Origin: Planomonospora sp. ID67723
GTDB lineage: Bacteria; Actinomycetota; Actinomycetes; Streptosporangiales; Streptosporangiaceae
NCBI RefSeq assembly: GCF_015711605.1
Contig: NZ_JABTEZ010000001.1
Location: forward strand, 896,001 to 960,000
Reading direction: 5' to 3'
DNA: 64,000 nucleotides
A program made the translations under genes and the position numbers. How positions within the stretch are numbered: the first letter of the stretch is position 1; each line of letters starts with the position of its first letter. The notes beneath the pieces are model-generated. The model was not told the DNA's origin. It did no database searches and saw nothing but the letters and a program-made list of their open reading frames with translations. This document shows positions 1 to 64,000 of the stretch, in pieces.

Positions 1-28
1 CCCGACCTCGCCTGAGGCCCTCCGCCGC

Positions 29-63
29 GCCGTACCGGAAACCCCGCACGGTTCCGGTACGGC
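29..63. terminator. Inverted repeat, probable terminator of a gene left of the window
   Basis: A perfect 12-bp inverted repeat (29-40 and 52-63, 11-nt loop) lies 137 bp before the first gene. It is GC-rich and has no T-tract, as is usual in high-GC actinomycetes. The rest of bases 1-199 shows only the strong ribosome-binding site of the next gene. Confidence 0.45.
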
Positions 64-199
64 ACGGCGCCCCGTGAGCGTTCGTGGCCGCTCGCGGCGG
101 AGTGCCGTACGGTGACTTCCGGCATCGCCATCGCGCGATCACCCCGGTCATCGGGAGAACGACTCGACAGGCCCGGCGCGGGCTCTAGGAGGTATTCGG

Positions 200-1156
200 A
201 TGAGTGATCTGGGCCACGTGCTCGTTCTGGCCGGCGGGCTGTCCTACGAGCGCGAGGTGTCCCTGCGCTCGGGCCGCCGGGTGAGCGAGGTGCTGCGCGG
301 GGCCGGCGTCTCCGTCGAGACCCGCGACACCGACGCCTCTCTCGTCCCGTGGATCCTGGCCGAGCGGCCGAGTGCCGTCTTCGTGACGCTGCACGGCGGA
401 GCGGGGGAGGACGGCGCCATCCGCTCGGTGCTGGACCTGCTCTCCGTCCCCTACGTGGGGGCCGGCTCCGACGCCTGCCGGATCGCCTTCGACAAGCCCA
501 CCGCCAAGACGGTGGTCCGCTCCGTCGGCGTGCGCACCCCCGAGTCGGTGACCCTCCCCAAGGAGACCTTCCACGACCTCGGCGCCTCCGCCGTGCTGTC
601 CCGCATCGTGGAGCGGCTCGGCCTGCCGCTGTTCGTCAAGCCGTCCCACGGCGGCTCGGCCCTCGGCGCCTCGATCGTCCGCACCGCCGAGGAGCTCCCC
701 TCCGCCATGGTGGGCTGCTTCGCCTACGGCGACACCGCGCTGGTCGAGCGCTACATCGAGGGCGTGGAGGTCGCCGTCTCCGTCGTCGACCTCGGCGAGG
801 GCCCGGTGGCCCTTCCTCCCGTGGAGATCGTCCCCGACGACGGCGTCTACGACTACGCGGCCCGCTACACCGCCGGCCGGACGGAGTTCTTCGCGCCCGC
901 CCGCCTCTCCGGCGAGGCGGCGGCCGCCTGCGCCGAGATGGCGGTGACCGCGCACACGGCCCTCGGCCTGTGTGACATCTCCCGTACCGACCTCATCGTC
1001 GACGCGGACGGCCTCCCCCACTTCCTGGAGGTCAACGTCGCCCCCGGCATGACCGAGACCTCGCTGCTCCCGATGGCCGCCGAGGCCGCCGGGGAGGACC
1101 TGGGCTCCCTCTGCCGCGTCCTGCTGGAGCAGGCCGTCGCCCGCGGCGCCGCCTGA
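200..1156 (+). CDS. D-alanine--D-alanine ligase family ATP-grasp enzyme
   Basis: 318 aa. ATP-grasp ligase expected to join two D-alanines (or a related amino-acid pair) with ATP hydrolysis for peptidoglycan precursors in the cytoplasm. The N-terminal GGLSYEREVSLRSG motif (about residues 12-25), LHGGAGEDGAI (64-74) and the C-terminal EVNVAPGMTETSLLP segment are signatures of the Ddl family. Length is slightly under the usual 310-370 aa. ATG is fixed by AGGAGG seven bases upstream. It is a stand-alone gene, and the genome may carry another ddl elsewhere, so the exact substrate is inferred. No resistance-type VanA/VanB context is visible. Confidence 0.85.
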   Translation: MSDLGHVLVLAGGLSYEREVSLRSGRRVSEVLRGAGVSVETRDTDASLVPWILAERPSAVFVTLHGGAGEDGAIRSVLDLLSVPYVGAGSDACRIAFDKPTAKTVVRSVGVRTPESVTLPKETFHDLGASAVLSRIVERLGLPLFVKPSHGGSALGASIVRTAEELPSAMVGCFAYGDTALVERYIEGVEVAVSVVDLGEGPVALPPVEIVPDDGVYDYAARYTAGRTEFFAPARLSGEAAAACAEMAVTAHTALGLCDISRTDLIVDADGLPHFLEVNVAPGMTETSLLPMAAEAAGEDLGSLCRVLLEQAVARGAA

Positions 1157-1290
1157 CCGCTCCGCCGTACGGCGGGCGCCCGCGAGCGACGGTCCGCCCG
1201 CGTGGAAGGCGCCCGCCGACGGCGGCGGCCGTCCGTACGGCGAGGCACCCGGCCGAGGCTCACGACCGCCCGCCGTCCTACGCTGGCCCT

Positions 1291-2343
1291 GTGCTGACCA
1301 CCACTGCGTTTCCCAAGAGCTTCGCCAGCGACAACCACGCCGGCGTGCACCCCAAGGTCCTGGCGGCCGTCGTCGACGCCAACGCCGGGGACGCTCCCGC
1401 CTACGGCACGGACCCCTGGACGGAGGCGATGGAGGAGGCCTTCCGCGCCGAGTTCGGCGCCCGGGCGACGGCCTACGCGATGTTCAACGGCACCGGGGCC
1501 AACGTGGTGGGCCTGGGACTGGTCCTGCGCCCCTACGACTCCGTCCTCTGCCCGGCCACCGCCCACATCAACACCCACGAGTGCGGGGCGGCCGAACGGG
1601 TGCTCGGCGCCAAGCTCGTACCGCTCCCCACGGACGACGGGAAGGTCACGGTCGACGACGTCCTCGGCCACCTCTCCGTCCTCGGCAACACGCAGTACGC
1701 CCAGCCGCGGGTCGTGTCCATCTCGCAGGTGACCGAGTGCGGCACCGTCTACACCGCCGCCGAAATCACGGAGCTGGCGGAGTTCGTCCACAGCCGGGGG
1801 CTCTTCCTGCACATGGACGGTGCCCGCCTGGCCAACGCCGCGGCCGAGCTCGGCTGCTCGATGCGCGCCCTCACCACCGACGCCGGCGTGGACGTGCTCA
1901 GCTTCGGCGGCACCAAGAACGGCGCCATGGGCGCCGAGGCGCTCGTCGTCCTCAACCCCGAGCTGGACGCCCCGGCGCTCTTCCTCCGGAAGCAGGGCAT
2001 GCAGCTCGCCTCCAAGATGCGCTACGTCTCCGCCCAGTTGACCGCGCTCCTCGCCGACGGCCTCTGGCGCGAGAACGCGGCCCACGCCAATGCGATGGCC
2101 CACCGCCTCGCTGACGGGGTGCGCGACCTGCCCGGCGTCTCGTTCCGCTATCCCGTCCAGTCCAACGCGGTCTTCCCCGCCCTCCCCGAGAAGGCGATCG
2201 CCGAGCTCCAGCAGCGCTACCTCTTCCACATGTGGGACGCCACCGAAAGCGTGGTCCGCTGGGTGACGGCCTTCGACACCACTCCCGAGCAGGTCGACAC
2301 CTTCGTCGCCGACATCCGCGCGGTGGTCGGCTCCTCCACCTGA
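1291..2343 (+). CDS. Threonine aldolase-like PLP-dependent lyase
   Basis: 350 aa, GTG start. Fold-type I PLP enzyme of the beta-eliminating lyase/threonine aldolase group (Pfam Beta_elim_lyase), which cleaves L-threonine or allo-threonine to glycine and acetaldehyde. Visible features are FASDNHAGVHP at the N-terminus, FNGTGANV (about 65-72) for phosphate binding, the aromatic-stacking His in TAHINTHE (92), HMDGARL with the PLP-pyridine Asp (176), and SFGGTKNG with the Schiff-base Lys209. No clear Shine-Dalgarno is seen, so the start is less secure. It is followed by a strong hairpin (2384-2419), so it is probably monocistronic. Confidence 0.85.
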   Translation: MLTTTAFPKSFASDNHAGVHPKVLAAVVDANAGDAPAYGTDPWTEAMEEAFRAEFGARATAYAMFNGTGANVVGLGLVLRPYDSVLCPATAHINTHECGAAERVLGAKLVPLPTDDGKVTVDDVLGHLSVLGNTQYAQPRVVSISQVTECGTVYTAAEITELAEFVHSRGLFLHMDGARLANAAAELGCSMRALTTDAGVDVLSFGGTKNGAMGAEALVVLNPELDAPALFLRKQGMQLASKMRYVSAQLTALLADGLWRENAAHANAMAHRLADGVRDLPGVSFRYPVQSNAVFPALPEKAIAELQQRYLFHMWDATESVVRWVTAFDTTPEQVDTFVADIRAVVGSST

Positions 2344-2383
2344 ACGGCCCCGCACCCTCCGTTCTCGTTCCGAAAGCCGCCTT

Positions 2384-2419
2384 CCACGACCGGTACGGCG
2401 ACCGCCGTGCCGGTCGTGG
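2384..2419 (+). terminator. Terminator hairpin after the threonine aldolase gene
   Basis: A 17-nt stem (2384-2400 with 2403-2419), with one G-U position and almost no loop, sits 40 bp after the stop codon. A shorter related inverted repeat occurs near 2719-2740 in the parS region. Confidence 0.6.
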
Positions 2420-2469
2420 CGCCGCCGCGGGATGAACGGCCAGGCGGGTAGCGAGACCCCGAAGGGCGC

Positions 2470-2485
2470 CGTTTCACGTGAAACA
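2470..2485. other. parS site 1
   Basis: GTTTCACGTGAAAC core with one outer mismatch (C instead of T at the first base of the 16-mer). Predicted ParB-CTP clamp loading site. Confidence 0.85.
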
Positions 2486-2634
2486 GCGAAGGCGCACCCT
2501 CGACGAGGGAGGACCGACACCTCTGCGCTCCCGTCCTCCTGTGACCTTCAACGGCCGGTGAGGCGCGTCTTCCCGTTCCCATGCGGGCCGCTGCGACACG
2601 GGGGTGGAGGTGTGCCGAGACCGTCGAGCGACGT

Positions 2635-2650
2635 TGTTTCACGTGAAACA
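2635..2650. other. parS site 2
   Basis: Perfect 16-bp TGTTTCACGTGAAACA palindrome. Confidence 0.95.
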
Positions 2651-2797
2651 GCGGAGGGAGCCGCCGAACGAAGAGGGCCGACGCCCGCCTGTCGCGCCCT
2701 GCGGCCGCTTTCCACGACCGGTATGGCGGCCGCCGTACCGCACCTCCCCCGGCACCATCGCACAGCGGTCGTCCACTCACCGGACCGACGACGGCGC

Positions 2798-2813
2798 TGT
2801 TTCACGTGAAACA
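2798..2813. other. parS site 3
   Basis: Perfect 16-bp TGTTTCACGTGAAACA palindrome, in an extended direct repeat with site 1. Confidence 0.95.
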
Positions 2814-3008
2814 GTGAAGGCGCCCCACCATGCCGGACGGAGCCGACGCTCCGTCACCGCTTACGAGCCGCGCTCCTGTCCTCGGCTTTCCCGCCCGCGT
2901 CCATGAGAGTGCCGCCCGCGGCTTCTCTTCCCTGCGGTCTCCCTCGGCTGTCCCGCAGGCGTCTCCGGCCCGACCTTCCCGAGCGGGCGGTCAGGGCGGC
3001 GGCATGAG

Positions 3009-3046
3009 AACGGCCGTCATGTTTCACGTGAAACATGACGGCCGTT
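3009..3046. other. parS site 4 inside a 38-bp perfect palindrome
   Basis: The parS 16-mer is at 3020-3035. The flanks extend the symmetry to 19+19 bases (3009-3046) with no mismatch. It lies 28 bp past the parB stop codon on the downstream side, so the transcript would fold into a long hairpin. It may serve both as ParB site and as parB terminator. Confidence 0.9.
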
Positions 3047-3074
3047 GCGACCTCCGGCGTGAGGCGGAGACTCG

Positions 3075-4061
3075 TCACTCCGGGCGCAGAGCCTCCGGGG
3101 ACATCGTCGAGATGATCCGCTCAAGGTCGTCGATGGTCGCGAATTCCACCACGATGCGGCCCTTGCGCCGGCCGAAGTCGACCTTCACCCGGGTCTCGAA
3201 GTGGTCGGAGAGCCGATCCGCCAGCCGGCGCAGGGACGGATCCTCGGCGGGCTTCGCCCGGGGCGCGCGAGGCGCGGACGCGGGAGCGGCCGAGACGTCC
3301 CCCACGGCCACGATCTCCTCGACCGCGCGGACCGAGAGCAGCTCGGCCACGATCCGGTTGGCGAGACGCTCCTGCGCGACCGGATCCTTCATCGTCCGCA
3401 ACGCCCGTGCGTGGCCCGCACTGATCGTCCCCGCCGCCACCTTCAGCTGGATCTTGGGTGGAAGGGTGAGGAGCAGGATCGTGTTCGTCACGTGCGAGCG
3501 GGAGCGGCCCACCCGGGCGGCGAGCTGCTCGTGGGTCGCCCCGAAGTCGTCCAGGAGCTGCTTGTAGGCGGCGGCCTCCTCCAGGGCGTTGAGCTGCTCC
3601 CGCTGGAGGTTCTCGATCAGGGCGTCGAGAAGGAGCTTGTCCTCCTTGGTCTCGCGCACGATGGCGGGAATCACGTCGAGCTCGGCGAGTTGGGAGGCCC
3701 GCCAGCGGCGTTCCCCCATGATGAGCTCGTAGCGCTCCTCGCCCACCGGACGCACCACGACCGGCTGGAGGAGACCGACCTCCCTGATCGAGGCGGACAG
3801 TTCCCGGAGAGCCTCCTCCGTGAAGTTCTTCCGAGGCTGCTGCGGGTTCGGAGCGATGTTCTTGACCGGGATCTCGGCGAAATACGCACCGTCGACCGGC
3901 TTCAGCTCCGTTTCGGAAGCGCCGTTGCGATCCTGCGGGACTGCCGGGCTCGACGCGACCATCGTCGTGCCCGTCCCCGGCGCCGGGGACTCGGCGGGCG
4001 GCGGAGCCGTGGGGATGAGCGCGCCCAGCCCTCTGCCCAGCCCTCTGGGCTGCTTACTCAC
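3075..4061 (-). CDS. parB: Chromosome-partitioning protein ParB
   Basis: 328 aa. CTP-dependent DNA clamp that loads at parS, spreads and recruits condensin and ParA for origin segregation. The N-terminus MSKQPRGLGRGLGALIPT is the ParA-interacting motif. A linker runs to about residue 60, then the N-domain with GERRWRA (116-122, the arginine patch) and NLQREQLNALEEA, an HTH around THEQLAARVGRSRSHVTNTI, and a C-terminal dimerisation domain. The length is normal. It lies 73 bp downstream of parA in the same direction, as a parAB operon, with parS sites on both sides. Confidence 0.97.
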   Translation of the reverse strand: MSKQPRGLGRGLGALIPTAPPPAESPAPGTGTTMVASSPAVPQDRNGASETELKPVDGAYFAEIPVKNIAPNPQQPRKNFTEEALRELSASIREVGLLQPVVVRPVGEERYELIMGERRWRASQLAELDVIPAIVRETKEDKLLLDALIENLQREQLNALEEAAAYKQLLDDFGATHEQLAARVGRSRSHVTNTILLLTLPPKIQLKVAAGTISAGHARALRTMKDPVAQERLANRIVAELLSVRAVEEIVAVGDVSAAPASAPRAPRAKPAEDPSLRRLADRLSDHFETRVKVDFGRRKGRIVVEFATIDDLERIISTMSPEALRPE

Positions 4062-4134
4062 TGTCCCTCCCCCGCTTCCACTGTTCCGACCCCAGTAGTG
4101 TGCACGACCATCCCGGCTATCGCGTCCACACGGC

Positions 4135-5328
4135 TCACACCGCCGCGCCGCGGTAGGCGATCTCGCGGGCGGCGTCCATGTAGGCCATCGCGCCGCTGGA
4201 ACCCGGATCGTAGGTCATGACCGACTGGCCATAACTCGGCGCCTCGGAGACGCGCACGCTCCGCGGGATCAGCGTGTTCAGGACCCGGTCGCTGAAGTGG
4301 GACCGGACCTCCTCGGCCACCTGGGAGGCGAGCCGGGTGCGGCCGTCGTACATCGTCAGCAGGATCGTGGACAGGTCCAGCGTGGGGTTCAGGTGGGCCT
4401 TCACCAGCTCCACGTTGCGGAGCAGCTGGCCGAGGCCCTCCAGCGCGTAGTACTCGCACTGGATGGGGATCAACAACTCGTTCGCGGCCATCAGCGCGTT
4501 GACGGTCAGCAGGCCGAGCGAGGGCGGGCAGTCGATGAGGATGTAGTCGAACTCGATGGCGTCGTAGGCGGCCAGCGCACGCTGGAGCCGGGACTCACGG
4601 GCCACCATCGAGACCAGCTCGATCTCGGCACCGGCCAGGTCGATGGTGGCCGGGGCGCAGTAGAGCCCCGGCATGTCCGGGACCTCCTTCACCACCTCGA
4701 TGAGGGGCACGTCCTCCACCAGGACCTTGTACATGTCCGGCACGTCGCCGCGGTGCTCGATGGAGAGCGCGGTGGAGGCGTTGCCCTGCGGGTCGAGGTC
4801 CACCACCAGGACGCGCTGCCCGTGCATGGACAGCGCCGCGGCGAGGTTCACCGACGTGGTGGTCTTCCCCACCCCGCCCTTCTGGTTGGCGACGGTGAAG
4901 ATCCGGGTCTTCGGCGGCCGCGGCCAGTCGCCGTCCCGGGTCCCCGGGACACCGCCGGAGGGGACCGCGGTCGTCTGGGCCGATGTTTCACGTGAAACCA
5001 CTGAACTGAGTGCCTCTCGTACCAGCGGCGAATCGCCGGGGTTAAGGGGGGTCTGAGTCACGGTCGTCGTCCTTCCGGCCGGCCCGGCCGATCCGGCCTG
5101 GATCGGCCTCACCGCCTCCGGCCTCACTGCGTCCGGCTTCACTGTGCCCGGCCTCGCCGGCTCCGGTCTCCCGGGCTCCGCCCGCACTCCCCCGGCCGGC
5201 CGTACGACGGGGATCGCCGGTACCGGCCAGCCCAGACCGGAAGATCCTCCGATCCGCCGGGAGAGGGGGGCTTCGGGCCAGCCGAGACCGCCCGTCATGG
5301 TGACGATCGCGCTTTCACGGTCATCCAC
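4135..5328 (-). CDS. parA: Chromosome-partitioning ATPase ParA with long N-terminal extension
   Basis: 397 aa. Deviant Walker-A ATPase that moves ParB-parS complexes. The catalytic core starts near residue 142 (RIFTVANQKGGVGKTT, Walker A 150-157), followed by VVDLDPQGNAST and IDCPPSLGLLT. The first 140 residues are Pro/Arg/Ala-rich with RP-(D/E)-A-V-type repeats (about 50-78). The start follows an AGAGG box, but a shorter internal start cannot be excluded. Codons for VSRET (111-115) encode a parS site. It is transcribed from the rsmG side toward parB. Confidence 0.93.
   Translation of the reverse strand: MDDRESAIVTMTGGLGWPEAPLSRRIGGSSGLGWPVPAIPVVRPAGGVRAEPGRPEPARPGTVKPDAVRPEAVRPIQAGSAGPAGRTTTVTQTPLNPGDSPLVREALSSVVSRETSAQTTAVPSGGVPGTRDGDWPRPPKTRIFTVANQKGGVGKTTTSVNLAAALSMHGQRVLVVDLDPQGNASTALSIEHRGDVPDMYKVLVEDVPLIEVVKEVPDMPGLYCAPATIDLAGAEIELVSMVARESRLQRALAAYDAIEFDYILIDCPPSLGLLTVNALMAANELLIPIQCEYYALEGLGQLLRNVELVKAHLNPTLDLSTILLTMYDGRTRLASQVAEEVRSHFSDRVLNTLIPRSVRVSEAPSYGQSVMTYDPGSSGAMAYMDAAREIAYRGAAV
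4984..4999. other. parS site 5, inside parA coding sequence
   Basis: TGTTTCACGTGAAACC: the 14-bp core is perfect, with one outer mismatch. It lies in the ParA N-terminal extension, where it constrains the codons for VSRET. Confidence 0.9.
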
Positions 5329-5356
5329 TGGCCTCTACTCGCTTTGCTCGATCCGG

Positions 5357-6067
5357 CTACTCGCCTCGTCCTCGCTTCGGACGTGAAGCGCGGACCTTCC
5401 GGCGAGAGGCCTGCCGTTCTCCTCCGGGGGCCCGACCGGCGACCACCCGGATGAGAGTTGCAGGCGGCTCGACCTTACCGTGCCCGACCGAGACAAGTTC
5501 GGCGCTCCGCACTCCACTGGAGCGCAATTGCGTCTCGGCCTCCGCCAGCTCCTCCGCCGCGCGCTCCCCCTTCATCGCCAGCAGCTGTCCGTTCTCGCAC
5601 AGCAACGGCAGGGACCATTTCAGCAACCGGTCGAGCGGCGCCACCGCCCGCGCGGAGACGACGTCGAACTCTCGCCTGCCGCCGAACTCCTCGGCCCGGC
5701 CGCGCAGCACTTCGACGTTGTCGAGCTTCAGGGCCTCCACGCACTCCTCCAGGAACACCGTCCGGCGCAGCAGCGGCTCCAGGAGCGTGACGGAGACGTC
5801 GGGCCGGACGATCGCCAGCACGAGGCCGGGCAGCCCGGCGCCGGAACCGATGTCCACCAGCCGGACCTCGGCCGGAACCGCATCGGCGACCACCGCGCAG
5901 TTGAGGAGGTGGCGATCCCAGATCCGGGGGACCTCGCGGGGACCGAGCAGCCCGCGCACCACCCCGGGACCGGCCAGCAGCTCCGCGAACGCCTCCGCCC
6001 TGGCCCAGGCGTCACCGGTGAACACCTCGCGGGCAACCTCGGGAGGCTCGGGCAACTGGTCGCTCAC
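5357..6067 (-). CDS. rsmG: 16S rRNA (guanine527-N7)-methyltransferase RsmG
   Basis: 236 aa. SAM-dependent methyltransferase that modifies G527 of 16S rRNA, and loss in this family gives low-level streptomycin resistance. The SAM-binding loop LVDIGSGAGLPGL and the following LLEPLLRRTVFLEE are seen, with VVSARAVAPLDRLLKW downstream. A GTG start (VSDQLPEPPEVA) is chosen because AAGGAAAG precedes it. The open frame extends further upstream (47 codons) but without family similarity. The lysine/arginine-rich C-terminal tail is typical for actinomycetes. It is 28 bp upstream of parA. Confidence 0.93.
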   Translation of the reverse strand: MSDQLPEPPEVAREVFTGDAWARAEAFAELLAGPGVVRGLLGPREVPRIWDRHLLNCAVVADAVPAEVRLVDIGSGAGLPGLVLAIVRPDVSVTLLEPLLRRTVFLEECVEALKLDNVEVLRGRAEEFGGRREFDVVSARAVAPLDRLLKWSLPLLCENGQLLAMKGERAAEELAEAETQLRSSGVRSAELVSVGHGKVEPPATLIRVVAGRAPGGERQASRRKVRASRPKRGRGE

Positions 6068-6455
6068 TGGATGATCACTCTTTCCTTGGAATCCGCAGGC
6101 CGGCCCCTGAGGCGCGGGCCGTCGCCGACAGGCGCTACCAAACCGCGAGCGTACCTGAAGTCCAGCGCTCGAACTGGCAAGCGGATATCCGCGCCGGGTG
6201 CGGGGCAAGAGCGGTCCCGGAGGATGCGGGGCCGTACGGAGGGCGCGACGTGACCGACGCCACAGGGCGGGCGGGGACGTGCGGCGCCCGGGGTCCGGGT
6301 GCGGTGAGACCCGGATCGGCCCGGCGCTTACGTCCGTGCGGCGGAAACCCCGATGCGGCAGGTGATCGGGTGGCCGGAACCTCTTGTTTCACACCGGATG
6401 GCACATCGAGCCGGCCGATGTCATCCGGCGACCGGCCGGCTCCGTCGGCTACAGG

Positions 6456-6538
6456 CTGGGGACAGGAAAGATTGTGGACAGGAAAAGCTGTGCACACGAA
6501 AGGCTGTGGGCGACACGAAGGGCCGTGGACACGAAGGG
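6456..6538. repeat. Five-unit 16-bp iteron array with DnaA-box-like cores
   Basis: Units start at 6456, 6472, 6488, 6504 and 6523, with approximate consensus CTGTGGACACGAAAGG. Unit 4 carries three extra bases. The TGTGGACA cores resemble the complement of the DnaA box TTGTCCACA. The last two units share a perfect 14-bp repeat (6512-6525 and 6528-6541). Confidence 0.75.
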
Positions 6539-6542
6539 CCGC

Positions 6543-6581
6543 AAAAAAAGCCGCCGCCCCCGGATCTCCGGGGGCGGCGGC
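6543..6581 (-). terminator. Rho-independent terminator of jag
   Basis: A 14-bp perfect GC stem (6550-6563 with 6568-6581), loop ATCT, followed on the minus strand by seven Ts (6549-6543). It is the most canonical intrinsic terminator in the window and sits 20 bp past the jag stop. Confidence 0.93.
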
Positions 6582-6600
6582 CCTGTGACGTACGGCGCCG

Positions 6601-7101
6601 CTACGCGGGGAGGACCACCACGAAACGGCGGGGCTCCTCGCCCTCGGACTCGCTCCGCAGCCCCGCCGCCGCCACGGCGTCATGCACGATCTTGCGCTCG
6701 AAGGGGGTCATCGGCCGCAGCGCCTTCGGCTCACCGGAGCGCTTGACGTCGGCGGCCACCTTCGTGCCGAGTTCCTTGAGCTCGGCACGGCGACGGTCGC
6801 GGTAGCCGCCGATGTCGAGCATGAGGCGGGAGCGCTCGCCCGTCTGGCGGTGGACCGCGAGCCGGGTGAGCTCCTGGAGCGCCTCGAGGACCTCGCCGTT
6901 GGCGCCCACCAGGTCGCCGCCCTTGATGTCCACGACCGACACGACGGCGCGGTCGCCCTCGACGTCCATGTCGATGTCGCCGTCGATGTCGGCGATGTCG
7001 AGCAGACCTTCGAGGTAGTCGGCGGCGATCTCACCCTCCTGCTCCAGGGCTGCGAGATCGGGAGCCGCCTTGCTCGCGGTCTCCTGCTGGGCCTCGGTCA
7101 C
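6601..7101 (-). CDS. jag: Jag/KhpB RNA-binding protein (KH-R3H)
   Basis: 166 aa. Cytoplasmic single-stranded RNA-binding protein, always linked to yidC. It has an acidic N-terminus, a KH-like domain in the middle (VVDIKGGDLVGANGEVLEALQ) and a C-terminal R3H domain (GYRDRRRAEL, MTPFERKIVHDAVA). It lacks the long Jag_N domain found in some Firmicutes homologues, as usual for actinomycetes. It is 50 bp downstream of yidC and ends the rnpA-yidD-yidC-jag group at a strong terminator. Confidence 0.93.
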   Translation of the reverse strand: MTEAQQETASKAAPDLAALEQEGEIAADYLEGLLDIADIDGDIDMDVEGDRAVVSVVDIKGGDLVGANGEVLEALQELTRLAVHRQTGERSRLMLDIGGYRDRRRAELKELGTKVAADVKRSGEPKALRPMTPFERKIVHDAVAAAGLRSESEGEEPRRFVVVLPA

Positions 7102-7151
7102 GTCCAGCCACTCCTTCGTGCTGTCGGGATGGGTCTGTCGGGCGGCACCCG

Positions 7152-8102
7152 CTAGGACTTCTTTCCACCTGTCCGCTTGCTGCGCGGCTGGCGGGTCGGC
7201 TGGTTACGGGTGACCTTGGGCGCCGGCGGCGCGGGCGGGGCCTCGGGCTCCGGAGCGGTCTTCCTGACCTTGCTCAGCAGACCGGGCTTGGGAGCGGGGG
7301 TGACCACGTTGCCCTTGGCGTCGATCACCGGCGCCGGGTGGCGGCTGTAGAACCAGTGCTGCTGCCCGAGCGTCCACAGGTTGGTGGTGACCCAGTAGAG
7401 GATCAGGCCGAGGGGGAAGTTGAGCGAGAAGATCGCGAACAGCGGCGAGATGTACATCAGGATCTTCTGCTGCTGCGCCATCGGGTTGTCCGGCATCTGC
7501 GCCATCGAGCGGGTCACGCTCTGCCGGACGGTGAGGAAGGTGGTCAGCGAGCTGACCGCCACGAAGATGGCGAGAACGATCTTGGCGAGGACCGGGTCGG
7601 CGCCCAGTTTGATGACATCGGCCGAGTCCCAGAAGAACGTCGACGGAAGCGGGGCACCGAAGATGTGCGCGGCCCGGGCGTCGTTCACCAGAGCCTGCGA
7701 CATGCCGAACTTCGGCTGACCGGCCGCCATCGCCTGCAGCACGGTGAACATCGAGATGAAGATCGGGAACTGGGCCAGGATCGGCAGGCAGCCGCCGAGC
7801 GGGTTGGCCCCCGCTCCCTGGTACAGCGCCATGACCTCCTGGTTCATGCGCTGCTTGTCGTTCTTGTAGCGCTTGCGCAGCTCCTGAACCTTGGGCGCGA
7901 GCTCCTGCATCTTCTTCGACGAGCGCATCTGCTTGAGGAAGAGCGGGAAGATCAGGATTCGCATCAGCACGGTGAGCGTGATGATGGTCAGTCCCCAGTT
8001 GAGGCCGCTGTCCCTCGGGATGAAGGTGCTGTAGCCCTCGTGAATCCAGGTGATGACTTGCGCGACGGCTGTGTAAAGCCAGTTGAGCCAGGACAGCTCC
8101 AC
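7152..8102 (-). CDS. yidC: Membrane protein insertase YidC/Oxa1
   Basis: 316 aa, GTG start. It inserts and folds membrane proteins with or without Sec. The first hydrophobic stretch (LNWLYTAVAQVITWI) is followed by further membrane segments (LTIITLTVLMRILIFPLFLKQ, NPLGGCLPILAQFPIFISMFTVL, and two near the C-terminus) and a basic Pro-rich tail ending SKRTGGKKS. The conserved Arg in LMRILIFPLF is the hydrophilic-groove residue. It follows yidD by 4 bp. Confidence 0.95.
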   Translation of the reverse strand: MELSWLNWLYTAVAQVITWIHEGYSTFIPRDSGLNWGLTIITLTVLMRILIFPLFLKQMRSSKKMQELAPKVQELRKRYKNDKQRMNQEVMALYQGAGANPLGGCLPILAQFPIFISMFTVLQAMAAGQPKFGMSQALVNDARAAHIFGAPLPSTFFWDSADVIKLGADPVLAKIVLAIFVAVSSLTTFLTVRQSVTRSMAQMPDNPMAQQQKILMYISPLFAIFSLNFPLGLILYWVTTNLWTLGQQHWFYSRHPAPVIDAKGNVVTPAPKPGLLSKVRKTAPEPEAPPAPPAPKVTRNQPTRQPRSKRTGGKKS

Positions 8103-8106
8103 CGAG

Positions 8107-8388
8107 CTAGCTCCCTTGCGTTTCGTTGGACCGGACCGGGCGTGGTGGCACCGGGTCTAAACCCCCGGGATGGAATGGGTGGCAACGCCCGATTCTCCGG
8201 ATCGTCAGCCATGTGCCGCGCAACGCGCCGTGTACGGCGATCGCCTCGAGACCGTAGGCGCTGCACGAAGGATGGAAACGGCAACGGGGACCCAGCAGCG
8301 GGCTCACGAAGGTCCGGTAGAACCGGATGGGAGCCATCAGGGTCCTGGCGGCCGGGGAGGCCCCGGTGAGCTGCTCTTGCGCCGTCAT
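8107..8388 (-). CDS. yidD: Membrane protein insertion efficiency factor YidD
   Basis: 93 aa. Small membrane-associated protein with the family signature [31 protein letters not shown] and conserved cysteines at CRFHPSC, then [14 protein letters not shown]. Its start overlaps the rnpA stop by 4 bp, and it is followed 4 bp later by yidC, indicating tight translational coupling in this block. Confidence 0.95.
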
Positions 8389-8762
8389 CGTCGTCCGTCC
8401 ATGCGAGTCTCGGGAGACTCTCGCCGCCTGAGTAAACGATCCAGCGCGCTGTCGAGTTCGGCGGCAAGGCGCTCGTTTTGCGCGGACGCGGCCGGTGGAT
8501 TGGCGCGTACAACCAGCAGGCTACCCCGCGGGAGCCGATCGAGTCGGTCCCGCACCAGGTGTCTCAACTGGCGTTTGACTCGGTTGCGGACGACGGATCC
8601 CCCCACCGCGCGGCTCACCACGAAGCCGACCAGAGGCGGCTCGTCGGTCTGCTCGCGCACGCGAAAATGCGCGACCAGGGTGGGGCGGCCTGCACGGCCG
8701 CCCTTCCTGACCGCGTCGGCGAACTCCTCGCCCCGGCGCATGCGGGACCCGGACGGCAACAC
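8385..8762 (-). CDS. rnpA: Ribonuclease P protein component
   Basis: 125 aa, GTG start. Protein subunit of RNase P that matures tRNA 5' ends. [20 protein letters not shown] and the RNR-type motif [22 protein letters not shown] are diagnostic. It lies 113 bp downstream of rpmH in the conserved rpmH-rnpA-yidD-yidC-jag order. Confidence 0.95.
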
Positions 8763-8875
8763 GAGAGGACCTTCTCGACCCTGGGCAGGTACGGCTGTCG
8801 CCCGCCGGTGACATGACCGGCGGGCGAGAGGACGTCACTGCCTGGCCCGGCGGACCGGGCACGAGGGATGAGGTG

Positions 8876-9013
8876 TCAGGCGGAGAGCTCGGCGCGGCCC
8901 TTGCGGCGGCGGGCGGCCAGGATCGCGCGACCGGCGCGGGTGCGCATACGCAGCCGGAAACCGTGGGTCTTCGCGCGACGGCGGTTGTTCGGCTGGAAAG
9001 TACGCTTGCTCAC
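8876..9013 (-). CDS. rpmH: 50S ribosomal protein L34
   Basis: 45 aa with GTG start: begins [20 protein letters not shown] and ends [15 protein letters not shown], the full L34 pattern. The open frame continues upstream, but homology and the usual length fix this start. CTGGAG lies about 10 bases before the GTG. Divergent from dnaA across the left DnaA-box cluster. Confidence 0.96.
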
Positions 9014-9181
9014 GAGTGGGCTCCAGGCTTCAAAACGCGCCCCCAGCACATGGGGACGCTCGACAGTGGCTGGCCTGCCGGATGCGGGGCATGCGAAATA
9101 GCCGCCGCGTGGCAAGCCGACCGTCGTACGTTACGGGGCGAACGCGCCCCAGGTCAAACCGGCGAAGCGGGCGCCGAAGAG

Positions 9182-9486
9182 TTTTCCACAGGCCCACAAG
9201 GTGCTTTTCCCCTGCCGTAACTTTGTCCACAGGATGTGAACCCAGCCTCTCCACACTGCCACTAGTCTGTGGACAACGTCTTGAACACCTCTGTGGACAG
9301 AGACTACTGTCAGCCCTCCCAACCCTTCTCTCCGCTGCCGAAACGCGGCTTGGCTGTCAGTACGGGACTGTGCACAGCGTGTGGATTCGGTGTGGATTCC
9401 GAGCCGACGTCGCCGGAGATCCGCACGGTGCCGGCGTGTGGACAACGAGAGAGTCCGATGCGCTCGGCAGCCATCGGTGTGGATAA
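9182..9486. other. DnaA-box cluster between rpmH and dnaA
   Basis: Exact consensus TTGTCCACA at 9223-9231, exact complement TGTGGACAA at 9268-9276 and 9437-9445, and near matches at 9182-9190, 9292-9300 and 9478-9486. Bases 9014-9537 hold no gene and must include the divergent rpmH and dnaA promoters. The boxes suggest autoregulation of dnaA and/or part of a bipartite origin. Confidence 0.8.
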
Positions 9487-9537
9487 ACGGATCGCGGTGA
9501 GCTTGCGGGGGCCGCGTCGGGAGGAGGAAGCCGAGCC

Positions 9538-11301
9538 ATGGACGCAGTGGACCTCGGCGCGGTCTGGGCCCAGGTGCTGAGGCACTCGCTCAACGAGGAC
9601 GTCTCGCCCGTGCACCGCGCCTGGCTCGCCCAGACCCGGCCCTTCGGGCTCATGCACGACACCGTGGTGCTCGCCGCCCCCACCGACTTCGCCAGGGACG
9701 TCCTGGAGGGCAAGCTCCGCCCGATGCTGACCCACGCGCTCTCCCAGGAGATCGGCAGCCCGATGCGGTTCGTCGTGGTGGTCGACCCCTCCGTCGCCAA
9801 ATCCGACGACGAGGACGGCTCGACGGGGACCGGGGCGCATCCCCAGGCATCCCAGCAGGGTTATCCCCAGGGCAACGGGATGCAGCAGGGTTATCCGCAG
9901 CCCGCGGCCCCGCCGTCGCACGGGCCGTCCGGCGCTCCGCCCCGCTTCCCGATCCCGGGGCCCGCCGGCGCCCCTCCCGCCGAGTATCCCCAGCACCAGC
10001 CGCAGGCCCAGCCCTTCTCCTATCCCTATTCGCGCATGGAGGAGCCGGCCCAGCCCTACCTGCCCGCCGAGTCCCCGGCGCCGCCGCCGGTCGAGCGGGG
10101 GTCCGGATACGGCCGTGGCGGATACACCCCGCAGCCCCCCGCCTCGCGTGCGGAGACGGACGGTTTCAACCGCCCGGCCCCGGGCCCCGTGCCGAACCCG
10201 GCGCCGGCGCCCGCACAGAACCGGTGGGACACCCGGGCGGGCGGCGGCCGTACGGCCAAGGAACCCGGGAAGCTGAACCCGAAGTACACCTTCGAGACGT
10301 TCGTCATCGGTTCCAGCAACCGCTTCGCGCACGCCGCCGCGGTCGCGGTGGCCGAGGCGCCGGCCAAGGCGTACAACCCGCTGTTCATCTACGGCGACTC
10401 CGGTCTGGGCAAGACCCACCTGCTGCACGCGATCGGTCACTACGCGCAGAGCCTCTACGACGGCGCGCGGGTGAGATACGTCAGCTCCGAGGAGTTCACC
10501 AACGACTTCATCAACTCCATCCGCGACCACAAGGCCGACAACTTCCGGGGCCGGTACCGGGCTGTGGACATCCTGCTGGTGGACGACATCCAGTTCCTGG
10601 AGGGCAAGGAGCAGACGCAGGAGGAGTTCTTCCACACCTTCAACACCCTGCACAACGCCAACAAGCAGATCGTCATCTCCAGCGACCGGGCGCCCAAGCA
10701 GCTCGTCACTCTGGAGGACCGGCTGCGCAACCGGTTCGAGTGGGGACTGATCACCGACGTCCAGCCGCCCGAGCTGGAGACCCGCATCGCGATCCTGCGC
10801 AAGAAGGCGATCCAGGAGGGCCTGGCCGCCCCGCCCGAGGTGCTCGAGTACATCGCCAGCCGCATCTCCACCAACATCCGCGAGCTCGAGGGCGCGTTGA
10901 TCAGGGTGACCGCGTTCGCCAGCCTGAACCGGCAGTCGGTGGACCTGCAGCTCACCGAGGTCGTGCTCAAGGATCTGATCACCGAGGACGCCGACTCCGA
11001 GATCACCATCGCCACGATCATGGCCTCCACCGCGACCTACTTCGGGCTGTCGATCGAGGACCTGTGCGGCACCTCCCGCTCGCGGGTCCTGGTCACCGCC
11101 CGTCAGATCGCGATGTACCTGTGCCGGGAGCTCACCGACATGTCGCTCCCCAAGATCGGCCAGCAGTTCGGCGGCCGTGACCACACCACGGTCATGCACG
11201 CCGACAGGAAGATCCGCTCGCTCATGGCGGAGCGGCGCTCGATCTACAACCAGGTCAACGAGCTGACCACCCGGATCAAGCAGCAGTCGCGCAACGGCTG
11301 A
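9538..11301 (+). CDS. dnaA: Chromosomal replication initiator DnaA
   Basis: 587 aa. ATP-dependent initiator that melts oriC. Domain I is at 1-85. A long domain II of about 150 residues is rich in Pro/Gln/Gly with QQGYPQ repeats (106-121). The AAA+ domain has Walker [11 protein letters not shown] (285-294) and Walker [11 protein letters not shown] (345-354), and domain IV carries the DnaA signature [13 protein letters not shown] near the C-terminus. The GGAGGAGG box supports the ATG. Length is at the long end, as in streptomycetes. It is flanked by DnaA-box clusters. Confidence 0.98.
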
Positions 11302-11894
11302 AGGACTTTTCCCCGGGTGATGCACAGCCTGTGGAAAACCTTGTGGATCACCGATCGGCCCGCGACGGAAGATCGACTGGGGCTCCGACCATGATCAACA
11401 TCGGATCAGAGAACGTGAACGGTTTTCAGCAGATGTGGACAACCCTGGGGAGAACCTGGGGAGAACCTGTTGGTAACTCGTGGATAACGTGTGGACGCCC
11501 TGTGGGCGGACTTATCCCCAGGCACAAAACGGACTCCTACCCCGTGGATAACCTGGGGAAACCTCGCCGATACTCGTGGATAAGTTGGGGACAGCGGAGC
11601 CCCTGTCTGGGGACGGCCTGTGGGTATCCTCCGGGCATCCACAGACGGGCGAGTTACCCACACCCTTCACCCACAACCCCGGTGGATGAAAAAACAGGTG
11701 GCGACCTGCGGAAACACTGGTCTTCCACAGTTTCCACAGCCCCTACTGTGATGACTCCACTTATCTCTCTAAGGGAAAACTCAAGACCCATAGAAGAGTT
11801 CCCGGGGAGCGCACGTGCGGGACAGTGAACACTTGAACCCAAGGCAGCGAAGGCACCGAGCGGACAGCGCTCGACACACAGGAGGCAGATCCAC
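11302..11894. other. oriC: Chromosomal origin of replication (oriC) between dnaA and dnaN
   Basis: 593 bp without a gene, packed with DnaA boxes and variants: exact TGTGGACAA at 11434-11442; CGTGGATAA at 11479-11487, 11543-11551 and 11575-11583; TGTGGAAAA 11330-11338; TGTGGATCA 11342-11350; TGTGGACGC 11490-11498; TTATCCCCA 11512-11520; TTACCCACA 11654-11662; GTTTCCACA 11730-11738. A somewhat more A-rich stretch (11690-11790) near dnaN could contain the unwinding site and the dnaN promoter. This matches the known actinomycete oriC position. Confidence 0.93.
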
Positions 11895-13034
11895 GTGATG
11901 TTCCGGGTCGACCGAGACGTACTCGCCGAGGCGGTCGCATGGACGGCACGCAGCCTGCCGGCGCGTCCCTCCGTGCCGGTGCTGGCCGGCATGCGTCTGG
12001 AGGTCACGGAGAGCGGCCAGCTCAAGCTCTCCGGCTTCGACTACGAGGTCTCCGCCGAGGTGACCCTCGAACCGCAGACGGGTGAGCCGGGCGTGGTCCT
12101 CGTCTCCGGCAAGCTCCTCGCAGAGATCACCCGCGCGCTCCCCGCACAGCCTGTGGATTTCGTGGTGGACGGGATGAAGGCCGTCGTCACCTGCGGCAGC
12201 GCCCGGTTCACACTTCTCACCATGCCTGTGGAGGACTACCCCTCCCTGCCGGTCATGCCCCCGGCCGCCGGCCGGGTGGGCAGCGACGTGTTCGCCTCGG
12301 CCGTCGGCCAGGTCGCGGTCGCCACCGGCAAGGACGACACCCTGCCCATGCTGACCGGCGTGCGGGTGGAGATCGAGGGCGACACGGTCACCCTCGCCGC
12401 CACCGACCGCTACCGCCTCGCCGTACGCGAGCTGAAGTGGCAGCCCGAGCAGCCCGACATCTCGGCGATCGCCATGATCCCCGGCAAGACCCTCGCGGAC
12501 GCGGCCAAGGCCCTGGGCGCGACCGGCGCCGAGGTGGAGATCGCGATGAGCTCCGTCGGCGGCACCGGGGAGGGGATGATCGGTTTCTCCAGCGCCGGCC
12601 GGCGCACCACGACCCGGCTCCTCGACCCGGAGTTCCCCAAGTACCGCTCGTTGCTGCCCACCGAGTTCTCGGCCCGCGCGGACCTGCCCGTGGGCAGCTT
12701 CGTCGAGGCCGTCAAGCGTGTGGCCCTGGTCGCCGAGCGCAACACCCCGATCCGGATGGCCTTCCGCGACGGCGAGGTCGTCCTGGAGGCGGGCAGCGGC
12801 GACGAGGCCCAGGCGGTGGAGGTCCTGCCGGTGGACTTCGAGGGCGACGACATCAACATCGCCTTCAACCACCAGTTCCTGCTGGAGGGCCTGGGAGCGA
12901 TCGACTCCGACGTCGCGCGCCTGCAGATGACCACCTCGACCAAGCCCGCCATCCTCACCGGCGGCAAGCCCGTGGAGGACGGGGGCGTTCCCGACTACCG
13001 CTACCTGATCATGCCGATCCGCCTGTCGAGCTGA
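11895..13034 (+). CDS. dnaN: DNA polymerase III sliding clamp (beta subunit)
   Basis: 379 aa. Ring-shaped processivity clamp with three beta-clamp domains. MFRVDRDVLAEAVAWTARSLPARPSVPVL is the typical actinomycete N-terminus and DYRYLIMPIRLSS the typical C-terminal end. The GTG at 11895 and ATG at 11898 are adjacent, and AGGAGG 10 bases before the GTG favours the first. Monocistronic spacing to gnd (570 bp). Confidence 0.97.
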   Translation: MMFRVDRDVLAEAVAWTARSLPARPSVPVLAGMRLEVTESGQLKLSGFDYEVSAEVTLEPQTGEPGVVLVSGKLLAEITRALPAQPVDFVVDGMKAVVTCGSARFTLLTMPVEDYPSLPVMPPAAGRVGSDVFASAVGQVAVATGKDDTLPMLTGVRVEIEGDTVTLAATDRYRLAVRELKWQPEQPDISAIAMIPGKTLADAAKALGATGAEVEIAMSSVGGTGEGMIGFSSAGRRTTTRLLDPEFPKYRSLLPTEFSARADLPVGSFVEAVKRVALVAERNTPIRMAFRDGEVVLEAGSGDEAQAVEVLPVDFEGDDINIAFNHQFLLEGLGAIDSDVARLQMTTSTKPAILTGGKPVEDGGVPDYRYLIMPIRLSS

Positions 13035-13604
13035 TCCGGGCACGCCGGGTGCGGCAGCCGTTCCCCGGAGCCCCTGCGGCCCGCTGAGGTGACCCCTGGG
13101 ACGGGCGGGACGGGTGCGGGCTGGGAAACCGTGCGAGCGCGCGGCGAGGCGGGCACAGAGCCGCTCAGCGCCGCCCGCCCCGCCGCGGTCGCGAAGCGCG
13201 TCTCCGGCTGAGGTCTGCACCGCCTGTGGACAACTGGCGGGGACGACCGGCGGGGACGCGGACACGCGAGGTGCGGCGGTCATCCCCGCCTGTGGAGGAA
13301 CGGCCGGACCTCCACAGGCGGGTTCTCCACACCTGTGGGAAGATCTCCACCGGCTCGGCGCGGGGGCCGGTGGGGCCTTGACGACCGGGTCGTTCCCGGC
13401 CCGACGCCTATCCATGGTGAGCACGCCCCCGCGTGGGTACTTGTGGATGAGGCCGGACGGTCGGGGCCGGCCGCGCGCATCGGCCCGGAGGACGCCCTCC
13501 CCGGCCCCTCGGGCGATCCCGCAGGAGGGACCGCCGAGCCGGTACGGCTTGCGCGGGCCCGCCCGGCACCGGGTGGATGATGGAACCCTGAAGGGGGTGC
13601 TCGA
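13035..13604. other. dnaN-gnd intergenic region with DnaA box and hairpin
   Basis: 570 bp. I see no real gene; the open frame through it is arginine-rich and merges out of frame into gnd. It contains an exact DnaA box complement TGTGGACAA at 13225-13233 and a 13-bp inverted repeat (13286-13298 with 13309-13321, 10-nt loop) whose arms contain TGTGGA/TCCACA. The hairpin may end dnaN transcription or bind DnaA. Confidence 0.6.
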
Positions 13605-14549
13605 ATGCAGATCGGCATGGTCGGGCTTGGGAAGATGGGCGGCAACATGGCCGAGCGCCTGCGCCGCGGCGGCCACGACGTCGTGGGCTATGACCGGGAT
13701 CCGGCGGTCAGCGACGTCTCGAGCCTGAAGGAGCTGGTGGACCGGCTCCAGGCGCCGCGGGCGGTGTGGGTCATGGTGCCCGCGGGAGCACCGACCCAGG
13801 CGACGATCGAGGAGCTCGGGGAGCTGCTCTCGGCCGGGGACATCGTCGTCGACGGCGGCAACTCCCACTATGTGGACGACCAGAGGCACGGCGCGGAGCT
13901 CGCGACCAAGGGGATCGGCTTCGTCGACTGCGGCGTGAGCGGCGGCGTCTGGGGCCTGGAGAACGGCTACGCCCTGATGACAGGAGGGGCCGGGAGCGAC
14001 ATCGAGCGGCTCAGGCCGATCTTCGAGACCCTCAAGCCTCCGGGCGAGGACGGCTTCGTGCACGCCGGTCAGATCGGGGCGGGCCACTTCGCCAAGATGG
14101 TCCACAACGGTGTCGAGTACGGCATGATGCAGGCCTTCGCCGAGGGCTGGGAGCTGCTGGAGGCCGCCGACATCGTGACCGACGTGCCCGGCGCGTTCAA
14201 GAGCTGGCGGACGGGCACCGTGATCCGCTCGTGGCTGCTCGACCTGCTGGTCCGCGCGCTCGAGGAGGACGAGGACCTGTCGGAGCTGCGCGGCTACGCC
14301 CAGGACTCCGGCGAGGGCCGGTGGACGGTGCAGGCGGCCGTGGAGCACGCGGTGCCGCTGCCCGTCATCACCGCCGCGCTGTACGCGCGGTTCGCCTCGC
14401 GCCAGGAGGACTCTCCGGCCATGAAGGTCGTGGCGGCCCTGCGCAACCAGTTCGGCGGCCACGCCGTCACCTCCAAGGCCGGAGAGGTCGACAAGGGCGC
14501 CGACGCCCCGGGCGCCGACGTCGTCCCGCCGGTCGAGGCCCAGAAGTAG
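13605..14549 (+). CDS. gnd: 6-phosphogluconate dehydrogenase (decarboxylating), short form
   Basis: 314 aa. Oxidative decarboxylation of 6-phosphogluconate to ribulose-5-phosphate (pentose phosphate pathway). Rossmann motif GLGKMGGNM at the N-terminus, DGGNSHYVDD for substrate/cofactor contacts, and KMVHNGVEYGMMQAFAEG with catalytic Lys. It belongs to the short ~300-residue group rather than the ~480-residue dimer type. Its position between dnaN and recF is a known actinomycete arrangement, although the pathway is unrelated to replication. Confidence 0.92.
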   Translation: MQIGMVGLGKMGGNMAERLRRGGHDVVGYDRDPAVSDVSSLKELVDRLQAPRAVWVMVPAGAPTQATIEELGELLSAGDIVVDGGNSHYVDDQRHGAELATKGIGFVDCGVSGGVWGLENGYALMTGGAGSDIERLRPIFETLKPPGEDGFVHAGQIGAGHFAKMVHNGVEYGMMQAFAEGWELLEAADIVTDVPGAFKSWRTGTVIRSWLLDLLVRALEEDEDLSELRGYAQDSGEGRWTVQAAVEHAVPLPVITAALYARFASRQEDSPAMKVVAALRNQFGGHAVTSKAGEVDKGADAPGADVVPPVEAQK

Positions 14550-14582
14550 CACCGGCCGCGGCCCGCGCGTTCCCGCGGGCCG

Positions 14583-14639
14583 CGGTCCCCACCCTGTGGA
14601 CGGCCCACGACCCGTGGGCCGTCCACAGGGTGGGGACCG
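14583..14639. repeat. 27-bp perfect stem with 3-nt loop between gnd and recF
   Basis: Arms 14583-14609 and 14613-14639 are perfectly complementary, 34 bp after the gnd stop. Each arm carries TGTGGAC/GTCCACA. Probably the gnd terminator, but no T-tract follows. Confidence 0.7.
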
Positions 14640-14698
14640 TCTGTGGACGGTCCGGCCGTACCGCGCCCTCCGTCCACAGGGGACGTGCCCCGTCCACA
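14595..14698. other. Cluster of five TGTGGAC/GTCCACA motifs upstream of recF
   Basis: Heptamers at 14595, 14621, 14642, 14672 and 14692, four of them in the context CCGTCCACAG or its complement. They differ from the DnaA-box consensus in the first two bases. They lie in the 199-bp gap before recF and could be weak DnaA sites or part of recF regulation. Confidence 0.5.
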
Positions 14699-14748
14699 GG
14701 CGTGCTTCTCCAGCCCCCGGAGGAACGAGAAGGTACTAACGTAACGGG

Positions 14749-15987
14749 GTGCACGTAGCCCACCTCTCGCTCACCGACTTCCGGTCCTACGACACGGTCG
14801 ACCTCGGTCTGGAACCGGGTGTCACGACGTTCGTCGGCCCGAACGGGCAGGGCAAGACCAACCTGGTCGAGGCGCTGGGCTATGTGGCGACGCAGTCGAG
14901 CCACCGGGTCGCCACCGACGCGCCGCTGGTACGGCAGGGCGCGGCGCGGGCCATCGTGCGCTCGGTGGTCGTGCGCGACGACCGGCGGGCCCTGGTCGAG
15001 CTGGAGATCAACCCGGGCAGGGCCAACCGGGCCAGGCTGAACCGCTCGCCCGTCTCCCGGCCGCGCGACGTCATCGGGCTGCTGCGCACGGTGCTGTTCG
15101 CCCCCGAGGACCTGGCCCTGGTCAAGGGCGACCCCGCCGAGCGGCGTCGTTTCCTGGACGACCTGCTGGTGGCCAGGACGCCCCGGTTCGCCGGAGTCCG
15201 GGCCGACTACGACCGGGTGCTCAAGCAGCGCGGCGCCCTGCTGCGCACCGCGGCCCAGGCCCGGCGGGGGAGCCGGAGCGGGCGTCGGGCGGAGAGCGAC
15301 TCGGGGTTCGCGGCGGCCGGGGCCGGAGACGTGCTGAGCACCCTGGAGGTGTGGGACGCGCACCTGGCCCGGCAGGGCGCGGAGCTGCTGGCGGCGCGGC
15401 TGGAGCTGGTCGAGGCGCTGCGCCCGCTGGTCGCCGCCTCCTACGCCGCCCTCGCGCCGGGCTCCGCCGCCGCCGGTCTCGAATACCGGGGCACGCTGTC
15501 CACCGCCGCGGACGGTTCTCCCCCGCCCGCCGTACAGCCCGGCGGATCGGGAGATCCGGTGGCGGCCGGCGCCGCGGCTTTCGACCGGGCCGCGCTCGAA
15601 CAGGCGCTCCGCGCCGGCCTGCTGGAGGTCAGGAACGCGGAGCTGGAGCGCGGCGTCACCCTCGTCGGCCCGCACCGCGACGACCTGTTCCTCGGCCTGG
15701 GGGAGCTGCCCGCCCGCGGCTACGCCAGCCACGGCGAGTCCTGGTCGTTCGCCCTGGCGCTCCGGCTGGCCGCCTACGACCTGCTCCGGGCGGACGGCGG
15801 CGACCCGGTGCTGATCCTCGACGACGTCTTCGCCGAGCTCGACGCCCAGCGCCGCCGCCGCCTGGCCGAGCTCGTCGGCTCCGCCGAGCAGGTGCTGATC
15901 ACCGCGGCGGTCCCCGACGACGTGCCGCCTGAGCTGTCCGGGGCCCGGTTCGACGTGACCGAAGGGAGCGTGGCCCGTGTCCGATGA
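14749..15987 (+). CDS. recF: DNA replication and repair protein RecF
   Basis: 412 aa, GTG start ([19 protein letters not shown]). SMC-like ATPase that helps load RecA at gaps. Walker [14 protein letters not shown] near residue 28, [24 protein letters not shown], and the C-terminal signature and Walker [13 protein letters not shown] Gly/Ser/Arg-rich insertion around residues 165-190 lengthens it. The last 11 bases overlap the next gene. Confidence 0.96.
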
Positions 15988-16618
15988 CCCGACCCTCGCG
16001 GGCGACCCGAGCCGGCGGGCTCAGGGCGCGAAGGCCGCGCGGCCCCCCGGGACCGCGCCGTCCTCTCCTGAGGCCGAACCCGGTGCCGCGCGGGGGGCCG
16101 GCGGGCCGGTCCCCGAGCCGGGGAGCGTCAAGGGCGTGGCGGCCAGGGGCGCCGCCCTGGCGAGGGAGAAGCTGGCCCAGGCCAAGGCCGACGCGGCCAG
16201 GCGGGGTCAGCTCCCCCGCCGTGAGCCCCGGCGCAAGGCAGCCGGGTCGCTCAGGTCCTCGGGGGATCCCCAGCCCCTCGGCCGGGCCATCGCCGACCTG
16301 CTCTCCGACCGGAAATGGGAGGAACCGGCCGCGGTGGGCGGGGTGTTCGGGCGCTGGCATGAGATCGTCGGCCCCGACATGGCGGCGCACACCAGACCGG
16401 AGAGCTTCGCCGACGGCGAGGTCCGGGTGATCGCCGACTCCACGGCCTGGGCGACCCAGTTGCGGCTGCTGGCCGGGACGCTGGTCAGGCGGCTGAACGA
16501 GGAGCTCGGCGACGGGACGGTGCAGCGGGTGAAGGTGGAGGGGCCGCAGAACGCCCCCCGGCCCAGCGGTGGTCTCCGGGTGACCGGAAGTCGCGGCCCG
16601 GGCGACACTTACGGCTGA
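15977..16618 (+). CDS. DUF721 (DciA-like) protein
   Basis: 213 aa, GTG start overlapping recF by 11 bp, hence probably coupled to it. The first ~95 residues are disordered, Ala/Pro/Arg-rich. The DUF721 domain follows ([46 protein letters not shown], then [21 protein letters not shown]). DUF721 includes DciA, which operates the replicative helicase in bacteria lacking DnaC, and this position beside recF and gyrB is conserved in actinomycetes. Confidence 0.85.
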
Positions 16619-16854
16619 CCGGACGGCGAAAAAACGGATCAGCGGGCACTGTGGCGCGATGACCCCCGTCCCCGTAGGGGGATGCCGGAAGCGGTGATCG
16701 ACGCGCGAGAGAGGCTTTCAGAGCCCTGGAATGCCGCATCATCCCCCGCGAACCGCTAGAATGAAATCGGATTCCGGACACGTCCGTTTGCGTGTCACCC
16801 CGGCCCGTGAGCCGATTCCCCTGGGTGAACGCATCGGGGCATTCACGACGGTGA

Positions 16855-18855
<2,001 letters not shown>

Positions 18856-18903
18856 CGGCAGCCGTACGGACCCTCCCCGACTTTCGAAAAGGACCCACCA
18901 CTC

Positions 18904-21390
<2,487 letters not shown>

Positions 21391-21393
21391 GCC

Positions 21394-22245
21394 GTGAGCG
21401 CTCAGGCCGGATCTGGTCCGCGAGCGGTCTCCCCATCGACACGCAAGCAGGTGACGGAGAAGATGGACAAGACCACTGAAGCGGAAGTCGTCGAGGTGGT
21501 CGAGTCACCGGCCGACGCCAGCGCGCCTACGCCGGAGACCGACGACTCGAAGACCGACGAGTTCAAGGGCGGGTCCAAGGTGACGTCGATCGAGGACGAC
21601 AAGCCGGTCGGTGACGCCACGAGGCGGATCCGTCCCGTCTCTGCCGAGGCCGACAAGCCGAGCGACTCCACAATGCGGATCCGCCCGGCCGCCGCCGAGA
21701 CGGACAGGTCCTGGGCGCCGGGGAACCTCCCGTCTTCGCCGCCCCCGCCGCCGAACGTGTCCGCTCCTCCGCGGGAGACCGCCGACAGGAACTCCCCGCT
21801 GGGCATGCCGTCCCCTCCGCTGGAGATGACCGGCAACAAGAAGCAGTCGGACACCGCCCCCAGGGCACCGCGCAAGGCCCATCTGGTGCTGCGCCGGATC
21901 GAGCCCTGGTCGGCGATGAAGTTCAGCTTCGTGGTCTCGCTGGTCTGCTTCGTGGTGCTGTTCGTCGCGGTCGCGGTGCTGTACATGGTGCTCAACGGCC
22001 TGGGCGTCTTCGACTCGATCATCCAGACGGTGAACCAGCTCACCAACCCGGACGGCAAGAGCACGGCGACCTCGCTCGACATCGCCCCCTGGTTCGAGCC
22101 GGTCCGCATCCTCGGCTACACGGCCCTGATCGGTGCGGTGAACGTGGTGCTCATCACGGCCCTGTCGACCCTCGGCGCGGTGATCTACAACGTCGCCTCC
22201 GACCTGGTCGGCGGGATCGAGGTCACCTTCAGCGAGGCCGAGTAG
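21394..22245 (+). CDS. DUF3566 membrane protein
   Basis: 283 aa, GTG three bases after the gyrA stop, with GGGGAAGGGGA in the gyrA end as ribosome-binding site. The N-terminal ~160 residues are acidic, Pro/Ser-rich and disordered. The C-terminal DUF3566 domain starts at LVLRRIEPWSAMKFSF, with two membrane helices (VVSLVCFVVLFVAVAVLYMVL and LGYTALIGAVNVVLITALSTLGAVIYNVA). Conserved beside gyrA in actinobacteria; molecular role unknown. Confidence 0.9.
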   Translation: MSAQAGSGPRAVSPSTRKQVTEKMDKTTEAEVVEVVESPADASAPTPETDDSKTDEFKGGSKVTSIEDDKPVGDATRRIRPVSAEADKPSDSTMRIRPAAAETDRSWAPGNLPSSPPPPPNVSAPPRETADRNSPLGMPSPPLEMTGNKKQSDTAPRAPRKAHLVLRRIEPWSAMKFSFVVSLVCFVVLFVAVAVLYMVLNGLGVFDSIIQTVNQLTNPDGKSTATSLDIAPWFEPVRILGYTALIGAVNVVLITALSTLGAVIYNVASDLVGGIEVTFSEAE

Positions 22246-22252
22246 GTGCTCC

Positions 22253-22287
22253 GCCGTGTTCCCCGGGCCGTACCCGGGGAACACGGC
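22253..22287 (+). terminator. Terminator of the gyrBA-DUF3566 operon
   Basis: Perfect 15-bp stem (22253-22267 with 22273-22287), 5-nt loop, starting 8 bp after the stop codon. Confidence 0.8.
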
Positions 22288-22392
22288 CCCGCGTATGGCG
22301 CGAGCAGGTCCCGGAGCACGGTAAGCTTTTCCCTGTCCGCGCGAAAGAGTTCGCCTCCACTCCAAGGATGCGATACGGTTTCCGCACGGTGA

Positions 22393-22466
22393 GGGGCTAT
22401 AGCTCAGTCGGTTAGAGCGCTTCCCTGATAAGGAAGAGGTCCCAGGTTCAAGTCCTGGTAGCCCCA
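22393..22466 (+). tRNA. tRNA-Ile (GAT anticodon)
   Basis: Standard cloverleaf: acceptor GGGGCTA pairs with TAGCCCC (22459-22465), D-arm TAGCTCAGTCGGTTAGAGC, anticodon loop CTGATAA, T-loop GTTCAAGTC, discriminator A. CCA is not encoded. The 3' part from 22424 is the attachment core of the integrated element, which preserves a functional tRNA after insertion. Confidence 0.97.
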
Positions 22467-22468
22467 CC
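22424..22468. other. attL of the tRNA-Ile AICE (45-bp core)
   Basis: The 45 bases from CCTGATAAGG to the end of the tRNA plus CC are repeated perfectly at 32754-32798. The integrase gene ends 65 bp inside. The repeat covers the anticodon loop and T-arm, the usual tyrosine-recombinase attachment region of pSAM2-type elements. Confidence 0.95.
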
Positions 22469-22477
22469 TCGATAAAC

Positions 22478-22507
22478 GCCCCGAAGCGATCACGCTCCGG
22501 GGCATTT
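22478..22507 (-). terminator. Terminator at the integrase/tRNA end
   Basis: Stem of 11 bp with one mismatch (22478-22488 with 22493-22503), followed on the plus strand by ATTTT. Could end tRNA-Ile transcription and, reading left, the integrase operon. Confidence 0.6.
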
Positions 22508-22532
22508 TGCTGCAACGGGTACTGCAACGGCC

Positions 22533-23714
22533 TCACTCGAACAGCCCGTTCACCTTCTTGAGGGCATCCTCTCGGCTCTCCCCGTCTCCGTGCGTGTAGA
22601 TCTCCATCGTGACTGAGATCCGGCTGTGCCCGAGGATCTCCATCGCGTCACGTGGTGCGACGCCCAGTTTCTTGAGCAGTGATGCGGCGGTGTGCCGCAG
22701 GTCGTGAACGCGGATCGGTCGCAGCCCGTTTGTCTCCACGATCCGAGCGAAGGACCGCGCGAGGTTACGCGGCTCGATCGGCCGTCCTGACTTGGTCGTG
22801 AACACGAGCCCAGTGTTCGCCCAGTCCTTACCCGCCTCCTCCTTGAGGATCTCCTGCCCGTCCCGCTGGATCTCCAACGCCTCACGGACGATGCCGAGGA
22901 GCGGCAGCGAGCGGTTGCCCGCCCTGGTCTTCACCGGCCCGTGATGCAGCTCCTTACCGACCCGAACAAGCTGCCGCCGGATGTTGACGTGTCCTTCCTC
23001 GAAGTCCACATCGACCCAACGGAGCCCGAGCGCTTCGCCCCGCCGCAAGCCGTACAGCAGCAGGAGCACGAAGGCCGGGTACAGAGGATCGAACCTCGCA
23101 GCCCGAAGGAAGGACCGCGCCTCATCGGCCGTCCACGGCTGATTGCGCTTGGAGTCGATTGCCGGAAGAGTCGCCAGCCGCGCGACGTTGCGAGAGATGA
23201 TCTCTTCCCGCATGGCTCGCGTCAGGGCCGCGCTCAGGACATTCCGCATGACGTGAACGGTTCCGATTGCATGATCTTCCCCGTTGATCTTTCCGTTGAG
23301 GAAGGTCTGAACCTCTGCGACGGTCAGCCGGTCCAGCTTCTTCCGGCCGAGCCCCGGCTTGAGGTAGAGACGAACGATCGTCTCGTACTTGGCGAACGTG
23401 GTCTTGCGGATCGAGTGCCGGGCAACATCGTTCAACCAGTAATCCAGGTAGTCACCGACCTTCCAGGCACGGTCAGCCGCAGGCACGCCCCGGCGAGACT
23501 TGAGCTTCATTTCCTGGATCTTGGCCCGTGCCTCGTCGGCGGTCTTGCCATAGACGGTCTTGCGCTTCTCGGTACCGTCGGCGGTGAGGACGTAGACCTG
23601 CCCACACCACTTGCCGTCCGCCCGCTGGTACACGGTGCCTTCGTTGTTGGCCCGCTTGCGGCGACTCCTCTTGCGCGGTTCCTCGTCGGGGGTGCCGATC
23701 AGGGTCTTGGTCAT
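22533..23714 (-). CDS. int: AICE tyrosine recombinase (integrase)
   Basis: 393 aa. Site-specific recombinase that integrates and excises the element at tRNA-Ile. N-terminal basic arm-binding domain (1-80), SAM-like core-binding domain (85-180), catalytic domain with Arg in YGLRRGEALGLRW (about 224-225), HDLR (His337, Arg340), LGHSRISVT (His363) and nucleophile Tyr373 in MEIYTHG. All catalytic positions are present. Its ATG overlaps the excisionase stop by one base (TGATG), so translation is coupled. Ends 65 bp from attL. Confidence 0.96.
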   Translation of the reverse strand: MTKTLIGTPDEEPRKRSRRKRANNEGTVYQRADGKWCGQVYVLTADGTEKRKTVYGKTADEARAKIQEMKLKSRRGVPAADRAWKVGDYLDYWLNDVARHSIRKTTFAKYETIVRLYLKPGLGRKKLDRLTVAEVQTFLNGKINGEDHAIGTVHVMRNVLSAALTRAMREEIISRNVARLATLPAIDSKRNQPWTADEARSFLRAARFDPLYPAFVLLLLYGLRRGEALGLRWVDVDFEEGHVNIRRQLVRVGKELHHGPVKTRAGNRSLPLLGIVREALEIQRDGQEILKEEAGKDWANTGLVFTTKSGRPIEPRNLARSFARIVETNGLRPIRVHDLRHTAASLLKKLGVAPRDAMEILGHSRISVTMEIYTHGDGESREDALKKVNGLFE

Positions 23715-23896
23715 CAGGCAGCTTCTTCCATGAGTAGGTCAACAAGTTCGGTGATCGCGGTGACCGGCACGAGGCGACGCCGACCGGCCTTGAAGGTTTT
23801 GAGCTGGCCCGAGCGGATGAACTTGTAGAGCGTCCAGCGGCTCACGCGGAGCTGTTCGGCGGCTTCTTCGACTGAGAGAACGGGGCCGTTTATCAC
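23714..23896 (-). CDS. xis: AICE excisionase (helix-turn-helix, MerR-like Xis)
   Basis: 60 aa, GTG start. Contains LSVEEAAEQLRVSRWTLYKFIRSGQLKTFKAGRRRLV, the winged HTH (excisionase/HTH_17) motif covering most of the protein. Recombination directionality factor that would bend DNA at att for excision. GTG overlaps the repSA stop (GTGA) and a GGTGGAGG box precedes it, which fixes the start. Stop overlaps the int start. Confidence 0.9.
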   Translation of the reverse strand: MINGPVLSVEEAAEQLRVSRWTLYKFIRSGQLKTFKAGRRRLVPVTAITELVDLLMEEAA

Positions 23897-25608
23897 GCGG
23901 CCTCCACCAGTGGAGGAGTTGCCGAAAGATCCGAGATGGGTCTTCCTTCGGCTCTGGCCTGGAGTTCGAGCAGTCGCGCCCGTGTTCTCTGCCGGTCGGC
24001 GATGCTTCGCAGTAGCCGTTTGGCCAGCGGGGTACGGGTCGGGTCTTTGCTGGAGACCGGGTTCCAGATGTAGCGGTGGGGGTCGTTCTCGGCGGGGTCG
24101 TCGGCAAGGCCGAGGGCGTCGAGGACCCAGGCCCGGCGGTCCTGCTTGTGCTCCCGGAGCGTCTTGTTGGACCACTTGCGGGAGACCAGGACCCGGCGAC
24201 CGGCGTAGCCGAGGTGTTCGGGCTTGTGCGCCTTGCCCCGACACCGGCCCGGGACCATGCCTGCCTTGGCGTCCTTGGGCTGCACGCCGTACCGCAGCCA
24301 GTTGGCGCAGGTCGGGGAGCACGGTTCGTAGCGCAGCGCTTCCACCATCCGGGCGGCATGATCGCGGCGCGCTTGGAAGTGGGGGTCGCCGGGGTCGAGG
24401 GTGTCGCCCAGGTTCTTGGTCAGGTACTTGGACAGGTAGCGGATGCATTGATCGGCGTCCGGGGTGCCGGCGAGCACGCCTTGAACGTCGACCTGGTCCC
24501 CGAAGCGGAGCACGTGCAGGGGTTCGGCTGTTTCGTCCTGGTCGAGCTGGTCGAGGGCTTCATCCCAGGTGGGCAGGACTTCGCCGGTGACCGGGTCGAG
24601 GTAGTCACCGCTCTGCCCGTCCGGGGAGGCGGCTCCCTCGTCGAGGTCGGCTCGTGGAGACCAGACCGGCAGGTGATCGCCCTCGAAGCGGACGTCATCA
24701 ACGGCAGGCCACCACACCTGGTGATAGGTGGCCGCCGCGATCTGCTTCATCTCGGTACGGGGCAGCGTGCCCCGAATGGCCATGTGCAGATGCGGGGCGA
24801 GCCGCTTCTGAGGCTCCACCGTGGCGAAGTACTGCACATCGTAGCCAGCCACCCGGCGGAGATTCTGCACGAAGCGGTCCACCAGCTTGGAGAAGTGCAG
24901 GGCATCGCGAGCGGCCCGCGCGTAGTCGTAGGCCGAGGGATCGACCGGCACGCCCTGACCGGCCCGGACACGGCCGTACGAGGGCAGGGTGAGCGTGACG
25001 AACATCGACGGCCGAAAGACCTTGCCGTCCGAACTGGTGAAGGTCCGCCCGAGGGTGGTGTCTGCCTTGGCTCGCCGGGGCAGGTCCGGGGCATCTTGCC
25101 GCCGCCGGGTGGAGCGGGAGCGCTTGGGCACCGTCCGCCCGCCGACGACGTTGCCCCGCATTCCGGCGGTGTTGATCTCCGCGTCGATCTCGGCGATCGC
25201 CTCGTCCCAGTCGGCGACGTCTTCCCCGTTGCGTTCGGCTTCGTCGCGCTTGACTTGGGTGTCGGCCCGGAACTCGATCAGCCAGCGCTGATCTTCGGTG
25301 GAGGGGTTGGGCTCGGCGATGGGTTCGTGATCCAGGTGCCAGCCTTCCCGGCATTGGGCCTTGCGGAGCTGCTTGTTGCGCTGGGCGCACGGCGGGCACT
25401 TGGCCTCTTGGGTGGTGCCGCATGGGATGTCGAACGGTTCGCTCTTGCCGGTGTGGGTGTCGAGTCGCCGGAGTTCGATGGGCCGGATGCAGACGCCGTT
25501 GAGTTTGGCGACTTCCACCGCGACATCCAGAGCCAAGGGCAGGGTGTCGCGGACGGTGCGGGGGAGCTTGGGATCGGAGGCCGGAGGGAGGGCGGGGGTT
25601 TCGGTCAC
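23893..25608 (-). CDS. repSA: RepSA-like rolling-circle replication initiator
   Basis: 571 aa. Initiator for rolling-circle replication of the excised element. Cysteine cluster CPPCAQR (71-77), RCR motif I MFVTLTLP (202-209), HUH-type metal motif PHLHMAIRG (272-280), and motif III tyrosines in IRYLSKYLTKNL (Tyr391, Tyr395). A later CxxxC-type segment CSPTCANWLRYGV may be a second zinc site. The length matches the large initiators of pSAM2-type elements. ATG overlaps the stop of the upstream 69-aa gene. Confidence 0.88.
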   Translation of the reverse strand: MTETPALPPASDPKLPRTVRDTLPLALDVAVEVAKLNGVCIRPIELRRLDTHTGKSEPFDIPCGTTQEAKCPPCAQRNKQLRKAQCREGWHLDHEPIAEPNPSTEDQRWLIEFRADTQVKRDEAERNGEDVADWDEAIAEIDAEINTAGMRGNVVGGRTVPKRSRSTRRRQDAPDLPRRAKADTTLGRTFTSSDGKVFRPSMFVTLTLPSYGRVRAGQGVPVDPSAYDYARAARDALHFSKLVDRFVQNLRRVAGYDVQYFATVEPQKRLAPHLHMAIRGTLPRTEMKQIAAATYHQVWWPAVDDVRFEGDHLPVWSPRADLDEGAASPDGQSGDYLDPVTGEVLPTWDEALDQLDQDETAEPLHVLRFGDQVDVQGVLAGTPDADQCIRYLSKYLTKNLGDTLDPGDPHFQARRDHAARMVEALRYEPCSPTCANWLRYGVQPKDAKAGMVPGRCRGKAHKPEHLGYAGRRVLVSRKWSNKTLREHKQDRRAWVLDALGLADDPAENDPHRYIWNPVSSKDPTRTPLAKRLLRSIADRQRTRARLLELQARAEGRPISDLSATPPLVEAA

Positions 25609-25814
25609 ATGGCCTCCCTGTCATCGATCCCGGAGTGGTCGATCAGGTCCGCCAGGAGCCGGTACGTGGAGCTGTAGGGGTGCCGGTAGACGCGGACCCC
25701 GTCGAGCCGATAGGCGAGCACGGGCTGACAGGGTTCCGCTCCCCCGGCGGCGATGATCGGGCGTGTCTGGATCCGGTGGATCTCGGCGCGGGTGCCCTCG
25801 ATAGTGATCTTCAT
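25605..25814 (-). CDS. Small conserved AICE protein, unknown function
   Basis: 69 aa. Begins MKITIEGTRAEIHRIQ, then a Pro/Gly loop and RVYRHPYSSTYRLLADLIDHSG. No membrane helix, signal or recognised motif. Placed between the transfer ATPase (1-bp overlap) and the initiator (4-bp overlap), so it is clearly a translated operon member. Position suggests a role in replication or transfer; not provable. Confidence 0.7.
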   Translation of the reverse strand: MKITIEGTRAEIHRIQTRPIIAAGGAEPCQPVLAYRLDGVRVYRHPYSSTYRLLADLIDHSGIDDREAM

Positions 25815-27262
25815 CAGACTCGCTCCTCCGTCCGGATCGGCTCGGCGAGTTCGCCGGTGAACAGGGCGGCCATGTCACGGATGTCGGGATCAGAGACATA
25901 GGCCGCGCGCACCCGGATCGGGTCGGGCGAGGTCTCCAGCCGCACGTACGCCACGCCCGCGCCCTGCTCCGGGATGGAGGAGATGTGATCGGCCAGCGCC
26001 CCGCGATCACGGGCACCGTCCCCGAGGACCATGTCCACCTGTTCCGACTCGTCCAGCCGGAGCGCGATCTTGTCGGGGAACAGGTTGCGGATGGTGAGCA
26101 CGTCCTTGCGGGGGTCCTGGAGAGCCGCCATGACGCCGATGCCGACCGCGCGGCCCTGGGTGGTCAAGGTGGCCAGCGCCGCCATGATGCGCGCCTTGAG
26201 GGCCTTGTCCTGCTGGTAGGCGGTCAGGAACGCGACCTCATCGACGATGACCAGGATGAACGGATCTTCCAGGGTCGCGGTGTGGTTGCGCTGGACCCCG
26301 GCGAAGCGGGCAGCCCGCTCCTGCATGATCTTCACGGCCTCGTCGAGGAGATCGGCGCACTCGGCCGGAGTCGCGGCGTACCGCTTGCCGAACAGGTCGC
26401 GACCGAAGGACAGCTCCATGAGCTTGGGATCCAGCGCCCAGACCTCAGCCAGGCCCACCCACATGGCCGGGATCAGACCCCGGATCGTGGACCACAGGAA
26501 CGAGCCCTTGCCCGCCCCAGTGGCCCCGGCGATCAGGACGTGAGTGCCATGGACCTTGAGCCGGTACGGCCTGCCGTCCTCGCGCTTGCCGATCTCGACC
26601 GGCCCCAGCGAGACCGTCTCGGCCAGCGGCACGGCCGGTAAGGGCACGGCCAGAGGGTCACGCCGGGGGAAGGTCAGCAGCAGGCGGCCCGAGCGTTGGA
26701 CCGCGACCCGGCAGGAGGCCGCGCCGAAGCCGTGGGCCAGGTGCTCGATGCGGTCGGCCCAGTCCTTGACCGCTTGGCCCTTGAGCAGTTTCACCGTGAC
26801 CAGGTCGGCCCACGAGGTGCAGGAGACCTTGACCAGGCTCGGCAGGTAGTCGCGGCCCTTGTGGGAGCGGGCCAGGCCGGAGATGAACATCACCGCCTGC
26901 CAGTGCCGCCCATAGACCCAGAGCAGCCGCCAGAAGGCGACCAGCGGCCAGCCGACCCAGCGGGCGAAGGAGGCACGATCGACCAGCGGCCAGGACGCGA
27001 GCACCGAGACGGGAACCGTGATGGCGACCAGGGCGACGCGCCAGCCGTACAGCCAGATCACCGCAGTGAACCCGGCGACGATGGAGACCGCGACGGGGTG
27101 ACGCCAGGTGAGACGGACGAGTCCGACGACCAGGCGGCCAATGAAGATCAGAATCGTGATGATCGCCGGAGTCTGGACGACGGCCGGACGGAAGACCACG
27201 GCGGTATCAGGGGTAGTGGAGACGAGGGTTCGGGCCTCGTCGCCGGGCAGTTTCTTGAACAT
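25814..27262 (-). CDS. traSA: FtsK/SpoIIIE-type conjugal transfer ATPase (TraSA-like)
   Basis: 482 aa. Double-stranded DNA translocase for the conjugation route of actinomycete elements. Two or three membrane segments in the first 130 residues (AIITILIFIGRLVVGLV, VAVSIVAGFTAVIWLYGW, VALVAITVPVSVLASW), then a motor domain with Walker A AGATGAGKGSF (245-255) and Walker B FILVIVDEVAFL (335-346). C-terminal segment may bind clt DNA. First gene after a 83-bp gap in the operon. Confidence 0.92.
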   Translation of the reverse strand: MFKKLPGDEARTLVSTTPDTAVVFRPAVVQTPAIITILIFIGRLVVGLVRLTWRHPVAVSIVAGFTAVIWLYGWRVALVAITVPVSVLASWPLVDRASFARWVGWPLVAFWRLLWVYGRHWQAVMFISGLARSHKGRDYLPSLVKVSCTSWADLVTVKLLKGQAVKDWADRIEHLAHGFGAASCRVAVQRSGRLLLTFPRRDPLAVPLPAVPLAETVSLGPVEIGKREDGRPYRLKVHGTHVLIAGATGAGKGSFLWSTIRGLIPAMWVGLAEVWALDPKLMELSFGRDLFGKRYAATPAECADLLDEAVKIMQERAARFAGVQRNHTATLEDPFILVIVDEVAFLTAYQQDKALKARIMAALATLTTQGRAVGIGVMAALQDPRKDVLTIRNLFPDKIALRLDESEQVDMVLGDGARDRGALADHISSIPEQGAGVAYVRLETSPDPIRVRAAYVSDPDIRDMAALFTGELAEPIRTEERV

Positions 27263-27345
27263 TAGACTTCAGCTCTCTCTGTGATTCGCATCTGGGGAGA
27301 CGAGGGGCCGCCGGAAGGACCAGTTCCGGCGGCCCCGTTTCCTTG

Positions 27346-27618
27346 TCAGGCCGCGACGCCGTTGCCGGCGGTCATGCGGTGGAAGGAGCGTTCGACCGAG
27401 CGGGCGAAGGCGTGGGCTTCGCGGGCGAGCTGGCGGGCGAACTCGACGTCAGCGGCGCTCACCTGGTCGCTGGCCGAGGTGGTGACCAGGACCGAAACGG
27501 CCCCGAAGTCCAGGGCCAGGACCGGCGTGCGGGCCGGGTAGGGGTGGCTGGTGGCGCGAGCGCCCCGGCCGGTGTTGAGGTTGATGATGCTGACGCGGTG
27601 GTTCCTACGACGGGTCAT
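27346..27618 (-). CDS. Small AICE protein, unknown function
   Basis: 90 aa, starting MTRRRNHRVSIINLNTGRG. Centre is hydrophobic (VLALDFGAVSVLVTT) but short for a membrane helix; the C-terminal half is a probable amphipathic helix. Start overlaps the stop of the Pra-like gene by one base (TGATG). Could be a spread-type accessory protein by position, but no similarity supports this. Confidence 0.65.
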   Translation of the reverse strand: MTRRRNHRVSIINLNTGRGARATSHPYPARTPVLALDFGAVSVLVTTSASDQVSAADVEFARQLAREAHAFARSVERSFHRMTAGNGVAA

Positions 27619-28052
27619 CAGGCGGCGTCCTTCGCGGTAGTGGTGACGGGGTTCTTGGCGGGAGCGGGAGCGGGACCGGTGCGCGGGGCGCGCATCTCGC
27701 GGACCTTGATCGAGTAGGCGAGGCGTCCGGTGCCGTTGACGTAGGGGGTGACGGTGACGTGGTCGAACTCGACCGGGGTGAAGGGCAGGCCCGGCATGGG
27801 GGCCGGGGGCACGGGCTGGATGGGGGCGAGGATCTTGACGGCGACGGTCTTCTGTCCGGGCTTGACGGTCGGGTCGGCGTCCATGACGGCGACCTGCCAC
27901 ACCAGTTCTCCGGTGGACTTGTCGCGGGCCTGGACGAAGCGGCCGTTGGTCGAGGCGTCGAAGTCCTTGACCGCCTCGACCTCTCCGACGACGTAGCAGC
28001 CGTGCGGAAAGACGTGGGCGAAGGTGACGGGGATGGGGCCTTGCAGAGCCAT
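27618..28052 (-). CDS. pra: Pra-like activator of replication, integration and excision
   Basis: 144 aa. MALQGPIPVTFAHVFPHGCYVVGEVEAVKDFD and RFVQARDKSTGELVWQVAVMDAD, then PGLPFTPVEFDHVTVTPYVN, resemble the family named plasmid replication, integration and excision activator after pSAM2 Pra. No DNA-binding motif is obvious. First gene of the leftward operon, preceded by AAGAGGAG and an operator-like inverted repeat, as expected for a gene silenced by the neighbouring GntR regulator. The symbol is by resemblance and context. Confidence 0.6.
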   Translation of the reverse strand: MALQGPIPVTFAHVFPHGCYVVGEVEAVKDFDASTNGRFVQARDKSTGELVWQVAVMDADPTVKPGQKTVAVKILAPIQPVPPAPMPGLPFTPVEFDHVTVTPYVNGTGRLAYSIKVREMRAPRTGPAPAPAKNPVTTTAKDAA

Positions 28053-28080
28053 AACGGCACTCCTCTTGTCGTCTGATAGA

Positions 28081-28135
28081 CACTTAACCTATCAAGTACT
28101 TTGAAGATAGAAGAGCCCGCTTGATAGGTCAAGTG
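28081..28135. promoter_or_regulatory. Inverted operator pair upstream of the AICE operon
   Basis: CACTTAACCTATCAAG at 28081-28096 and its near-perfect complement CTTGATAGGTCAAGTG at 28120-28135 (one mismatch) face each other across 23 bp, between the GntR gene and the pra operon. Likely binding sites of the GntR (KorSA-like) repressor. Confidence 0.7.
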
Positions 28136-28148
28136 CCTAAGCGGGCTC
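28113..28148 (-). terminator. Hairpin after the GntR gene with operator half-site in its loop
   Basis: A 10-bp stem (28113-28122 with 28139-28148) directly downstream of the GntR stop codon; its 16-nt loop contains most of the right operator half. Could separate GntR transcription from the pra operon. Confidence 0.55.
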
Positions 28149-28168
28149 TGAGGTGAAGTGACGAAGGG

Positions 28169-28903
28169 CTATCCGATCGGGTAGGCGTCTTCCAGCTCGT
28201 GCCGGTCGGCCGGGAGCAGGACCTCCACCACGGCCAGAGCCGTACCCGAGGCGTCTCGGACCGCACCGTAGACCGCCAGCAACGGCGTGTTCTTCGGCAT
28301 GCCGAGCCGCTTGGCCTCCTCAGTCGTGGGCATGCGCGCGGTGATCTGCTCCACCACGTGATCGAACCGCACGCCCTTGCGCGCCTGGAGATGCTCGCGC
28401 AGGCCCTGCGGGAGGGGTTCGGCGCTGGTCAGGTCGGTGCCTTCGGACGACTCCACCGGCACCCACAACGAGACGATCTCGGTCGGCTCCCCGTCCCGGC
28501 TGACCAGCCGCCGGCGCAGGAACGCCTTGCTCTTCGAGGCCAGGCCGAGCAGGGCGGTGATGCGGTTGGGCGCGGCCAGCGCGGCGGCCTCGATCACCTC
28601 CCCTTCGGAGGTGGTTTCCGGGGCGGTCAGGTACGCCTGTCCGGGCCGGGGCCGTTCGGCTGAACTCATCGCGGGACGGCCGCGCACGAAGCGGCCCTTG
28701 CCCTGCTGGGAGTCGATCCAGCCCTGTTCGCGCAGCATGCGCAGGGCCGCGACCACGGTGGGCCGGGAGACACCGAACTCCTGGATGAGCTGGTTCTCGC
28801 TGGGAAGGAGCGAGCCGGGCCCGTAGGTTCCCGCCTCGATTCGCCGTTGGATCGTCTGCACAAGCTGTGCATACTTCGGCGGTACGGACTCAAGCGACAT
28901 CAT
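28169..28903 (-). CDS. korSA: GntR-family transcriptional repressor (KorSA-like)
   Basis: About 244 aa from the double ATG at 28903/28900. N-terminal winged HTH (KYAQLVQTIQRRIEAGTYGPGSLLPSENQLIQEFGVSRPTVVAALRMLREQGWI) and a C-terminal UTRA-type ligand/dimer domain (IVSLWVPVESSEG, GVRFDHVVEQITARMPTTEEAKRLGMPKNTPLLAV). In pSAM2, KorSA represses pra and so locks the element in the chromosome. Here it sits directly upstream of the Pra-like gene with a matching operator pair. An open frame extends 11 codons further without a ribosome-binding site. Confidence 0.85.
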   Translation of the reverse strand: MMSLESVPPKYAQLVQTIQRRIEAGTYGPGSLLPSENQLIQEFGVSRPTVVAALRMLREQGWIDSQQGKGRFVRGRPAMSSAERPRPGQAYLTAPETTSEGEVIEAAALAAPNRITALLGLASKSKAFLRRRLVSRDGEPTEIVSLWVPVESSEGTDLTSAEPLPQGLREHLQARKGVRFDHVVEQITARMPTTEEAKRLGMPKNTPLLAVYGAVRDASGTALAVVEVLLPADRHELEDAYPIG

Positions 28904-29175
28904 GACCGTCCTGCACCCGACAGGTTGTTTTACCAAGTTTGAGCGTAGCCGTACGCGGCCGTCTTGTCACCCGCCCCCTACTCGGCGAAGCGAGCCGGGA
29001 GGCCGGACACGACAAACGCCCCGGCAGGCGAAAGAAGTGGGGAAGGCGCGCAAGGGGTGGGCTACGCGACCATGGTCTTTCACCTGCCGGAGCGTGGGAA
29101 GGCGCGACGGGGCAGGGTTGGCGCGCACGCGGCTCCCCGCAGATGCCGTCGGGCTCACTGCCCCGCCGCGCCCGT

Positions 29176-29466
29176 CTATCGGCCGAGGTAGTCGGCCAGC
29201 GCCTGGGCGGCTCCGGGGATGTCGCTGATCGGGTGGCGCTTCTCGGCCGACTGCCAGGAGAAGGAGGTGCCGCCGTAGCCGACGAACACCCACACCGGCA
29301 GCCCCGAACCGGGCGGGGAGATCATGAGGGCGGTGTCGTTGTCGCGCAGCTCGGCGCGCACGCCGAGGGTGAGCAGTTCATCGCGCAGTCGCGTCAGCGC
29401 CAGGGTGCGGCGCTGCTGGATCTGCTGGTCTTGGAACGCGGCGGCGGCCTGCATGATCGAGTTCAT
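29176..29466 (-). CDS. Hypothetical AICE protein
   Basis: 96 aa, ATG after AGGGAG. MNSIMQAAAAFQDQQIQQRRTLALTRLRDELLTLGVRAEL forms a long N-terminal helix, followed by a beta-rich part (ALMISPPGSGLPVWVFVGYGGTSFSWQS). No recognised family. Its start overlaps the stop of the upstream small Cys protein (ATGA), so both are one unit. The 272 bp between it and the GntR gene show no feature I can name. Confidence 0.65.
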   Translation of the reverse strand: MNSIMQAAAAFQDQQIQQRRTLALTRLRDELLTLGVRAELRDNDTALMISPPGSGLPVWVFVGYGGTSFSWQSAEKRHPISDIPGAAQALADYLGR

Positions 29467-29648
29467 TTGGCGCTCCCTTCGACCCGGCCGCTTGCGAGGC
29501 AGTCGAGACATTCTGTTTCTCCGTACGTCTCGTGATCTGGGCTGCTCTCGCCGAGGAGAAGACCACGGCGCGAGCGGCGCAGTTTGGTTCCACGACCCCG
29601 GCACGCGGGGCAGGGGCGTGTTGCGCTGTTGTCGTCTGGCCGGGTCAC
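29463..29648 (-). CDS. Small zinc-ribbon-like protein
   Basis: 61 aa if started at the GTG at 29648, 64 aa from an ATG at 29657. The AAGGAG box touches the ATG but is nine bases from the GTG, so the GTG is preferred. CPACRGRG near the N-terminus and CLDC near the C-terminus form two Cys pairs, like a DnaJ-type zinc ribbon. Probable metal-binding protein; partner unknown. Confidence 0.6.
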   Translation of the reverse strand: MTRPDDNSATRPCPACRGRGTKLRRSRRGLLLGESSPDHETYGETECLDCLASGRVEGSAK

Positions 29649-29815
29649 CGTCGCCATCTCCTTGAATGTGAACCGCGCTCCCTGCGGCGGAAGGCGGGCT
29701 GTCGTACGGTGGTTGCTTGATGGCAAGTCCACCGGCAATCTCCGAATGGCAGGACCCCCGAAAAGCCCCCCTTCTTCCCCCCTCTTGAGTCCCCCAGCCG
29801 CGAGGAAGACCCGAG

Positions 29816-31108
29816 ATGCCCGACAACATCCCGAACGTCCAACTCCGAGCATGGCGCAATGAGCACCGGCTCACCCGCGCCGATATGGCCGACCGAATCA
29901 ACGCCACCCCGGCCGGTATCGCTGAACGCCTGAACTGCGATGAGGAGCGAATCCGGCGGTGGGAAGCAGGCGAGGTCTCCTGGCCGCACACGCCCTATCG
30001 GCTCGCCCTCGCCCAGTTGACCGGCTTGCAGCCCGAAGCCCTGGGGTTCCGCCAGAACCGGCGCGGTCAGAGCCGCCTGATCGAGGCCACCGTGATGCCT
30101 CCTGCGGACGCGCTCCGGGCCGAGGCCGACCTGTATGGCACGATGGAGCTCGCCCAGCAGCTCCAGGCATCCGACGTCGGGAACGGCACGCTCGAAGCGC
30201 TCGCCGAGGCCGTCGATCTGCTGTGCCGCGCTTATCCGGTCGTACCCGCCGCCACGTTGCGCGACCGGACACAGAAGCGCCTCGCCCAGATCACCCGCCT
30301 GCTGTCCGGCCGGGTCACCCTCGACCAGCACCGGGAACTCCTGGTAATCACCGGATGGCTGACCGCACTACTCGGCTGCGTCCATTACGACCTGGGCGAG
30401 CGGGAAGAGGCTGAGACCGCCCGCCGCGCCGCATACGAGATGGGCCGCCAGGTCGGGCACGGCGAACTCATGGGCTGGGCTTACGAGATGTCGGCGTGGT
30501 TCGCTCTCGTCGAGGGCCGCTACGAGGACGTGGTCACCTCCGCCCGTATGGGCCAGGCCGCCGCCGGCCAATCCAGCGCCATGGTGCAACTCACCCTGCA
30601 AGAGGCCCGCGGACTGGCCCGCATCGGCGACCGCCGCGAAGCCGACAAGGCCCTCACCCGAGGAGCCGACATCCTGGGCAGGCTCCCGCTCCCGGAGAAC
30701 CCTGACCATCACTTCGTGTTCGACCACGCCAAGTGGGTCTTCTACGCCGCCACCGCCTACACCTGGCTTGAAGACAATGACCGCGCCGAAGAACACGCCC
30801 GCGACACGATCCAGATGCACACTCGGCCGGACGGTACCTCCAACGCCCCTATGCGGGTCGCCGACGCCCATATTGACCTCGGTATCGTCCACGCCCGACG
30901 CGGCGACCTCGATGCCGCCGTGGAACAGGGCATGGCCGCCTTCGACATCGACCGCCGATCCCTTACCGACCTCGTCAACCGCGCCGCGGACCTGGATCGA
31001 GTACTCCGCCAGCGCTACCGGCGTGAAGCCCTCGCTGAGGAGTTCCACGAGCGCTTCGTGACCGCCCGCCGTGCTCTGAGTACCCGACGCCCAGAACTAC
31101 TGGACTAG
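29816..31108 (+). CDS. XRE-family regulator with TPR-like C-terminal domain
   Basis: 430 aa. N-terminal HTH (VQLRAWRNEHRLTRADMADRINATPAGIAERLNCDEERIRRWEAGEVSWPHTPY) and a helical-repeat remainder (LAEAVDLLCRAYP, ALLGCVHYDLGEREEAETARRAAYEMGRQVG, ADKALTRGADILGRL, RAEEHARDTIQMH) resembling TPR regulators that sense peptides or proteins. It is divergent from the small zinc-ribbon gene across 167 bp, so it may control both. Such regulators are common in AICEs. GAGGA nine bases before ATG supports the start. Confidence 0.8.
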   Translation: MPDNIPNVQLRAWRNEHRLTRADMADRINATPAGIAERLNCDEERIRRWEAGEVSWPHTPYRLALAQLTGLQPEALGFRQNRRGQSRLIEATVMPPADALRAEADLYGTMELAQQLQASDVGNGTLEALAEAVDLLCRAYPVVPAATLRDRTQKRLAQITRLLSGRVTLDQHRELLVITGWLTALLGCVHYDLGEREEAETARRAAYEMGRQVGHGELMGWAYEMSAWFALVEGRYEDVVTSARMGQAAAGQSSAMVQLTLQEARGLARIGDRREADKALTRGADILGRLPLPENPDHHFVFDHAKWVFYAATAYTWLEDNDRAEEHARDTIQMHTRPDGTSNAPMRVADAHIDLGIVHARRGDLDAAVEQGMAAFDIDRRSLTDLVNRAADLDRVLRQRYRREALAEEFHERFVTARRALSTRRPELLD

Positions 31109-31158
31109 CCACCGGCTCAAGACCACTGTGGATCATTGCCGAATTGTTCTTATGGGTA

Positions 31159-31400
31159 TCAAGGGCGGCGGCGCGTCGCGCCGCCGCCACGGCTCCCGCT
31201 CTGCGGGATCCGTCCGGGCATGCGGCCTGGGGGCCGGTCCCGGCCGGACCCGCCCGCGGGGCCGCCCGCCGTGCGACCGCCGCGCCGTACCCAACTAACT
31301 CGCCGTACCGGGTCCGCACCGCCGCCCATGGGCGAGAGCTTCGACCACCGGCCCCAACCTCTTCGAGGCCCTTCGGGTGCTTCGCATTGGCGCCGGCCGC
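31159..31400. repeat. Hairpin-led repeat element, copy A
   Basis: Starts at TCAAG (31159-31163), followed at once by a perfect 12-bp stem with 1-nt loop (31164-31188). Near-identical to copy B (49816 onward) for about 150 bp and related to copy C (53478 onward) at both ends, including the shared segment GCATTGGCGCCGG. Several further GC-rich short palindromes follow. No credible coding; frames are Arg/Ala/Gly/Pro-rich. Confidence 0.8.
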
Positions 31401-31754
31401 TCGCTCTCTCAGCTCCCGAACCGCGTTGCACCTTCTAGGCCACGAACCAGGTTGCTCCCTCACGATCGCCTGATGACGGCTGATCTCCATACGGGGCTGG
31501 GGGCGATCGACGGTCCGAGGCTTCGTGCCTCAGCCCCGGCCCACCGGAGACCAGCGTGACGCAGACAGCACGCCTTTCCGCTGACTGCCGTTTCCGCACC
31601 ATCCCAGACGTTCGCCTCGTCAACCGATCTCCGTGCGGCCTCCCTCCTGCACGATTGTGACCAGCGGTTAGGCTGAGAGGCAGGCACGGCTCTGGCCCGC
31701 TCACCCCCCTGACCGCTAACGGACCACCGCCAGTAGGCGAGGGGGGAGATCACC
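31401..31754. other. Leader of the GAF gene, conserved with 53650-53966
   Basis: Non-coding stretch that aligns with the region upstream of the second GAF gene nearly throughout. Must contain the promoter; GGGGGGAGATCACC precedes the TTG start. Includes a segment near 31460-31495 that recurs around 57060. Confidence 0.6.
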
Positions 31755-32555
31755 TTGGCAGTCATCCCATGGCCGAGTGACGAGATCGAACGACTGGCCG
31801 AGCTGCACGCCCTGGGCGCGTTGGAGACCTTCCCGCAACCGGACTTCTCCGCCATCGCCGAGCTGGCGGCCCGCACCTGTCAGACACCCATCGGACTGGT
31901 CAATCTGGTCGGCGAGGATCGGCAGTACTTCAAAGGCCACTTCGGCATCGCCGCGACCAGTTGGGGGCACCAGACGTCGTCGTATTGCCCCTATGTCATC
32001 TCCACCCGGGAGCTGCTTGAGGTCCCCGATGCTCTGGCCGACGAGCGTTTCCGTGACGACCCGATCGTGACCCGCGAGCCGCACGCACGGTTCTACGCCG
32101 GTGTGCCCATCATCAGCACCGCCGGTCATGCGCTGGGCGCCATCTGCGTGATGGATCACACCCCGCGCGAGCTCATTCCCGCGCAACGTCGCGCCTTGAC
32201 GACCTTGGCCACCAGCGCCGCCAACCTGCTACAGGCCCAGCATCAGGCCGAGGCACTCAAGCAGTTCCAGGAGATCAGCAAGCGGGAAGTCCGGTTGCTG
32301 CGTCGCGTCACCGGCGACCTGAACGCCCCGCTGAGCACGCTGCGCGCCTACCTGCAACTCATCCACGACGGGCACCTGGACGAGACCACGGCCGGAAGCC
32401 TCGTGCAGACGATCAAGCGTGACAACGGACCCCTGGCGGAATTGATCGACGAGCTGATGCTGCTGGCCAGCCTCAACACCCGCCTGGCCGCATTCACGCA
32501 AAGCGGACAAGAGCGGGCAGGCAACGGACCTACGCAAAAAAGCCCACGCCGCTGA
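31755..32555 (+). CDS. GAF-domain protein with degenerate histidine-kinase DHp region (copy 1)
   Basis: 266 aa, TTG start. GAF domain at about 25-160 of the type found before kinases (SSYCPYVISTRELLEVPDALADERFRDDPIVTREPHARFYAGVPII, GAICVMDHTPREL). A helical hairpin follows with VTGDLNAPLSTLRAYLQLI at 185-203, matching the H-box S-H-E-L-R-T-P-L except that Gly187 replaces the phospho-accepting His. The protein ends without an ATPase domain. It may therefore be a phosphorylation-independent sensor or partner of a kinase. A paralogue lies at 53967. Cargo at the right end of the AICE. Confidence 0.82.
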   Translation: MAVIPWPSDEIERLAELHALGALETFPQPDFSAIAELAARTCQTPIGLVNLVGEDRQYFKGHFGIAATSWGHQTSSYCPYVISTRELLEVPDALADERFRDDPIVTREPHARFYAGVPIISTAGHALGAICVMDHTPRELIPAQRRALTTLATSAANLLQAQHQAEALKQFQEISKREVRLLRRVTGDLNAPLSTLRAYLQLIHDGHLDETTAGSLVQTIKRDNGPLAELIDELMLLASLNTRLAAFTQSGQERAGNGPTQKSPRR

Positions 32556-32575
32556 TGTGAACGGACGGCGTGGGC
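32542..32575 (+). terminator. Hairpin at the end of GAF gene copy 1
   Basis: 10-bp stem (32542-32551 with 32566-32575) that includes the stop codon region. A near copy is at the end of the second GAF gene. Bases 32576-32753 up to attR show no gene. Confidence 0.55.
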
Positions 32576-32753
32576 GAAGCTATCATCGGCCCCGACCGGA
32601 CCGACCTGAGCACAGTCGACCGCTGGTTTTATCTTCAACGGTCTAGCAGTACTGCAACGAGTACTGCAACAGAAGCACACAACCGCTCACATCCACGTCC
32701 GTCCAGCACTGTTCAGGGCCGGGTTGCGGACCCCTGATCACGGCCGGGATGGT

Positions 32754-32798
32754 CCTGATAAGGAAGAGGTCCCAGGTTCAAGTCCTGGTAGCCCCACC
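32754..32798. other. attR of the tRNA-Ile AICE
   Basis: Perfect copy of 22424-22468. It is only the 3' portion of tRNA-Ile and is not a functional tRNA. A short hairpin with AGTGCC/GGCACT follows near 32808-32833. No gene between here and 33045. Confidence 0.93.
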
Positions 32799-33045
32799 CA
32801 GCTCAAATGGCACTTGTCAATTCGGCAAGTGCCTTTTTGACCTTCTAGGTTACTGCGTTTCCCCGTCCTCGCGGGGGAAGATTCGGCCCGCGCCGTCGGA
32901 CCGGCACACGCAAGCCGCCACCCGCCTACCGAACCTGCCGCCACGGGTGTGTGCTGCCGGCCGCCGCCCCGCTTTCGGTGCTCGCGCCTGGCGGCCCTGC
33001 GCCCCGGGTCGCTACGTCCATGAATGGTACGGGCATGATTGCGGT

Positions 33046-33720
33046 GTGGATCGCATGACGTTGTTCCGCCAAGCGGAGGATCTGTTCTTCAAGGGCGACT
33101 TCGAGAAAGCCGAACCGCTGTTGAAGCAGGTGGCCGCGACCGGACACGCCAACGCCGCGAGTCTGCTGGGCACGTTATGCCATGACGTCGGCCGTCGTGA
33201 TGAGGCGATCCACTGGTACCGATCAGCGGCGGAGCAAGACTGGGTGGTCGCCATGGTCAACCTCGCCTTGCTCATCGAGGACGACGACCGTGAGGAGGCG
33301 ATCCGCCTCATGCGTCGCGCAGCCGAAGTCGGTGACACCGTCGAGCCGCACTACAACCTGGGTGTCTTCCTCGAAGAGGACGGGCAGCGGGAGGAGGCGG
33401 AGCGCTGGTACCGGGAGGCCGCCGAACGCGTTTATCCCCAGGCGCGCAACCGGCTGGCCGACCTTCTCAAGCGGACGGGCCGTGAGGCGGAGGCCGAAGC
33501 GTGGTACCGGCGAGCGTTGGACGATCACGGTGGTGATCTGAACGAGCCGAGTGACGAGGACTACCCGGTCTATACGGCGATCATGTTCAACCTCGCTCTT
33601 CTCTTGGCGGAAACTGATCGCTGCGAAGAAGCCCTGTGCTGGTATGAGCGCGTCGCCGAACGAGGAGGCCAGGAAGCAGAGAAGGAGGCGGCACGGCTGC
33701 GAGCGTCACGCCGTGCGTGA
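33046..33720 (+). CDS. TPR/Sel1-like repeat protein
   Basis: About 224 aa from the GTG at 33046 (ATG alternative at 33055). At least five helical repeats of about 34-36 residues: AEDLFFKGDFEKAEPLLKQVAATGHANAASLLG, DEAIHWYRSAAEQDWVVAMVNLALL, EEAIRLMRRAAEVGDTVEPHYNLG, EEAERWYREAAERVYPQARNRLADLL, EAEAWYRRALDD. Soluble protein-interaction scaffold; partner unknown. First gene right of the element. Confidence 0.75.
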   Translation: MDRMTLFRQAEDLFFKGDFEKAEPLLKQVAATGHANAASLLGTLCHDVGRRDEAIHWYRSAAEQDWVVAMVNLALLIEDDDREEAIRLMRRAAEVGDTVEPHYNLGVFLEEDGQREEAERWYREAAERVYPQARNRLADLLKRTGREAEAEAWYRRALDDHGGDLNEPSDEDYPVYTAIMFNLALLLAETDRCEEALCWYERVAERGGQEAEKEAARLRASRRA

Positions 33721-33973
33721 GATCCCTCAGGGGACGTTCACCGCGGTTCTTCTCCGCTGCTTGAGCAGGGAGCCGCAGGGTAGGCGTGGCGGCGCCGTCC
33801 CTCCAGATCCAGGCCGCCACGCCCGCCTACGGAGTGCGGTCCCGGTTCATCGTGATGCGTTGCCAGGGCTGGTGCTCCAGCCGGGTCTCCTCCTCCGGAT
33901 GGTGCGCCAGTTCGGTCAGGTTCGCACCGCAGCGGCATGACCGGACTCCAGCTCGGCAACTGGCCCAAGGCGA

Positions 33974-34588
33974 TCACTGCTCCCTGATCGCTGCTCCCAG
34001 AAACGTCATGTCCAGAACCTCGGGAGAGAAGCCGATGCCCGTGATGATGCTCACCAGGGCGAACGTGCTTGCGATGTGATCATCGGGAGCGGGGTCGTCG
34101 GACGTGCGGCGGCCGAGCCCGACATCACGCATCTGGCTCACCCAGCGGTCGGGATCGCCGCCTGAGCGGAGATGCGGTGCCGAGGGCTCGAAGCGTGTGA
34201 CCACATCACCGTCGACCGCGTGGACGAAGTTGTCCGAGGCGTAGGCGTGCCGGTCGACCGAGACGACTTCGGTCCCTCGCGAGAGGCGGTCCAGCACACC
34301 GGGTTCGAGGGCGACCCTCCAGTCGGAGGGCTCGATGAGCACGGTCCAGCCGTCCACTTCCACGGCGCCGACGTAACCGGCGTAGCTACCGTTCGACTCC
34401 TCCACGTATTCGTACGCGTCGTCCTCCAGCTCCTCGAAGGTCTTCTCCTCGATCGTCTCCACGTCCACGTCGAGACGAGCGAACACCTCGTGGGGGGAGA
34501 GACCCCGGACGAAGGACACGCCGTAGATCTGGCCCAACGGACCGTCCTCCATGGAGAGCCAGCCGAAGCTCCCTCGAATGTCCGACAC
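33974..34588 (-). CDS. DUF6461-like protein
   Basis: 204 aa, GTG after AGGGGAGT. Sequence (FGWLSMEDGPLGQIYGVSFVRGLSPHEVFARLDV, GWTVLIEPSDWRVALEPGVLDRLSRGTEVVSV, VTRFEP) resembles the DUF6461 group of actinomycete proteins of unknown role. Acidic, soluble, no signal. Preceded at 33721-33973 by a 250-bp stretch in which I see no gene. Divergent from the next gene. Confidence 0.65.
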   Translation of the reverse strand: MSDIRGSFGWLSMEDGPLGQIYGVSFVRGLSPHEVFARLDVDVETIEEKTFEELEDDAYEYVEESNGSYAGYVGAVEVDGWTVLIEPSDWRVALEPGVLDRLSRGTEVVSVDRHAYASDNFVHAVDGDVVTRFEPSAPHLRSGGDPDRWVSQMRDVGLGRRTSDDPAPDDHIASTFALVSIITGIGFSPEVLDMTFLGAAIREQ

Positions 34589-34752
34589 CGTGACTCCCCT
34601 CATCGATTGCGGATCATCGTGGCAGGCGTCCCCGACAAAACAGCCGTCGTTCCAGGAGCATAGGGTCCACCTGGGTGATCCCTGCAGCACGCGGACTCAA
34701 GCTGCAGCGGACGCCGCACCGTTCGGACTCACCCGGCAGGGGGCCAGATCAC

Positions 34753-35253
34753 GTGTATGACCGCTGGCGTGCCCGGAAGGCACCTTATGGAGACTTCATC
34801 GTGTTCTCCGACGGCTCTGTGTCGGTGATGAGCCTCATGCGGTTCTCCCCGTACGACCGGCTCCACGACGCGGAGGCAGAGGACTGGCACTGGTGCGAGC
34901 TGCTCCGCGCCACCGCGTGGACCCCCAACGACTGGATGGACGTCGACACGACGCTCGCCTCGTGCACCGATGCCGGAAGCCGCGCCCTGGCCGGCGAGTC
35001 ATCCGACCACGGCAGCATCGGCTGGGTCGCCCTGACCCGGGACGACGACCACCACACCCTCGAATGGCTCGCGGTCTCCTGTGCGTCCAACCCGTTCGCC
35101 GACGTCACCTTGGATGCCACCACGGTGACCGCCACCAGCACCCTGGGCCGTGTCTGGGCCTTCCCCCGTGACGCGCCCCAGCAGGTGAAGATCACCAGGG
35201 ATCCCGCCTACCCCTGGCCCTCGCCGGCTCGGACCTTCGGCCCCGCCGGCTGA
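34753..35253 (+). CDS. Hypothetical protein
   Basis: 166 aa from a GTG at 34753; the frame is open further upstream but overlaps the promoter of the divergent DUF6461 gene. Trp-rich, acidic, globular (DWHWCELLRATAWTPNDWMDV, GSIGWVALTRDDDHHTLEWLAVS, RVWAFPRDAPQQV). No membrane helix or family recognised. Pairing with the divergent DUF6461 gene may be coincidental. Confidence 0.55.
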   Translation: MYDRWRARKAPYGDFIVFSDGSVSVMSLMRFSPYDRLHDAEAEDWHWCELLRATAWTPNDWMDVDTTLASCTDAGSRALAGESSDHGSIGWVALTRDDDHHTLEWLAVSCASNPFADVTLDATTVTATSTLGRVWAFPRDAPQQVKITRDPAYPWPSPARTFGPAG

Positions 35254-35383
35254 AAGCGCGCCGTCACGCTCCGGTGTCTCCCGTCCGCGACAGCCTGAGG
35301 GCCGCCGTCGGCTGAGCCGGGTGGCTGGTGCAGACTGTCGGGGTCGCGGTCGATCGTCGAGGTTCGAGCGGAGTCCTTGGGGG

Positions 35384-36304
35384 ATGTCGGAGGTCGTCGG
35401 GGCTTTCGCCGTACTGGTGGCGGTCGCGGTTCTCGGTTACCTGGCCGGTGTGGGCGGCGCCCTGCGCCCGCAGGACGAGCTGGTCCTCTCCCGGCTGGCC
35501 TTCATGGTCGCCACGCCCGCCCTGCTGTTCACCACGATCGCCGCGGCCGACCTGAGGTCGATCTTCTCGCCGGTGCTCGTGACGAACCTCGCCGGCGTGC
35601 TGTTCGCCCAGACGGTGTTCCTCGTCGTGGGGGGTCTGGTCTGGCGCCGGGAGCGGTCGGAACTGGTCATCGGCACGCTCTCGGCGTCCTACGTCAACGC
35701 GGGGAACCTCGGCATCCCCGTCAGCGTCTACGTGCTCGGCGACGGCGCCCTCATCGCGCCGATCCTGCTGACCCAGCTGCTGGTGATGGCACCGGTCGCG
35801 TTCCTGCTGCTGGACCGGGACACCTCGGGCATGACATCCGTGCGGGAGGTGCTCAGCCGGCCGCTGCGCAACCCGCTCACCGTCGCCACGCTGCTCGGGC
35901 TGGGGGTCGCGCTCACCGGCGTCCGGCTGCCGGTCATGCTCATGCGCCCGATCGAGCTGGTCGGGGCGGCCGCGGTGCCGGTGGCGCTGATCGCGTACGG
36001 CCTCAGCCTGAGCGGCGCCCGGCAGATCGAGGAGGACGGCCACGCCCGTGACGTCGTGCTGGCCGTCGCCCTCAAGTGTTTCGCGCAACCGGGTGTGGCC
36101 TACCTCGTCGGCCGCTTCGCCCTCGGGCTCGACGGCGGGATCCTGTTCGCGGCCACGCTTCTCGCGGCCCTGCCGACCGCGCAGAACATCTACGTCTACG
36201 CGGTGCACTACGGCACGGCCAAGCGGCTCGCCCGCCGTGCCGTACTCATCAGCACCCTGATCTCCATTCCGATGATGACCGCGATCAGCGGTCTGCTCGG
36301 GTGA
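35384..36304 (+). CDS. AEC-family (auxin efflux carrier-like) transporter
   Basis: 306 aa. Ten predicted membrane helices, starting VVGAFAVLVAVAVLGYLAGVGG. SASYVNAGNLGIPVSVYVLGDGAL is the conserved Asn/Gly-rich crossover motif of the N-terminal half, and LAALPTAQNIYVYAVHYG that of the C-terminal half. Exports or imports small carboxylates/amino acids in characterised relatives; substrate here unknown. ATG follows TTGGGGG. Confidence 0.88.
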   Translation: MSEVVGAFAVLVAVAVLGYLAGVGGALRPQDELVLSRLAFMVATPALLFTTIAAADLRSIFSPVLVTNLAGVLFAQTVFLVVGGLVWRRERSELVIGTLSASYVNAGNLGIPVSVYVLGDGALIAPILLTQLLVMAPVAFLLLDRDTSGMTSVREVLSRPLRNPLTVATLLGLGVALTGVRLPVMLMRPIELVGAAAVPVALIAYGLSLSGARQIEEDGHARDVVLAVALKCFAQPGVAYLVGRFALGLDGGILFAATLLAALPTAQNIYVYAVHYGTAKRLARRAVLISTLISIPMMTAISGLLG

Positions 36305-36407
36305 GGACCGGTTCTGCTCCCGGAACGCTCTCATCGTCCAGATGGCTGCGATCTCCGTTCCTGCGGAGTCGCGATCCGGCCCCCCGACCGCTTCGGGACC
36401 ATCACGG

Positions 36408-36479
36408 TCGGCCCGGCGGGGTTCGAACCTGCGACGCCCGGTTGGTAGGACCGGCGCTCTTCCGCTGAGCTACAGGCCG
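36408..36479 (-). tRNA. tRNA-Val-like (TAC), atypical
   Basis: Acceptor CGGCCTG pairs with CGGGCCG (one U-G), D-arm normal, anticodon stem CCGGT/ACCGG with loop CCTACCA, giving anticodon TAC but C instead of T at position 33. The T-stem has an A-C mismatch and the tRNA begins with C. Likely degraded or of specialised use. Last member of the array. Confidence 0.65.
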
Positions 36480-36538
36480 TCCGGCGGACCACGCCGGATC
36501 GAGGGGTGAGGTCGGGCTCGGACCTTCCCGAGCCGTCG

Positions 36539-36613
36539 TGCCGCCCCCGGGACTCGAACCCGGAACCTCCGCGTCCTGAGCGCGGCGCCTCTGCCTGATT
36601 GGGCCAGAGCGGC
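36539..36613 (-). tRNA. tRNA-Leu (CAG) without long variable arm
   Basis: Acceptor GCCGCTC/GGGCGGC, anticodon stem CCGCG/CGCGG with loop CTCAGGA (anticodon CAG), T-stem CCGGG/CCCGG, discriminator A. The variable loop is only AGGTT. Bacterial leucine tRNAs are normally class II with a long variable arm, so this is structurally unusual. Confidence 0.8.
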
Positions 36614-36614
36614 G

Positions 36615-36686
36615 AGTGGGTGACGAGACTCGAACCCGTCCTCCGACCTTGGCACGGTCGTGTGCTTCCGCTGACACTTCACCCAC
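36615..36686 (-). tRNA. tRNA-Gly (GCC)
   Basis: Acceptor GTGGGTG/CACCCAC, anticodon loop GTGCCAA, T-arm ACGGG-TTCGAGT-CTCGT with one G-T pair, discriminator T. Only one base separates it from tRNA-Leu. Confidence 0.88.
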
Positions 36687-36696
36687 GGGTGCGTGG

Positions 36697-36768
36697 CTGC
36701 CGGAGAAGGAATCGAACCTCCGTTTCCCGATCCAGAGTCGGATGTCCTGCCGATTGGACGATCCGGCA
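36697..36768 (-). tRNA. tRNA-Gln (CTG)
   Basis: Acceptor TGCCGGA/TCCGGCA, anticodon loop CTCTGGA, T-loop TTCGATT, discriminator G, which agrees with glutamine identity. The next 144 bases (36769-36912) contain no further tRNA that I can fold. Confidence 0.88.
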
Positions 36769-36912
36769 TCACGCCGCTCGCGCTGGGCACGCGAGTCGTG
36801 CGTCCGATCCGGGTGGCGTGAGCCGTACGGACGCGAACGGGCCGTGAACCGGGCGGGGGTCGCCACTCCCGTCGCCGAGTACGTGACCCGATGCCCTCTT
36901 CTTTCAGGGCAG

Positions 36913-36984
36913 AGCCGCAGCGGGGACTCGAACCCCGTCCTGCTGGGTGGAAGCCAGCCGCCTTACCGGTTCGGCTTCTGCGGC
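36913..36984 (-). tRNA. tRNA-Gly (TCC)
   Basis: Acceptor GCCGCAG/CTGCGGC, anticodon stem GCTGG/CCAGC with loop CTTCCAC, T-arm CGGGG-TTCGAGT-CCCCG, discriminator T. Confidence 0.9.
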
Positions 36985-36998
36985 GTGGGCACCTCCGG

Positions 36999-37072
36999 TC
37001 CGAGTGGCAGGATTCGAACCTGCGACGTTCTGCTCCCAAGGCAGACGGGCTGCCAAACTGCCCCACACTCGG
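36999..37072 (-). tRNA. tRNA-Pro (TGG)
   Basis: Acceptor CCGAGTG/CACTCGG, anticodon stem TCTGC/GCAGA with loop CTTGGGA, T-arm GCAGG-TTCGAAT-CCTGC, discriminator A. Starts with C, normal for proline. Confidence 0.9.
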
Positions 37073-37112
37073 GAAGGTCGCGCGGCTCGGCCGCCGCGCG
37101 TGAGGTGCCTCG

Positions 37113-37183
37113 TGGACGGACAGGGAATCGAACCCTGAACTCCTGCTTGCAAGGCAGGCGTGATCCCGTTTCACCATCAGCCC
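37113..37183 (-). tRNA. tRNA-Ala (TGC)
   Basis: First in transcription order. Acceptor GGGCTGA/TCCGTCC has one T-C mismatch but keeps the G3-U70 pair that defines alanine tRNAs. Anticodon stem CCTGC/GCAGG with loop CTTGCAA. Differs strongly from the normal tRNA-Ala(TGC) at 49180. Confidence 0.85.
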
Positions 37184-38008
37184 GAGGAAGTGCTCGTCGC
37201 GGCCCGCTCCGACGCCGGGGCGGCCCACGGGCCCTGCCGCGCCTCCGCCGCCGATGCGGCGCAGGCCCGCCGCGGTCGCGGCGGGAAAGGCAGCTCTCCA
37301 AAACGCTTTTCGTTCGCTGTGGAATTGTCAAGTTCGCGTACCCGGCCCTTTCGCACGCAGGCGTGAAGAATTATCCGCGTGAATGGCGGGGCCGGATCCT
37401 CATGCGCCGGTTTTCCCTATCGGAGCCGTCGGCGACGCACACCCGTGTCGACTGCCTCCGCTCCCGGATTCGCCGCAGAACGACGAAGCCGCCCGTCGGG
37501 GGCTTCCCGGGGCGGCTTCCGTGCAGGGAGTGCTTACACGGATGCCCCGGGAGGAGCGAGCCCGCCGCCGGGGACGCACGGCAGAAGCGGCTCGTGCCGC
37601 TGCGGCACGATGGCCTCATATGCGTTCATGGGCGGTCCTTATGGTCGGTCGGCTGGTCTCTGTATTTCAAGAGTAAGTTATCCCCGCCGGGACGCCAAGT
37701 GATTTTTTCCGGTAAACCGTTCCGCCCTGCGCCGGTCGTGAGGAGGCGGTTTCCAATTCGCCCGCCCGCGTCATGGAATCAGTTCCGACCGATGGGCGGC
37801 GTCATTCGACCGGCATGCCGGTCGCCGGCCGAATCGTGCGACGGCGGGCTCGGGAGGCGACGGTGAGACCGCCCTGCGGGGTACGGCCGACGGCGTCGGT
37901 CTCGCCGGCCCGGCGCGGGGTCCGGGAGGGCCGCCGCTCCCCACTCTCCGTAAGGAGTCGATCACTCGTGGATATGGTGGAGGGTGGCGACACACCTCAG
38001 GAGTGATG
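37184..38008. other. 825-bp region upstream of the tRNA array and histidine kinase
   Basis: No supportable gene: frames are Arg/Pro/Ser-rich. Contains a 10-bp inverted repeat (37485-37494 with 37510-37519) and a relatively A/T-richer patch around 37310-37380 that could hold the leftward tRNA-array promoter. The rightward kinase promoter must lie in the last ~200 bp. Confidence 0.5.
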
Positions 38009-39208
38009 ATGACCAGACAGTGGTCCGTGCTCGGCGAAGGCCCGCAAGCCGCCGCCCGGCAGATGGCGATGATCTTCGCCTTGGGTGTGGTCCTGGCCGC
38101 GGCGGGACTGCTGTCGGCCCCGGCCCAGGAGAGGATGCTGCTGACGGGCATCCTCGCGGTCTCGCTGGTCCTGACCGCCGTCACCTGGTGGTTGCCCTGG
38201 CAGCGGTTCGGCGCCCTGTCCCCGCTGGTGCTGTGCCTGCCGGTGCTGGTGATCCTGGGCGTCTCCGCCTGGTACTCCAGCGGGTCCGCCGCGGGCACGG
38301 CGCCGTTCCTCATGCTGCTGGTGGTCTGGGTGGGCCTGCACTTCCCGGCCGGCGCCGTCCTGGCGCTGGGACCGCTGATGGCGTTGGTCTACCTGCCTCC
38401 GCGGTTCGCCGCAGGCGAGGAAGCACGGACGCTCATCAGCGCCGCGTTGTTCGTCTTCGTGCTGGTGGGGGTGGGGGTGGTGATCGCCCGTCAGGTCGAC
38501 CACCAGCGGCGCGACCGCGACACCATCCACCGGATGGAGCGCTGGCGGGCGGCGCTGACCGCCACCCTGGCCCACGACGTGCGCTCTCCGCTCACCTCGG
38601 CGCAGTTCGCGGTCGAGACACTGGCCGAGGGCGGCGATGACCTGGTGGACGAGCAGCGCCAGGAGATCGCCGCGATGGCCCTGCGGCAGATCAACCGCAT
38701 CCGGCGGCTGGCCACCGGCCTGCTGGACGCCGAACGGCTGGAGAGCCACGGCGGCCTGCGCCTGGACCTGCGCCCCGTCGAGCTGCGCGCCGCCGTCGAC
38801 GAGGCCGTCGGCTACCTGAGCGCCCCGGTGATCGTCGATGTGCCCGCCGGCCTGCACGTCCGGGCGGACCCCGAGCGACTGGAGCAGATCCTCATCAACC
38901 TGGCGACCAACGCCATTCGGCACGGCGCGCCGCCGATCGTCATCAGCGCCGAGCCGGTCGGCCCGATGATCGGCATACATGTGCGCGATCACGGCTCCGG
39001 CGTGCCCGAGAGCAAGCGGTCGCTGTTGTTCTCCCGTTTCAGCAGCGCCGACACCGCCCCCGAGTCGGTCGGCCTGGGACTGTGGATCACTCGGGAGCTG
39101 ACCCACGCCCACGGTGGAGAGGTCTCCTATTCCCCCGCCGATCCGGGAAGCCGCTTCACCGTCACCCTTCCCGCCGCCGGGCCGGCCGCTCCCCCGGCCG
39201 CCGGGTGA
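38009..39208 (+). CDS. Sensor histidine kinase (orphan)
   Basis: About 399 aa. ATG at 38009 is five bases after AGGAG (two earlier starts are adjacent). Five to six N-terminal membrane helices (20-160) without a large extracytoplasmic domain, then HisKA with phospho-acceptor His189 in TLAHDVRSPLTSAQ, HATPase_c with NLATNAIRHG (N box), DHGSGVPES (G1) and GLGLWI (G2). No response regulator gene is adjacent, so its partner is elsewhere. Confidence 0.92.
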   Translation: MTRQWSVLGEGPQAAARQMAMIFALGVVLAAAGLLSAPAQERMLLTGILAVSLVLTAVTWWLPWQRFGALSPLVLCLPVLVILGVSAWYSSGSAAGTAPFLMLLVVWVGLHFPAGAVLALGPLMALVYLPPRFAAGEEARTLISAALFVFVLVGVGVVIARQVDHQRRDRDTIHRMERWRAALTATLAHDVRSPLTSAQFAVETLAEGGDDLVDEQRQEIAAMALRQINRIRRLATGLLDAERLESHGGLRLDLRPVELRAAVDEAVGYLSAPVIVDVPAGLHVRADPERLEQILINLATNAIRHGAPPIVISAEPVGPMIGIHVRDHGSGVPESKRSLLFSRFSSADTAPESVGLGLWITRELTHAHGGEVSYSPADPGSRFTVTLPAAGPAAPPAAG

Positions 39209-39550
39209 AGGGGGACACCAGCCACCCGGCCCGCTGAGGGCTCCGCTGGATCTCCGGTCGAACGATCGTCTCGGCCGGTTTCTCGAATCTTGACGCGGGC
39301 GGTGCACTCGGCCAGGCCGGGTCCGGGTATCCCAACCTCCGGTTGAGCAGGTACGGCCGTCCCGCCATGACGCCGGCAGAGCCGCCCGGAGCAACCGGGC
39401 GGGGCTCCAGGGACAGGGCGTGGCCGCCGGCCGGAACAACACGCCGGCGGAGACCCGCCGACACACCGGATCCCGCCGTCCCCTCCGTCGTCCCGCCTCC
39501 GGCGGTGCCGTCGCGGTGGTCACCCACAGCGACCAGGAGAGAGAACGGAC
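39209..39550. other. Intergenic region between histidine kinase and glycosyltransferase
   Basis: 342 bp; nothing recognisable beyond the AGGAGAGAG ribosome-binding site near 39535 for the small upstream reading frame. Confidence 0.4.
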
Positions 39551-39604
39551 ATGACGACCTCCATGACGACCGCCCGGCGGTGCGGCCCGGGCGGACCCCG
39601 ATGA
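39551..39604 (+). CDS. 17-residue upstream reading frame (possible leader peptide)
   Basis: MTTSMTTARRCGPGGPR, preceded by AGGAGAGAG at a good distance, while the following glycosyltransferase gene has no clear ribosome-binding site of its own. Its stop overlaps the next ATG (ATGA), suggesting translational coupling. Too short to judge by composition. Confidence 0.4.
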   Translation: MTTSMTTARRCGPGGPR

Positions 39605-41079
39605 CGAGCACCTTCGCGCGGGCGGCCCCTTCCCCGGTGCGGTCGCCGCGGCATCCGCTCACCCGGCCGGCCGTCCTGCTCGGGCTGGTCGCCGTGCTGT
39701 ACGGGACGGCCCAGTTGACGGTCGTCTCCGCCCGCATGGGGATCGGCTGGGACGAGGCGATCTACGCCAGCCAGTTCTCCGCGCACGCTCCGCCGGCCGA
39801 TTTCAGCGCGCCGCGCGCGCAGGGCGTCCCCCTGCTGGTCGCACCGGTGACCGCGCTGACCGACTCGGTGGTCGCGCTGCGCCTCTATCTCACCGCGCTC
39901 TCCTCGCTCGCTCTGTTCGGCGCCTTCCTGGTCTGGACCCGCGTGCGCCCCGGGTACACGGCCCCGCTGGCCGCGCTGCTGTTCGCGGGCTGCTGGCTGT
40001 CGTTGTTCTACGGCAACGAGGCCATGCCCAACCTCTATGTGGCGCTCGGCGCCGTCGCCGCCACCGGCCTGTTCTGCCTGCCGGGCCGGGGCCGGGCGGT
40101 GATCGCGGGCCTGGGCGGGACGCTGGCCGCCGTGTCCCTGGTGCGTCCCTCGGACGCGCTCGTCGTCGCCGCGCCCATGGCGGCCGTGGCGCTGCTGCGG
40201 CGCCCGCGCCGCATCCGGGCGTTCGCCGCCGTCGTCGCCGGGACGGCCGTCGGGTGGGGCGAGTGGCTGATCGAGGCGGTGCTGAGATACGGCGGCGCCG
40301 CCGCCCGGATGCACGCCGCCGGGGAGGCCAACCGGACGGGCCTGACCTTCTCCGTCGTCGAGCACGCCCGCGCCCTGGACGGCCCGTCGCTGTGCCGGTG
40401 GGGCGTCGACTGCGGGGACGTCTCCCCGCTGGCGCTGACCTGGTGGCTGGCGATCCCGCTGGTGGCGATGGTCGGCCTGCACGCCGCCTGGCGGGACCGG
40501 AGCCGTCCCGGTCCCCTGCTGCTGGCGGCGGTGACCGCGCTGACGGTGGCGGCGCCGTACCTGTTCTACGTGGACTACGCCGCCCCACGCTTCCTCATGC
40601 CGGCCTACGCGCTGCTCGCCCTGCCGGTCGCCGCGGGTGTGATCACGCTGATGGGACGGGGCCGCCCGCCGGTCCGGCGCGCCGCGGCGGTGTTCGCGGT
40701 CTCCGGCGTGCTGGCCCACCTCGTGCTCCAGGGCGGCTACGCCTGCCGCATGTCCGCCATCGTCTACGAGGGCCGCGAGCGGGTGCGGCTCGCCACCGAG
40801 GAACTGCGCCGGATGGGCGTTCGGGCACCGTGCATGGTCTACGGGCAGTCGGGCGTCCAGATCGGCTACATGCTGGGCTGCCGATCGCAGGGGCTGGTCC
40901 GTCGCTTCCCCGGTCGGCAGCCCGAGCGGGTACGGCAGGCCGTCGAGTCCGGAGACCGGCTGCTGCTGGTCTACACGGGTGTCGAAGCACCCCGGTACGC
41001 CGCCGGCTGGCGCGCTGTGACGCTGCCCGGTGGCTGGCGGGCGCGTCTCTCCCCCGCCTGGGACGCACCCCGGCCGTGA
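39601..41079 (+). CDS. Polytopic membrane glycosyltransferase (PMT/ArnT-like)
   Basis: 492 aa. Helix after N-terminal basic stretch (AVLLGLVAVLYGTAQLTVV), then the first periplasmic loop with MGIGWDEAIYASQ, where the Asp-Glu pair corresponds to the catalytic acid of GT-C enzymes using polyprenyl-phosphate sugars. About 10 further helices and a C-terminal outer domain with Cys residues. Likely transfers a sugar to a cell-envelope acceptor. Terminates at the bidirectional hairpin. Confidence 0.8.
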   Translation: MTSTFARAAPSPVRSPRHPLTRPAVLLGLVAVLYGTAQLTVVSARMGIGWDEAIYASQFSAHAPPADFSAPRAQGVPLLVAPVTALTDSVVALRLYLTALSSLALFGAFLVWTRVRPGYTAPLAALLFAGCWLSLFYGNEAMPNLYVALGAVAATGLFCLPGRGRAVIAGLGGTLAAVSLVRPSDALVVAAPMAAVALLRRPRRIRAFAAVVAGTAVGWGEWLIEAVLRYGGAAARMHAAGEANRTGLTFSVVEHARALDGPSLCRWGVDCGDVSPLALTWWLAIPLVAMVGLHAAWRDRSRPGPLLLAAVTALTVAAPYLFYVDYAAPRFLMPAYALLALPVAAGVITLMGRGRPPVRRAAAVFAVSGVLAHLVLQGGYACRMSAIVYEGRERVRLATEELRRMGVRAPCMVYGQSGVQIGYMLGCRSQGLVRRFPGRQPERVRQAVESGDRLLLVYTGVEAPRYAAGWRAVTLPGGWRARLSPAWDAPRP

Positions 41080-41084
41080 TCGGA

Positions 41085-41134
41085 CCGCAACGGCCCTCGT
41101 CACCGGTGCCGGCCGGTGACGAGGGCCGTTGCGG
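41085..41134. terminator. Bidirectional terminator between convergent genes
   Basis: Perfect 22-bp stem (41085-41106 with 41113-41134) and 6-nt loop, 5 bp after the glycosyltransferase stop and 11 bp from the GGDEF/EAL stop. Confidence 0.92.
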
Positions 41135-41145
41135 GGAGGCGGTGC

Positions 41146-43878
41146 TCAGCCGGCGAGCGCGGGCGGTTCCGCGGAACCGGTGCCGCGGCCCGTGGCCCGG
41201 GCCGCCAGGAGGGCGCCCACGTCCTCGGGCGAGAGCGGCCGGGCGAAGAGGAAGCCCTGGGCGAGGCGGTATCCCAGCTGGTACAGGCGCCGGGCCTGCG
41301 CCGGGGTCTCCACCCCCTCGGCCACCGCGCCCAACCGCAGCGCCTGGGCGATCTGCGCGATGGAGGTGGCGATCGCCGCCTCCTCGACCGTGCCGGCCAC
41401 CCCGTCGACGAACAGCTTGTCCACCTTGAGGATGTCGACCGGGCAGGTGCGCAGCAGGCCGAGTGAGGAATGGCCGGTGCCGAAGTCGTCGAGGGCGATG
41501 GCGACGCCGAGCGCCTGGATGGCCTGGACCGTCTCCAGCGCGGGGCCGCCGTCGAAGACCGCCGTCTCGGTGATCTCCACCAGCAGGTTGTCCGGGCTCA
41601 GCCCGCTCTCCGCCAGCACGTCCGCGACGGTCTGCGCGAAGGTCGGCTCCAGCAACTGCCGGGCGGAGACGTTCACCGCCACCCGCATGGGAGCCGCGGT
41701 GCCGTACGTCTGCTGCCACTCGACCATCTGCAGGCATGCCTGCCGCAGCACCCACGCGCCGATCTGGACGATCATGCCGTTGCGCTCGGCGACCGGGATG
41801 AACTCCGCGGGCGAGATCATCCCCCGCTCGGGGTGGCGCCAGCGCACCAGCGTCTCCACCCCGTGCACGTCGCCGTCCGGCAGCGTGACCACCGGCTGGT
41901 ACAGGGGGAACAGCTCACCTCGGGCGAGGGCCCGCTGCAGTTCGGCGCCCATCTGGGCGTGCTCGACCGCCTGGGCGTCCAGGCTCTCGGCATACCACCG
42001 GTAGCCGCTCTTGCCCCGCTCCTTGACCGCGTACATGGCCAGGTCGGCCCGGCGCAGCAGCTCGTTGGCGTCGGTGTCCGCGGTGCCGGCGGCCAGGCCG
42101 GCGCTGGCCTGGACGAGCAGTTCGTGACCCGCTGCGTGTACGGCGGTGCCGAGCACGGCGAGGACGCCTTCCATGACGCGGTCGGCGTCGCCGTCCGGGA
42201 CGTCGCACAGCAGCAGGGCGAACTCGTCGCCGCCGAGCCGGGCGACCGTGTCACCGGGCTCGGCCCGCTCCCGCAGCCGGTCGGCGACCTCCATCAGGAG
42301 GGCGTCGCCGACGCCGTGCCCGAGCCGGTCGTTGATGGTCTTGAAGTCGTCGATGTCGATCAACGCCACCACGACGTCGCGACCGGCGGCCAGAGCCTCC
42401 GACGTCCGCTCGGCGAACAGCGCCCGGTTGGCGAGCCGGGTCAGGGCGTCGTGGTTGGCCTGGTAGGCGAGCTGGTCCTGGAAACGGAGGGCTTCGGTGA
42501 TGTCGTGGGAGTTGCTGACGATCCCGGCGACGCTCGGATCGTCGAGCCGGTTCGTGGCGAAGATCTCCAGCCAGCGCCAGGAGCCGTCGTCGTGCCGCAT
42601 GCGGACCCGGCAGGTGGAGGAGGCGCCGGGATGGGCCAGCAGGAGCCTGCGGTGGTCCCGTATCACCGGAAGGTCGTCCGGATGGACGCCGTCCGTCACC
42701 GTCCGGCCGAACCAGTGCTCGGGCGGCATGCCGAGAACCCGCTCGATGCTCTGGCTGGTGTAGACCAGCCTGTCGTCGGCGTCGGTGATCGAGGTGATGT
42801 CGGAGGAGTTCTGCACCAGCGAGCGGAAACGCCGCTCGCGCTGGCGCAGCTCCAGCATGCTGGAGTCCAGCCGGGCCAGAAGGCGGGCGTTGTCGTAGAG
42901 GGCTGCGATCTGCCGCACCATCACCAGGCCGGTCAGGACGATCACGCCCATCACGACCAGCCGGCTCACTCCGTCGGCGTCGCGCGTGGCGACCAGCAGC
43001 AGGAGATAGGTGGACACGACCGCGGCGTACGGCAGCAGGCTGAACGGCCGTCCGGCCGTCCGGGTCGGCGAGGCCGGGGCGCGCCGCTGCCGCTCGGCGG
43101 CCAGGGCCATGAACAGGCAGCCGACCGGTACGGCGATCTGCACGGAGGAGAGGTACGGATGATCGGTCAGCAGCGGAGTGAGCAGGGCGCCGAGCGCGGT
43201 CGCGGAGAGGACCGCCAGGGCCAGCAGCCACAGGGCGCCGCGGTCCAGCGGGCCCGCGCCGGTCAGCACCAGCTTGACCGCGGCCAGGATCACGAAGCAG
43301 CCCAGTGCGGAGATGGTCAGCAACGACCACCACGAGCCGGTGACCGCCGTCAGCTCCGCTCCGCCCAGCAGCAGGTAGTACAGGACGAACATGCCGATGG
43401 CCAGCATGACGATGCCGGCGTCGAGACCCAGCCGGAGCCACTGACCGCGTGAGCGCCGCTCCACGGGAGTGCGCAGCAGCCCCCAGAAGATCACCAGGAC
43501 GGCGCAGAAGTAGACGACCGTGGCCAGCAGCCTGACGTGCGAAGGCGCCGTGTCGCGTCCTCCGGAGACGTCGACCGCGTCGCCGATCACGCCGATGACG
43601 AGCAGGCTCAGGGACAGGGCGAAGCGCCGCCAGAGCAGCCGGACCGGGACGTCGAGGGTGCCGAGCCGGGCGACGCGCAGGCAGGTGTAGGAGGTGAGCG
43701 CGAGGCCCACCGGCACCGGCACCCAGCCGACGACCGGGTCAACGGTGTGCGTGAGGCCGGCGGCGAACCACAGCACGCTGAAAAGGGCGATCACGCCGAT
43801 CGCGAACACGGGCCATGCCGAGGCTCGGATCGAGGCACCACCGGATGACCCGGCGGGCAACGCCCGATCTCCTGACAT
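41146..43878 (-). CDS. Membrane-bound PAS-GGDEF-EAL cyclic-di-GMP protein
   Basis: 910 aa. About eight to nine membrane helices (25-325), a short coiled linker (330-350), PAS (350-465), GGDEF with intact RLGGDEF (549-553 for GGDEF), and EAL with ETLVRW at 675-680 and DDFGTG downstream. The inhibitory RxxD site is EPGD (540-543), lacking the Arg. Both synthesis and hydrolysis motifs are present, so the net activity is open. In actinomycetes c-di-GMP controls development. Start ATG at 43878. Confidence 0.93.
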   Translation of the reverse strand: MSGDRALPAGSSGGASIRASAWPVFAIGVIALFSVLWFAAGLTHTVDPVVGWVPVPVGLALTSYTCLRVARLGTLDVPVRLLWRRFALSLSLLVIGVIGDAVDVSGGRDTAPSHVRLLATVVYFCAVLVIFWGLLRTPVERRSRGQWLRLGLDAGIVMLAIGMFVLYYLLLGGAELTAVTGSWWSLLTISALGCFVILAAVKLVLTGAGPLDRGALWLLALAVLSATALGALLTPLLTDHPYLSSVQIAVPVGCLFMALAAERQRRAPASPTRTAGRPFSLLPYAAVVSTYLLLLVATRDADGVSRLVVMGVIVLTGLVMVRQIAALYDNARLLARLDSSMLELRQRERRFRSLVQNSSDITSITDADDRLVYTSQSIERVLGMPPEHWFGRTVTDGVHPDDLPVIRDHRRLLLAHPGASSTCRVRMRHDDGSWRWLEIFATNRLDDPSVAGIVSNSHDITEALRFQDQLAYQANHDALTRLANRALFAERTSEALAAGRDVVVALIDIDDFKTINDRLGHGVGDALLMEVADRLRERAEPGDTVARLGGDEFALLLCDVPDGDADRVMEGVLAVLGTAVHAAGHELLVQASAGLAAGTADTDANELLRRADLAMYAVKERGKSGYRWYAESLDAQAVEHAQMGAELQRALARGELFPLYQPVVTLPDGDVHGVETLVRWRHPERGMISPAEFIPVAERNGMIVQIGAWVLRQACLQMVEWQQTYGTAAPMRVAVNVSARQLLEPTFAQTVADVLAESGLSPDNLLVEITETAVFDGGPALETVQAIQALGVAIALDDFGTGHSSLGLLRTCPVDILKVDKLFVDGVAGTVEEAAIATSIAQIAQALRLGAVAEGVETPAQARRLYQLGYRLAQGFLFARPLSPEDVGALLAARATGRGTGSAEPPALAG

Positions 43879-44038
43879 GTCCCACTCCTACAGTTCGATG
43901 CCACCGTCGAGGATCCATCGACGAGCGGAGGACGGGCATGAGGGTTTCACCCGCCGCCGAGGGCGGTTTATTGAAGCGACAGCGCACCGGCGGAACGGCA
44001 AAATAAAACTCCTTTGCAACTTTCGAAGGAGCCGTCCG

Positions 44039-45289
44039 GTGCAGAGCTACCGCAGTGATCTCGCCATGCTCCGGGACCGGCGCTTCTCCCTGCTGCTCGC
44101 CGCCCGGACCATCTCGGTGCTGGGCACCTCCTTCGCCCCCGTCGCCCTCGCCTTCGGCGTGCTCGGACTGCCGGGAGCGACGGCCACGACGCTCTCGGTG
44201 GTCCTCGCCGCGGAGGCGCTGCCGATGGTGGCGTTCATGCTCGTGGGCGGGGTGATCGCGGACCGGCTGCCCAGGAACCGGGTGATGACGGCCAGCGAGA
44301 CGCTCAACGCGCTGGCGTTCTTCTCCCTCGCCGCGATGCTGCTCACCGGGTGGACCCCGCTGCCCGCCCTGGCCACGGCGGCGGCGGCCACCGGGATCGC
44401 GATGTCGGTCCTCTATCCCACGCTGACCGGCATCATCCCCGACGTCGTCGCCGCCGACCGGCTGCAGACCGCCAACGCCCTGCTCGGGCTGGGCGCGAAC
44501 TCCGCGCGTGTCGCCGGGCTCGTCATGGGCGGAGCCACGGCGGTGCTGCTCGGCGGAGGGTGGGCGCTGGCCGTCAGCGGCGCCATGTTCGCCGTGGCGG
44601 CGCTCCTCGTCGCGATGCTGCGTCTCACCCCCGTGGAACGTTCCGTACAGAAGAGCCGCTCGGTCCTCGCCGACCTGCGCGAGGGCTGGCGTGAGTTCCG
44701 CTCCCGGCAGTGGCTGTGGGTGGTCGTCGCCCAGTTCTCGGTGCTGGTGATGGCCGTGCAGGCCGCGCACGGCGTGCTCGGCCCGCTGGTCGCCAAGGAG
44801 CGCCTGGGCGGAGAGCTCGCCTGGTCGGCGGTTCTGGCGGGCGAGGCGATCGGCATGATCGTCGGGGTGGTCGTCGCGCTGCGACTGCGGCCCGGGCGCC
44901 CCATCCTGTTCGCCACGGTCGTCCTGCTGCCCTCGGCTCTGCCGTACCTGCTGCTGGGGGTGGAGGCCCCGCTGTGGACGGTCGTCGCCGGGGCGTTCGT
45001 GATGGGCGTCTGCTTCGACGTCTTCGGCGTGCTGTGGAGCACCACGATGCAGCGGGAGGTCCCGGCCGAGTCGCTGTCCCGGGTGAGCTCCTACGACGCG
45101 CTGGGATCGCTGATGTTCGGCCCGATCGGGCTGCTGGTGGCGGGACCGGCCGCCGTCCTGATCGGTCCCGGGCCCGCGCTGATCGGGTGCGCCGCGATCG
45201 TCGTGCTGTCGTCTCTGGCCGCGCTGCTCTCCCCGGGCGTGCGCGGGCTCCGGGCCGCGGAACCTGCCGGGGAGGCACTGGTCGGCTGA
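44039..45289 (+). CDS. MFS transporter, drug-efflux type
   Basis: 416 aa, GTG after AAGGAG. Twelve predicted helices. GGVIADRLPRNRVMTASE is the MFS motif A between helices 2 and 3; LGLGANSARVAGLVMGG matches motif C of exporters. Similar to the MFS_3/enterobactin-exporter-like group. Upstream A/T-rich stretch (44000-44025) probably contains the promoter. Substrate unknown. Confidence 0.88.
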   Translation: MQSYRSDLAMLRDRRFSLLLAARTISVLGTSFAPVALAFGVLGLPGATATTLSVVLAAEALPMVAFMLVGGVIADRLPRNRVMTASETLNALAFFSLAAMLLTGWTPLPALATAAAATGIAMSVLYPTLTGIIPDVVAADRLQTANALLGLGANSARVAGLVMGGATAVLLGGGWALAVSGAMFAVAALLVAMLRLTPVERSVQKSRSVLADLREGWREFRSRQWLWVVVAQFSVLVMAVQAAHGVLGPLVAKERLGGELAWSAVLAGEAIGMIVGVVVALRLRPGRPILFATVVLLPSALPYLLLGVEAPLWTVVAGAFVMGVCFDVFGVLWSTTMQREVPAESLSRVSSYDALGSLMFGPIGLLVAGPAAVLIGPGPALIGCAAIVVLSSLAALLSPGVRGLRAAEPAGEALVG

Positions 45290-45405
45290 GGGCACGGGTG
45301 CATTCCATGCCATCTCGGGCCTGAGCCGTACCCGGAAGTTTCCTGTGAGCATGTCGGTGCGCACACCCAGTGAACTGCCAGGAAAGCGGGGTAGCGTGCC
45401 TCGGC

Positions 45406-46293
45406 ATGGACTGGCAGCGCACAGTGAACGAGGCCCTGGTCAGGTTCACCGGATTCCGGATCACCAGGGCGAACGAGGCGCGCCTGGCACGTGGAGCCGC
45501 CGCCACCGCCGCCGCGCAGACCGCGGCTCGTGAGCTCGTCCGGCCGCCGGCCGATCCGGAGACGGACCGGCTGCTGACCGCGCCGATCTTCATCCTCTCG
45601 CCGGTCAGGTCGGGCTCCACCCTGCTGCGGGCGGTGCTGGGCGCGCACTCCATGCTGCACGCCCCCCACGAGCTGCACGTGCGCCGGCTGACCGTGGGCT
45701 TCGGCACCTCGCTCTCGCGCCAGGCCATGGAGGCGCTCGGCCACAACCAGGCCGACCTGGAACACCTGCTCTGGGACCGGGTGCTGCACCGGGAGCTGGT
45801 GCGCAGCGGCAAGTCCTTCATCGTGGACAAGACCCCCGCCAACGCCTTCGCCTTCCAGCGCATCGCCACCTGCTGGCCCGACGCCCGCTTCGTCTTCCTG
45901 CTGCGTCATCCGGCCTCCGTCGCCGCCTCCTGGCACGAGGCCAGCCCGGAGAAGCGGACTCCGGAGGAGGCGGCGCTGGACGCCCTGCGCTACATGAAGG
46001 CGGTCCAGCGGGCCCGAACCGCGCTGCCCGGCCTGACCGTCCGCTACGAGGACCTGACCGCCGAGCCGGAGGCGCAGACCCGTCGGCTCTGCGAGTTCCT
46101 GGCCGTCCCGTGGGAGCCGGGCATGATCTCGTACGGTGAGCAGGTCGTGATCAGGAAAGGGCTGGGGGACTGGAAGGACAAGATCCGGTCCGGCACCGTG
46201 CAGCGGGGCCGTGACCTCCCCGCAATGGACGAGATCCCCGAACCGCTGAAAGCGATCTGCCGGAGCTGGGGGTATCTGGCGGACGACTCATGA
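45406..46293 (+). CDS. Sulfotransferase-family protein
   Basis: 295 aa. PAPS-binding loop IFILSPVRSGSTLLRAVLGAH (near residues 60-80) and the 3'-phosphate segment ARFVFLLRHPASVAAS, followed by VRYEDLTAEPEAQTRRLCEFL, are typical of Sulfotransfer_1/3. Transfers sulfate to an unknown acceptor. The ATG is internal to a longer open frame; no good ribosome-binding site decides. Overlaps the next gene by 4 bp (ATGA), so the two are co-translated. Confidence 0.88.
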   Translation: MDWQRTVNEALVRFTGFRITRANEARLARGAAATAAAQTAARELVRPPADPETDRLLTAPIFILSPVRSGSTLLRAVLGAHSMLHAPHELHVRRLTVGFGTSLSRQAMEALGHNQADLEHLLWDRVLHRELVRSGKSFIVDKTPANAFAFQRIATCWPDARFVFLLRHPASVAASWHEASPEKRTPEEAALDALRYMKAVQRARTALPGLTVRYEDLTAEPEAQTRRLCEFLAVPWEPGMISYGEQVVIRKGLGDWKDKIRSGTVQRGRDLPAMDEIPEPLKAICRSWGYLADDS

Positions 46294-47447
46294 AGATCCG
46301 TTACATGCTCCTGCACGCCTACGGCATGGGCGGGACGATCCGGACAGTGATCAACCAGGCCGGGGCGATGGCGGAGGCGGGACACGACGTCGAGATCATC
46401 AGCGTGGTACGGCGCCGCAGGCAGCCGAGGTTCGACGTCGATCCGCGCGTCAGGCTCACCGCCCTGGTGGACCAGCGCAGGGGGGCGACGGCGGACTCTG
46501 TCGCGCGCAAGGCGTGGCGCAGGGTACGCGGGCGCATCGTCCCCCGGGGGGAGCCCGCCGCCGGCTACTTCACCGAACGGGTGGAGAAGGCCGTCATCGA
46601 CTGCGTCTCCGCGCTGGACGACGGGGTCCTGGTGACCACGCGTCCCGCGCTGAACCTCATCTCCGCCCGCCGTACCCCCCGGAGCGTGGTACGGGTGGCC
46701 CAGGAGCACATGAACCTGGGCACCCACCGCGAGCCCGTCCGGCGGCAGATCGCCCGCCACTACGGGAAGCTGGACGCGGTCGTCGTGCTCACCGGCACCG
46801 ACCGCGCCGACTACCAGCGCCTGCTGCCCGACACCCCCGTCGTGCGGATCCCCAACGCGGTCGGCACCCTCGGCAGGCGCCTGTCCTCCCACGACAACCG
46901 GGTCGTGGCCGCCGCGGGCCGGCTGGTGGCGCAGAAGGGCTTCGACCTGCTCATCCCGGCGTTCGGGAAGGTCGTGCGCGAGCACCGGGACTGGCGGCTG
47001 CGGATCTACGGCACCGGCCAGAAGCAGGACGAGCTGCACGCGCTGATCGAGGAGCACGGACTCCGGGAGAACGTCGCGCTCATGGGCCAGAGCGACCGGC
47101 TGGGAGAGGAACTGGCGCAGGCCTCGCTGTACGCGCTCAGCTCCCGGTTCGAGGGCCTGCCCATGGTGATGATCGAGGCCATGTCCCACGCCCTTCCGGT
47201 CGTGGCCTTCGACTGCCCGACCGGCCCGGCCGACGTGCTGACCCACGGGATCGACGGGCTGCTCGTCCCACCCGGCGACGTCGACGCGTTCGCCGAGGCC
47301 CTCGGCCGCCTCGTCGCCGACCGGGAACTGCGCGGGCGGATGGGGGCTGCGGCCCTGGAGACCGTGCGGGGGTACGCCCCGGACCGGGTGATGCCGATGT
47401 GGGAAAGGCTGTTCGCCGGGCTGATGTCCGGGCAGCGGGAGATCTGA
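46290..47447 (+). CDS. Glycosyltransferase family 4 (GT-B fold)
   Basis: 385 aa. N-terminal GMGGTIRTVINQAGAMAEAGHDVEIISV donor-fold start and C-terminal GT4 motif RFEGLPMVMIEAMSHALPVVAFDCPTGPADVLTHGIDGLLV with the conserved E(x7)E. AGRLVAQKGFDLLI begins the nucleotide-sugar domain. Retaining transferase that probably makes a surface polysaccharide or glycolipid, modified by the coupled sulfotransferase. Confidence 0.9.
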   Translation: MKIRYMLLHAYGMGGTIRTVINQAGAMAEAGHDVEIISVVRRRRQPRFDVDPRVRLTALVDQRRGATADSVARKAWRRVRGRIVPRGEPAAGYFTERVEKAVIDCVSALDDGVLVTTRPALNLISARRTPRSVVRVAQEHMNLGTHREPVRRQIARHYGKLDAVVVLTGTDRADYQRLLPDTPVVRIPNAVGTLGRRLSSHDNRVVAAAGRLVAQKGFDLLIPAFGKVVREHRDWRLRIYGTGQKQDELHALIEEHGLRENVALMGQSDRLGEELAQASLYALSSRFEGLPMVMIEAMSHALPVVAFDCPTGPADVLTHGIDGLLVPPGDVDAFAEALGRLVADRELRGRMGAAALETVRGYAPDRVMPMWERLFAGLMSGQREI

Positions 47448-47542
47448 GCCGATCTGCGGCGATCCGGTCGCCGGGTTGGTCCGGGAATGAACGGCGTGCA
47501 CGATCGGCTGATCTGGACAGCCGGTGACAGGAGGAGACCGCG

Positions 47543-47827
47543 ATGACCGTAGAGGTCACGGCCGTGCCCGAGAAGAACCTCTTCGAGGCCGAGGTGGACG
47601 GTGAGCACGCAGGCCAGATCGAGTTCGTCCGGAGGGACGGCGTGATCGTCTATACCCACACCGAGGTGGACGGCCCGTTCGAGGGCAGGGGGATCGGCGG
47701 CCTGCTCGTCCGCACGGCCCTGGACGCGGCGCGGGCCGAAGGAGTGAAGGTGGTCCCCCGCTGCTCGTTCGTGAAGTCCTGGATCGACGGCCATCCCGAG
47801 TACGCCGACCTGGTCGGCGGAGCCTGA
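47543..47827 (+). CDS. Small GNAT-like acetyltransferase (YjdJ type)
   Basis: 94 aa. FEAEVDGEHAGQIEFVRRDGVIVYTHTEVDGPFEGRGIGGLLVRTALDAARAEGVKVVPRCSFVKSWIDGHPEY matches the compact one-domain GNAT group (GRGIGGLL as the CoA loop, ending in H-PEY). AGGAGG upstream fixes the ATG. Substrate unknown. Confidence 0.88.
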   Translation: MTVEVTAVPEKNLFEAEVDGEHAGQIEFVRRDGVIVYTHTEVDGPFEGRGIGGLLVRTALDAARAEGVKVVPRCSFVKSWIDGHPEYADLVGGA

Positions 47828-48172
47828 TCGAACCGGCCCGAGCCGGACGGAACGGGTGGACGCGCCGGCCGCGACGGCGCCGGAACACGGGTGGAGCCTG
47901 ATGTCCGCCCACCGGCACCCGTACGCCGGTGGGGACTGGGCCGTCTGGGGAACGAGGACGGGTTCGAGGTCGAGCTCATGGCTGATCGTGATCATGTGGA
48001 AGCGAACTGTGCGGAGTAGTGACGAAAATCACGGGGTAAACTCGGATTCGCCACTCTCGGATTACGCGCATACCGGGCCATCGTTCGATCCCTTGCTAGG
48101 CTGCAAGGAACCGTTGGAACCGGGCGTTGTCTCACCCCGGCAGGTGAGACCGTCGAGAAGTGGGGTCACACC
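47828..48172. other. Intergenic region before DLW-39
   Basis: 345 bp; no supportable gene. Presumably the promoter region of the DLW-39 gene; a short CCTTGC/GCAAGG symmetry lies near 48093-48111. Confidence 0.4.
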
Positions 48173-48292
48173 GTGAAGAAGCTGCTCGTTCTGGCGCTTG
48201 TCGCTCTTGGGGGGCTGCTGGTCTGGCGCAAGGTCCAGGCCGACCGCGCCGAGCTCGATCTCTGGACCGAGGCGACCGGCAGCGAGAACTGA
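48173..48292 (+). CDS. DLW-39 family small protein
   Basis: 39 aa, GTG start: begins KKLLVLALVALGGLLVWRKV after the initiator and ends ELDLWTEATGSEN. One N-terminal membrane helix, basic middle, acidic C-terminus containing the name-giving DLW. The exact family length of 39 is kept. DLW-39 genes usually lie close to gyrA, tRNA-Ile and tRNA-Ala in actinobacteria; here the AICE and about 15 kb separate it from tRNA-Ile, while tRNA-Ala follows 0.9 kb later. Function unknown. Confidence 0.9.
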   Translation: MKKLLVLALVALGGLLVWRKVQADRAELDLWTEATGSEN

Positions 48293-48347
48293 TCAACGCG
48301 GGTCCACCGACCGAGGTGCCCGCATGATCCTTAGCAAGGTTGGGGGA

Positions 48348-49064
48348 ATGACACCCATCAAGCTTGCCTGTCTGGATCTGGCAGGCACCACGATCGGTGA
48401 CGTCGCCATGGTCGAACGGGCGTTCGCCGAGGCGATCGCCACGCAGGGCATCGTGCCCGGGACCGGAGCTTACGCGCGTGCCATGGTGCACGTGCACCGG
48501 TCCCGGGGCTGCCCCAAGATCGATGTCTTCCGGGGCATCTTCCCCGACAACGAGGCCCAGGCCCAAGCGGCCAACCTGACCTTCGAGCGCTCCTACGAGG
48601 GCGTGATCGAGCGGTCCGGGCTGCTCCCGTTGCCGGGGACCGTCGAGGCGCTGGACAAGCTCCGCGGCGCCGACGTGAAGATCTGCCTCGTCACCGGCTT
48701 CAGCCGCTCCACCCTCGGCCGGGTCCTGGCCGCCCTGAGCTGGTCCGACAAGATCGACCTCGCCCTGTGCCCGGAGGACGCGGGTCGTGGCCGCCCCATG
48801 CCGGACATGATCCTCACCGCGGTCCTGCGGCTGGGCATCGAGGACGTCCGCCAGGTCGCGGTCGCCGGCGACTCGGAGAGCGACATGCTCTGCGGCCGCC
48901 GTGCCGGAGCCTCGGTGGTGGCCGGAGTCCTGACCGGCGTCCACAGCCGCGACCGTCTGCTCAACGGCGGCGCCACCCACATCCTGGAGTCCATCGCCGA
49001 CTTCCCCGCCCTCGTCCTCGGCAGCGACCAGGTGGGTTCCCCGGTCTCCGCCTCCGCCCGCTGA
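48348..49064 (+). CDS. HAD-superfamily hydrolase, phosphonatase-like
   Basis: 238 aa. Motif I LACLDLAGTTIGD with the nucleophile Asp (D-L-A rather than D-x-D), motif II VTGFSR, motif III Lys region around GRGRPMPDM, motif IV VAVAGDSESDMLCGRRAGASVVAGVLTG. The DLAGTT start resembles phosphonoacetaldehyde hydrolase-like HAD proteins. A longer start at 48324 is possible. Substrate unknown. Confidence 0.82.
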   Translation: MTPIKLACLDLAGTTIGDVAMVERAFAEAIATQGIVPGTGAYARAMVHVHRSRGCPKIDVFRGIFPDNEAQAQAANLTFERSYEGVIERSGLLPLPGTVEALDKLRGADVKICLVTGFSRSTLGRVLAALSWSDKIDLALCPEDAGRGRPMPDMILTAVLRLGIEDVRQVAVAGDSESDMLCGRRAGASVVAGVLTGVHSRDRLLNGGATHILESIADFPALVLGSDQVGSPVSASAR

Positions 49065-49179
49065 CCGCTGCCGGAGACGGCGCCGCCCGAACCGAGTGGC
49101 GAGAAGGCACGGGCTGTTGCTACGGTGTACGACTGAAGCACGCCGTACCGCATCGTTGCAGGCCGTCGGCGTGGATCTC

Positions 49180-49255
49180 GGGGCCTTAGCTCAGTTGGCA
49201 GAGCGCCTGCTTTGCAAGCAGGATGTCAGGAGTTCGAATCTCCTAGGCTCCACCA
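49180..49255 (+). tRNA. tRNA-Ala (TGC) with encoded CCA
   Basis: Acceptor GGGGCCT/AGGCTCC with the G3-U70 alanine identity pair, anticodon loop TTTGCAA, T-loop TTCGAAT, discriminator A, CCA encoded at 49253-49255. Its 3' half is an attachment site: similar 40-bp copies occur at 53050 and 61470. Confidence 0.97.
49215..49254. other. Attachment core in tRNA-Ala (island left end)
   Basis: The 40 bases from the anticodon loop to the CC of CCA match 53050-53089 in 37 positions and 61470-61509 in 34. Confidence 0.8.
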
Positions 49256-49270
49256 CCTCTACGACATGAA

Positions 49271-49308
49271 AAAGCCCAGGTCAGGCATGGTCGCCTCGCC
49301 TGGGCTTT
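49271..49308. terminator. Terminator between tRNA-Ala and integrase remnant
   Basis: 10-bp stem AAAGCCCAGG/CCTGGGCTTT (49271-49280 with 49299-49308), works in both directions. Confidence 0.75.
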
Positions 49309-49313
49309 GATCT

Positions 49314-49815
49314 TCATTCGGCCTCGTCCGGCTCCCGTGCCCGTTGCGTGCCCGATCGCTCCCCAAGTGCCCCACGGGCGAGGTCGTCGAGCTTGCGGGC
49401 GACCTCCCGTTGCCGCTCGTCCGTCGAGTGCTGATAGATCATCGCGGCGCGCGTGCTGGAGTGGCCCATGCGCTCCATCAGCTCCCGGATCGACGCTCCG
49501 GCGCTCGCGGCGAGGGTGTTGCCGGTGTGCCGCAGGTCGTGAAAGTGGATCTTCGGAAGGCCCGTGTCCTGGAGCGCCTGCGTCCAGACGCGACGGTTGA
49601 AGTTGGTGTTGCGGAGCGGCCCGTCATCCGGCCCCGCGAAGATCAGACCCTTGTCCCCGCCCTGGGTGAAGTCCTTCACGTGCTCCCGCAGGTCCTCGAT
49701 GATCAGCTCGGGGATCACCACCGTCCGCCTGCCTGCCGCGGACTTGGGTTCGGTGAAGACGAGCCCCTTGCCGGTGATCTGCATCAACTGGCGTTCCACC
49801 CGTACGGTTCCGGCG
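49314..49815 (-). pseudogene. 5'-truncated tyrosine integrase (island 1)
   Basis: About 167 codons of the catalytic domain's C-terminal part remain: GKGLVFTEPKSAAGRRTV, HFHDLRHTGNTLAASAGASIRELMERMGHSSTRAAMIYQHST. HxxR, second His and Tyr are intact, but the first catalytic Arg, the core-binding and arm-binding domains are missing. Homology stops at CTTGA (complement of TCAAG at 49816-49820), where repeat copy B begins. Not functional as a recombinase alone. Confidence 0.88.
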
Positions 49816-50062
49816 TCAAGGGCGGCGGCGCGTCGCGCCGCCGCCACGGCTCCCCCTCTGCGGGATCCGTCCGGGCATGCGGCCTGGGGGCCGGTCCCGG
49901 CCGGACCCGCCCGCGGGGCCGCCCGCCGTACGACCGCCGCGCCGTACCCAACCAACTCGCCGCACCGAGGTCCGCACCGCCGCCCGGAAGGTCGCTTCGA
50001 CCACCGGCCCCGACCGCTACGCGGCGCTTACGGCGTCCTTCGGATCGGCGCCGGCCGCTCCG
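49816..50062. repeat. Hairpin-led repeat element, copy B
   Basis: Begins TCAAG (49816-49820) and the same 12-bp/1-nt-loop hairpin (49821-49845) as copy A, with near identity for about 150 bp. It replaces the 5' part of the integrase. The remaining bases to 50115 are unique. Confidence 0.8.
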
Positions 50063-50115
50063 CTTCCGGTCGGAGATCTATTGCCCCGGAACCCTTTGTC
50101 CTACGATCAACCGCC

Positions 50116-50406
50116 ATGACGACGTCCCTGAAGGACCGCCTCAAATTCCTTCCCATGACAGCTTGGATCTTCCCGACCATCAGCAGCTTCCTGCTGGTCT
50201 CCAACTTCCCCGACGAAGACGCGCCAGTTACCGCACAAACACTGTTCATGATTGCGATGGCAGTCGTCGTCACACTCGGGGGAGTCATCGCGGTCCTCTC
50301 TGGGATCATGTCTGCACTTGTCGCGCGGCTTGACGAGGGAAAAGACGCCTCCGGCGGGGGCGCTCGGCTCCGGGATGATCGTCCGAACGAGCCCGTAGAA
50401 CTGTAA
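50116..50406 (+). CDS. Small two-helix membrane protein, unknown function
   Basis: 96 aa. Two hydrophobic stretches (PMTAWIFPTISSFLLVS and TLFMIAMAVVVTLGGVIAVLSGIMSALV) separated by an acidic loop, with a charged, Gly/Arg-rich tail. Less GC-rich than its surroundings, consistent with transfer. No family recognised. No clear ribosome-binding site. Confidence 0.6.
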   Translation: MTTSLKDRLKFLPMTAWIFPTISSFLLVSNFPDEDAPVTAQTLFMIAMAVVVTLGGVIAVLSGIMSALVARLDEGKDASGGGARLRDDRPNEPVEL

Positions 50407-50809
50407 GGGCTGAGGTGGGGCCTGATCGTCCCGCCTGCCACGTCCCAGGCAGAGCCCAGCAGCCCGACTCCTCCGGCTCAAGCCCGTCTGTGCCCGTTGG
50501 CATCCAATGACCGAGGAACGGCGACCGGTGAACGGACACGCCAAGACGGGCTTGATCCTCCGTCGTCGGCCCGCTGCCCTTCGGGTGGGACGAGGCAGAC
50601 GGGAAGATCAGGCAGGGGAGGAATGTGCGGGTTCCCGCCGGGTGGATCTGTGCCCGCTGCGTGCCCGTTAGGACGGTCACCCACGGGGAATCACACGGGA
50701 CCACGGAGAACGCGATCAGCCGCGTGACCAGCGCCGCAGCAGGTCACACGATCCCGTACCGCAGTCTTCCAAACTGGTGATCCGATGTTGGGGCCGGTAC
50801 CGTGCCCAG
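50407..50809. other. Gene-free stretch in island 1
   Basis: About 400 bp with only Arg/Pro/Gly-rich frames; no element recognised. Confidence 0.4.
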
Positions 50810-51361
50810 GTGCTCACCATCCGGATGAACGAGGCGGCGGCATCCGCGCTGCAACCGCTGGCAGCCGTCGATCCGCCACCCACCGTTCCCGCTCTCAGCC
50901 AGGAGCTCCGCGACAAACTCGCCTCGGGACTCACCTGCAACGAGGGCGCCTGGATATTCACCGAGCACGTCGGCCAATGGGTGGGCGCGCCGGCTTCCGC
51001 TTCGGCGGCGATCACCAAGATGGGCTGGCAGGACCTATCCGGCTACGAGTGGAACGTCAACGCCTTCCATCTGGAGGACTACGCGCCGGTACAGGTGACG
51101 GACCTCGATGGGCAGCCGCAGATCAGCCGTGACGATCAGGTCCTGTTGCTCCGACTCGGCATGGTCGTCGCCGACAGCGTGTTCGACCTCATCCGAGCAT
51201 TGTCGGAGCCGGTTCCCGTCCGATGCGTTATCGGCGGTGCGTCCGACACCTGTGTCGTGTTCCGCTTTCACCAGATCCGCTCCGGGGACGAGTGGATCGA
51301 CGATGTCCTGAGGAAGCCGGACGACCCGGACATGATGGTCGTCATCGACCGCCATCCCTGA
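50810..51361 (+). CDS. Hypothetical protein
   Basis: 183 aa from a GTG at 50810; starts at 50777 or 50825 are possible. Acidic and globular (ALSQELRDKLASGLTCNEGAWIFTEHVGQWVGAP, VLLLRLGMVVADSVFDLIRAL, CVVFRFHQIRSGDEWIDDVL). No signal, helix or known motif. General character resembles small immunity-type proteins, which is only an impression. Confidence 0.55.
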   Translation: MLTIRMNEAAASALQPLAAVDPPPTVPALSQELRDKLASGLTCNEGAWIFTEHVGQWVGAPASASAAITKMGWQDLSGYEWNVNAFHLEDYAPVQVTDLDGQPQISRDDQVLLLRLGMVVADSVFDLIRALSEPVPVRCVIGGASDTCVVFRFHQIRSGDEWIDDVLRKPDDPDMMVVIDRHP

Positions 51362-51672
51362 ACGTGCTCGTTATGCGCTGTAGGCGGGTTTCTCAGTGGG
51401 CCGCTGTTGCCGAGTACGGTCCGGTGGAGGGAACAGCACCGATCCGGTTTCAGGAGCCATCTTGGGAGCCGCCCGAACGGACGATCACGAACCGAGTCGG
51501 GCGGATCTGAACGGCCGGAGTCTGGGCGAGCAGCAGGACGAACGGGTCTGAATGATCCTGGAGGCCGTTCGGGGACCTATGGATCAGAAGGCCCAGACCC
51601 CACCGTTCGCATGCCGGTACAGACTGCTGGATCTGTGCATCGGTTCCCTCGTGACCCTCTTGGCAAGCGTCA
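51362..51672. other. Gene-free stretch between convergent island genes
   Basis: 311 bp, nothing recognised. Confidence 0.4.
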
Positions 51673-52035
51673 TTACCAGGAACCTATGGGCTCCACGGTG
51701 AGGTCTTCGGGGTGGGGAAGCGGAGCTGGCTCGTCTTCGGTGGCGTAGACCTCCAGATACGAGAGGTGCCCGTCTTCGACGAAAAGCAGTACGCCGTCAC
51801 CGCGTGTTCGTGTGTGGGCGGAGACGAGCACGCCGTCCTGTACGGGGGCCTCGAGAGCGGGAGGTTCTGATCCCGGACGGAGATCCACGGTCGCGCATCC
51901 GCACCCGCAGCGTCCGACAACGACCGCCGAAGAGACCTGAGCCCGAAGCTCTTGTGCGCCGGGGAAGTCCTGCGTGAGCAACGCCAGAATGACAGCCTGC
52001 TCCTCGGCCGATAGGTGACGCTCGCCGTCTGACAC
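51673..52035 (-). CDS. Conserved hypothetical protein with CGCGC motif
   Basis: 120 aa from GTG. SAEEQAVILALLTQDFPGAQELRAQVSSAVVVGRCGCGCATVDL, then VLLFVEDGHLSYLEVYATEDEPAPLPHPEDL. The Cys-Gly-Cys-Gly-Cys stretch may bind metal. I recognise this as a pattern recurring in actinomycete hypothetical proteins but cannot name a function. No strong ribosome-binding site. Confidence 0.6.
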   Translation of the reverse strand: MSDGERHLSAEEQAVILALLTQDFPGAQELRAQVSSAVVVGRCGCGCATVDLRPGSEPPALEAPVQDGVLVSAHTRTRGDGVLLFVEDGHLSYLEVYATEDEPAPLPHPEDLTVEPIGSW

Positions 52036-52385
52036 ATCACCAAGGTAACGGGCCGGGCGTGGGATATGTGCGGGATGATCTTTGGTGGGTGAGGGCCGAC
52101 GAAGGCTTCTGCCCTGGTCAGCGCAGGCGTTGTCGCTCGGAACGTAGTCTTCTTGGAAACCGCTGCTTTGACTGTGAGGACCGGCCGTTGCTATGAGGTG
52201 GATGGGTCGTCTGTGCCGGCTTCCGCCAAGCAGAGCCGCCTGCACCGGTCGTCCAGTCGGTAGATGACCTCGTCGTTCGGCGGAATCGGTATCAGGTGTT
52301 CTTTCGCGGGGCGGCTTCGCCCCCTAGCTTGTCCGTCAGGCTTGACGCCGGCTTTGTCTCTCACTACCTGAACAGGACCGTTCAC
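52036..52385. other. Divergent intergenic region in island 1
   Basis: 350 bp between divergent hypothetical genes; must hold both promoters. No motif found. Confidence 0.4.
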
Positions 52386-52901
52386 ATGGGTCTCTTCTTC
52401 GAGTACTACCGCGCTGCCGATCGTGAGGCGGCACTCGTCCGGCCGGAGGCCTCGCGTGCGATCGAAGAACCCCATGGGGTTTCCGGCTTCGACGTGGTCG
52501 AGGCCAAGTGGATCGACACGTGGGGGACCTTGAACAAGCTCGTGGCGATCATCGCTGATGCCGACCTCTCCACAAAGCTGGTCACCACGGTGGCGCTGTA
52601 TCCCTCGTATCCCTCCCCGGCGCCGCAGAGCGACGAGGAGTGGGACGCCCTGCCGGATGACTCGCCCTACCTGAGCAGCGTGGGCATCGAAGAGCTGTCG
52701 GTGAACGTGCGTGACCTGCTCGCCGGCGCGGATGATGCACGGCTGCCGATGCTGGTGGAGCGTTGGGCGAAGATCGAGGAGTTCTCGGCCTTCAGCTCGG
52801 TCGACATGGAGTATCTGAGGTCCGTGGCTGAGGATCTTGTCGGGTTGTCCCGTCGTGCGAGGGAACACGGTCAACAGCTCTACTGCTGGTCGTGTGCCTG
52901 A
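52386..52901 (+). CDS. Hypothetical protein
   Basis: 171 aa, ATG (MGLFFEYYRAADREAALVRP). Acidic, with SGFDVVEAKWIDTWGTLNKLVAIIADAD and EWDALPDDSPYLSSVGIEELSVNVRDLLAGADDARLPMLVERWAKIEEF, ending LYCWSCA. Soluble, no motif. Resembles stand-alone actinomycete proteins of unknown role. Confidence 0.6.
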   Translation: MGLFFEYYRAADREAALVRPEASRAIEEPHGVSGFDVVEAKWIDTWGTLNKLVAIIADADLSTKLVTTVALYPSYPSPAPQSDEEWDALPDDSPYLSSVGIEELSVNVRDLLAGADDARLPMLVERWAKIEEFSAFSSVDMEYLRSVAEDLVGLSRRAREHGQQLYCWSCA

Positions 52902-53049
52902 CCGGGACCGCCGCCGAGCAGGCCGGCCAGGGTGACCGCCGGGCCATTGGCGGGCCATTAAGGGCGGTCAACAGCGGTCAGTCATGGTCACTCGCGGGGA
53001 GCCCTCCGCCCGGCTCGCGGCCCGTACGGCCTGCGATCGGACCGATTTT

Positions 53050-53089
53050 CAAGCAGGATCTCAGGAGTTCGAGCCTCCTAGGCTCCACC
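53050..53089. other. Second tRNA-Ala attachment-like repeat
   Basis: 37 of 40 bases match the tRNA-Ala core (49215-49254). The bases that follow, to about 53140, also resemble those after the third copy at 61510. Confidence 0.78.
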
Positions 53090-53146
53090 TGCGGAGACAC
53101 TCTCTCCCCGATCATGAAAACGGGGCCTGAGTGACTAACTGGGTGA

Positions 53147-53477
53147 CTAAGCCTCCAGGGCCTTTCCGAAGATCCCGTCCATCGCCGTCGCGCCCTCCCC
53201 CAGGACGGGCCGGATCTGGCTGCGACAGACCGTCTCCGTCACCACCGTGTTGGCATGGCCCACCGGGCGGGAGATGTGCTCGATGGGAACGCCGGAGTCC
53301 GACAGCAGGGACACGAAGCTGTGCCGCATCTCCTTGGGCGTCCACTCGGTCTCGGCGAGTCCGGCCTTCTTGACGACCTTCCGGAAGTCGCGCCGCACGT
53401 TACCGGCGCTCAACGCGGTCCCGTTCTTCGTGCAGAACACCAGCCGTGCGGTGGCCCCGCTGGGATCGTCGAGCTGA
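53147..53477 (-). pseudogene. 5'-truncated tyrosine integrase (island 2), catalytic Tyr lost
   Basis: About 109 codons remain: LVFCTKNGTALSAGNVRRDFRKVVKKAGLAE, WTPKEMRHSFVSLLSDSGVPIEHISRPVGHANTVVTETVCRSQIRPVL. The nucleophile position after VTETV is Cys (TGT at 53225-53227) where relatives have Tyr, and everything before LDQLDD is missing. Belongs to a different integrase subgroup from island 1. Homology ends at CTTGA, the start of repeat copy C. Confidence 0.87.
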
Positions 53478-53640
53478 TCAAGGGCGGCGGCGCTTCGCGC
53501 CGCCCCGCCGCACCGAACAGCCACCGCACCGAGCGAACGCGCCGGCCGGGGCGCGCTGCCGCCCGCCGCTCGACCACCGGCCCCAACCGCTTCGCGGCCC
53601 TTCGGGTGCTTCGCATTGGCGCCGGTCGCTCGCTCTCTCA
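53478..53640. repeat. Hairpin-led repeat element, copy C
   Basis: TCAAG (53478-53482), then an 8-bp stem with 3-nt loop (53486-53504), diverged in the middle, rejoining copy A at CGACCACCGGCCCCAACC and GCATTGGCGCCGG. From there alignment with 31345-32575 continues through the whole GAF gene. Confidence 0.75.
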
Positions 53641-53966
53641 GCTCCTGAGCCGCGTGGCACCTTCCAGCCACAAACCAGGGTGCGCCCTCACGGTCGCCTG
53701 ATCTCCATACAGGCCGGGGCGATCGACGGTTCGAGGCTTCGTCTCTCAGCCCAGGCCCATCGAAGACCGGCGCGACGCAGGCAGCATGCCTTCCCGCTGA
53801 CTGCTATTTCCACACCGCCCCAGGCGTTCACCTCGTCAACCGATCTCCGCGCGGCTTCCCTCCTGCACGACGATGACCAGCGGTTAGGCTGAGAGGCAGG
53901 CATGATCCTGGTCCGCTCACCCCCTGACCGCTAACGGACCGCAGCCAGTACGCGAGGGGGATTACC
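53641..53966. other. Leader of GAF gene copy 2
   Basis: Non-coding, parallel to 31401-31754, with a deletion where copy A has TGATGACGGC-like sequence near 31475. Confidence 0.55.
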
Positions 53967-54758
53967 TTGGCAGTCATCTCATGGCCGAGTGACGAGATCG
54001 AACGGCTGGCCGAGCTGCACGCCCTGGGCGCGCTGGAGACCTTCCCGCAACCGGACTTCTCCGCCATCGCCGAGCTGGCCGCCCGCACCTGCCAGACGCC
54101 CATCGGGCTGGTCAATCTGGTCGGCGAGGACCGCCAGTACTTCAAAGGCCACTTCGGCATCGCAGCGACCAGCTTGGAGCACCAGACGTCGTCGTATTGT
54201 CCCCATGTCATCTCCAACCGCAAGCTACTTGAGGTCCCCGACGCCCTGGCCGACGAGCGCTTCCGCGGCGACCCGATCGTGACCCGCGAGCCGCACGCAC
54301 GGTTCTACGCCGGCGTGCCGATCATCAGCGCCGCCGGTCATGCGCTGGGCGCCGTCTGCGTGATGGATCACACCCCGCGCGAGCTCATTTCCGCGCAACG
54401 TCGTGCCTTGACGACCTTGGCCACCAGCGCCGCCAACCTGTTGCAGGCCCAGCACCAAGCTGAGGCACTCAAGCAGTTCCAGGAGATCAACGGACGGGAG
54501 GTCCGGCTGCTGCGTCGCGTCACCGGAGACCTGCACGCCCCGCTGACCTCGCTGCGCGCCTACCTGCAACTCATCCACGACGAAGGTCTGGACGAGGCCA
54601 TGGCCGGAAGCCTCTTGCAGACGATCAACCGCAACAACGGCCCCCTGATGGAACTGATCGACGAGCTGATGCTGCTGGCTGGCCTTAACGCCCGCCTCGC
54701 CGCATTCGCGGGAAGCCGACAGGACCGGGTAGATGAGAGGCCCACGCCGTCGATGTGA
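53967..54758 (+). CDS. GAF-domain protein with degenerate histidine-kinase DHp region (copy 2)
   Basis: 263 aa, TTG start, colinear with copy 1 (31755-32555) apart from scattered substitutions and a different C-terminal tail. GAF domain as in copy 1. H-box equivalent reads VTGDLHAPLTSLRAYLQLI, again with Gly at the phospho-acceptor position; no ATPase domain. That both copies keep an open frame and the same changed residue argues for selection for a non-phosphorylated function. Confidence 0.8.
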   Translation: MAVISWPSDEIERLAELHALGALETFPQPDFSAIAELAARTCQTPIGLVNLVGEDRQYFKGHFGIAATSLEHQTSSYCPHVISNRKLLEVPDALADERFRGDPIVTREPHARFYAGVPIISAAGHALGAVCVMDHTPRELISAQRRALTTLATSAANLLQAQHQAEALKQFQEINGREVRLLRRVTGDLHAPLTSLRAYLQLIHDEGLDEAMAGSLLQTINRNNGPLMELIDELMLLAGLNARLAAFAGSRQDRVDERPTPSM

Positions 54759-54863
54759 ACGGACGGCGCGGGCAGAGCCGGCGTCGGCCCCCACCAAGCC
54801 GGCTCAAGCAAAATCGACCGGCGGACTACCAAGCGCCTGAAACGCCGACTTCCGACGTGGTTG

Positions 54864-55383
54864 TCACGCCGTCGCTGCAGCCGGACCGTGGAAGAAGAGT
54901 TGGTACGGCGGGACGGCCGGAAAATCGTAGAACGCCAGCAGTTCCTCGACATCACCCGCGACCTTGACCACCGTCTCGCCGTACTCGGCGCCGTAGGCGG
55001 CCCGGAACGCCTCCACCGCAGTCAACGCGTGCGTCTCGTCCTCGGCGTTCCAGATCTGTGCCGGCGCCTTCTCCGCGCCCGGGCGCACGAACTCCGGCAG
55101 GGCCCCCAGCACATCGGCGATCTAGTGAAACCAGTACCTCTGGGCTATGGCCTGCGGAAACGCCTCGCCCAGCGCGCCCCAGAACTCCAGCGCCCCGTCG
55201 GTGACGGCCAGGACCGGCGCGCTCGTCGGCGAAGGCGGCGATGGCGTCGACCTCAGCCTTGAGCGCTTCGGCGAGCATACGGCGGGCGCTTTCGCGGACG
55301 AGCTCGTCGATCAGCGCGGCGGAGACGGGGCCCTGGGCCGTGCGGCGGTCACCGTCGGCGGGGTCGGGGACTACGGTGAGCAT
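54864..55383 (-). pseudogene. IS256-family (mutator) transposase remnant
   Basis: N-terminal part from 55383 (PVSAALIDELVRESARRMLAEALKAEVDAIAAFADERA) and C-terminal part (GAEKAPAQIWNAEDETHALTAVEAFRAAYGAEYGETVVKVAGDVEELLAFYDFPA) are in different frames and joined with the DDE core deleted (about 520 bp instead of about 1.2 kb). An in-frame TAG lies near 55124. No terminal inverted repeats found. Confidence 0.82.
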
Positions 55384-55634
55384 GGGTGTGGCTTCCCAGC
55401 CGACGTTGGCGCGTCGGCCATGCGTGTGAGACCTCAAACGATCACCGGGAAGGTGCGCCCCTTCCCGGCCGATCCGCAGGTCTCAAGCATTGCTTTCGCC
55501 CCGGTTCTTCCGGCTCAGGACGGCATGATCGGTAGCCGGTTCCCAAGTTGACGGCGAAGAACGGCATTGGCCGGTATCGCCTGCCCGGTCCCTGAGCGCA
55601 GTGCATCAGTGGGATCGTCGCCGGGACAACCGGT

Positions 55635-56030
55635 TCAATCGACGACCGCGATCGCGTCCACCTCGATCAGATAGCCCGGCGCGGCCAGCTTCTCCACACC
55701 GATCAGAGTGTCAGTAGGTTTGTGGTCGCCGAACAGCGTGACCCTGGCCTCTTCGATAATGGGCAGGTACTCTCGGCGGTGATCGACGACGTAGATTCCG
55801 ATCTTGGTGACCTGATCCGGTCGGGCTCCGGCGGCGTCGAGGGCGCGGCCGAGATTGGTGAACACCTGCCTGGCCTGGGCCGGCAGGTCGTCGGGAGCGA
55901 CAAGGTTGCCCGCGAGGTCGTCGGACATCTGTCCGGCGATGAACACGAGGCGGGTGCCGGTCGCGACGATCACATGGCTATAGGTCTTCGGTCTGTCCAG
56001 GTCCTCGGGTTGGATGATTTCGAGAGCCAT
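55635..56030 (-). CDS. RidA/YjgF-family protein
   Basis: 131 aa, ATG after GGAGG. Typical Rid fold: IVATGTRLVFIAGQMSDD, QARQVFTNLGRALDAAGARPDQVTKIGIYVVDHRREYLPIIEEARV, KPTDTLIGVEKLAAPGYLIEVDAIAVV. The Arg that binds enamine carboxylates in RidA (usually R105) is not obvious at GDHKPTDTLIGV, so it is likelier a non-RidA subgroup. Expected to hydrolyse reactive imine/enamine intermediates or act otherwise. Confidence 0.88.
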   Translation of the reverse strand: MALEIIQPEDLDRPKTYSHVIVATGTRLVFIAGQMSDDLAGNLVAPDDLPAQARQVFTNLGRALDAAGARPDQVTKIGIYVVDHRREYLPIIEEARVTLFGDHKPTDTLIGVEKLAAPGYLIEVDAIAVVD

Positions 56031-56558
56031 CGACGCAGTTCCTCCGGGGAGAGCGGTGGACGAAGAGCGGGTGGCCAGGGGTGATGCCGGCCGCCTACGG
56101 CCGCACGGTCGCCTGGTGCGGCAACCCGGGCACTCTCCGAGGGTACTGTGCGTAAACGCGCAATGATCATGGCTGATCGGACGGCTTTGTGAGCTCATCC
56201 CCGGGTCGGAGCCGCGTCTGAGCACCAACGAGTACGAGCTGTAAAACCGTCGGCAGTTCGACGCCGCGCCCGTCGCGTGCTCGACAAGGCGGGAAACCAG
56301 GGGGAACAGCGGGGACTTACGGGGAGCGCGCTCGGTGTGCTGGGCTGCGTATTCACAGACCAATCAAGATCGACTTCGGTGAGAATGCTTTCACCCGCAC
56401 TGGTTCACGCCACCCGCGAAGCCGCCACGGGCGGGCGGCTCCCGCGGGCCGATGTCGGGCGGTCCGGACGCCCTGGCCGGTCTGGCGGCCAGGGCGTCCT
56501 CGAACTCACCCGTATCGCCCCACCGATATCGCGATCCACGACGCGGTCCCCGCCGCCG
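56031..56558. other. Gene-free stretch upstream of RidA-like gene
   Basis: About 530 bp; includes RidA promoter. No recognisable gene, repeat or RNA. Confidence 0.4.
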
Positions 56559-56966
56559 TCAGTGGAAGATGATGGCCTGACCGGTGGAGACGCTCGCGCG
56601 GCACGCCTCGTGGAGGGCGAGCCACACCACGGACTCGATCTCGAAAGGCGCGCTCTGCGGCAGCGCGTACACCCGATCGGCCTCGGCGTCCGACAGGGAC
56701 CCGTCCTGCTCCAGCCGGATGCCGATCGCCGGTGCGCACTCGCGCACCTCGGCCAGGAGACGATGGCTCGAACCGACCATGCCGGCTCCGGCCACCCCGC
56801 TCTCCTCGGGCAGGAAGACAGGGTCGCCGAAGTCGACCGGAGTCCGCCAGACCACCCCCTCCCGCGCCAGCGCCGCACTCAGCCCGTCGAACCGCGCGCG
56901 GTGGTGAGTGAGGCCTTCGTCGTCGCCCGCCCACGACGCCGTTCCCACAGATATCGCAAGACCCAT
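56559..56966 (-). CDS. Hypothetical protein
   Basis: 135 aa, ATG at 56966. Acidic, balanced composition unlike the Arg-rich opposite frame: GLAISVGTASWAGDDEGLTHHRARFDGLSAALAREGVVWRTPVDFGDPVFLPEESGVAGAG, ending SVSTGQAIIFH. No helix or motif known. Possibly an immunity-type or uncharacterised soluble protein. Confidence 0.55.
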   Translation of the reverse strand: MGLAISVGTASWAGDDEGLTHHRARFDGLSAALAREGVVWRTPVDFGDPVFLPEESGVAGAGMVGSSHRLLAEVRECAPAIGIRLEQDGSLSDAEADRVYALPQSAPFEIESVVWLALHEACRASVSTGQAIIFH

Positions 56967-57052
56967 GGGGGAGAAGGTAGTGCTTTCCTCCCCGGACGGC
57001 CCGGCCTCAAGCGAGCCGCCAGGCGATCGGGATCAGAGCGCCGCCGCGTGAC

Positions 57053-57097
57053 TGCGGCTCTCACGATCGCCTGACGGCGGCTGATCCCGCATGGGGT
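57053..57097. repeat. Partial copy of the GAF-gene leader sequence
   Basis: CTCACGATCGCCTGA followed by a CGGCTGATC-type segment matches the leader near 31460-31495 over about 35 bases. The rest of the gap 56967-57257 shows nothing else. Confidence 0.5.
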
Positions 57098-57257
57098 CGG
57101 AGTACCGCGGGCAGCGAGCTCTCCGTGCCGCTCCCATGTCTGTACGGGGGTGTTCACGAGTTGCTTCGACCTGGAAACCGGCGGCACCCGGATGATCGAT
57201 TCCCGGCTGGAGGAAGCTCGCCGCCCTGAGAGTCCACGTCTGCCCCACCGAGCGATC

Positions 57258-58205
57258 CTACGGATCGGTCGTCGGAGCCTCTGCCGTAGGTTCCCCGGGC
57301 TCCTTCTCAGCCCCGCCCCGCCAGGCTTCACCGTGTCTGCGCCGCTCCTGCTCGTCTACGCCGGTCGGCGTGGAGGCCGGCGTCTTCGCAACGGGCGGGT
57401 CGTACGCCTCGAGCATCTCCACAGTCAGGGGGTATCTCATGGAGAGTCTCCACGGCGGCGTGCCGACCCGCAGGACGGCGATCGCCGCCGCAGCCATGAT
57501 CAGGATCCGGGCGAGCTCGCCTCCGATCCGCGGGTCCACCACGGGCTCCACACAGCACAGGACGAAGACCGGGGCCGCGGCGGCCAGCACATGCGCCGAG
57601 CGGGACCGGGTGGCGCACACCGCGGCGACCACCTGCAGCGGGGCCAAGGGGATCGGCCGCTCCCGCAGGGAACGGACCAGGAGCGCCGCCAGGCCCGCTC
57701 CCGCCATGCCCAGGCCGACCGGCAGCGGGTCCAGCAGGCCGGTGCCGGACACCGCCCCGGCGGCCCACACCGCCAGGGATGCTCCGCCGAGGATGAGCCC
57801 GGCGCGCAAAGACCAGGTCGCCGCAGGGGAGACGAGAGCGGGCAGGAAGGCCGGAGTCGCACCGGGACCGGTGCGGCGCCGGCACGCCAGCGTCAGCTCC
57901 GCGCCGAGCGCGCCGAGGAACCAGCCGGTGAACGGGCTGACCGGGAGGGCGGCGAAAGCCAGGCGATCATCGACCGGCGGCAGACCGGAGCCGAGCATCA
58001 CGACGGGCAGGAGGGCTCCGGCCACCAGTCCCACCGACCGCCACCTGCGGGTCAGCCGCAGGTAGTGCCGGATGACCGGTTCGGTGATCGGGGTGACCCC
58101 GAAGGACTGGCGTCGGGCGAACGACTCGATCCGGTACGGCCGGACCCTGCCGGACCAGTGGATCACCGCGGCGATCGCGACCACGACGACGATGAGCAGT
58201 TTCAC
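57258..58205 (-). CDS. Polytopic membrane protein, unknown function
   Basis: 315 aa, GTG (KLLIVVVVAIAAVIHWSG). Seven to nine hydrophobic segments (VGLVAGALLPVVMLG, WFLGALGAELTLAC, AGLILGGASLAVWAAGAV, AAPVFVLCCVEPVVD) and a charged cytoplasmic C-terminal tail rich in Pro/Glu/Thr. Alternating basic loops. Might be part of a permease but no partner gene is adjacent. Confidence 0.6.
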   Translation of the reverse strand: MKLLIVVVVAIAAVIHWSGRVRPYRIESFARRQSFGVTPITEPVIRHYLRLTRRWRSVGLVAGALLPVVMLGSGLPPVDDRLAFAALPVSPFTGWFLGALGAELTLACRRRTGPGATPAFLPALVSPAATWSLRAGLILGGASLAVWAAGAVSGTGLLDPLPVGLGMAGAGLAALLVRSLRERPIPLAPLQVVAAVCATRSRSAHVLAAAAPVFVLCCVEPVVDPRIGGELARILIMAAAAIAVLRVGTPPWRLSMRYPLTVEMLEAYDPPVAKTPASTPTGVDEQERRRHGEAWRGGAEKEPGEPTAEAPTTDP

Positions 58206-58407
58206 ATCACATCCCAAGGGGTGGCCTCGGAGGTCCAGATCAGATGTTGTGCGCAACGACCCAGCCGGTACGCTACCCCCTCCGCGCCGTCCGTGGCCGC
58301 GCACCCGCCCTTCTCCACGGCCGCCACACGCGCTCACATGAGACCGGAGGCCATGATCCCCTCCAAGCCCGGGGTGATCGCCTCTCGGCGGAGAGTTCGG
58401 CAGAGGT

Positions 58408-58941
58408 TCACGGTTCGATCCAGAAGCCTGGATCGGAGGCGGCCGATGCATAGTCCCGCAGAACCTCCACTCCGATGAAGGCGATGCCCGCCATCACGAT
58501 GAGGAAGACGCAGAAGGCGGCAAGCATCTGCACCGGCTCGGCCCAGTTCGTCTGTTCGTCTCCGATTACGACCACGGCGCGCTCGGGCCGAGCAGGCAGA
58601 TAGGCAACGGTCAGCTCGTCGCCTTCACGGGTCGTCGCGGGGGTCGAGTCGTCCTCGAAACGTACGAGGCCGCCGTCAGGGCCGCGGAATTCGAGGACGA
58701 AGCGCTGCCGGGAGCGAGGCGGCCCGCTCGATCGGGTGGACGCGGGATGAGCGGGCCGGTGGGAACGGATGCAGCGGGCCGTGGTGCGCTCGCCGACGCG
58801 CACCACGCGTCGGCGGCGGATGCCGGCTATGACGGCGAAGCCCATCAGGAAGCATCCCAGGAGGACGACGAGTCCGACCGCCCCGAGAAACACCGCGGTG
58901 AGCACCTCGAACACGGTCACGGCCCTTCGTCTGAAACGCAT
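58408..58941 (-). CDS. DUF3592-like membrane protein
   Basis: 177 aa. N-terminal helix (VLTAVFLGAVGLVVLLGCFLMGFAVIAGI), an extracellular or cytoplasmic beta-domain (RQRFVLEFRGPDGGLVRFEDDSTPATTREGDELTVAYLPARPERAVVV), and C-terminal helix (MLAAFCVFLIVMAGIAFIGVEVL). This helix-beta-helix plan matches DUF3592. Function unknown. Same direction as the preceding membrane gene, 202 bp apart. Confidence 0.7.
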   Translation of the reverse strand: MRFRRRAVTVFEVLTAVFLGAVGLVVLLGCFLMGFAVIAGIRRRRVVRVGERTTARCIRSHRPAHPASTRSSGPPRSRQRFVLEFRGPDGGLVRFEDDSTPATTREGDELTVAYLPARPERAVVVIGDEQTNWAEPVQMLAAFCVFLIVMAGIAFIGVEVLRDYASAASDPGFWIEP

Positions 58942-59201
58942 CCGGGCACCTGCTGCGGCCCGCCAGAACCCTCATTGTCGGCCAGCATGCGGGCGGCGTG
59001 GTCCCGTCGTGCCCGGTGGCCGGCTCGTCGGAGTCAAGGACGGGGACGTCGCGACAGGACGGTGTGCTGATGGGAGACATCTACGAATCGGATGAGGGCG
59101 CGAGAAACCGACGGACCGCACTTTCTGTCATCGAGGGCGCCCTCGTGTTTCCAAGGGTCATTACCTTGTGACGTCCAGCCGAGCGGCCGGAGTGCATGCC
59201 G

Positions 59202-60476
59202 TCAGCCGTCGATCGTCTGATAGGCGGTGGTCCAGAAGTCGCGGTGAAGCCGGGTGATGTCGGCGGAGTCCATCGCGGTCTGCGTGAGCAGGATCCCGGT
59301 GAGCCCTTCGGCGGGATCGGCGTAGGCGGTGGTGCCCAGACCCCCGTCCCAGCCGAACTGGCCGACCGAGGCCAGGTCGCGGCGGTGGGTGCGCACCGCC
59401 ATGCCGAAGCCGTAGCCGCCGTGGTGGCCGAAGTGGTCGGAGAAGGTGTCCTTCTCGGCCTTCTGCGAGGGTGTGAGGCGGTCGGTGGTCATCAGCTCCA
59501 CTGAGGCTCGGGACAGGACGCGCTGCCCGGTGTGGACGCCCTTGTTCAGCAGCATCCGGTAGAAGGCGTGGTAGTCGTCCACCGTGGAGACCAGCCCGTC
59601 GCCTCCGGCTTGGAACACCGGAGGCCGGCTGTACTTGCCGCCTTCGGCCTCGTCCCACGGCACGAGAGCACCGGTCTGAGGGTCGTGGGCGTAGCTGGTG
59701 GGCAGCCGGCTGATCTTCTCGGCGGGCACGCTGAAGCCGGTGTCGGTCATGCCCAGCGGGTCCAGGAGGCGTTCGCGCAGGAACGCCTCCAGCGACTGGC
59801 CGGTGACCCGGGAGATGAGCACGCCGAGCACGTCGGAGCCCACGTGGTACTGCCACAGCTCACCGGGCTGGCGCATCAGGGGCAGCCGCCCCAGGCGGGC
59901 GATCCACTCATCCGGCCCGAACGCCGGCGAGGTGGTGTCCAGGCCCAGCTCGCGGATGGCGGTCTGGATCGGGTAGGTGTCCGGAGGCGCCAGAACCACT
60001 CCGAAACCGAAGGTGAAGGTCAGCAGGTCGCGTACGGTGATCGGCCGAACCGCCGGCACCGTCTCCTCCAGCGGGGCGTCGATGCGCGTCAGCACCCGCC
60101 GGTCGGCCAGCTCGGGCAGCCACTCGTCCACCTGCTCGTCCAACCGCAGCCGGCACTCCTCGACGAGGATCATCGTGGCGGCGGCGGTGAGCGGCTTGCT
60201 CAGGGACGCCATCCGGAAGATGGTGTCCCGGCGCATCGGCTGCTCGGCGCCGAGGTGCATCGTGCCCATGGCCTCCACGTGCGTGTCATGGCCCCGGCTC
60301 ACCAGGGCCACCAGGCCGGGGACCGCTCCGGAGTCCACATGGGAGGCCAGCGCCCGCCGCATCCGAGCCAGCCCGTCGCGCGACAGGCTGTGCGGCCGGT
60401 GATCCCAGCTTCCACGGGGACGCCAGTCTCCATCAGCCCCCATGGCCTCCGCGCCCCAGCCGCCGATCTCCCTCAT
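59202..60476 (-). CDS. Serine hydrolase, class C beta-lactamase-like
   Basis: 424 aa. Catalytic SxxK is SLSK (91-94) in IFRMASLSKPLTAAATM; WQYHVGSDVLG may be the second-motif Tyr. GGDGLVSTVDDYHAFYRMLL is also typical of the beta-lactamase/esterase EstB family. No signal peptide, so a cytoplasmic esterase or peptidase is more likely than a resistance enzyme. AGAGAGGG precedes ATG. Divergent from the TetR gene, with an operator in the shared gap. Confidence 0.87.
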   Translation of the reverse strand: MREIGGWGAEAMGADGDWRPRGSWDHRPHSLSRDGLARMRRALASHVDSGAVPGLVALVSRGHDTHVEAMGTMHLGAEQPMRRDTIFRMASLSKPLTAAATMILVEECRLRLDEQVDEWLPELADRRVLTRIDAPLEETVPAVRPITVRDLLTFTFGFGVVLAPPDTYPIQTAIRELGLDTTSPAFGPDEWIARLGRLPLMRQPGELWQYHVGSDVLGVLISRVTGQSLEAFLRERLLDPLGMTDTGFSVPAEKISRLPTSYAHDPQTGALVPWDEAEGGKYSRPPVFQAGGDGLVSTVDDYHAFYRMLLNKGVHTGQRVLSRASVELMTTDRLTPSQKAEKDTFSDHFGHHGGYGFGMAVRTHRRDLASVGQFGWDGGLGTTAYADPAEGLTGILLTQTAMDSADITRLHRDFWTTAYQTIDG

Positions 60477-60494
60477 GATCCCTCTCTCTCTTGC

Positions 60495-60525
60495 GTACAG
60501 TGTTCCCTAGTTGCGAACACTGTAC
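60495..60525. promoter_or_regulatory. Putative TetR operator in the divergent promoter region
   Basis: Perfect 11-bp inverted repeat GTACAGTGTTC/GAACACTGTAC with 9-bp spacer (60495-60505, 60515-60525). A third half-site, CACAGTGTTCG, lies near 60554-60564. Location suggests control of both genes by the TetR protein. Confidence 0.75.
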
Positions 60526-60620
60526 TCGCAGAGATTGGTGTACGCAATCGGCGCACAGTGTTCGCACGCCTCGTTCGGATGCGTACGGCCTGCGCTACGG
60601 TGACGGGGAAAGGAGACGCC

Positions 60621-61367
60621 ATGCCTACCCGGAAGCCGCCCGTCACCTCGGTCTGGGCCCGTAAGCACGCCAAACGGGAGCAGCCGGCTCTCAGCTTGGA
60701 CCGGATCGTCGCTGAGGCCGTCCGGCTGCTGGACGAAGAAGGCGTCGAGGCGCTGAGCATGCGCACCCTGGGCGCCCGGCTGGGAGCCGGGGCCACTTCG
60801 CTGTACCGGCACGTGACCAGCAAGGACGAGTTGATCGAGCTGGTCGTGGACGAGGTCTACGGCGAGATGGAGGTGCCGGAAGCCGAGGACCGCGACGCCT
60901 GGCGGAGTGCCATGACCGAGTGCGCCCGGAGCATGCGCGCGATGGTGCTGCGCCACCCGTGGGTCGCCTCCGTGCTCGGCCAGGTCGGGCTGGCCCAGCT
61001 CGGGCCCAACCTGATGCGGCAGTCCGAGCGCATGCTCGCCGCCTTCCAGACGGCCGGTTTCCCTCCCGGCGAAGCCGACCGGGCCATGAACGCCCTCATC
61101 GCCTACGTCGTCGGCATGACCACCAGCGAGGCCGCGTACCTGTCCATGCTCGCCCGCAGTGGCCGAACCGAACAGGAGTGGGCCGCCGGCCTGCGCGCCA
61201 CAGCCGAACAGGCCGTACGGGACCACCCCCGGCTGCAAGCCGAATACGCCGCCCGGCAGGACGAGGACCCGCAGCGGATGCGGGACGAGAACTTCGCCTA
61301 CGGCCTGGAACGCGTTCTGGACGGCCTGCAGACCAGGCTGAGCGCCGACGTCGACGGGTCCGCCTGA
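60621..61367 (+). CDS. TetR-family repressor
   Basis: 248 aa, ATG after AAAGGAG. N-terminal HTH (SLDRIVAEAVRLLDEEGVEALSMRTLGARLGAGATSLYRHVTSKDELIELVVDEVY) and a TetR_C (tetracycline-repressor-like) ligand domain (MVLRHPWVASVLGQVGLAQLGPNLMRQSERMLAAFQTAGFP). Likely represses itself and the divergent serine hydrolase. The frame is open far upstream but the ribosome-binding site and HTH position fix the start. Confidence 0.9.
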   Translation: MPTRKPPVTSVWARKHAKREQPALSLDRIVAEAVRLLDEEGVEALSMRTLGARLGAGATSLYRHVTSKDELIELVVDEVYGEMEVPEAEDRDAWRSAMTECARSMRAMVLRHPWVASVLGQVGLAQLGPNLMRQSERMLAAFQTAGFPPGEADRAMNALIAYVVGMTTSEAAYLSMLARSGRTEQEWAAGLRATAEQAVRDHPRLQAEYAARQDEDPQRMRDENFAYGLERVLDGLQTRLSADVDGSA

Positions 61368-61469
61368 ACCCCCGGGCGCGGGTGTCGGCGTACGGCTGCT
61401 CCTGCAGGGTCACCGGCCGCCATGACCGCACGGCGGGAGTTCTCCGCGCCGTGGCCCGCGCCCGTTCGC

Positions 61470-61509
61470 AAGCGGGATGTCAGGAGTTCGGATCTCCCGG
61501 GCTGCGCCG
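61470..61509. other. Third tRNA-Ala attachment-like repeat
   Basis: 34 of 40 bases match the tRNA-Ala core. Sequence after it (ATCATGAGAACCGGGCGTGAG near 61530) resembles that after the second copy (near 53110), so it once flanked another related element. Confidence 0.65.
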
Positions 61510-61593
61510 GGCGGAACGCTCATTCCGTGATCATGAGAACCGGGCGTGAGCGACTACCGATCTTCAAGCCCGATGGTCAGCCATGATGTGACC

Positions 61594-62151
61594 ATGGCTG
61601 GAAAATCGATTCCCGAGCGGTTCTCCTGGGCGGTGGAGAGGCTGGATCTCGCCCCGTCCGATCGAGTCCTGGAGATCGGATGCGGTCGCGGTGCCGCGGC
61701 CGCGCTCGTTCTCGACCGCCTCGAAGGGGGATCGCTCACCGCGATCGACCGGTCGGACACGGCCATCGAGGCGGCCAGGCGGCGCAACGGCGAGCACGCG
61801 GCGGCCGGCAGGGCGAACTTCCTGGTGGCGGCGCTGGAGGAAGTCGAGTTCGCCGACGGCTCCTTCGACAGGATCTTCTCGATCAACGTCAACCTGTTCT
61901 GGACGCGAGCGCCGGCGCGGGAGCTGGGCGCCTTGCGCCGCTGGCTTGCTCCCGGCGGGAGCCTCCACCTGTGCTGGGAGCCGCCGGGAGCGGGACGGGT
62001 GAGGGAGATCATCGCCATGGTGGCACCGGTTGTGGAGGAGTGCGGCTTCGAGGTCGCCACGCTGACCGGTCAGACCTCCGCCTCGACCGGCCTGGTATGC
62101 ATCACGGGCAGCCTCCGCCGGGACCTTCGTGACTCCACGGACCAGACCTGA
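61594..62151 (+). CDS. Class I SAM-dependent methyltransferase
   Basis: 185 aa from ATG at 61594 (alternative 61573; no good ribosome-binding site for either). SAM motif I VLEIGCGRGAAAALVLDRL, motif II LTAIDRSDTAIEAARRR, VEFADGSFDRIFSINVNLFW, LRRWLAPGGSLHLCWEPP. Methyltransf_11/25 type; substrate unknown. Lies just past the third attachment-like repeat. Confidence 0.85.
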   Translation: MAGKSIPERFSWAVERLDLAPSDRVLEIGCGRGAAAALVLDRLEGGSLTAIDRSDTAIEAARRRNGEHAAAGRANFLVAALEEVEFADGSFDRIFSINVNLFWTRAPARELGALRRWLAPGGSLHLCWEPPGAGRVREIIAMVAPVVEECGFEVATLTGQTSASTGLVCITGSLRRDLRDSTDQT

Positions 62152-62361
62152 GCAGGCCTCCCACCCGTGTCCGCAGGCACCGTCGGTCACCGCCGCGCTC
62201 TCCCGGCATGGGCGCCGACCACCTTGCGCTGCTCGCCGATGCGGGTCTCGCGGCAGCCGGACCCGGCGAACGGCGCAGGATCCGCTGACGATGACCGGCT
62301 TCAGGCGGGTCCGGACCGGCGCCCCGCGGCGGGACGTGAGGCGGCCGGGGTCAACGGCTCC

Positions 62362-63078
62362 TCACCGGCCGAGCCGCCAGGCGAGGAGTCCTTCGGGCGC
62401 CTCGGACCGGACGAACCCCGCCCCGGTCAGCTCCCCCTCGATCGTCTCCCACCGGGGGCGGTAGGCGTGGCCGGCGACCTCCTCCTCGTTGATCACCTTG
62501 TCGCCCTCGGTGATGCGGTAGAGGTAGCGGGCCCTGGCCGACTCCTCGTCCGAGTCGAGGATCTCCGACAGGACCGTGTAGGTGTGCCGGCCCACCTGGC
62601 GCGACTCCAGCTCCTGGAGGGGGCGCGGAGCCGGAGGCCCGCCGTCGCGCCAGGTGAAGACCAGCAGGCCGCCGGGCTCCAGCCGGGTCGCCAGCACCGG
62701 CCAGAGCCGCTTGCGGTAGTCCGGCTCCAGGGCGTACATCACGTTGATCATCACCATGGCCTCGACCGGCTCGGCCAGGTCCACGCTCAGCGCGTCGCAG
62801 GGGAGCACGGTCACACGCTTGAGCAGCTCCGGGCGCGCGCTCAGCCGGGACAGCAGCACCCCGCGCATGCCGGCCGAGGGCTCCAGAGCGAAGATCTCGG
62901 CCGGTGTCCAGTCGGCCAGCGACGTGGTGATCAGCCCGGTTCCCGCGCCGATCTCCAGGACGCTTCGCCGTACTCCGGAGAGAAGCGGGGGCAGCTTCTT
63001 GCGGATCTCCGGAACGTGCCCGCTCTCGTGGAGGAGGTCATAGAAGGGGAGGGAGATGAAGTCGGTCACGGCGGTCAA
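62362..63078 (-). CDS. Class I SAM-dependent methyltransferase
   Basis: 238 aa from TTG at 63078 with weak GAAG box; GTG at 63069 is an alternative. SAM motif I SVLEIGAGTGLITTSLADW, motif II IFALEPSAGMRGVLLSRL, VTVLPCDALSVDLAEPVEAMVMINVMYAL, LEPGGLLVFTWRDGG. C-terminal beta-rich extension (RARYLYRITEGDKVINEEEVAGHAYRPRWETIEGELTGAGFV). Substrate unknown. Confidence 0.85.
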   Translation of the reverse strand: MTAVTDFISLPFYDLLHESGHVPEIRKKLPPLLSGVRRSVLEIGAGTGLITTSLADWTPAEIFALEPSAGMRGVLLSRLSARPELLKRVTVLPCDALSVDLAEPVEAMVMINVMYALEPDYRKRLWPVLATRLEPGGLLVFTWRDGGPPAPRPLQELESRQVGRHTYTVLSEILDSDEESARARYLYRITEGDKVINEEEVAGHAYRPRWETIEGELTGAGFVRSEAPEGLLAWRLGR

Positions 63079-63306
63079 CGCTACTTCAGATGCAGGGCAC
63101 CGGGCGGGGCGAATCCGGGCGAGACGCCGCATCGGGGGCGGTGTCCTGATCGACGGCGCCCCGGGCGCTCGTGCTCGGCGGCGGTGTCCAGATGGTGGGC
63201 GGACACCACCGTTTTTCCCGATATCTTCGATCATGTATGCGCCGTCGTCCTGATCGTGGCGCGGCTTCCGGTGTCATGCCGGGATGGACACGACCGGGGG
63301 GTCGGA

Positions 63307-64000
63307 TTGCGAGGTTCGCGGCGGCGACGGGCCGCGGTGTGGGCGGCGGGGGCGGCGGTGCTGCTGGCGCTCTGCGGCGGGGTGGCGTGGAACCTGACGC
63401 GGTTCGAAGCGCGTCATGAGGCCCTCACCGGGCCACCGGCCGACCTCATGATCCAGCCGGGGGTCAGCGCGGCGGAAGTCGAGGCGGTCAAGGGGGGCCT
63501 GCGCGCGGCCGACCGCTACCTCAGGTCCGCCCTCGGCCGGGGAGCGGACGAGCGGGTGGAGGTCCGCATCGCCCGCGAGCAGGGTTGCCGGTGGCCGATG
63601 AGCGCCACCGGCCCTGCCACCGCCTGGGCCGAGTCGCACTTCCTGTGCGTGAACACCATGTCGCCCACCTGGCGTGAGGTCATGGCCGGCGACGTCACCG
63701 CGGCGCAGAGCATCATCGCCCACGAGCACGTGCACAACCTGCAGGGACAGGTCGGCTGCGTGCGGCCCTCCGGCGAGCACGAATGGCTGTGGTTGTTCGA
63801 GGGCATGGCCGTCCACCTGGCCTATCAGGCCATGGTGGCCGAGGGCCGGTGGAAGGACGGGGAGGCGATCGACCAGATCCGCCGATGGGGGGTGGACGAC
63901 CCGAAGCTGGGACCGCTGCAGGACTACGAGCGCACGGGGACCGGTCTGGGGGATCCGGCCTACGCCCTGTTCCACCTGGCGACCCGCTCACTGGTCGAGC
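63307..64000 (+). CDS. Secreted HExxH zinc metallopeptidase-like protein (partial, runs off the window)
   Basis: At least 231 codons, no stop before the window end. From a TTG at 63307 (GTG at 63271 possible), RRRRAAVWAAGAAVLLALCGGVAW forms a signal peptide or anchor. The mature part holds SIIAHEHVHNLQGQ with the HExxH zinc motif and, about 20 residues on, EWLWLFEGMAVHLAYQ, whose Glu fits the third gluzincin zinc ligand. CRWP, FLCVN and GCVRP supply possible disulphides. Peptidase-MA-like; substrate unknown. Confidence 0.78.
   Translation, partial: MRGSRRRRAAVWAAGAAVLLALCGGVAWNLTRFEARHEALTGPPADLMIQPGVSAAEVEAVKGGLRAADRYLRSALGRGADERVEVRIAREQGCRWPMSATGPATAWAESHFLCVNTMSPTWREVMAGDVTAAQSIIAHEHVHNLQGQVGCVRPSGEHEWLWLFEGMAVHLAYQAMVAEGRWKDGEAIDQIRRWGVDDPKLGPLQDYERTGTGLGDPAYALFHLATRSLVE

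Follow-up and report, generated by a model that had tools for sequence, protein, structure and literature searches.

The hairpin repeated at three positions in the 64,000-nucleotide stretch of Planomonospora sp. ID67723 DNA analysed here (the window) is probably where a family of mobile elements of soil actinobacteria begins its rolling-circle replication. One copy (A), located in a complete actinomycete integrative and conjugative element (AICE), is probably the double-strand origin (dso) of that element, with putative initiator binding and nicking; the other two (B and C), which are without the left flank of A, look, as far as their sequence goes, like deletion scars.

Three repeat copies and the element carrying the first

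The preliminary description placed three copies in the window, each opening precisely with TCAAG next to a GC hairpin; both coordinates and alignment bear this out (copy A at 31159, B at 49816 and C at 53478). The hairpin of A (31164..31188), which adjoins the inferred nick site, has a 12-bp stem and a 1-nt loop, as has that of B; in C an 8-bp stem is readable, with 7 bp in the predicted DNA fold. Copies A and B align at 91% from the T of TCAAG (31159/49816) to 31402/50060, and the origin-derived part of B (49816..50060, plus strand, 91% to 31159-31402) comprises the hairpin side only, without the left flank. Copies A and C have their initial 28 nt in common and then align over 1.28 kb at 87% from about 31341/53570; the origin-derived part of C (53478..53667, plus strand) is without the second stem found in A and B. 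In A, this second stem region (31190..31265, core GCATGCGGCCTGGGGGCCGGTC) is, from its fold and the conservation of its core in the alignment, a speculative candidate for a single-strand origin, the structured strand upstream of a nick from which lagging-strand synthesis is primed. Fold z-scores are -3.7 for A (31159-31280), -2.6 for B, -0.1 for C and -4.2 for the plasmid pMR2. A structured RNA element, as had been suggested for the repeat, finds little agreement in these data: tRNA was the only Rfam family in the window to reach its gathering score, the repeats are without a match, and RNAalifold on 40 copies gave three consensus pairs only. The proposed fixed boundary holds at A, B and C and fails at two further matches in the same genome, of which that at 501644 is without TCAAG and that at 1509803 consists of downstream sequence only, and the common right end named as a check for mobility was found in none of the copies compared.

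Copy A lies in AICE1 (22424..32798), a complete element in tRNA-Ile recognised by its 45-bp direct repeat (att, 22424-22468 and 32754-32798) and its gene content. Between the att repeats are an intact tyrosine integrase (Int; 22533..23714, minus strand; PF00589, E = 7.6e-24), the rolling-circle initiator RepSA (23893..25608, minus strand, 571 aa; PF20199, E = 5e-100) and a TraB-like FtsK/SpoIIIE DNA translocase (25814..27262, minus strand; PF01580, E = 5e-9, above its cut-off, the match to the TraB model being weak and below its own), which together make AICE1 an AICE of the RepSA type. Its RepSA contains PHLHM and YLSKY, which we take to be an HUH-like motif and a two-tyrosine motif, respectively; a sequence search gave no PDB relative of this protein. 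The coding strand of its int gene has a single CTCGA, at the codon 101/102 boundary, which is the cut point in a relative (L059, see below). Rolling-circle replication by RepSA has been reported for a pSAM2-type AICE (PMC3218068), and AICE1 resembles this type by gene content (RepSA with PF20199, TraB-like FtsK, Int/Xis and tRNA att sites).

The conserved left flank and the putative origin

Copy A is preceded by a conserved left flank (31136..31158, plus strand), the candidate Rep-binding part of the intact origin, whose core TGCCGAATT was found in 137 non-redundant copies. The upstream flanks had been called unrelated, which is correct for A, B and C among themselves; the flank of A, however, recurs ahead of many copies in relatives and, in its own genome, ahead of those at G000:C1:1609283, 1514744 and 1614973, the last of which has TCAAA in place of TCAAG. 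The left-flank pattern is present in 34 of 61 genomes of the order (57 of the 61 from the same family), and the reversed control gave 0. The edge at which A and B part, the motif of pC194 and the breakpoints described below all point to a putative nick site CTTG^A at 31159..31163 (minus strand), with the break falling between 31160 and 31159. The base after CTTG is A in 157 of 157 copies, 137 with the left flank and 20 without; this base was left free in the copy scans, which required CAAG and the hairpin, and was the only free base of CTTG^A. It should be noted that, because of this requirement and because some of the named loci were retrieved by means of the left-flank pattern, the ratio 137:20 cannot be read as a frequency, and the exact origin-side edge arises partly by construction, since the scans giving most junctions had the same requirement.

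This conserved origin-like element is associated with RepSA and TraB, and where both are present their geometry is regular: in 42 of 46 hit pairs, the RepSA or TraB match is on the minus strand and to the left of the origin, and the four discordant pairs come from two loci that each also have a concordant origin. RepSA or TraB was found in 9 of 12 20-kb loci around intact copies (neither in 3 of 12), and a match to one of them at 31 of 134 intact positions in loci of at least 7 kb (most 8 kb). In the circular RepSA plasmid pMR2, the left flank is matched once (against 0 in 200 shuffles), and the hairpin adjoining the nick is only 4 bp. Two features that mark a dso, the CTTG^A nick motif and presence in a replicon that encodes a rolling-circle initiator, are both seen here, with genomes G209 and G211 as exceptions to the second, where the repeat is present (E = 3e-16 and 3e-19, respectively) with no RepSA match.

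For dso of the pC194/pUB110 type, the nick core is given as CTTG^A in PMC5037232, with the pC194 origin rendered as TATTAT^CAAGATAAG, equivalent to CTTG^ATAATA. The likeness to this type (nick CTTG^ATA) consists of CTTG^AT and a single-strand structure adjoining the nick, whereas the conserved left flank (TTGCCGAATT...), the GC hairpin, the RepSA initiator and the occurrence in actinobacterial AICEs are peculiar to the origin described here.

Junction breakpoints in integrase and initiator genes

That integrase genes are cut at TCAAG in two copies was also confirmed, the flanks of B and C being C-terminal Int fragments that are open in frame up to the junction. Derivative B, in tRNA-Ala (49211..53089), is made up of att, Int remnant, junction, origin remainder, cargo and att, with an att pair (49211-49254 and 53046-53089) that forms a direct repeat of 44 nt at 91%. 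Its Int remnant (49314..49815, minus strand; PF00589, E = 4e-13) is cut at CTTG^A, where the nearest intact relative (L181, 78%) reads CTCG^A. The remnant of C (53147..53477, minus strand; PF00589, E = 1e-10), also cut at CTTG^A, stands beside the att at 53046-53089, and no alignable intact relative of it was found.

Here and in relatives, 30 junctions were collected, leaving out L103, which has no TCAAG, L061, whose hairpin is damaged, and L090, whose left flank is degenerate yet recognisable. Two of the 30, L054 and L099, follow plus-strand genes as copy A does, have faintly similar flanks and are probably decayed intact copies; their removal brings the partner count to 28, namely Int in 23, RepSA in 4 and an unknown gene in 1. 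An alignable intact relative was found for 23 of the 30 and for none of the remaining 7, copy C among them; neither L054 nor L099 has one, so that this count and that of 22 distinct breakpoints are unchanged. When loci were gathered by Int protein similarity, 6 of 60 were junctions, the query itself included.

At the 23 alignable junctions, the nearest relative reads CTYG^A in 12 and CTNG^A in 16, where 2.1% and 3.5%, respectively, are expected before A. The distinct breakpoints read CTNG^A at 16 of 22, with C at -4 in 18, T at -3 in 19, G at -1 in 18 and A at +1 in 20; at -2, where the origin has T, 15 have C. The single bias outside this core is C at +2 (15 of 22), perhaps through codon use. 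At six of the 22, the nearest relative departs from CTNG^A: L057 (GGCC), L060/L207 (ATCT), L066/L058b (CTCC, with CTCG in other relatives), L205 (ATCA), and the poorly aligned L078 and L105. The clearest single case is L059, in which the child reads GCTCTTG^ATCCGC and the relative of its parent, the window int (98%), reads CACTCG^ATCCGC at its sole CTCGA. Partner sites were also considered as full pseudo-origins, a reading that was dropped when a PWM test against the left flank gave a rank p < 0.05 in only 4 of 24.

No RepSA or TraB was among the matches listed from -6 to +10 kb of 20 junctions (18 regions), several of these regions stopping at contig ends (e.g., L290 at 1.2 kb left and L294 at 0.7 kb right), and the missing 5' part of int was likewise not among the matches listed across the repeat within the regions examined. 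Among 176 left flanks (not de-duplicated), the hairpin was absent at 6, none of which is a convincing reciprocal junction.

Proposed origin of the scars and their meaning

The explanation that we consider best, and likely, is that RepSA cleaved both the origin and a similar site within int or rep and ligated the ends, which left behind a remnant unable to self-excise. The left flank, CTTG^A, hairpin and following stem would be the dso where RepSA starts rolling-circle replication of the excised AICE circle. RepSA would cut this origin at CTTG^A and also a same-strand look-alike, usually CTNG^A, within int or repSA, the 3' end of the origin (hairpin-CTTG) would be joined to the 5' A at the other cut, and the interval between the cuts (5' int, xis, rep and tra) would be lost as a separate circle that has no att. 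The product with the att sites would retain the 3' part of int together with cargo and what remains of the origin and, for want of a working integrase, would stay fixed in the tRNA gene. The same route is proposed for B, C and the 26 further junctions; we infer RepSA as the enzyme, the identity of the cut strand, the two-circle route and the stem region as single-strand origin. The Int fusions fit a deletion inside one AICE, since the breakpoint is CTNG^A in most of the alignable intact relatives. Deletions at the rolling-circle origins of pC194 and M13, with one endpoint at the origin nick site, were reportedly described by Michel and Ehrlich in 1986; here, in contrast, the other endpoint, too, is sequence-specific (CTNG^A in most cases), and the products are natural chromosomal fossils.

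Nicking by RepSA could also be followed by host end-joining or fork-collapse repair through about 5 bp of microhomology, a length typical of such events and matched by the CTNGA common to partner sites and origin. We regard this as unlikely: exact CTTG occurs in only 2 of the 22 partner sites, the scars keep the origin T where 15 of 22 partners have C at -2 (CAAG being required by most scans, although not by the BLAST search), and there is little likeness to the origin upstream of -4 (mean 2.0 of 6 over -10 to -5). A locus recognised by TraB for transfer (clt), or a regulatory RNA, would suit a non-coding, structured and conserved repeat carried by an AICE with a gene for a TraB-like protein, and is very improbable given that a single-base break-and-join at a nick-like motif does not follow from double-stranded DNA translocation or from RNA, and that Rfam has no match at the repeats.

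The preliminary description rightly perceived a fixed pentanucleotide boundary, an adjoining hairpin, cut Int genes and a process on single-stranded DNA; the kind of element it proposed, non-autonomous and of the IS200/IS605 type, is not retained. Insertion of a non-autonomous HUH transposon (IS200/IS605 or IS91/ISCR-like) beside CAAG/CTTG would explain the terminal hairpin, the fixed tetranucleotide and the several copies, and the presumed HUH-like and two-tyrosine motifs of RepSA recall the two conserved tyrosines of the IS91 transposase. In IS91/ISCR elements, the ori end abuts CTTG/GTTC at varied genomic targets. Here, 27 of 28 partners are AICE-type int or rep and no right end was found, on which grounds the transposon reading was rejected as extremely improbable. 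Neither two fixed hairpin ends with intact empty sites, as in IS200/IS605, nor an own transposase, as in IS91/ISCR, was seen (no IS91 transposase is among the window proteins scanned), intact copies are conserved across the boundary, and the boundary itself matches a rolling-circle nick motif.

Decayed AICEs with a partial integrase, cargo and two direct repeats are described in PMC9513070, in a section that ascribes them to deletion and recombination and names no site. Derivative B and the other scars resemble them as the same end product, whereas here the nick motif is common to both breakpoints. Cutting and joining by RepSA would offer a specific, testable mechanism for such remnants in tRNA loci, and the repeat provides a widespread AICE family with a probable replication origin of simple, recognisable signature. 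Natural scars would, in addition, reveal without recourse to biochemistry which second sites a rolling-circle initiator accepts. More tentatively, we propose that RepSA recombines the origin with CTNG^A sites in int in a sequence-guided manner, and that AICEs regularly become int-less, fixed cargo islands by aberrant rolling-circle termination, which could be a main route of cargo domestication in actinobacteria.

Copies of the repeat and their flanks

The three copies of the hairpin-led repeat, A, B and C, begin at TCAAG at 31159, 49816 and 53478, as the preliminary description had it; direct reading bears this out, as does the alignment of A with B (91% identity, 31159-31402 against 49816-50060), whose edge is exactly the T of TCAAG. 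Copy C shares its first 28 nt with A, followed by 87% identity over 1.28 kb downstream. Equally sound was the claim that two copies are fused to a cut integrase, as B and C follow C-terminal tyrosine integrase (Int) fragments whose reading frame is open up to the junction. With its own palindrome excluded, A has matches at nine places in its own genome, and a chance origin of the repeat is untenable because related copies occur elsewhere in the genome. A fixed boundary holds genome-wide only in part: six of the nine places have the TCAAG edge (A, B, C and, on G000:C1 of the same genome, 1609283, 1514744 and 1510597), while 1614973 reads TCAAA, 501644 lacks TCAAG and 1509803 has downstream sequence only. 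Likewise, the upstream flanks are unrelated among A, B and C, as described, but the left flank of A (TTGCCGAATTGTTCTTntnnGnA type) recurs at 1609283, 1614973 and 1514744; B, C and 1510597 carry Int fragments in its place.

Copy A lies in AICE1 (22424-32798), a complete actinomycete integrative and conjugative element (AICE) in tRNA-Ile with a 45-bp att repeat at its ends, which encodes Int, Xis, the rolling-circle initiator RepSA (PF20199, E 5e-100), a TraB-like FtsK protein, a GntR regulator, an NsdA-family regulator and a GAF/HisKA protein. Copy B lies in a 3.9-kb derivative in tRNA-Ala, between att copies 49211-49254 and 53046-53089, and copy C is located after the second of these. Related GAF/HisKA-domain cargo genes (31755-32555 and 53967-54758) occupy equivalent positions right of A and C. 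A second conserved module, of the GGGGCGATCGACGGTCCGAGGCTTCGTGCCTCAGCCCCGG type and perhaps a promoter or small-RNA module, is present at 31500-31539 and about 53716-53755; it has 43 matches in the loci examined (overlapping loci unmerged), at varying distances from the origin. The derivative also holds a 70-nt inverted repeat (50420-50613, 76% complementary, 54-nt spacer), and seven tRNA genes (Val, Leu, Gly, Gln, Gly, Pro, Ala) are clustered within 0.8 kb on the minus strand at 36406-37183.

Of 341 family genomes, 212 were matched at E<=1e-5 by a 141-base query from copy 1609283, with scoring limited to two candidates per genome. Among the matches listed, most start at or before query position 14, another group starts at TCAAG (34-35), and a few start later (e.g., 53). 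Searching 120 genomes by pattern located 46 places, spread over 24 genomes, and 30 loci from it comprised 17 intact copies and 13 others. The left-flank pattern, allowing one mismatch, was found in 34 of 61 genomes from the order (the same family accounts for 57 of the 61), and its reversed control in none. Among the named loci listed for that pattern, carriers include at least Nonomuraea, Actinomadura, Planomonospora, Micromonospora and Actinoplanes. Over all loci collected there are 157 non-redundant copies, 137 with the left flank and 20 without, a ratio that is not a frequency, as the left-flank pattern itself had served to fetch the named loci. The base after CTTG, left free in the scan, is A on the nicked strand in all 157.

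Likeness to a rolling-circle origin

The minus strand reads hairpin-CTTG^A (^, inferred nick) at the boundary. According to PMC5037232, the pC194 origin is TATTAT^CAAGATAAGAAAGA, the complement of CTTG^ATAATA, and likewise has CTTG^A. Passages of PMC3218068 state that RepSA nicks a double-strand origin (dso) and, citing te Poele et al., that the nick site of pSAM2 is like that of pC194. RepSA is present in 291 of 341 family genomes; in that search two genomes with the repeat (G209 and G211) gave no RepSA match. RepSA or TraB was seen around 9 of 12 intact copies in 20-kb fetches and, at loci of at least 7 kb (most 8 kb), matched in the available DNA for 31 of 134 intact positions. In 42 of 46 hit pairs at the latter loci, the gene is on the minus strand to the left of the copy; the four discordant pairs belong to two loci, each of which has a concordant copy as well. 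A tblastn search identified pMR2, a circular RepSA plasmid (47% identity), with one left-flank match at two mismatches (0 in 200 shuffles). This match is intergenic, on the opposite strand from int-xis-rep-ftsK; going round the plasmid, the order agrees with AICE1, although the adjoining hairpin is only 4 bp.

A perfect stem stands beside the nick in 108 of 132 intact copies, with 33 different 5' arms (a count without shuffle control). Folding was better than in shuffles for A, B and pMR2 but not for C, and the RNAalifold consensus of 40 copies held only three pairs. Because it lies upstream of the nick (compare passages of PMC5037232), the stem region is, speculatively, a candidate single-strand origin.

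Junctions and their breakpoints

Thirty junctions were collected in this and related genomes, two of which (L054 and L099) are probably decayed intact copies. The partner of the remaining 28 is Int in 23, RepSA in four and an unidentified gene in one (L074); a TraB partner was identified in none of them. Int was called by Pfam or tblastn in 16 cases (one just under the Pfam cut-off) and by alignment or reading in seven, and RepSA by Pfam in L081 and by alignment or reading in L078, L101 and L116. For twenty of the 30 (including L099, L054 and L074) the surroundings were examined, in 18 regions no longer than 19.9 kb. At 13 of these 20 junctions there is a partial, mostly C-terminal Int, and six have a tRNA or tRNA-like att no more than 1 kb away on the Int side (Gly, Ala, Met, Val; Ala at B and C). 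RepSA and TraB had no match from -6 to +10 kb around these 20 in the DNA available, several regions being shorter than this (for example, the left side of L290 spans 1.2 kb and the right side of L294 0.7 kb). Region L283 (junction L116) has a nearly full-length Int and is cut upstream of it, L286 has another Int piece 3.8 kb off on the att side, and L298 (L054) gave no match in the region examined. In copies L060 (near G001:C1:635216) and L061 (near G153:C49:4101), both in other genomes, part of the hairpin palindrome beside the junction is lost.

The cleanest breakpoint is that of L059, in genome G001, whose Int remnant is 98% identical to the window's intact Int: the intact int reads GGCACTCG^ATCCGC, the scar GCCGCTCTTG^ATCCGC and the intact origin GCCGCCCTTG^ATACCC. 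On the same strand, the window's intact Int has CTCGA once, CTTGA nowhere and CTGGA three times. An intact relative was alignable for 23 of the 30 junctions; its breakpoint reads CTYG^A for 12 of them and CTNG^A for 16, whereas CTYG and CTNG precede A at 2.1% and 3.5% of such positions in the same genes (for CTYG, binomial p 6e-15). These p-values are indicative, since they assume independent sites and take the nearest relative for the parent. Collapsing to 22 distinct sites leaves 12 and 16, with C at -4 in 18, T at -3 in 19, C at -2 in 15, G at -1 in 18 and A at +1 in 20; C at +2 (15 of 22) perhaps reflects codon use, and other positions have no strong preference. The sites missing CTNG^A are L057, L060/L207, L066/L058b, L078, L105 and L205. 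Partner sites have no general likeness to the origin's left flank (p<0.05 in 4 of 24). Scars retain the origin's T at -2, where most partners have C; this puts the exchange between -2 and +1, subject to the caveat that CAAG was a requirement of most scans.

A probable deletion through the origin

A rolling-circle initiator nicks the dso and stays on the 5' end; at termination it cleaves the regenerated site and joins the ends. Its strand-transfer steps are treated in passages of PMC5703833. If a look-alike in int were cleaved during a round and the true site afterwards, two circles would arise: one would carry rep, tra and the left flank of the origin and lack att, the other would carry att, the 3' part of int and the hairpin side. 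A tRNA locus could retain only the att-bearing circle, given Int from another copy; an in-situ version would leave an identical scar. Int could be the main partner because an element cut in tra or rep can still be excised, while one cut in int is fixed. A search for the reciprocal junction was negative (of 176 left flanks, 6 lack the hairpin, none of them convincing), an absence that is expected because that circle would be lost, and that is also uninformative. Judging from sequence, we consider it likely, as one explanation, that the intact repeat is the dso of RepSA-type AICEs and that the Int fusions are scars of RepSA-mediated deletions through it, a decay product of AICEs.

Origin-linked deletions have reportedly been seen in pC194 and M13. 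Decayed AICEs, also with partial integrases, are described in PMC9513070, whose passages name no site. Among the titles listed by a search of mostly open-access literature, none was on origin-mediated AICE decay. Origin-linked deletion and AICE decay are each known separately; the decay of AICEs through their own origin, as these comparisons suggest it, would apparently be new.
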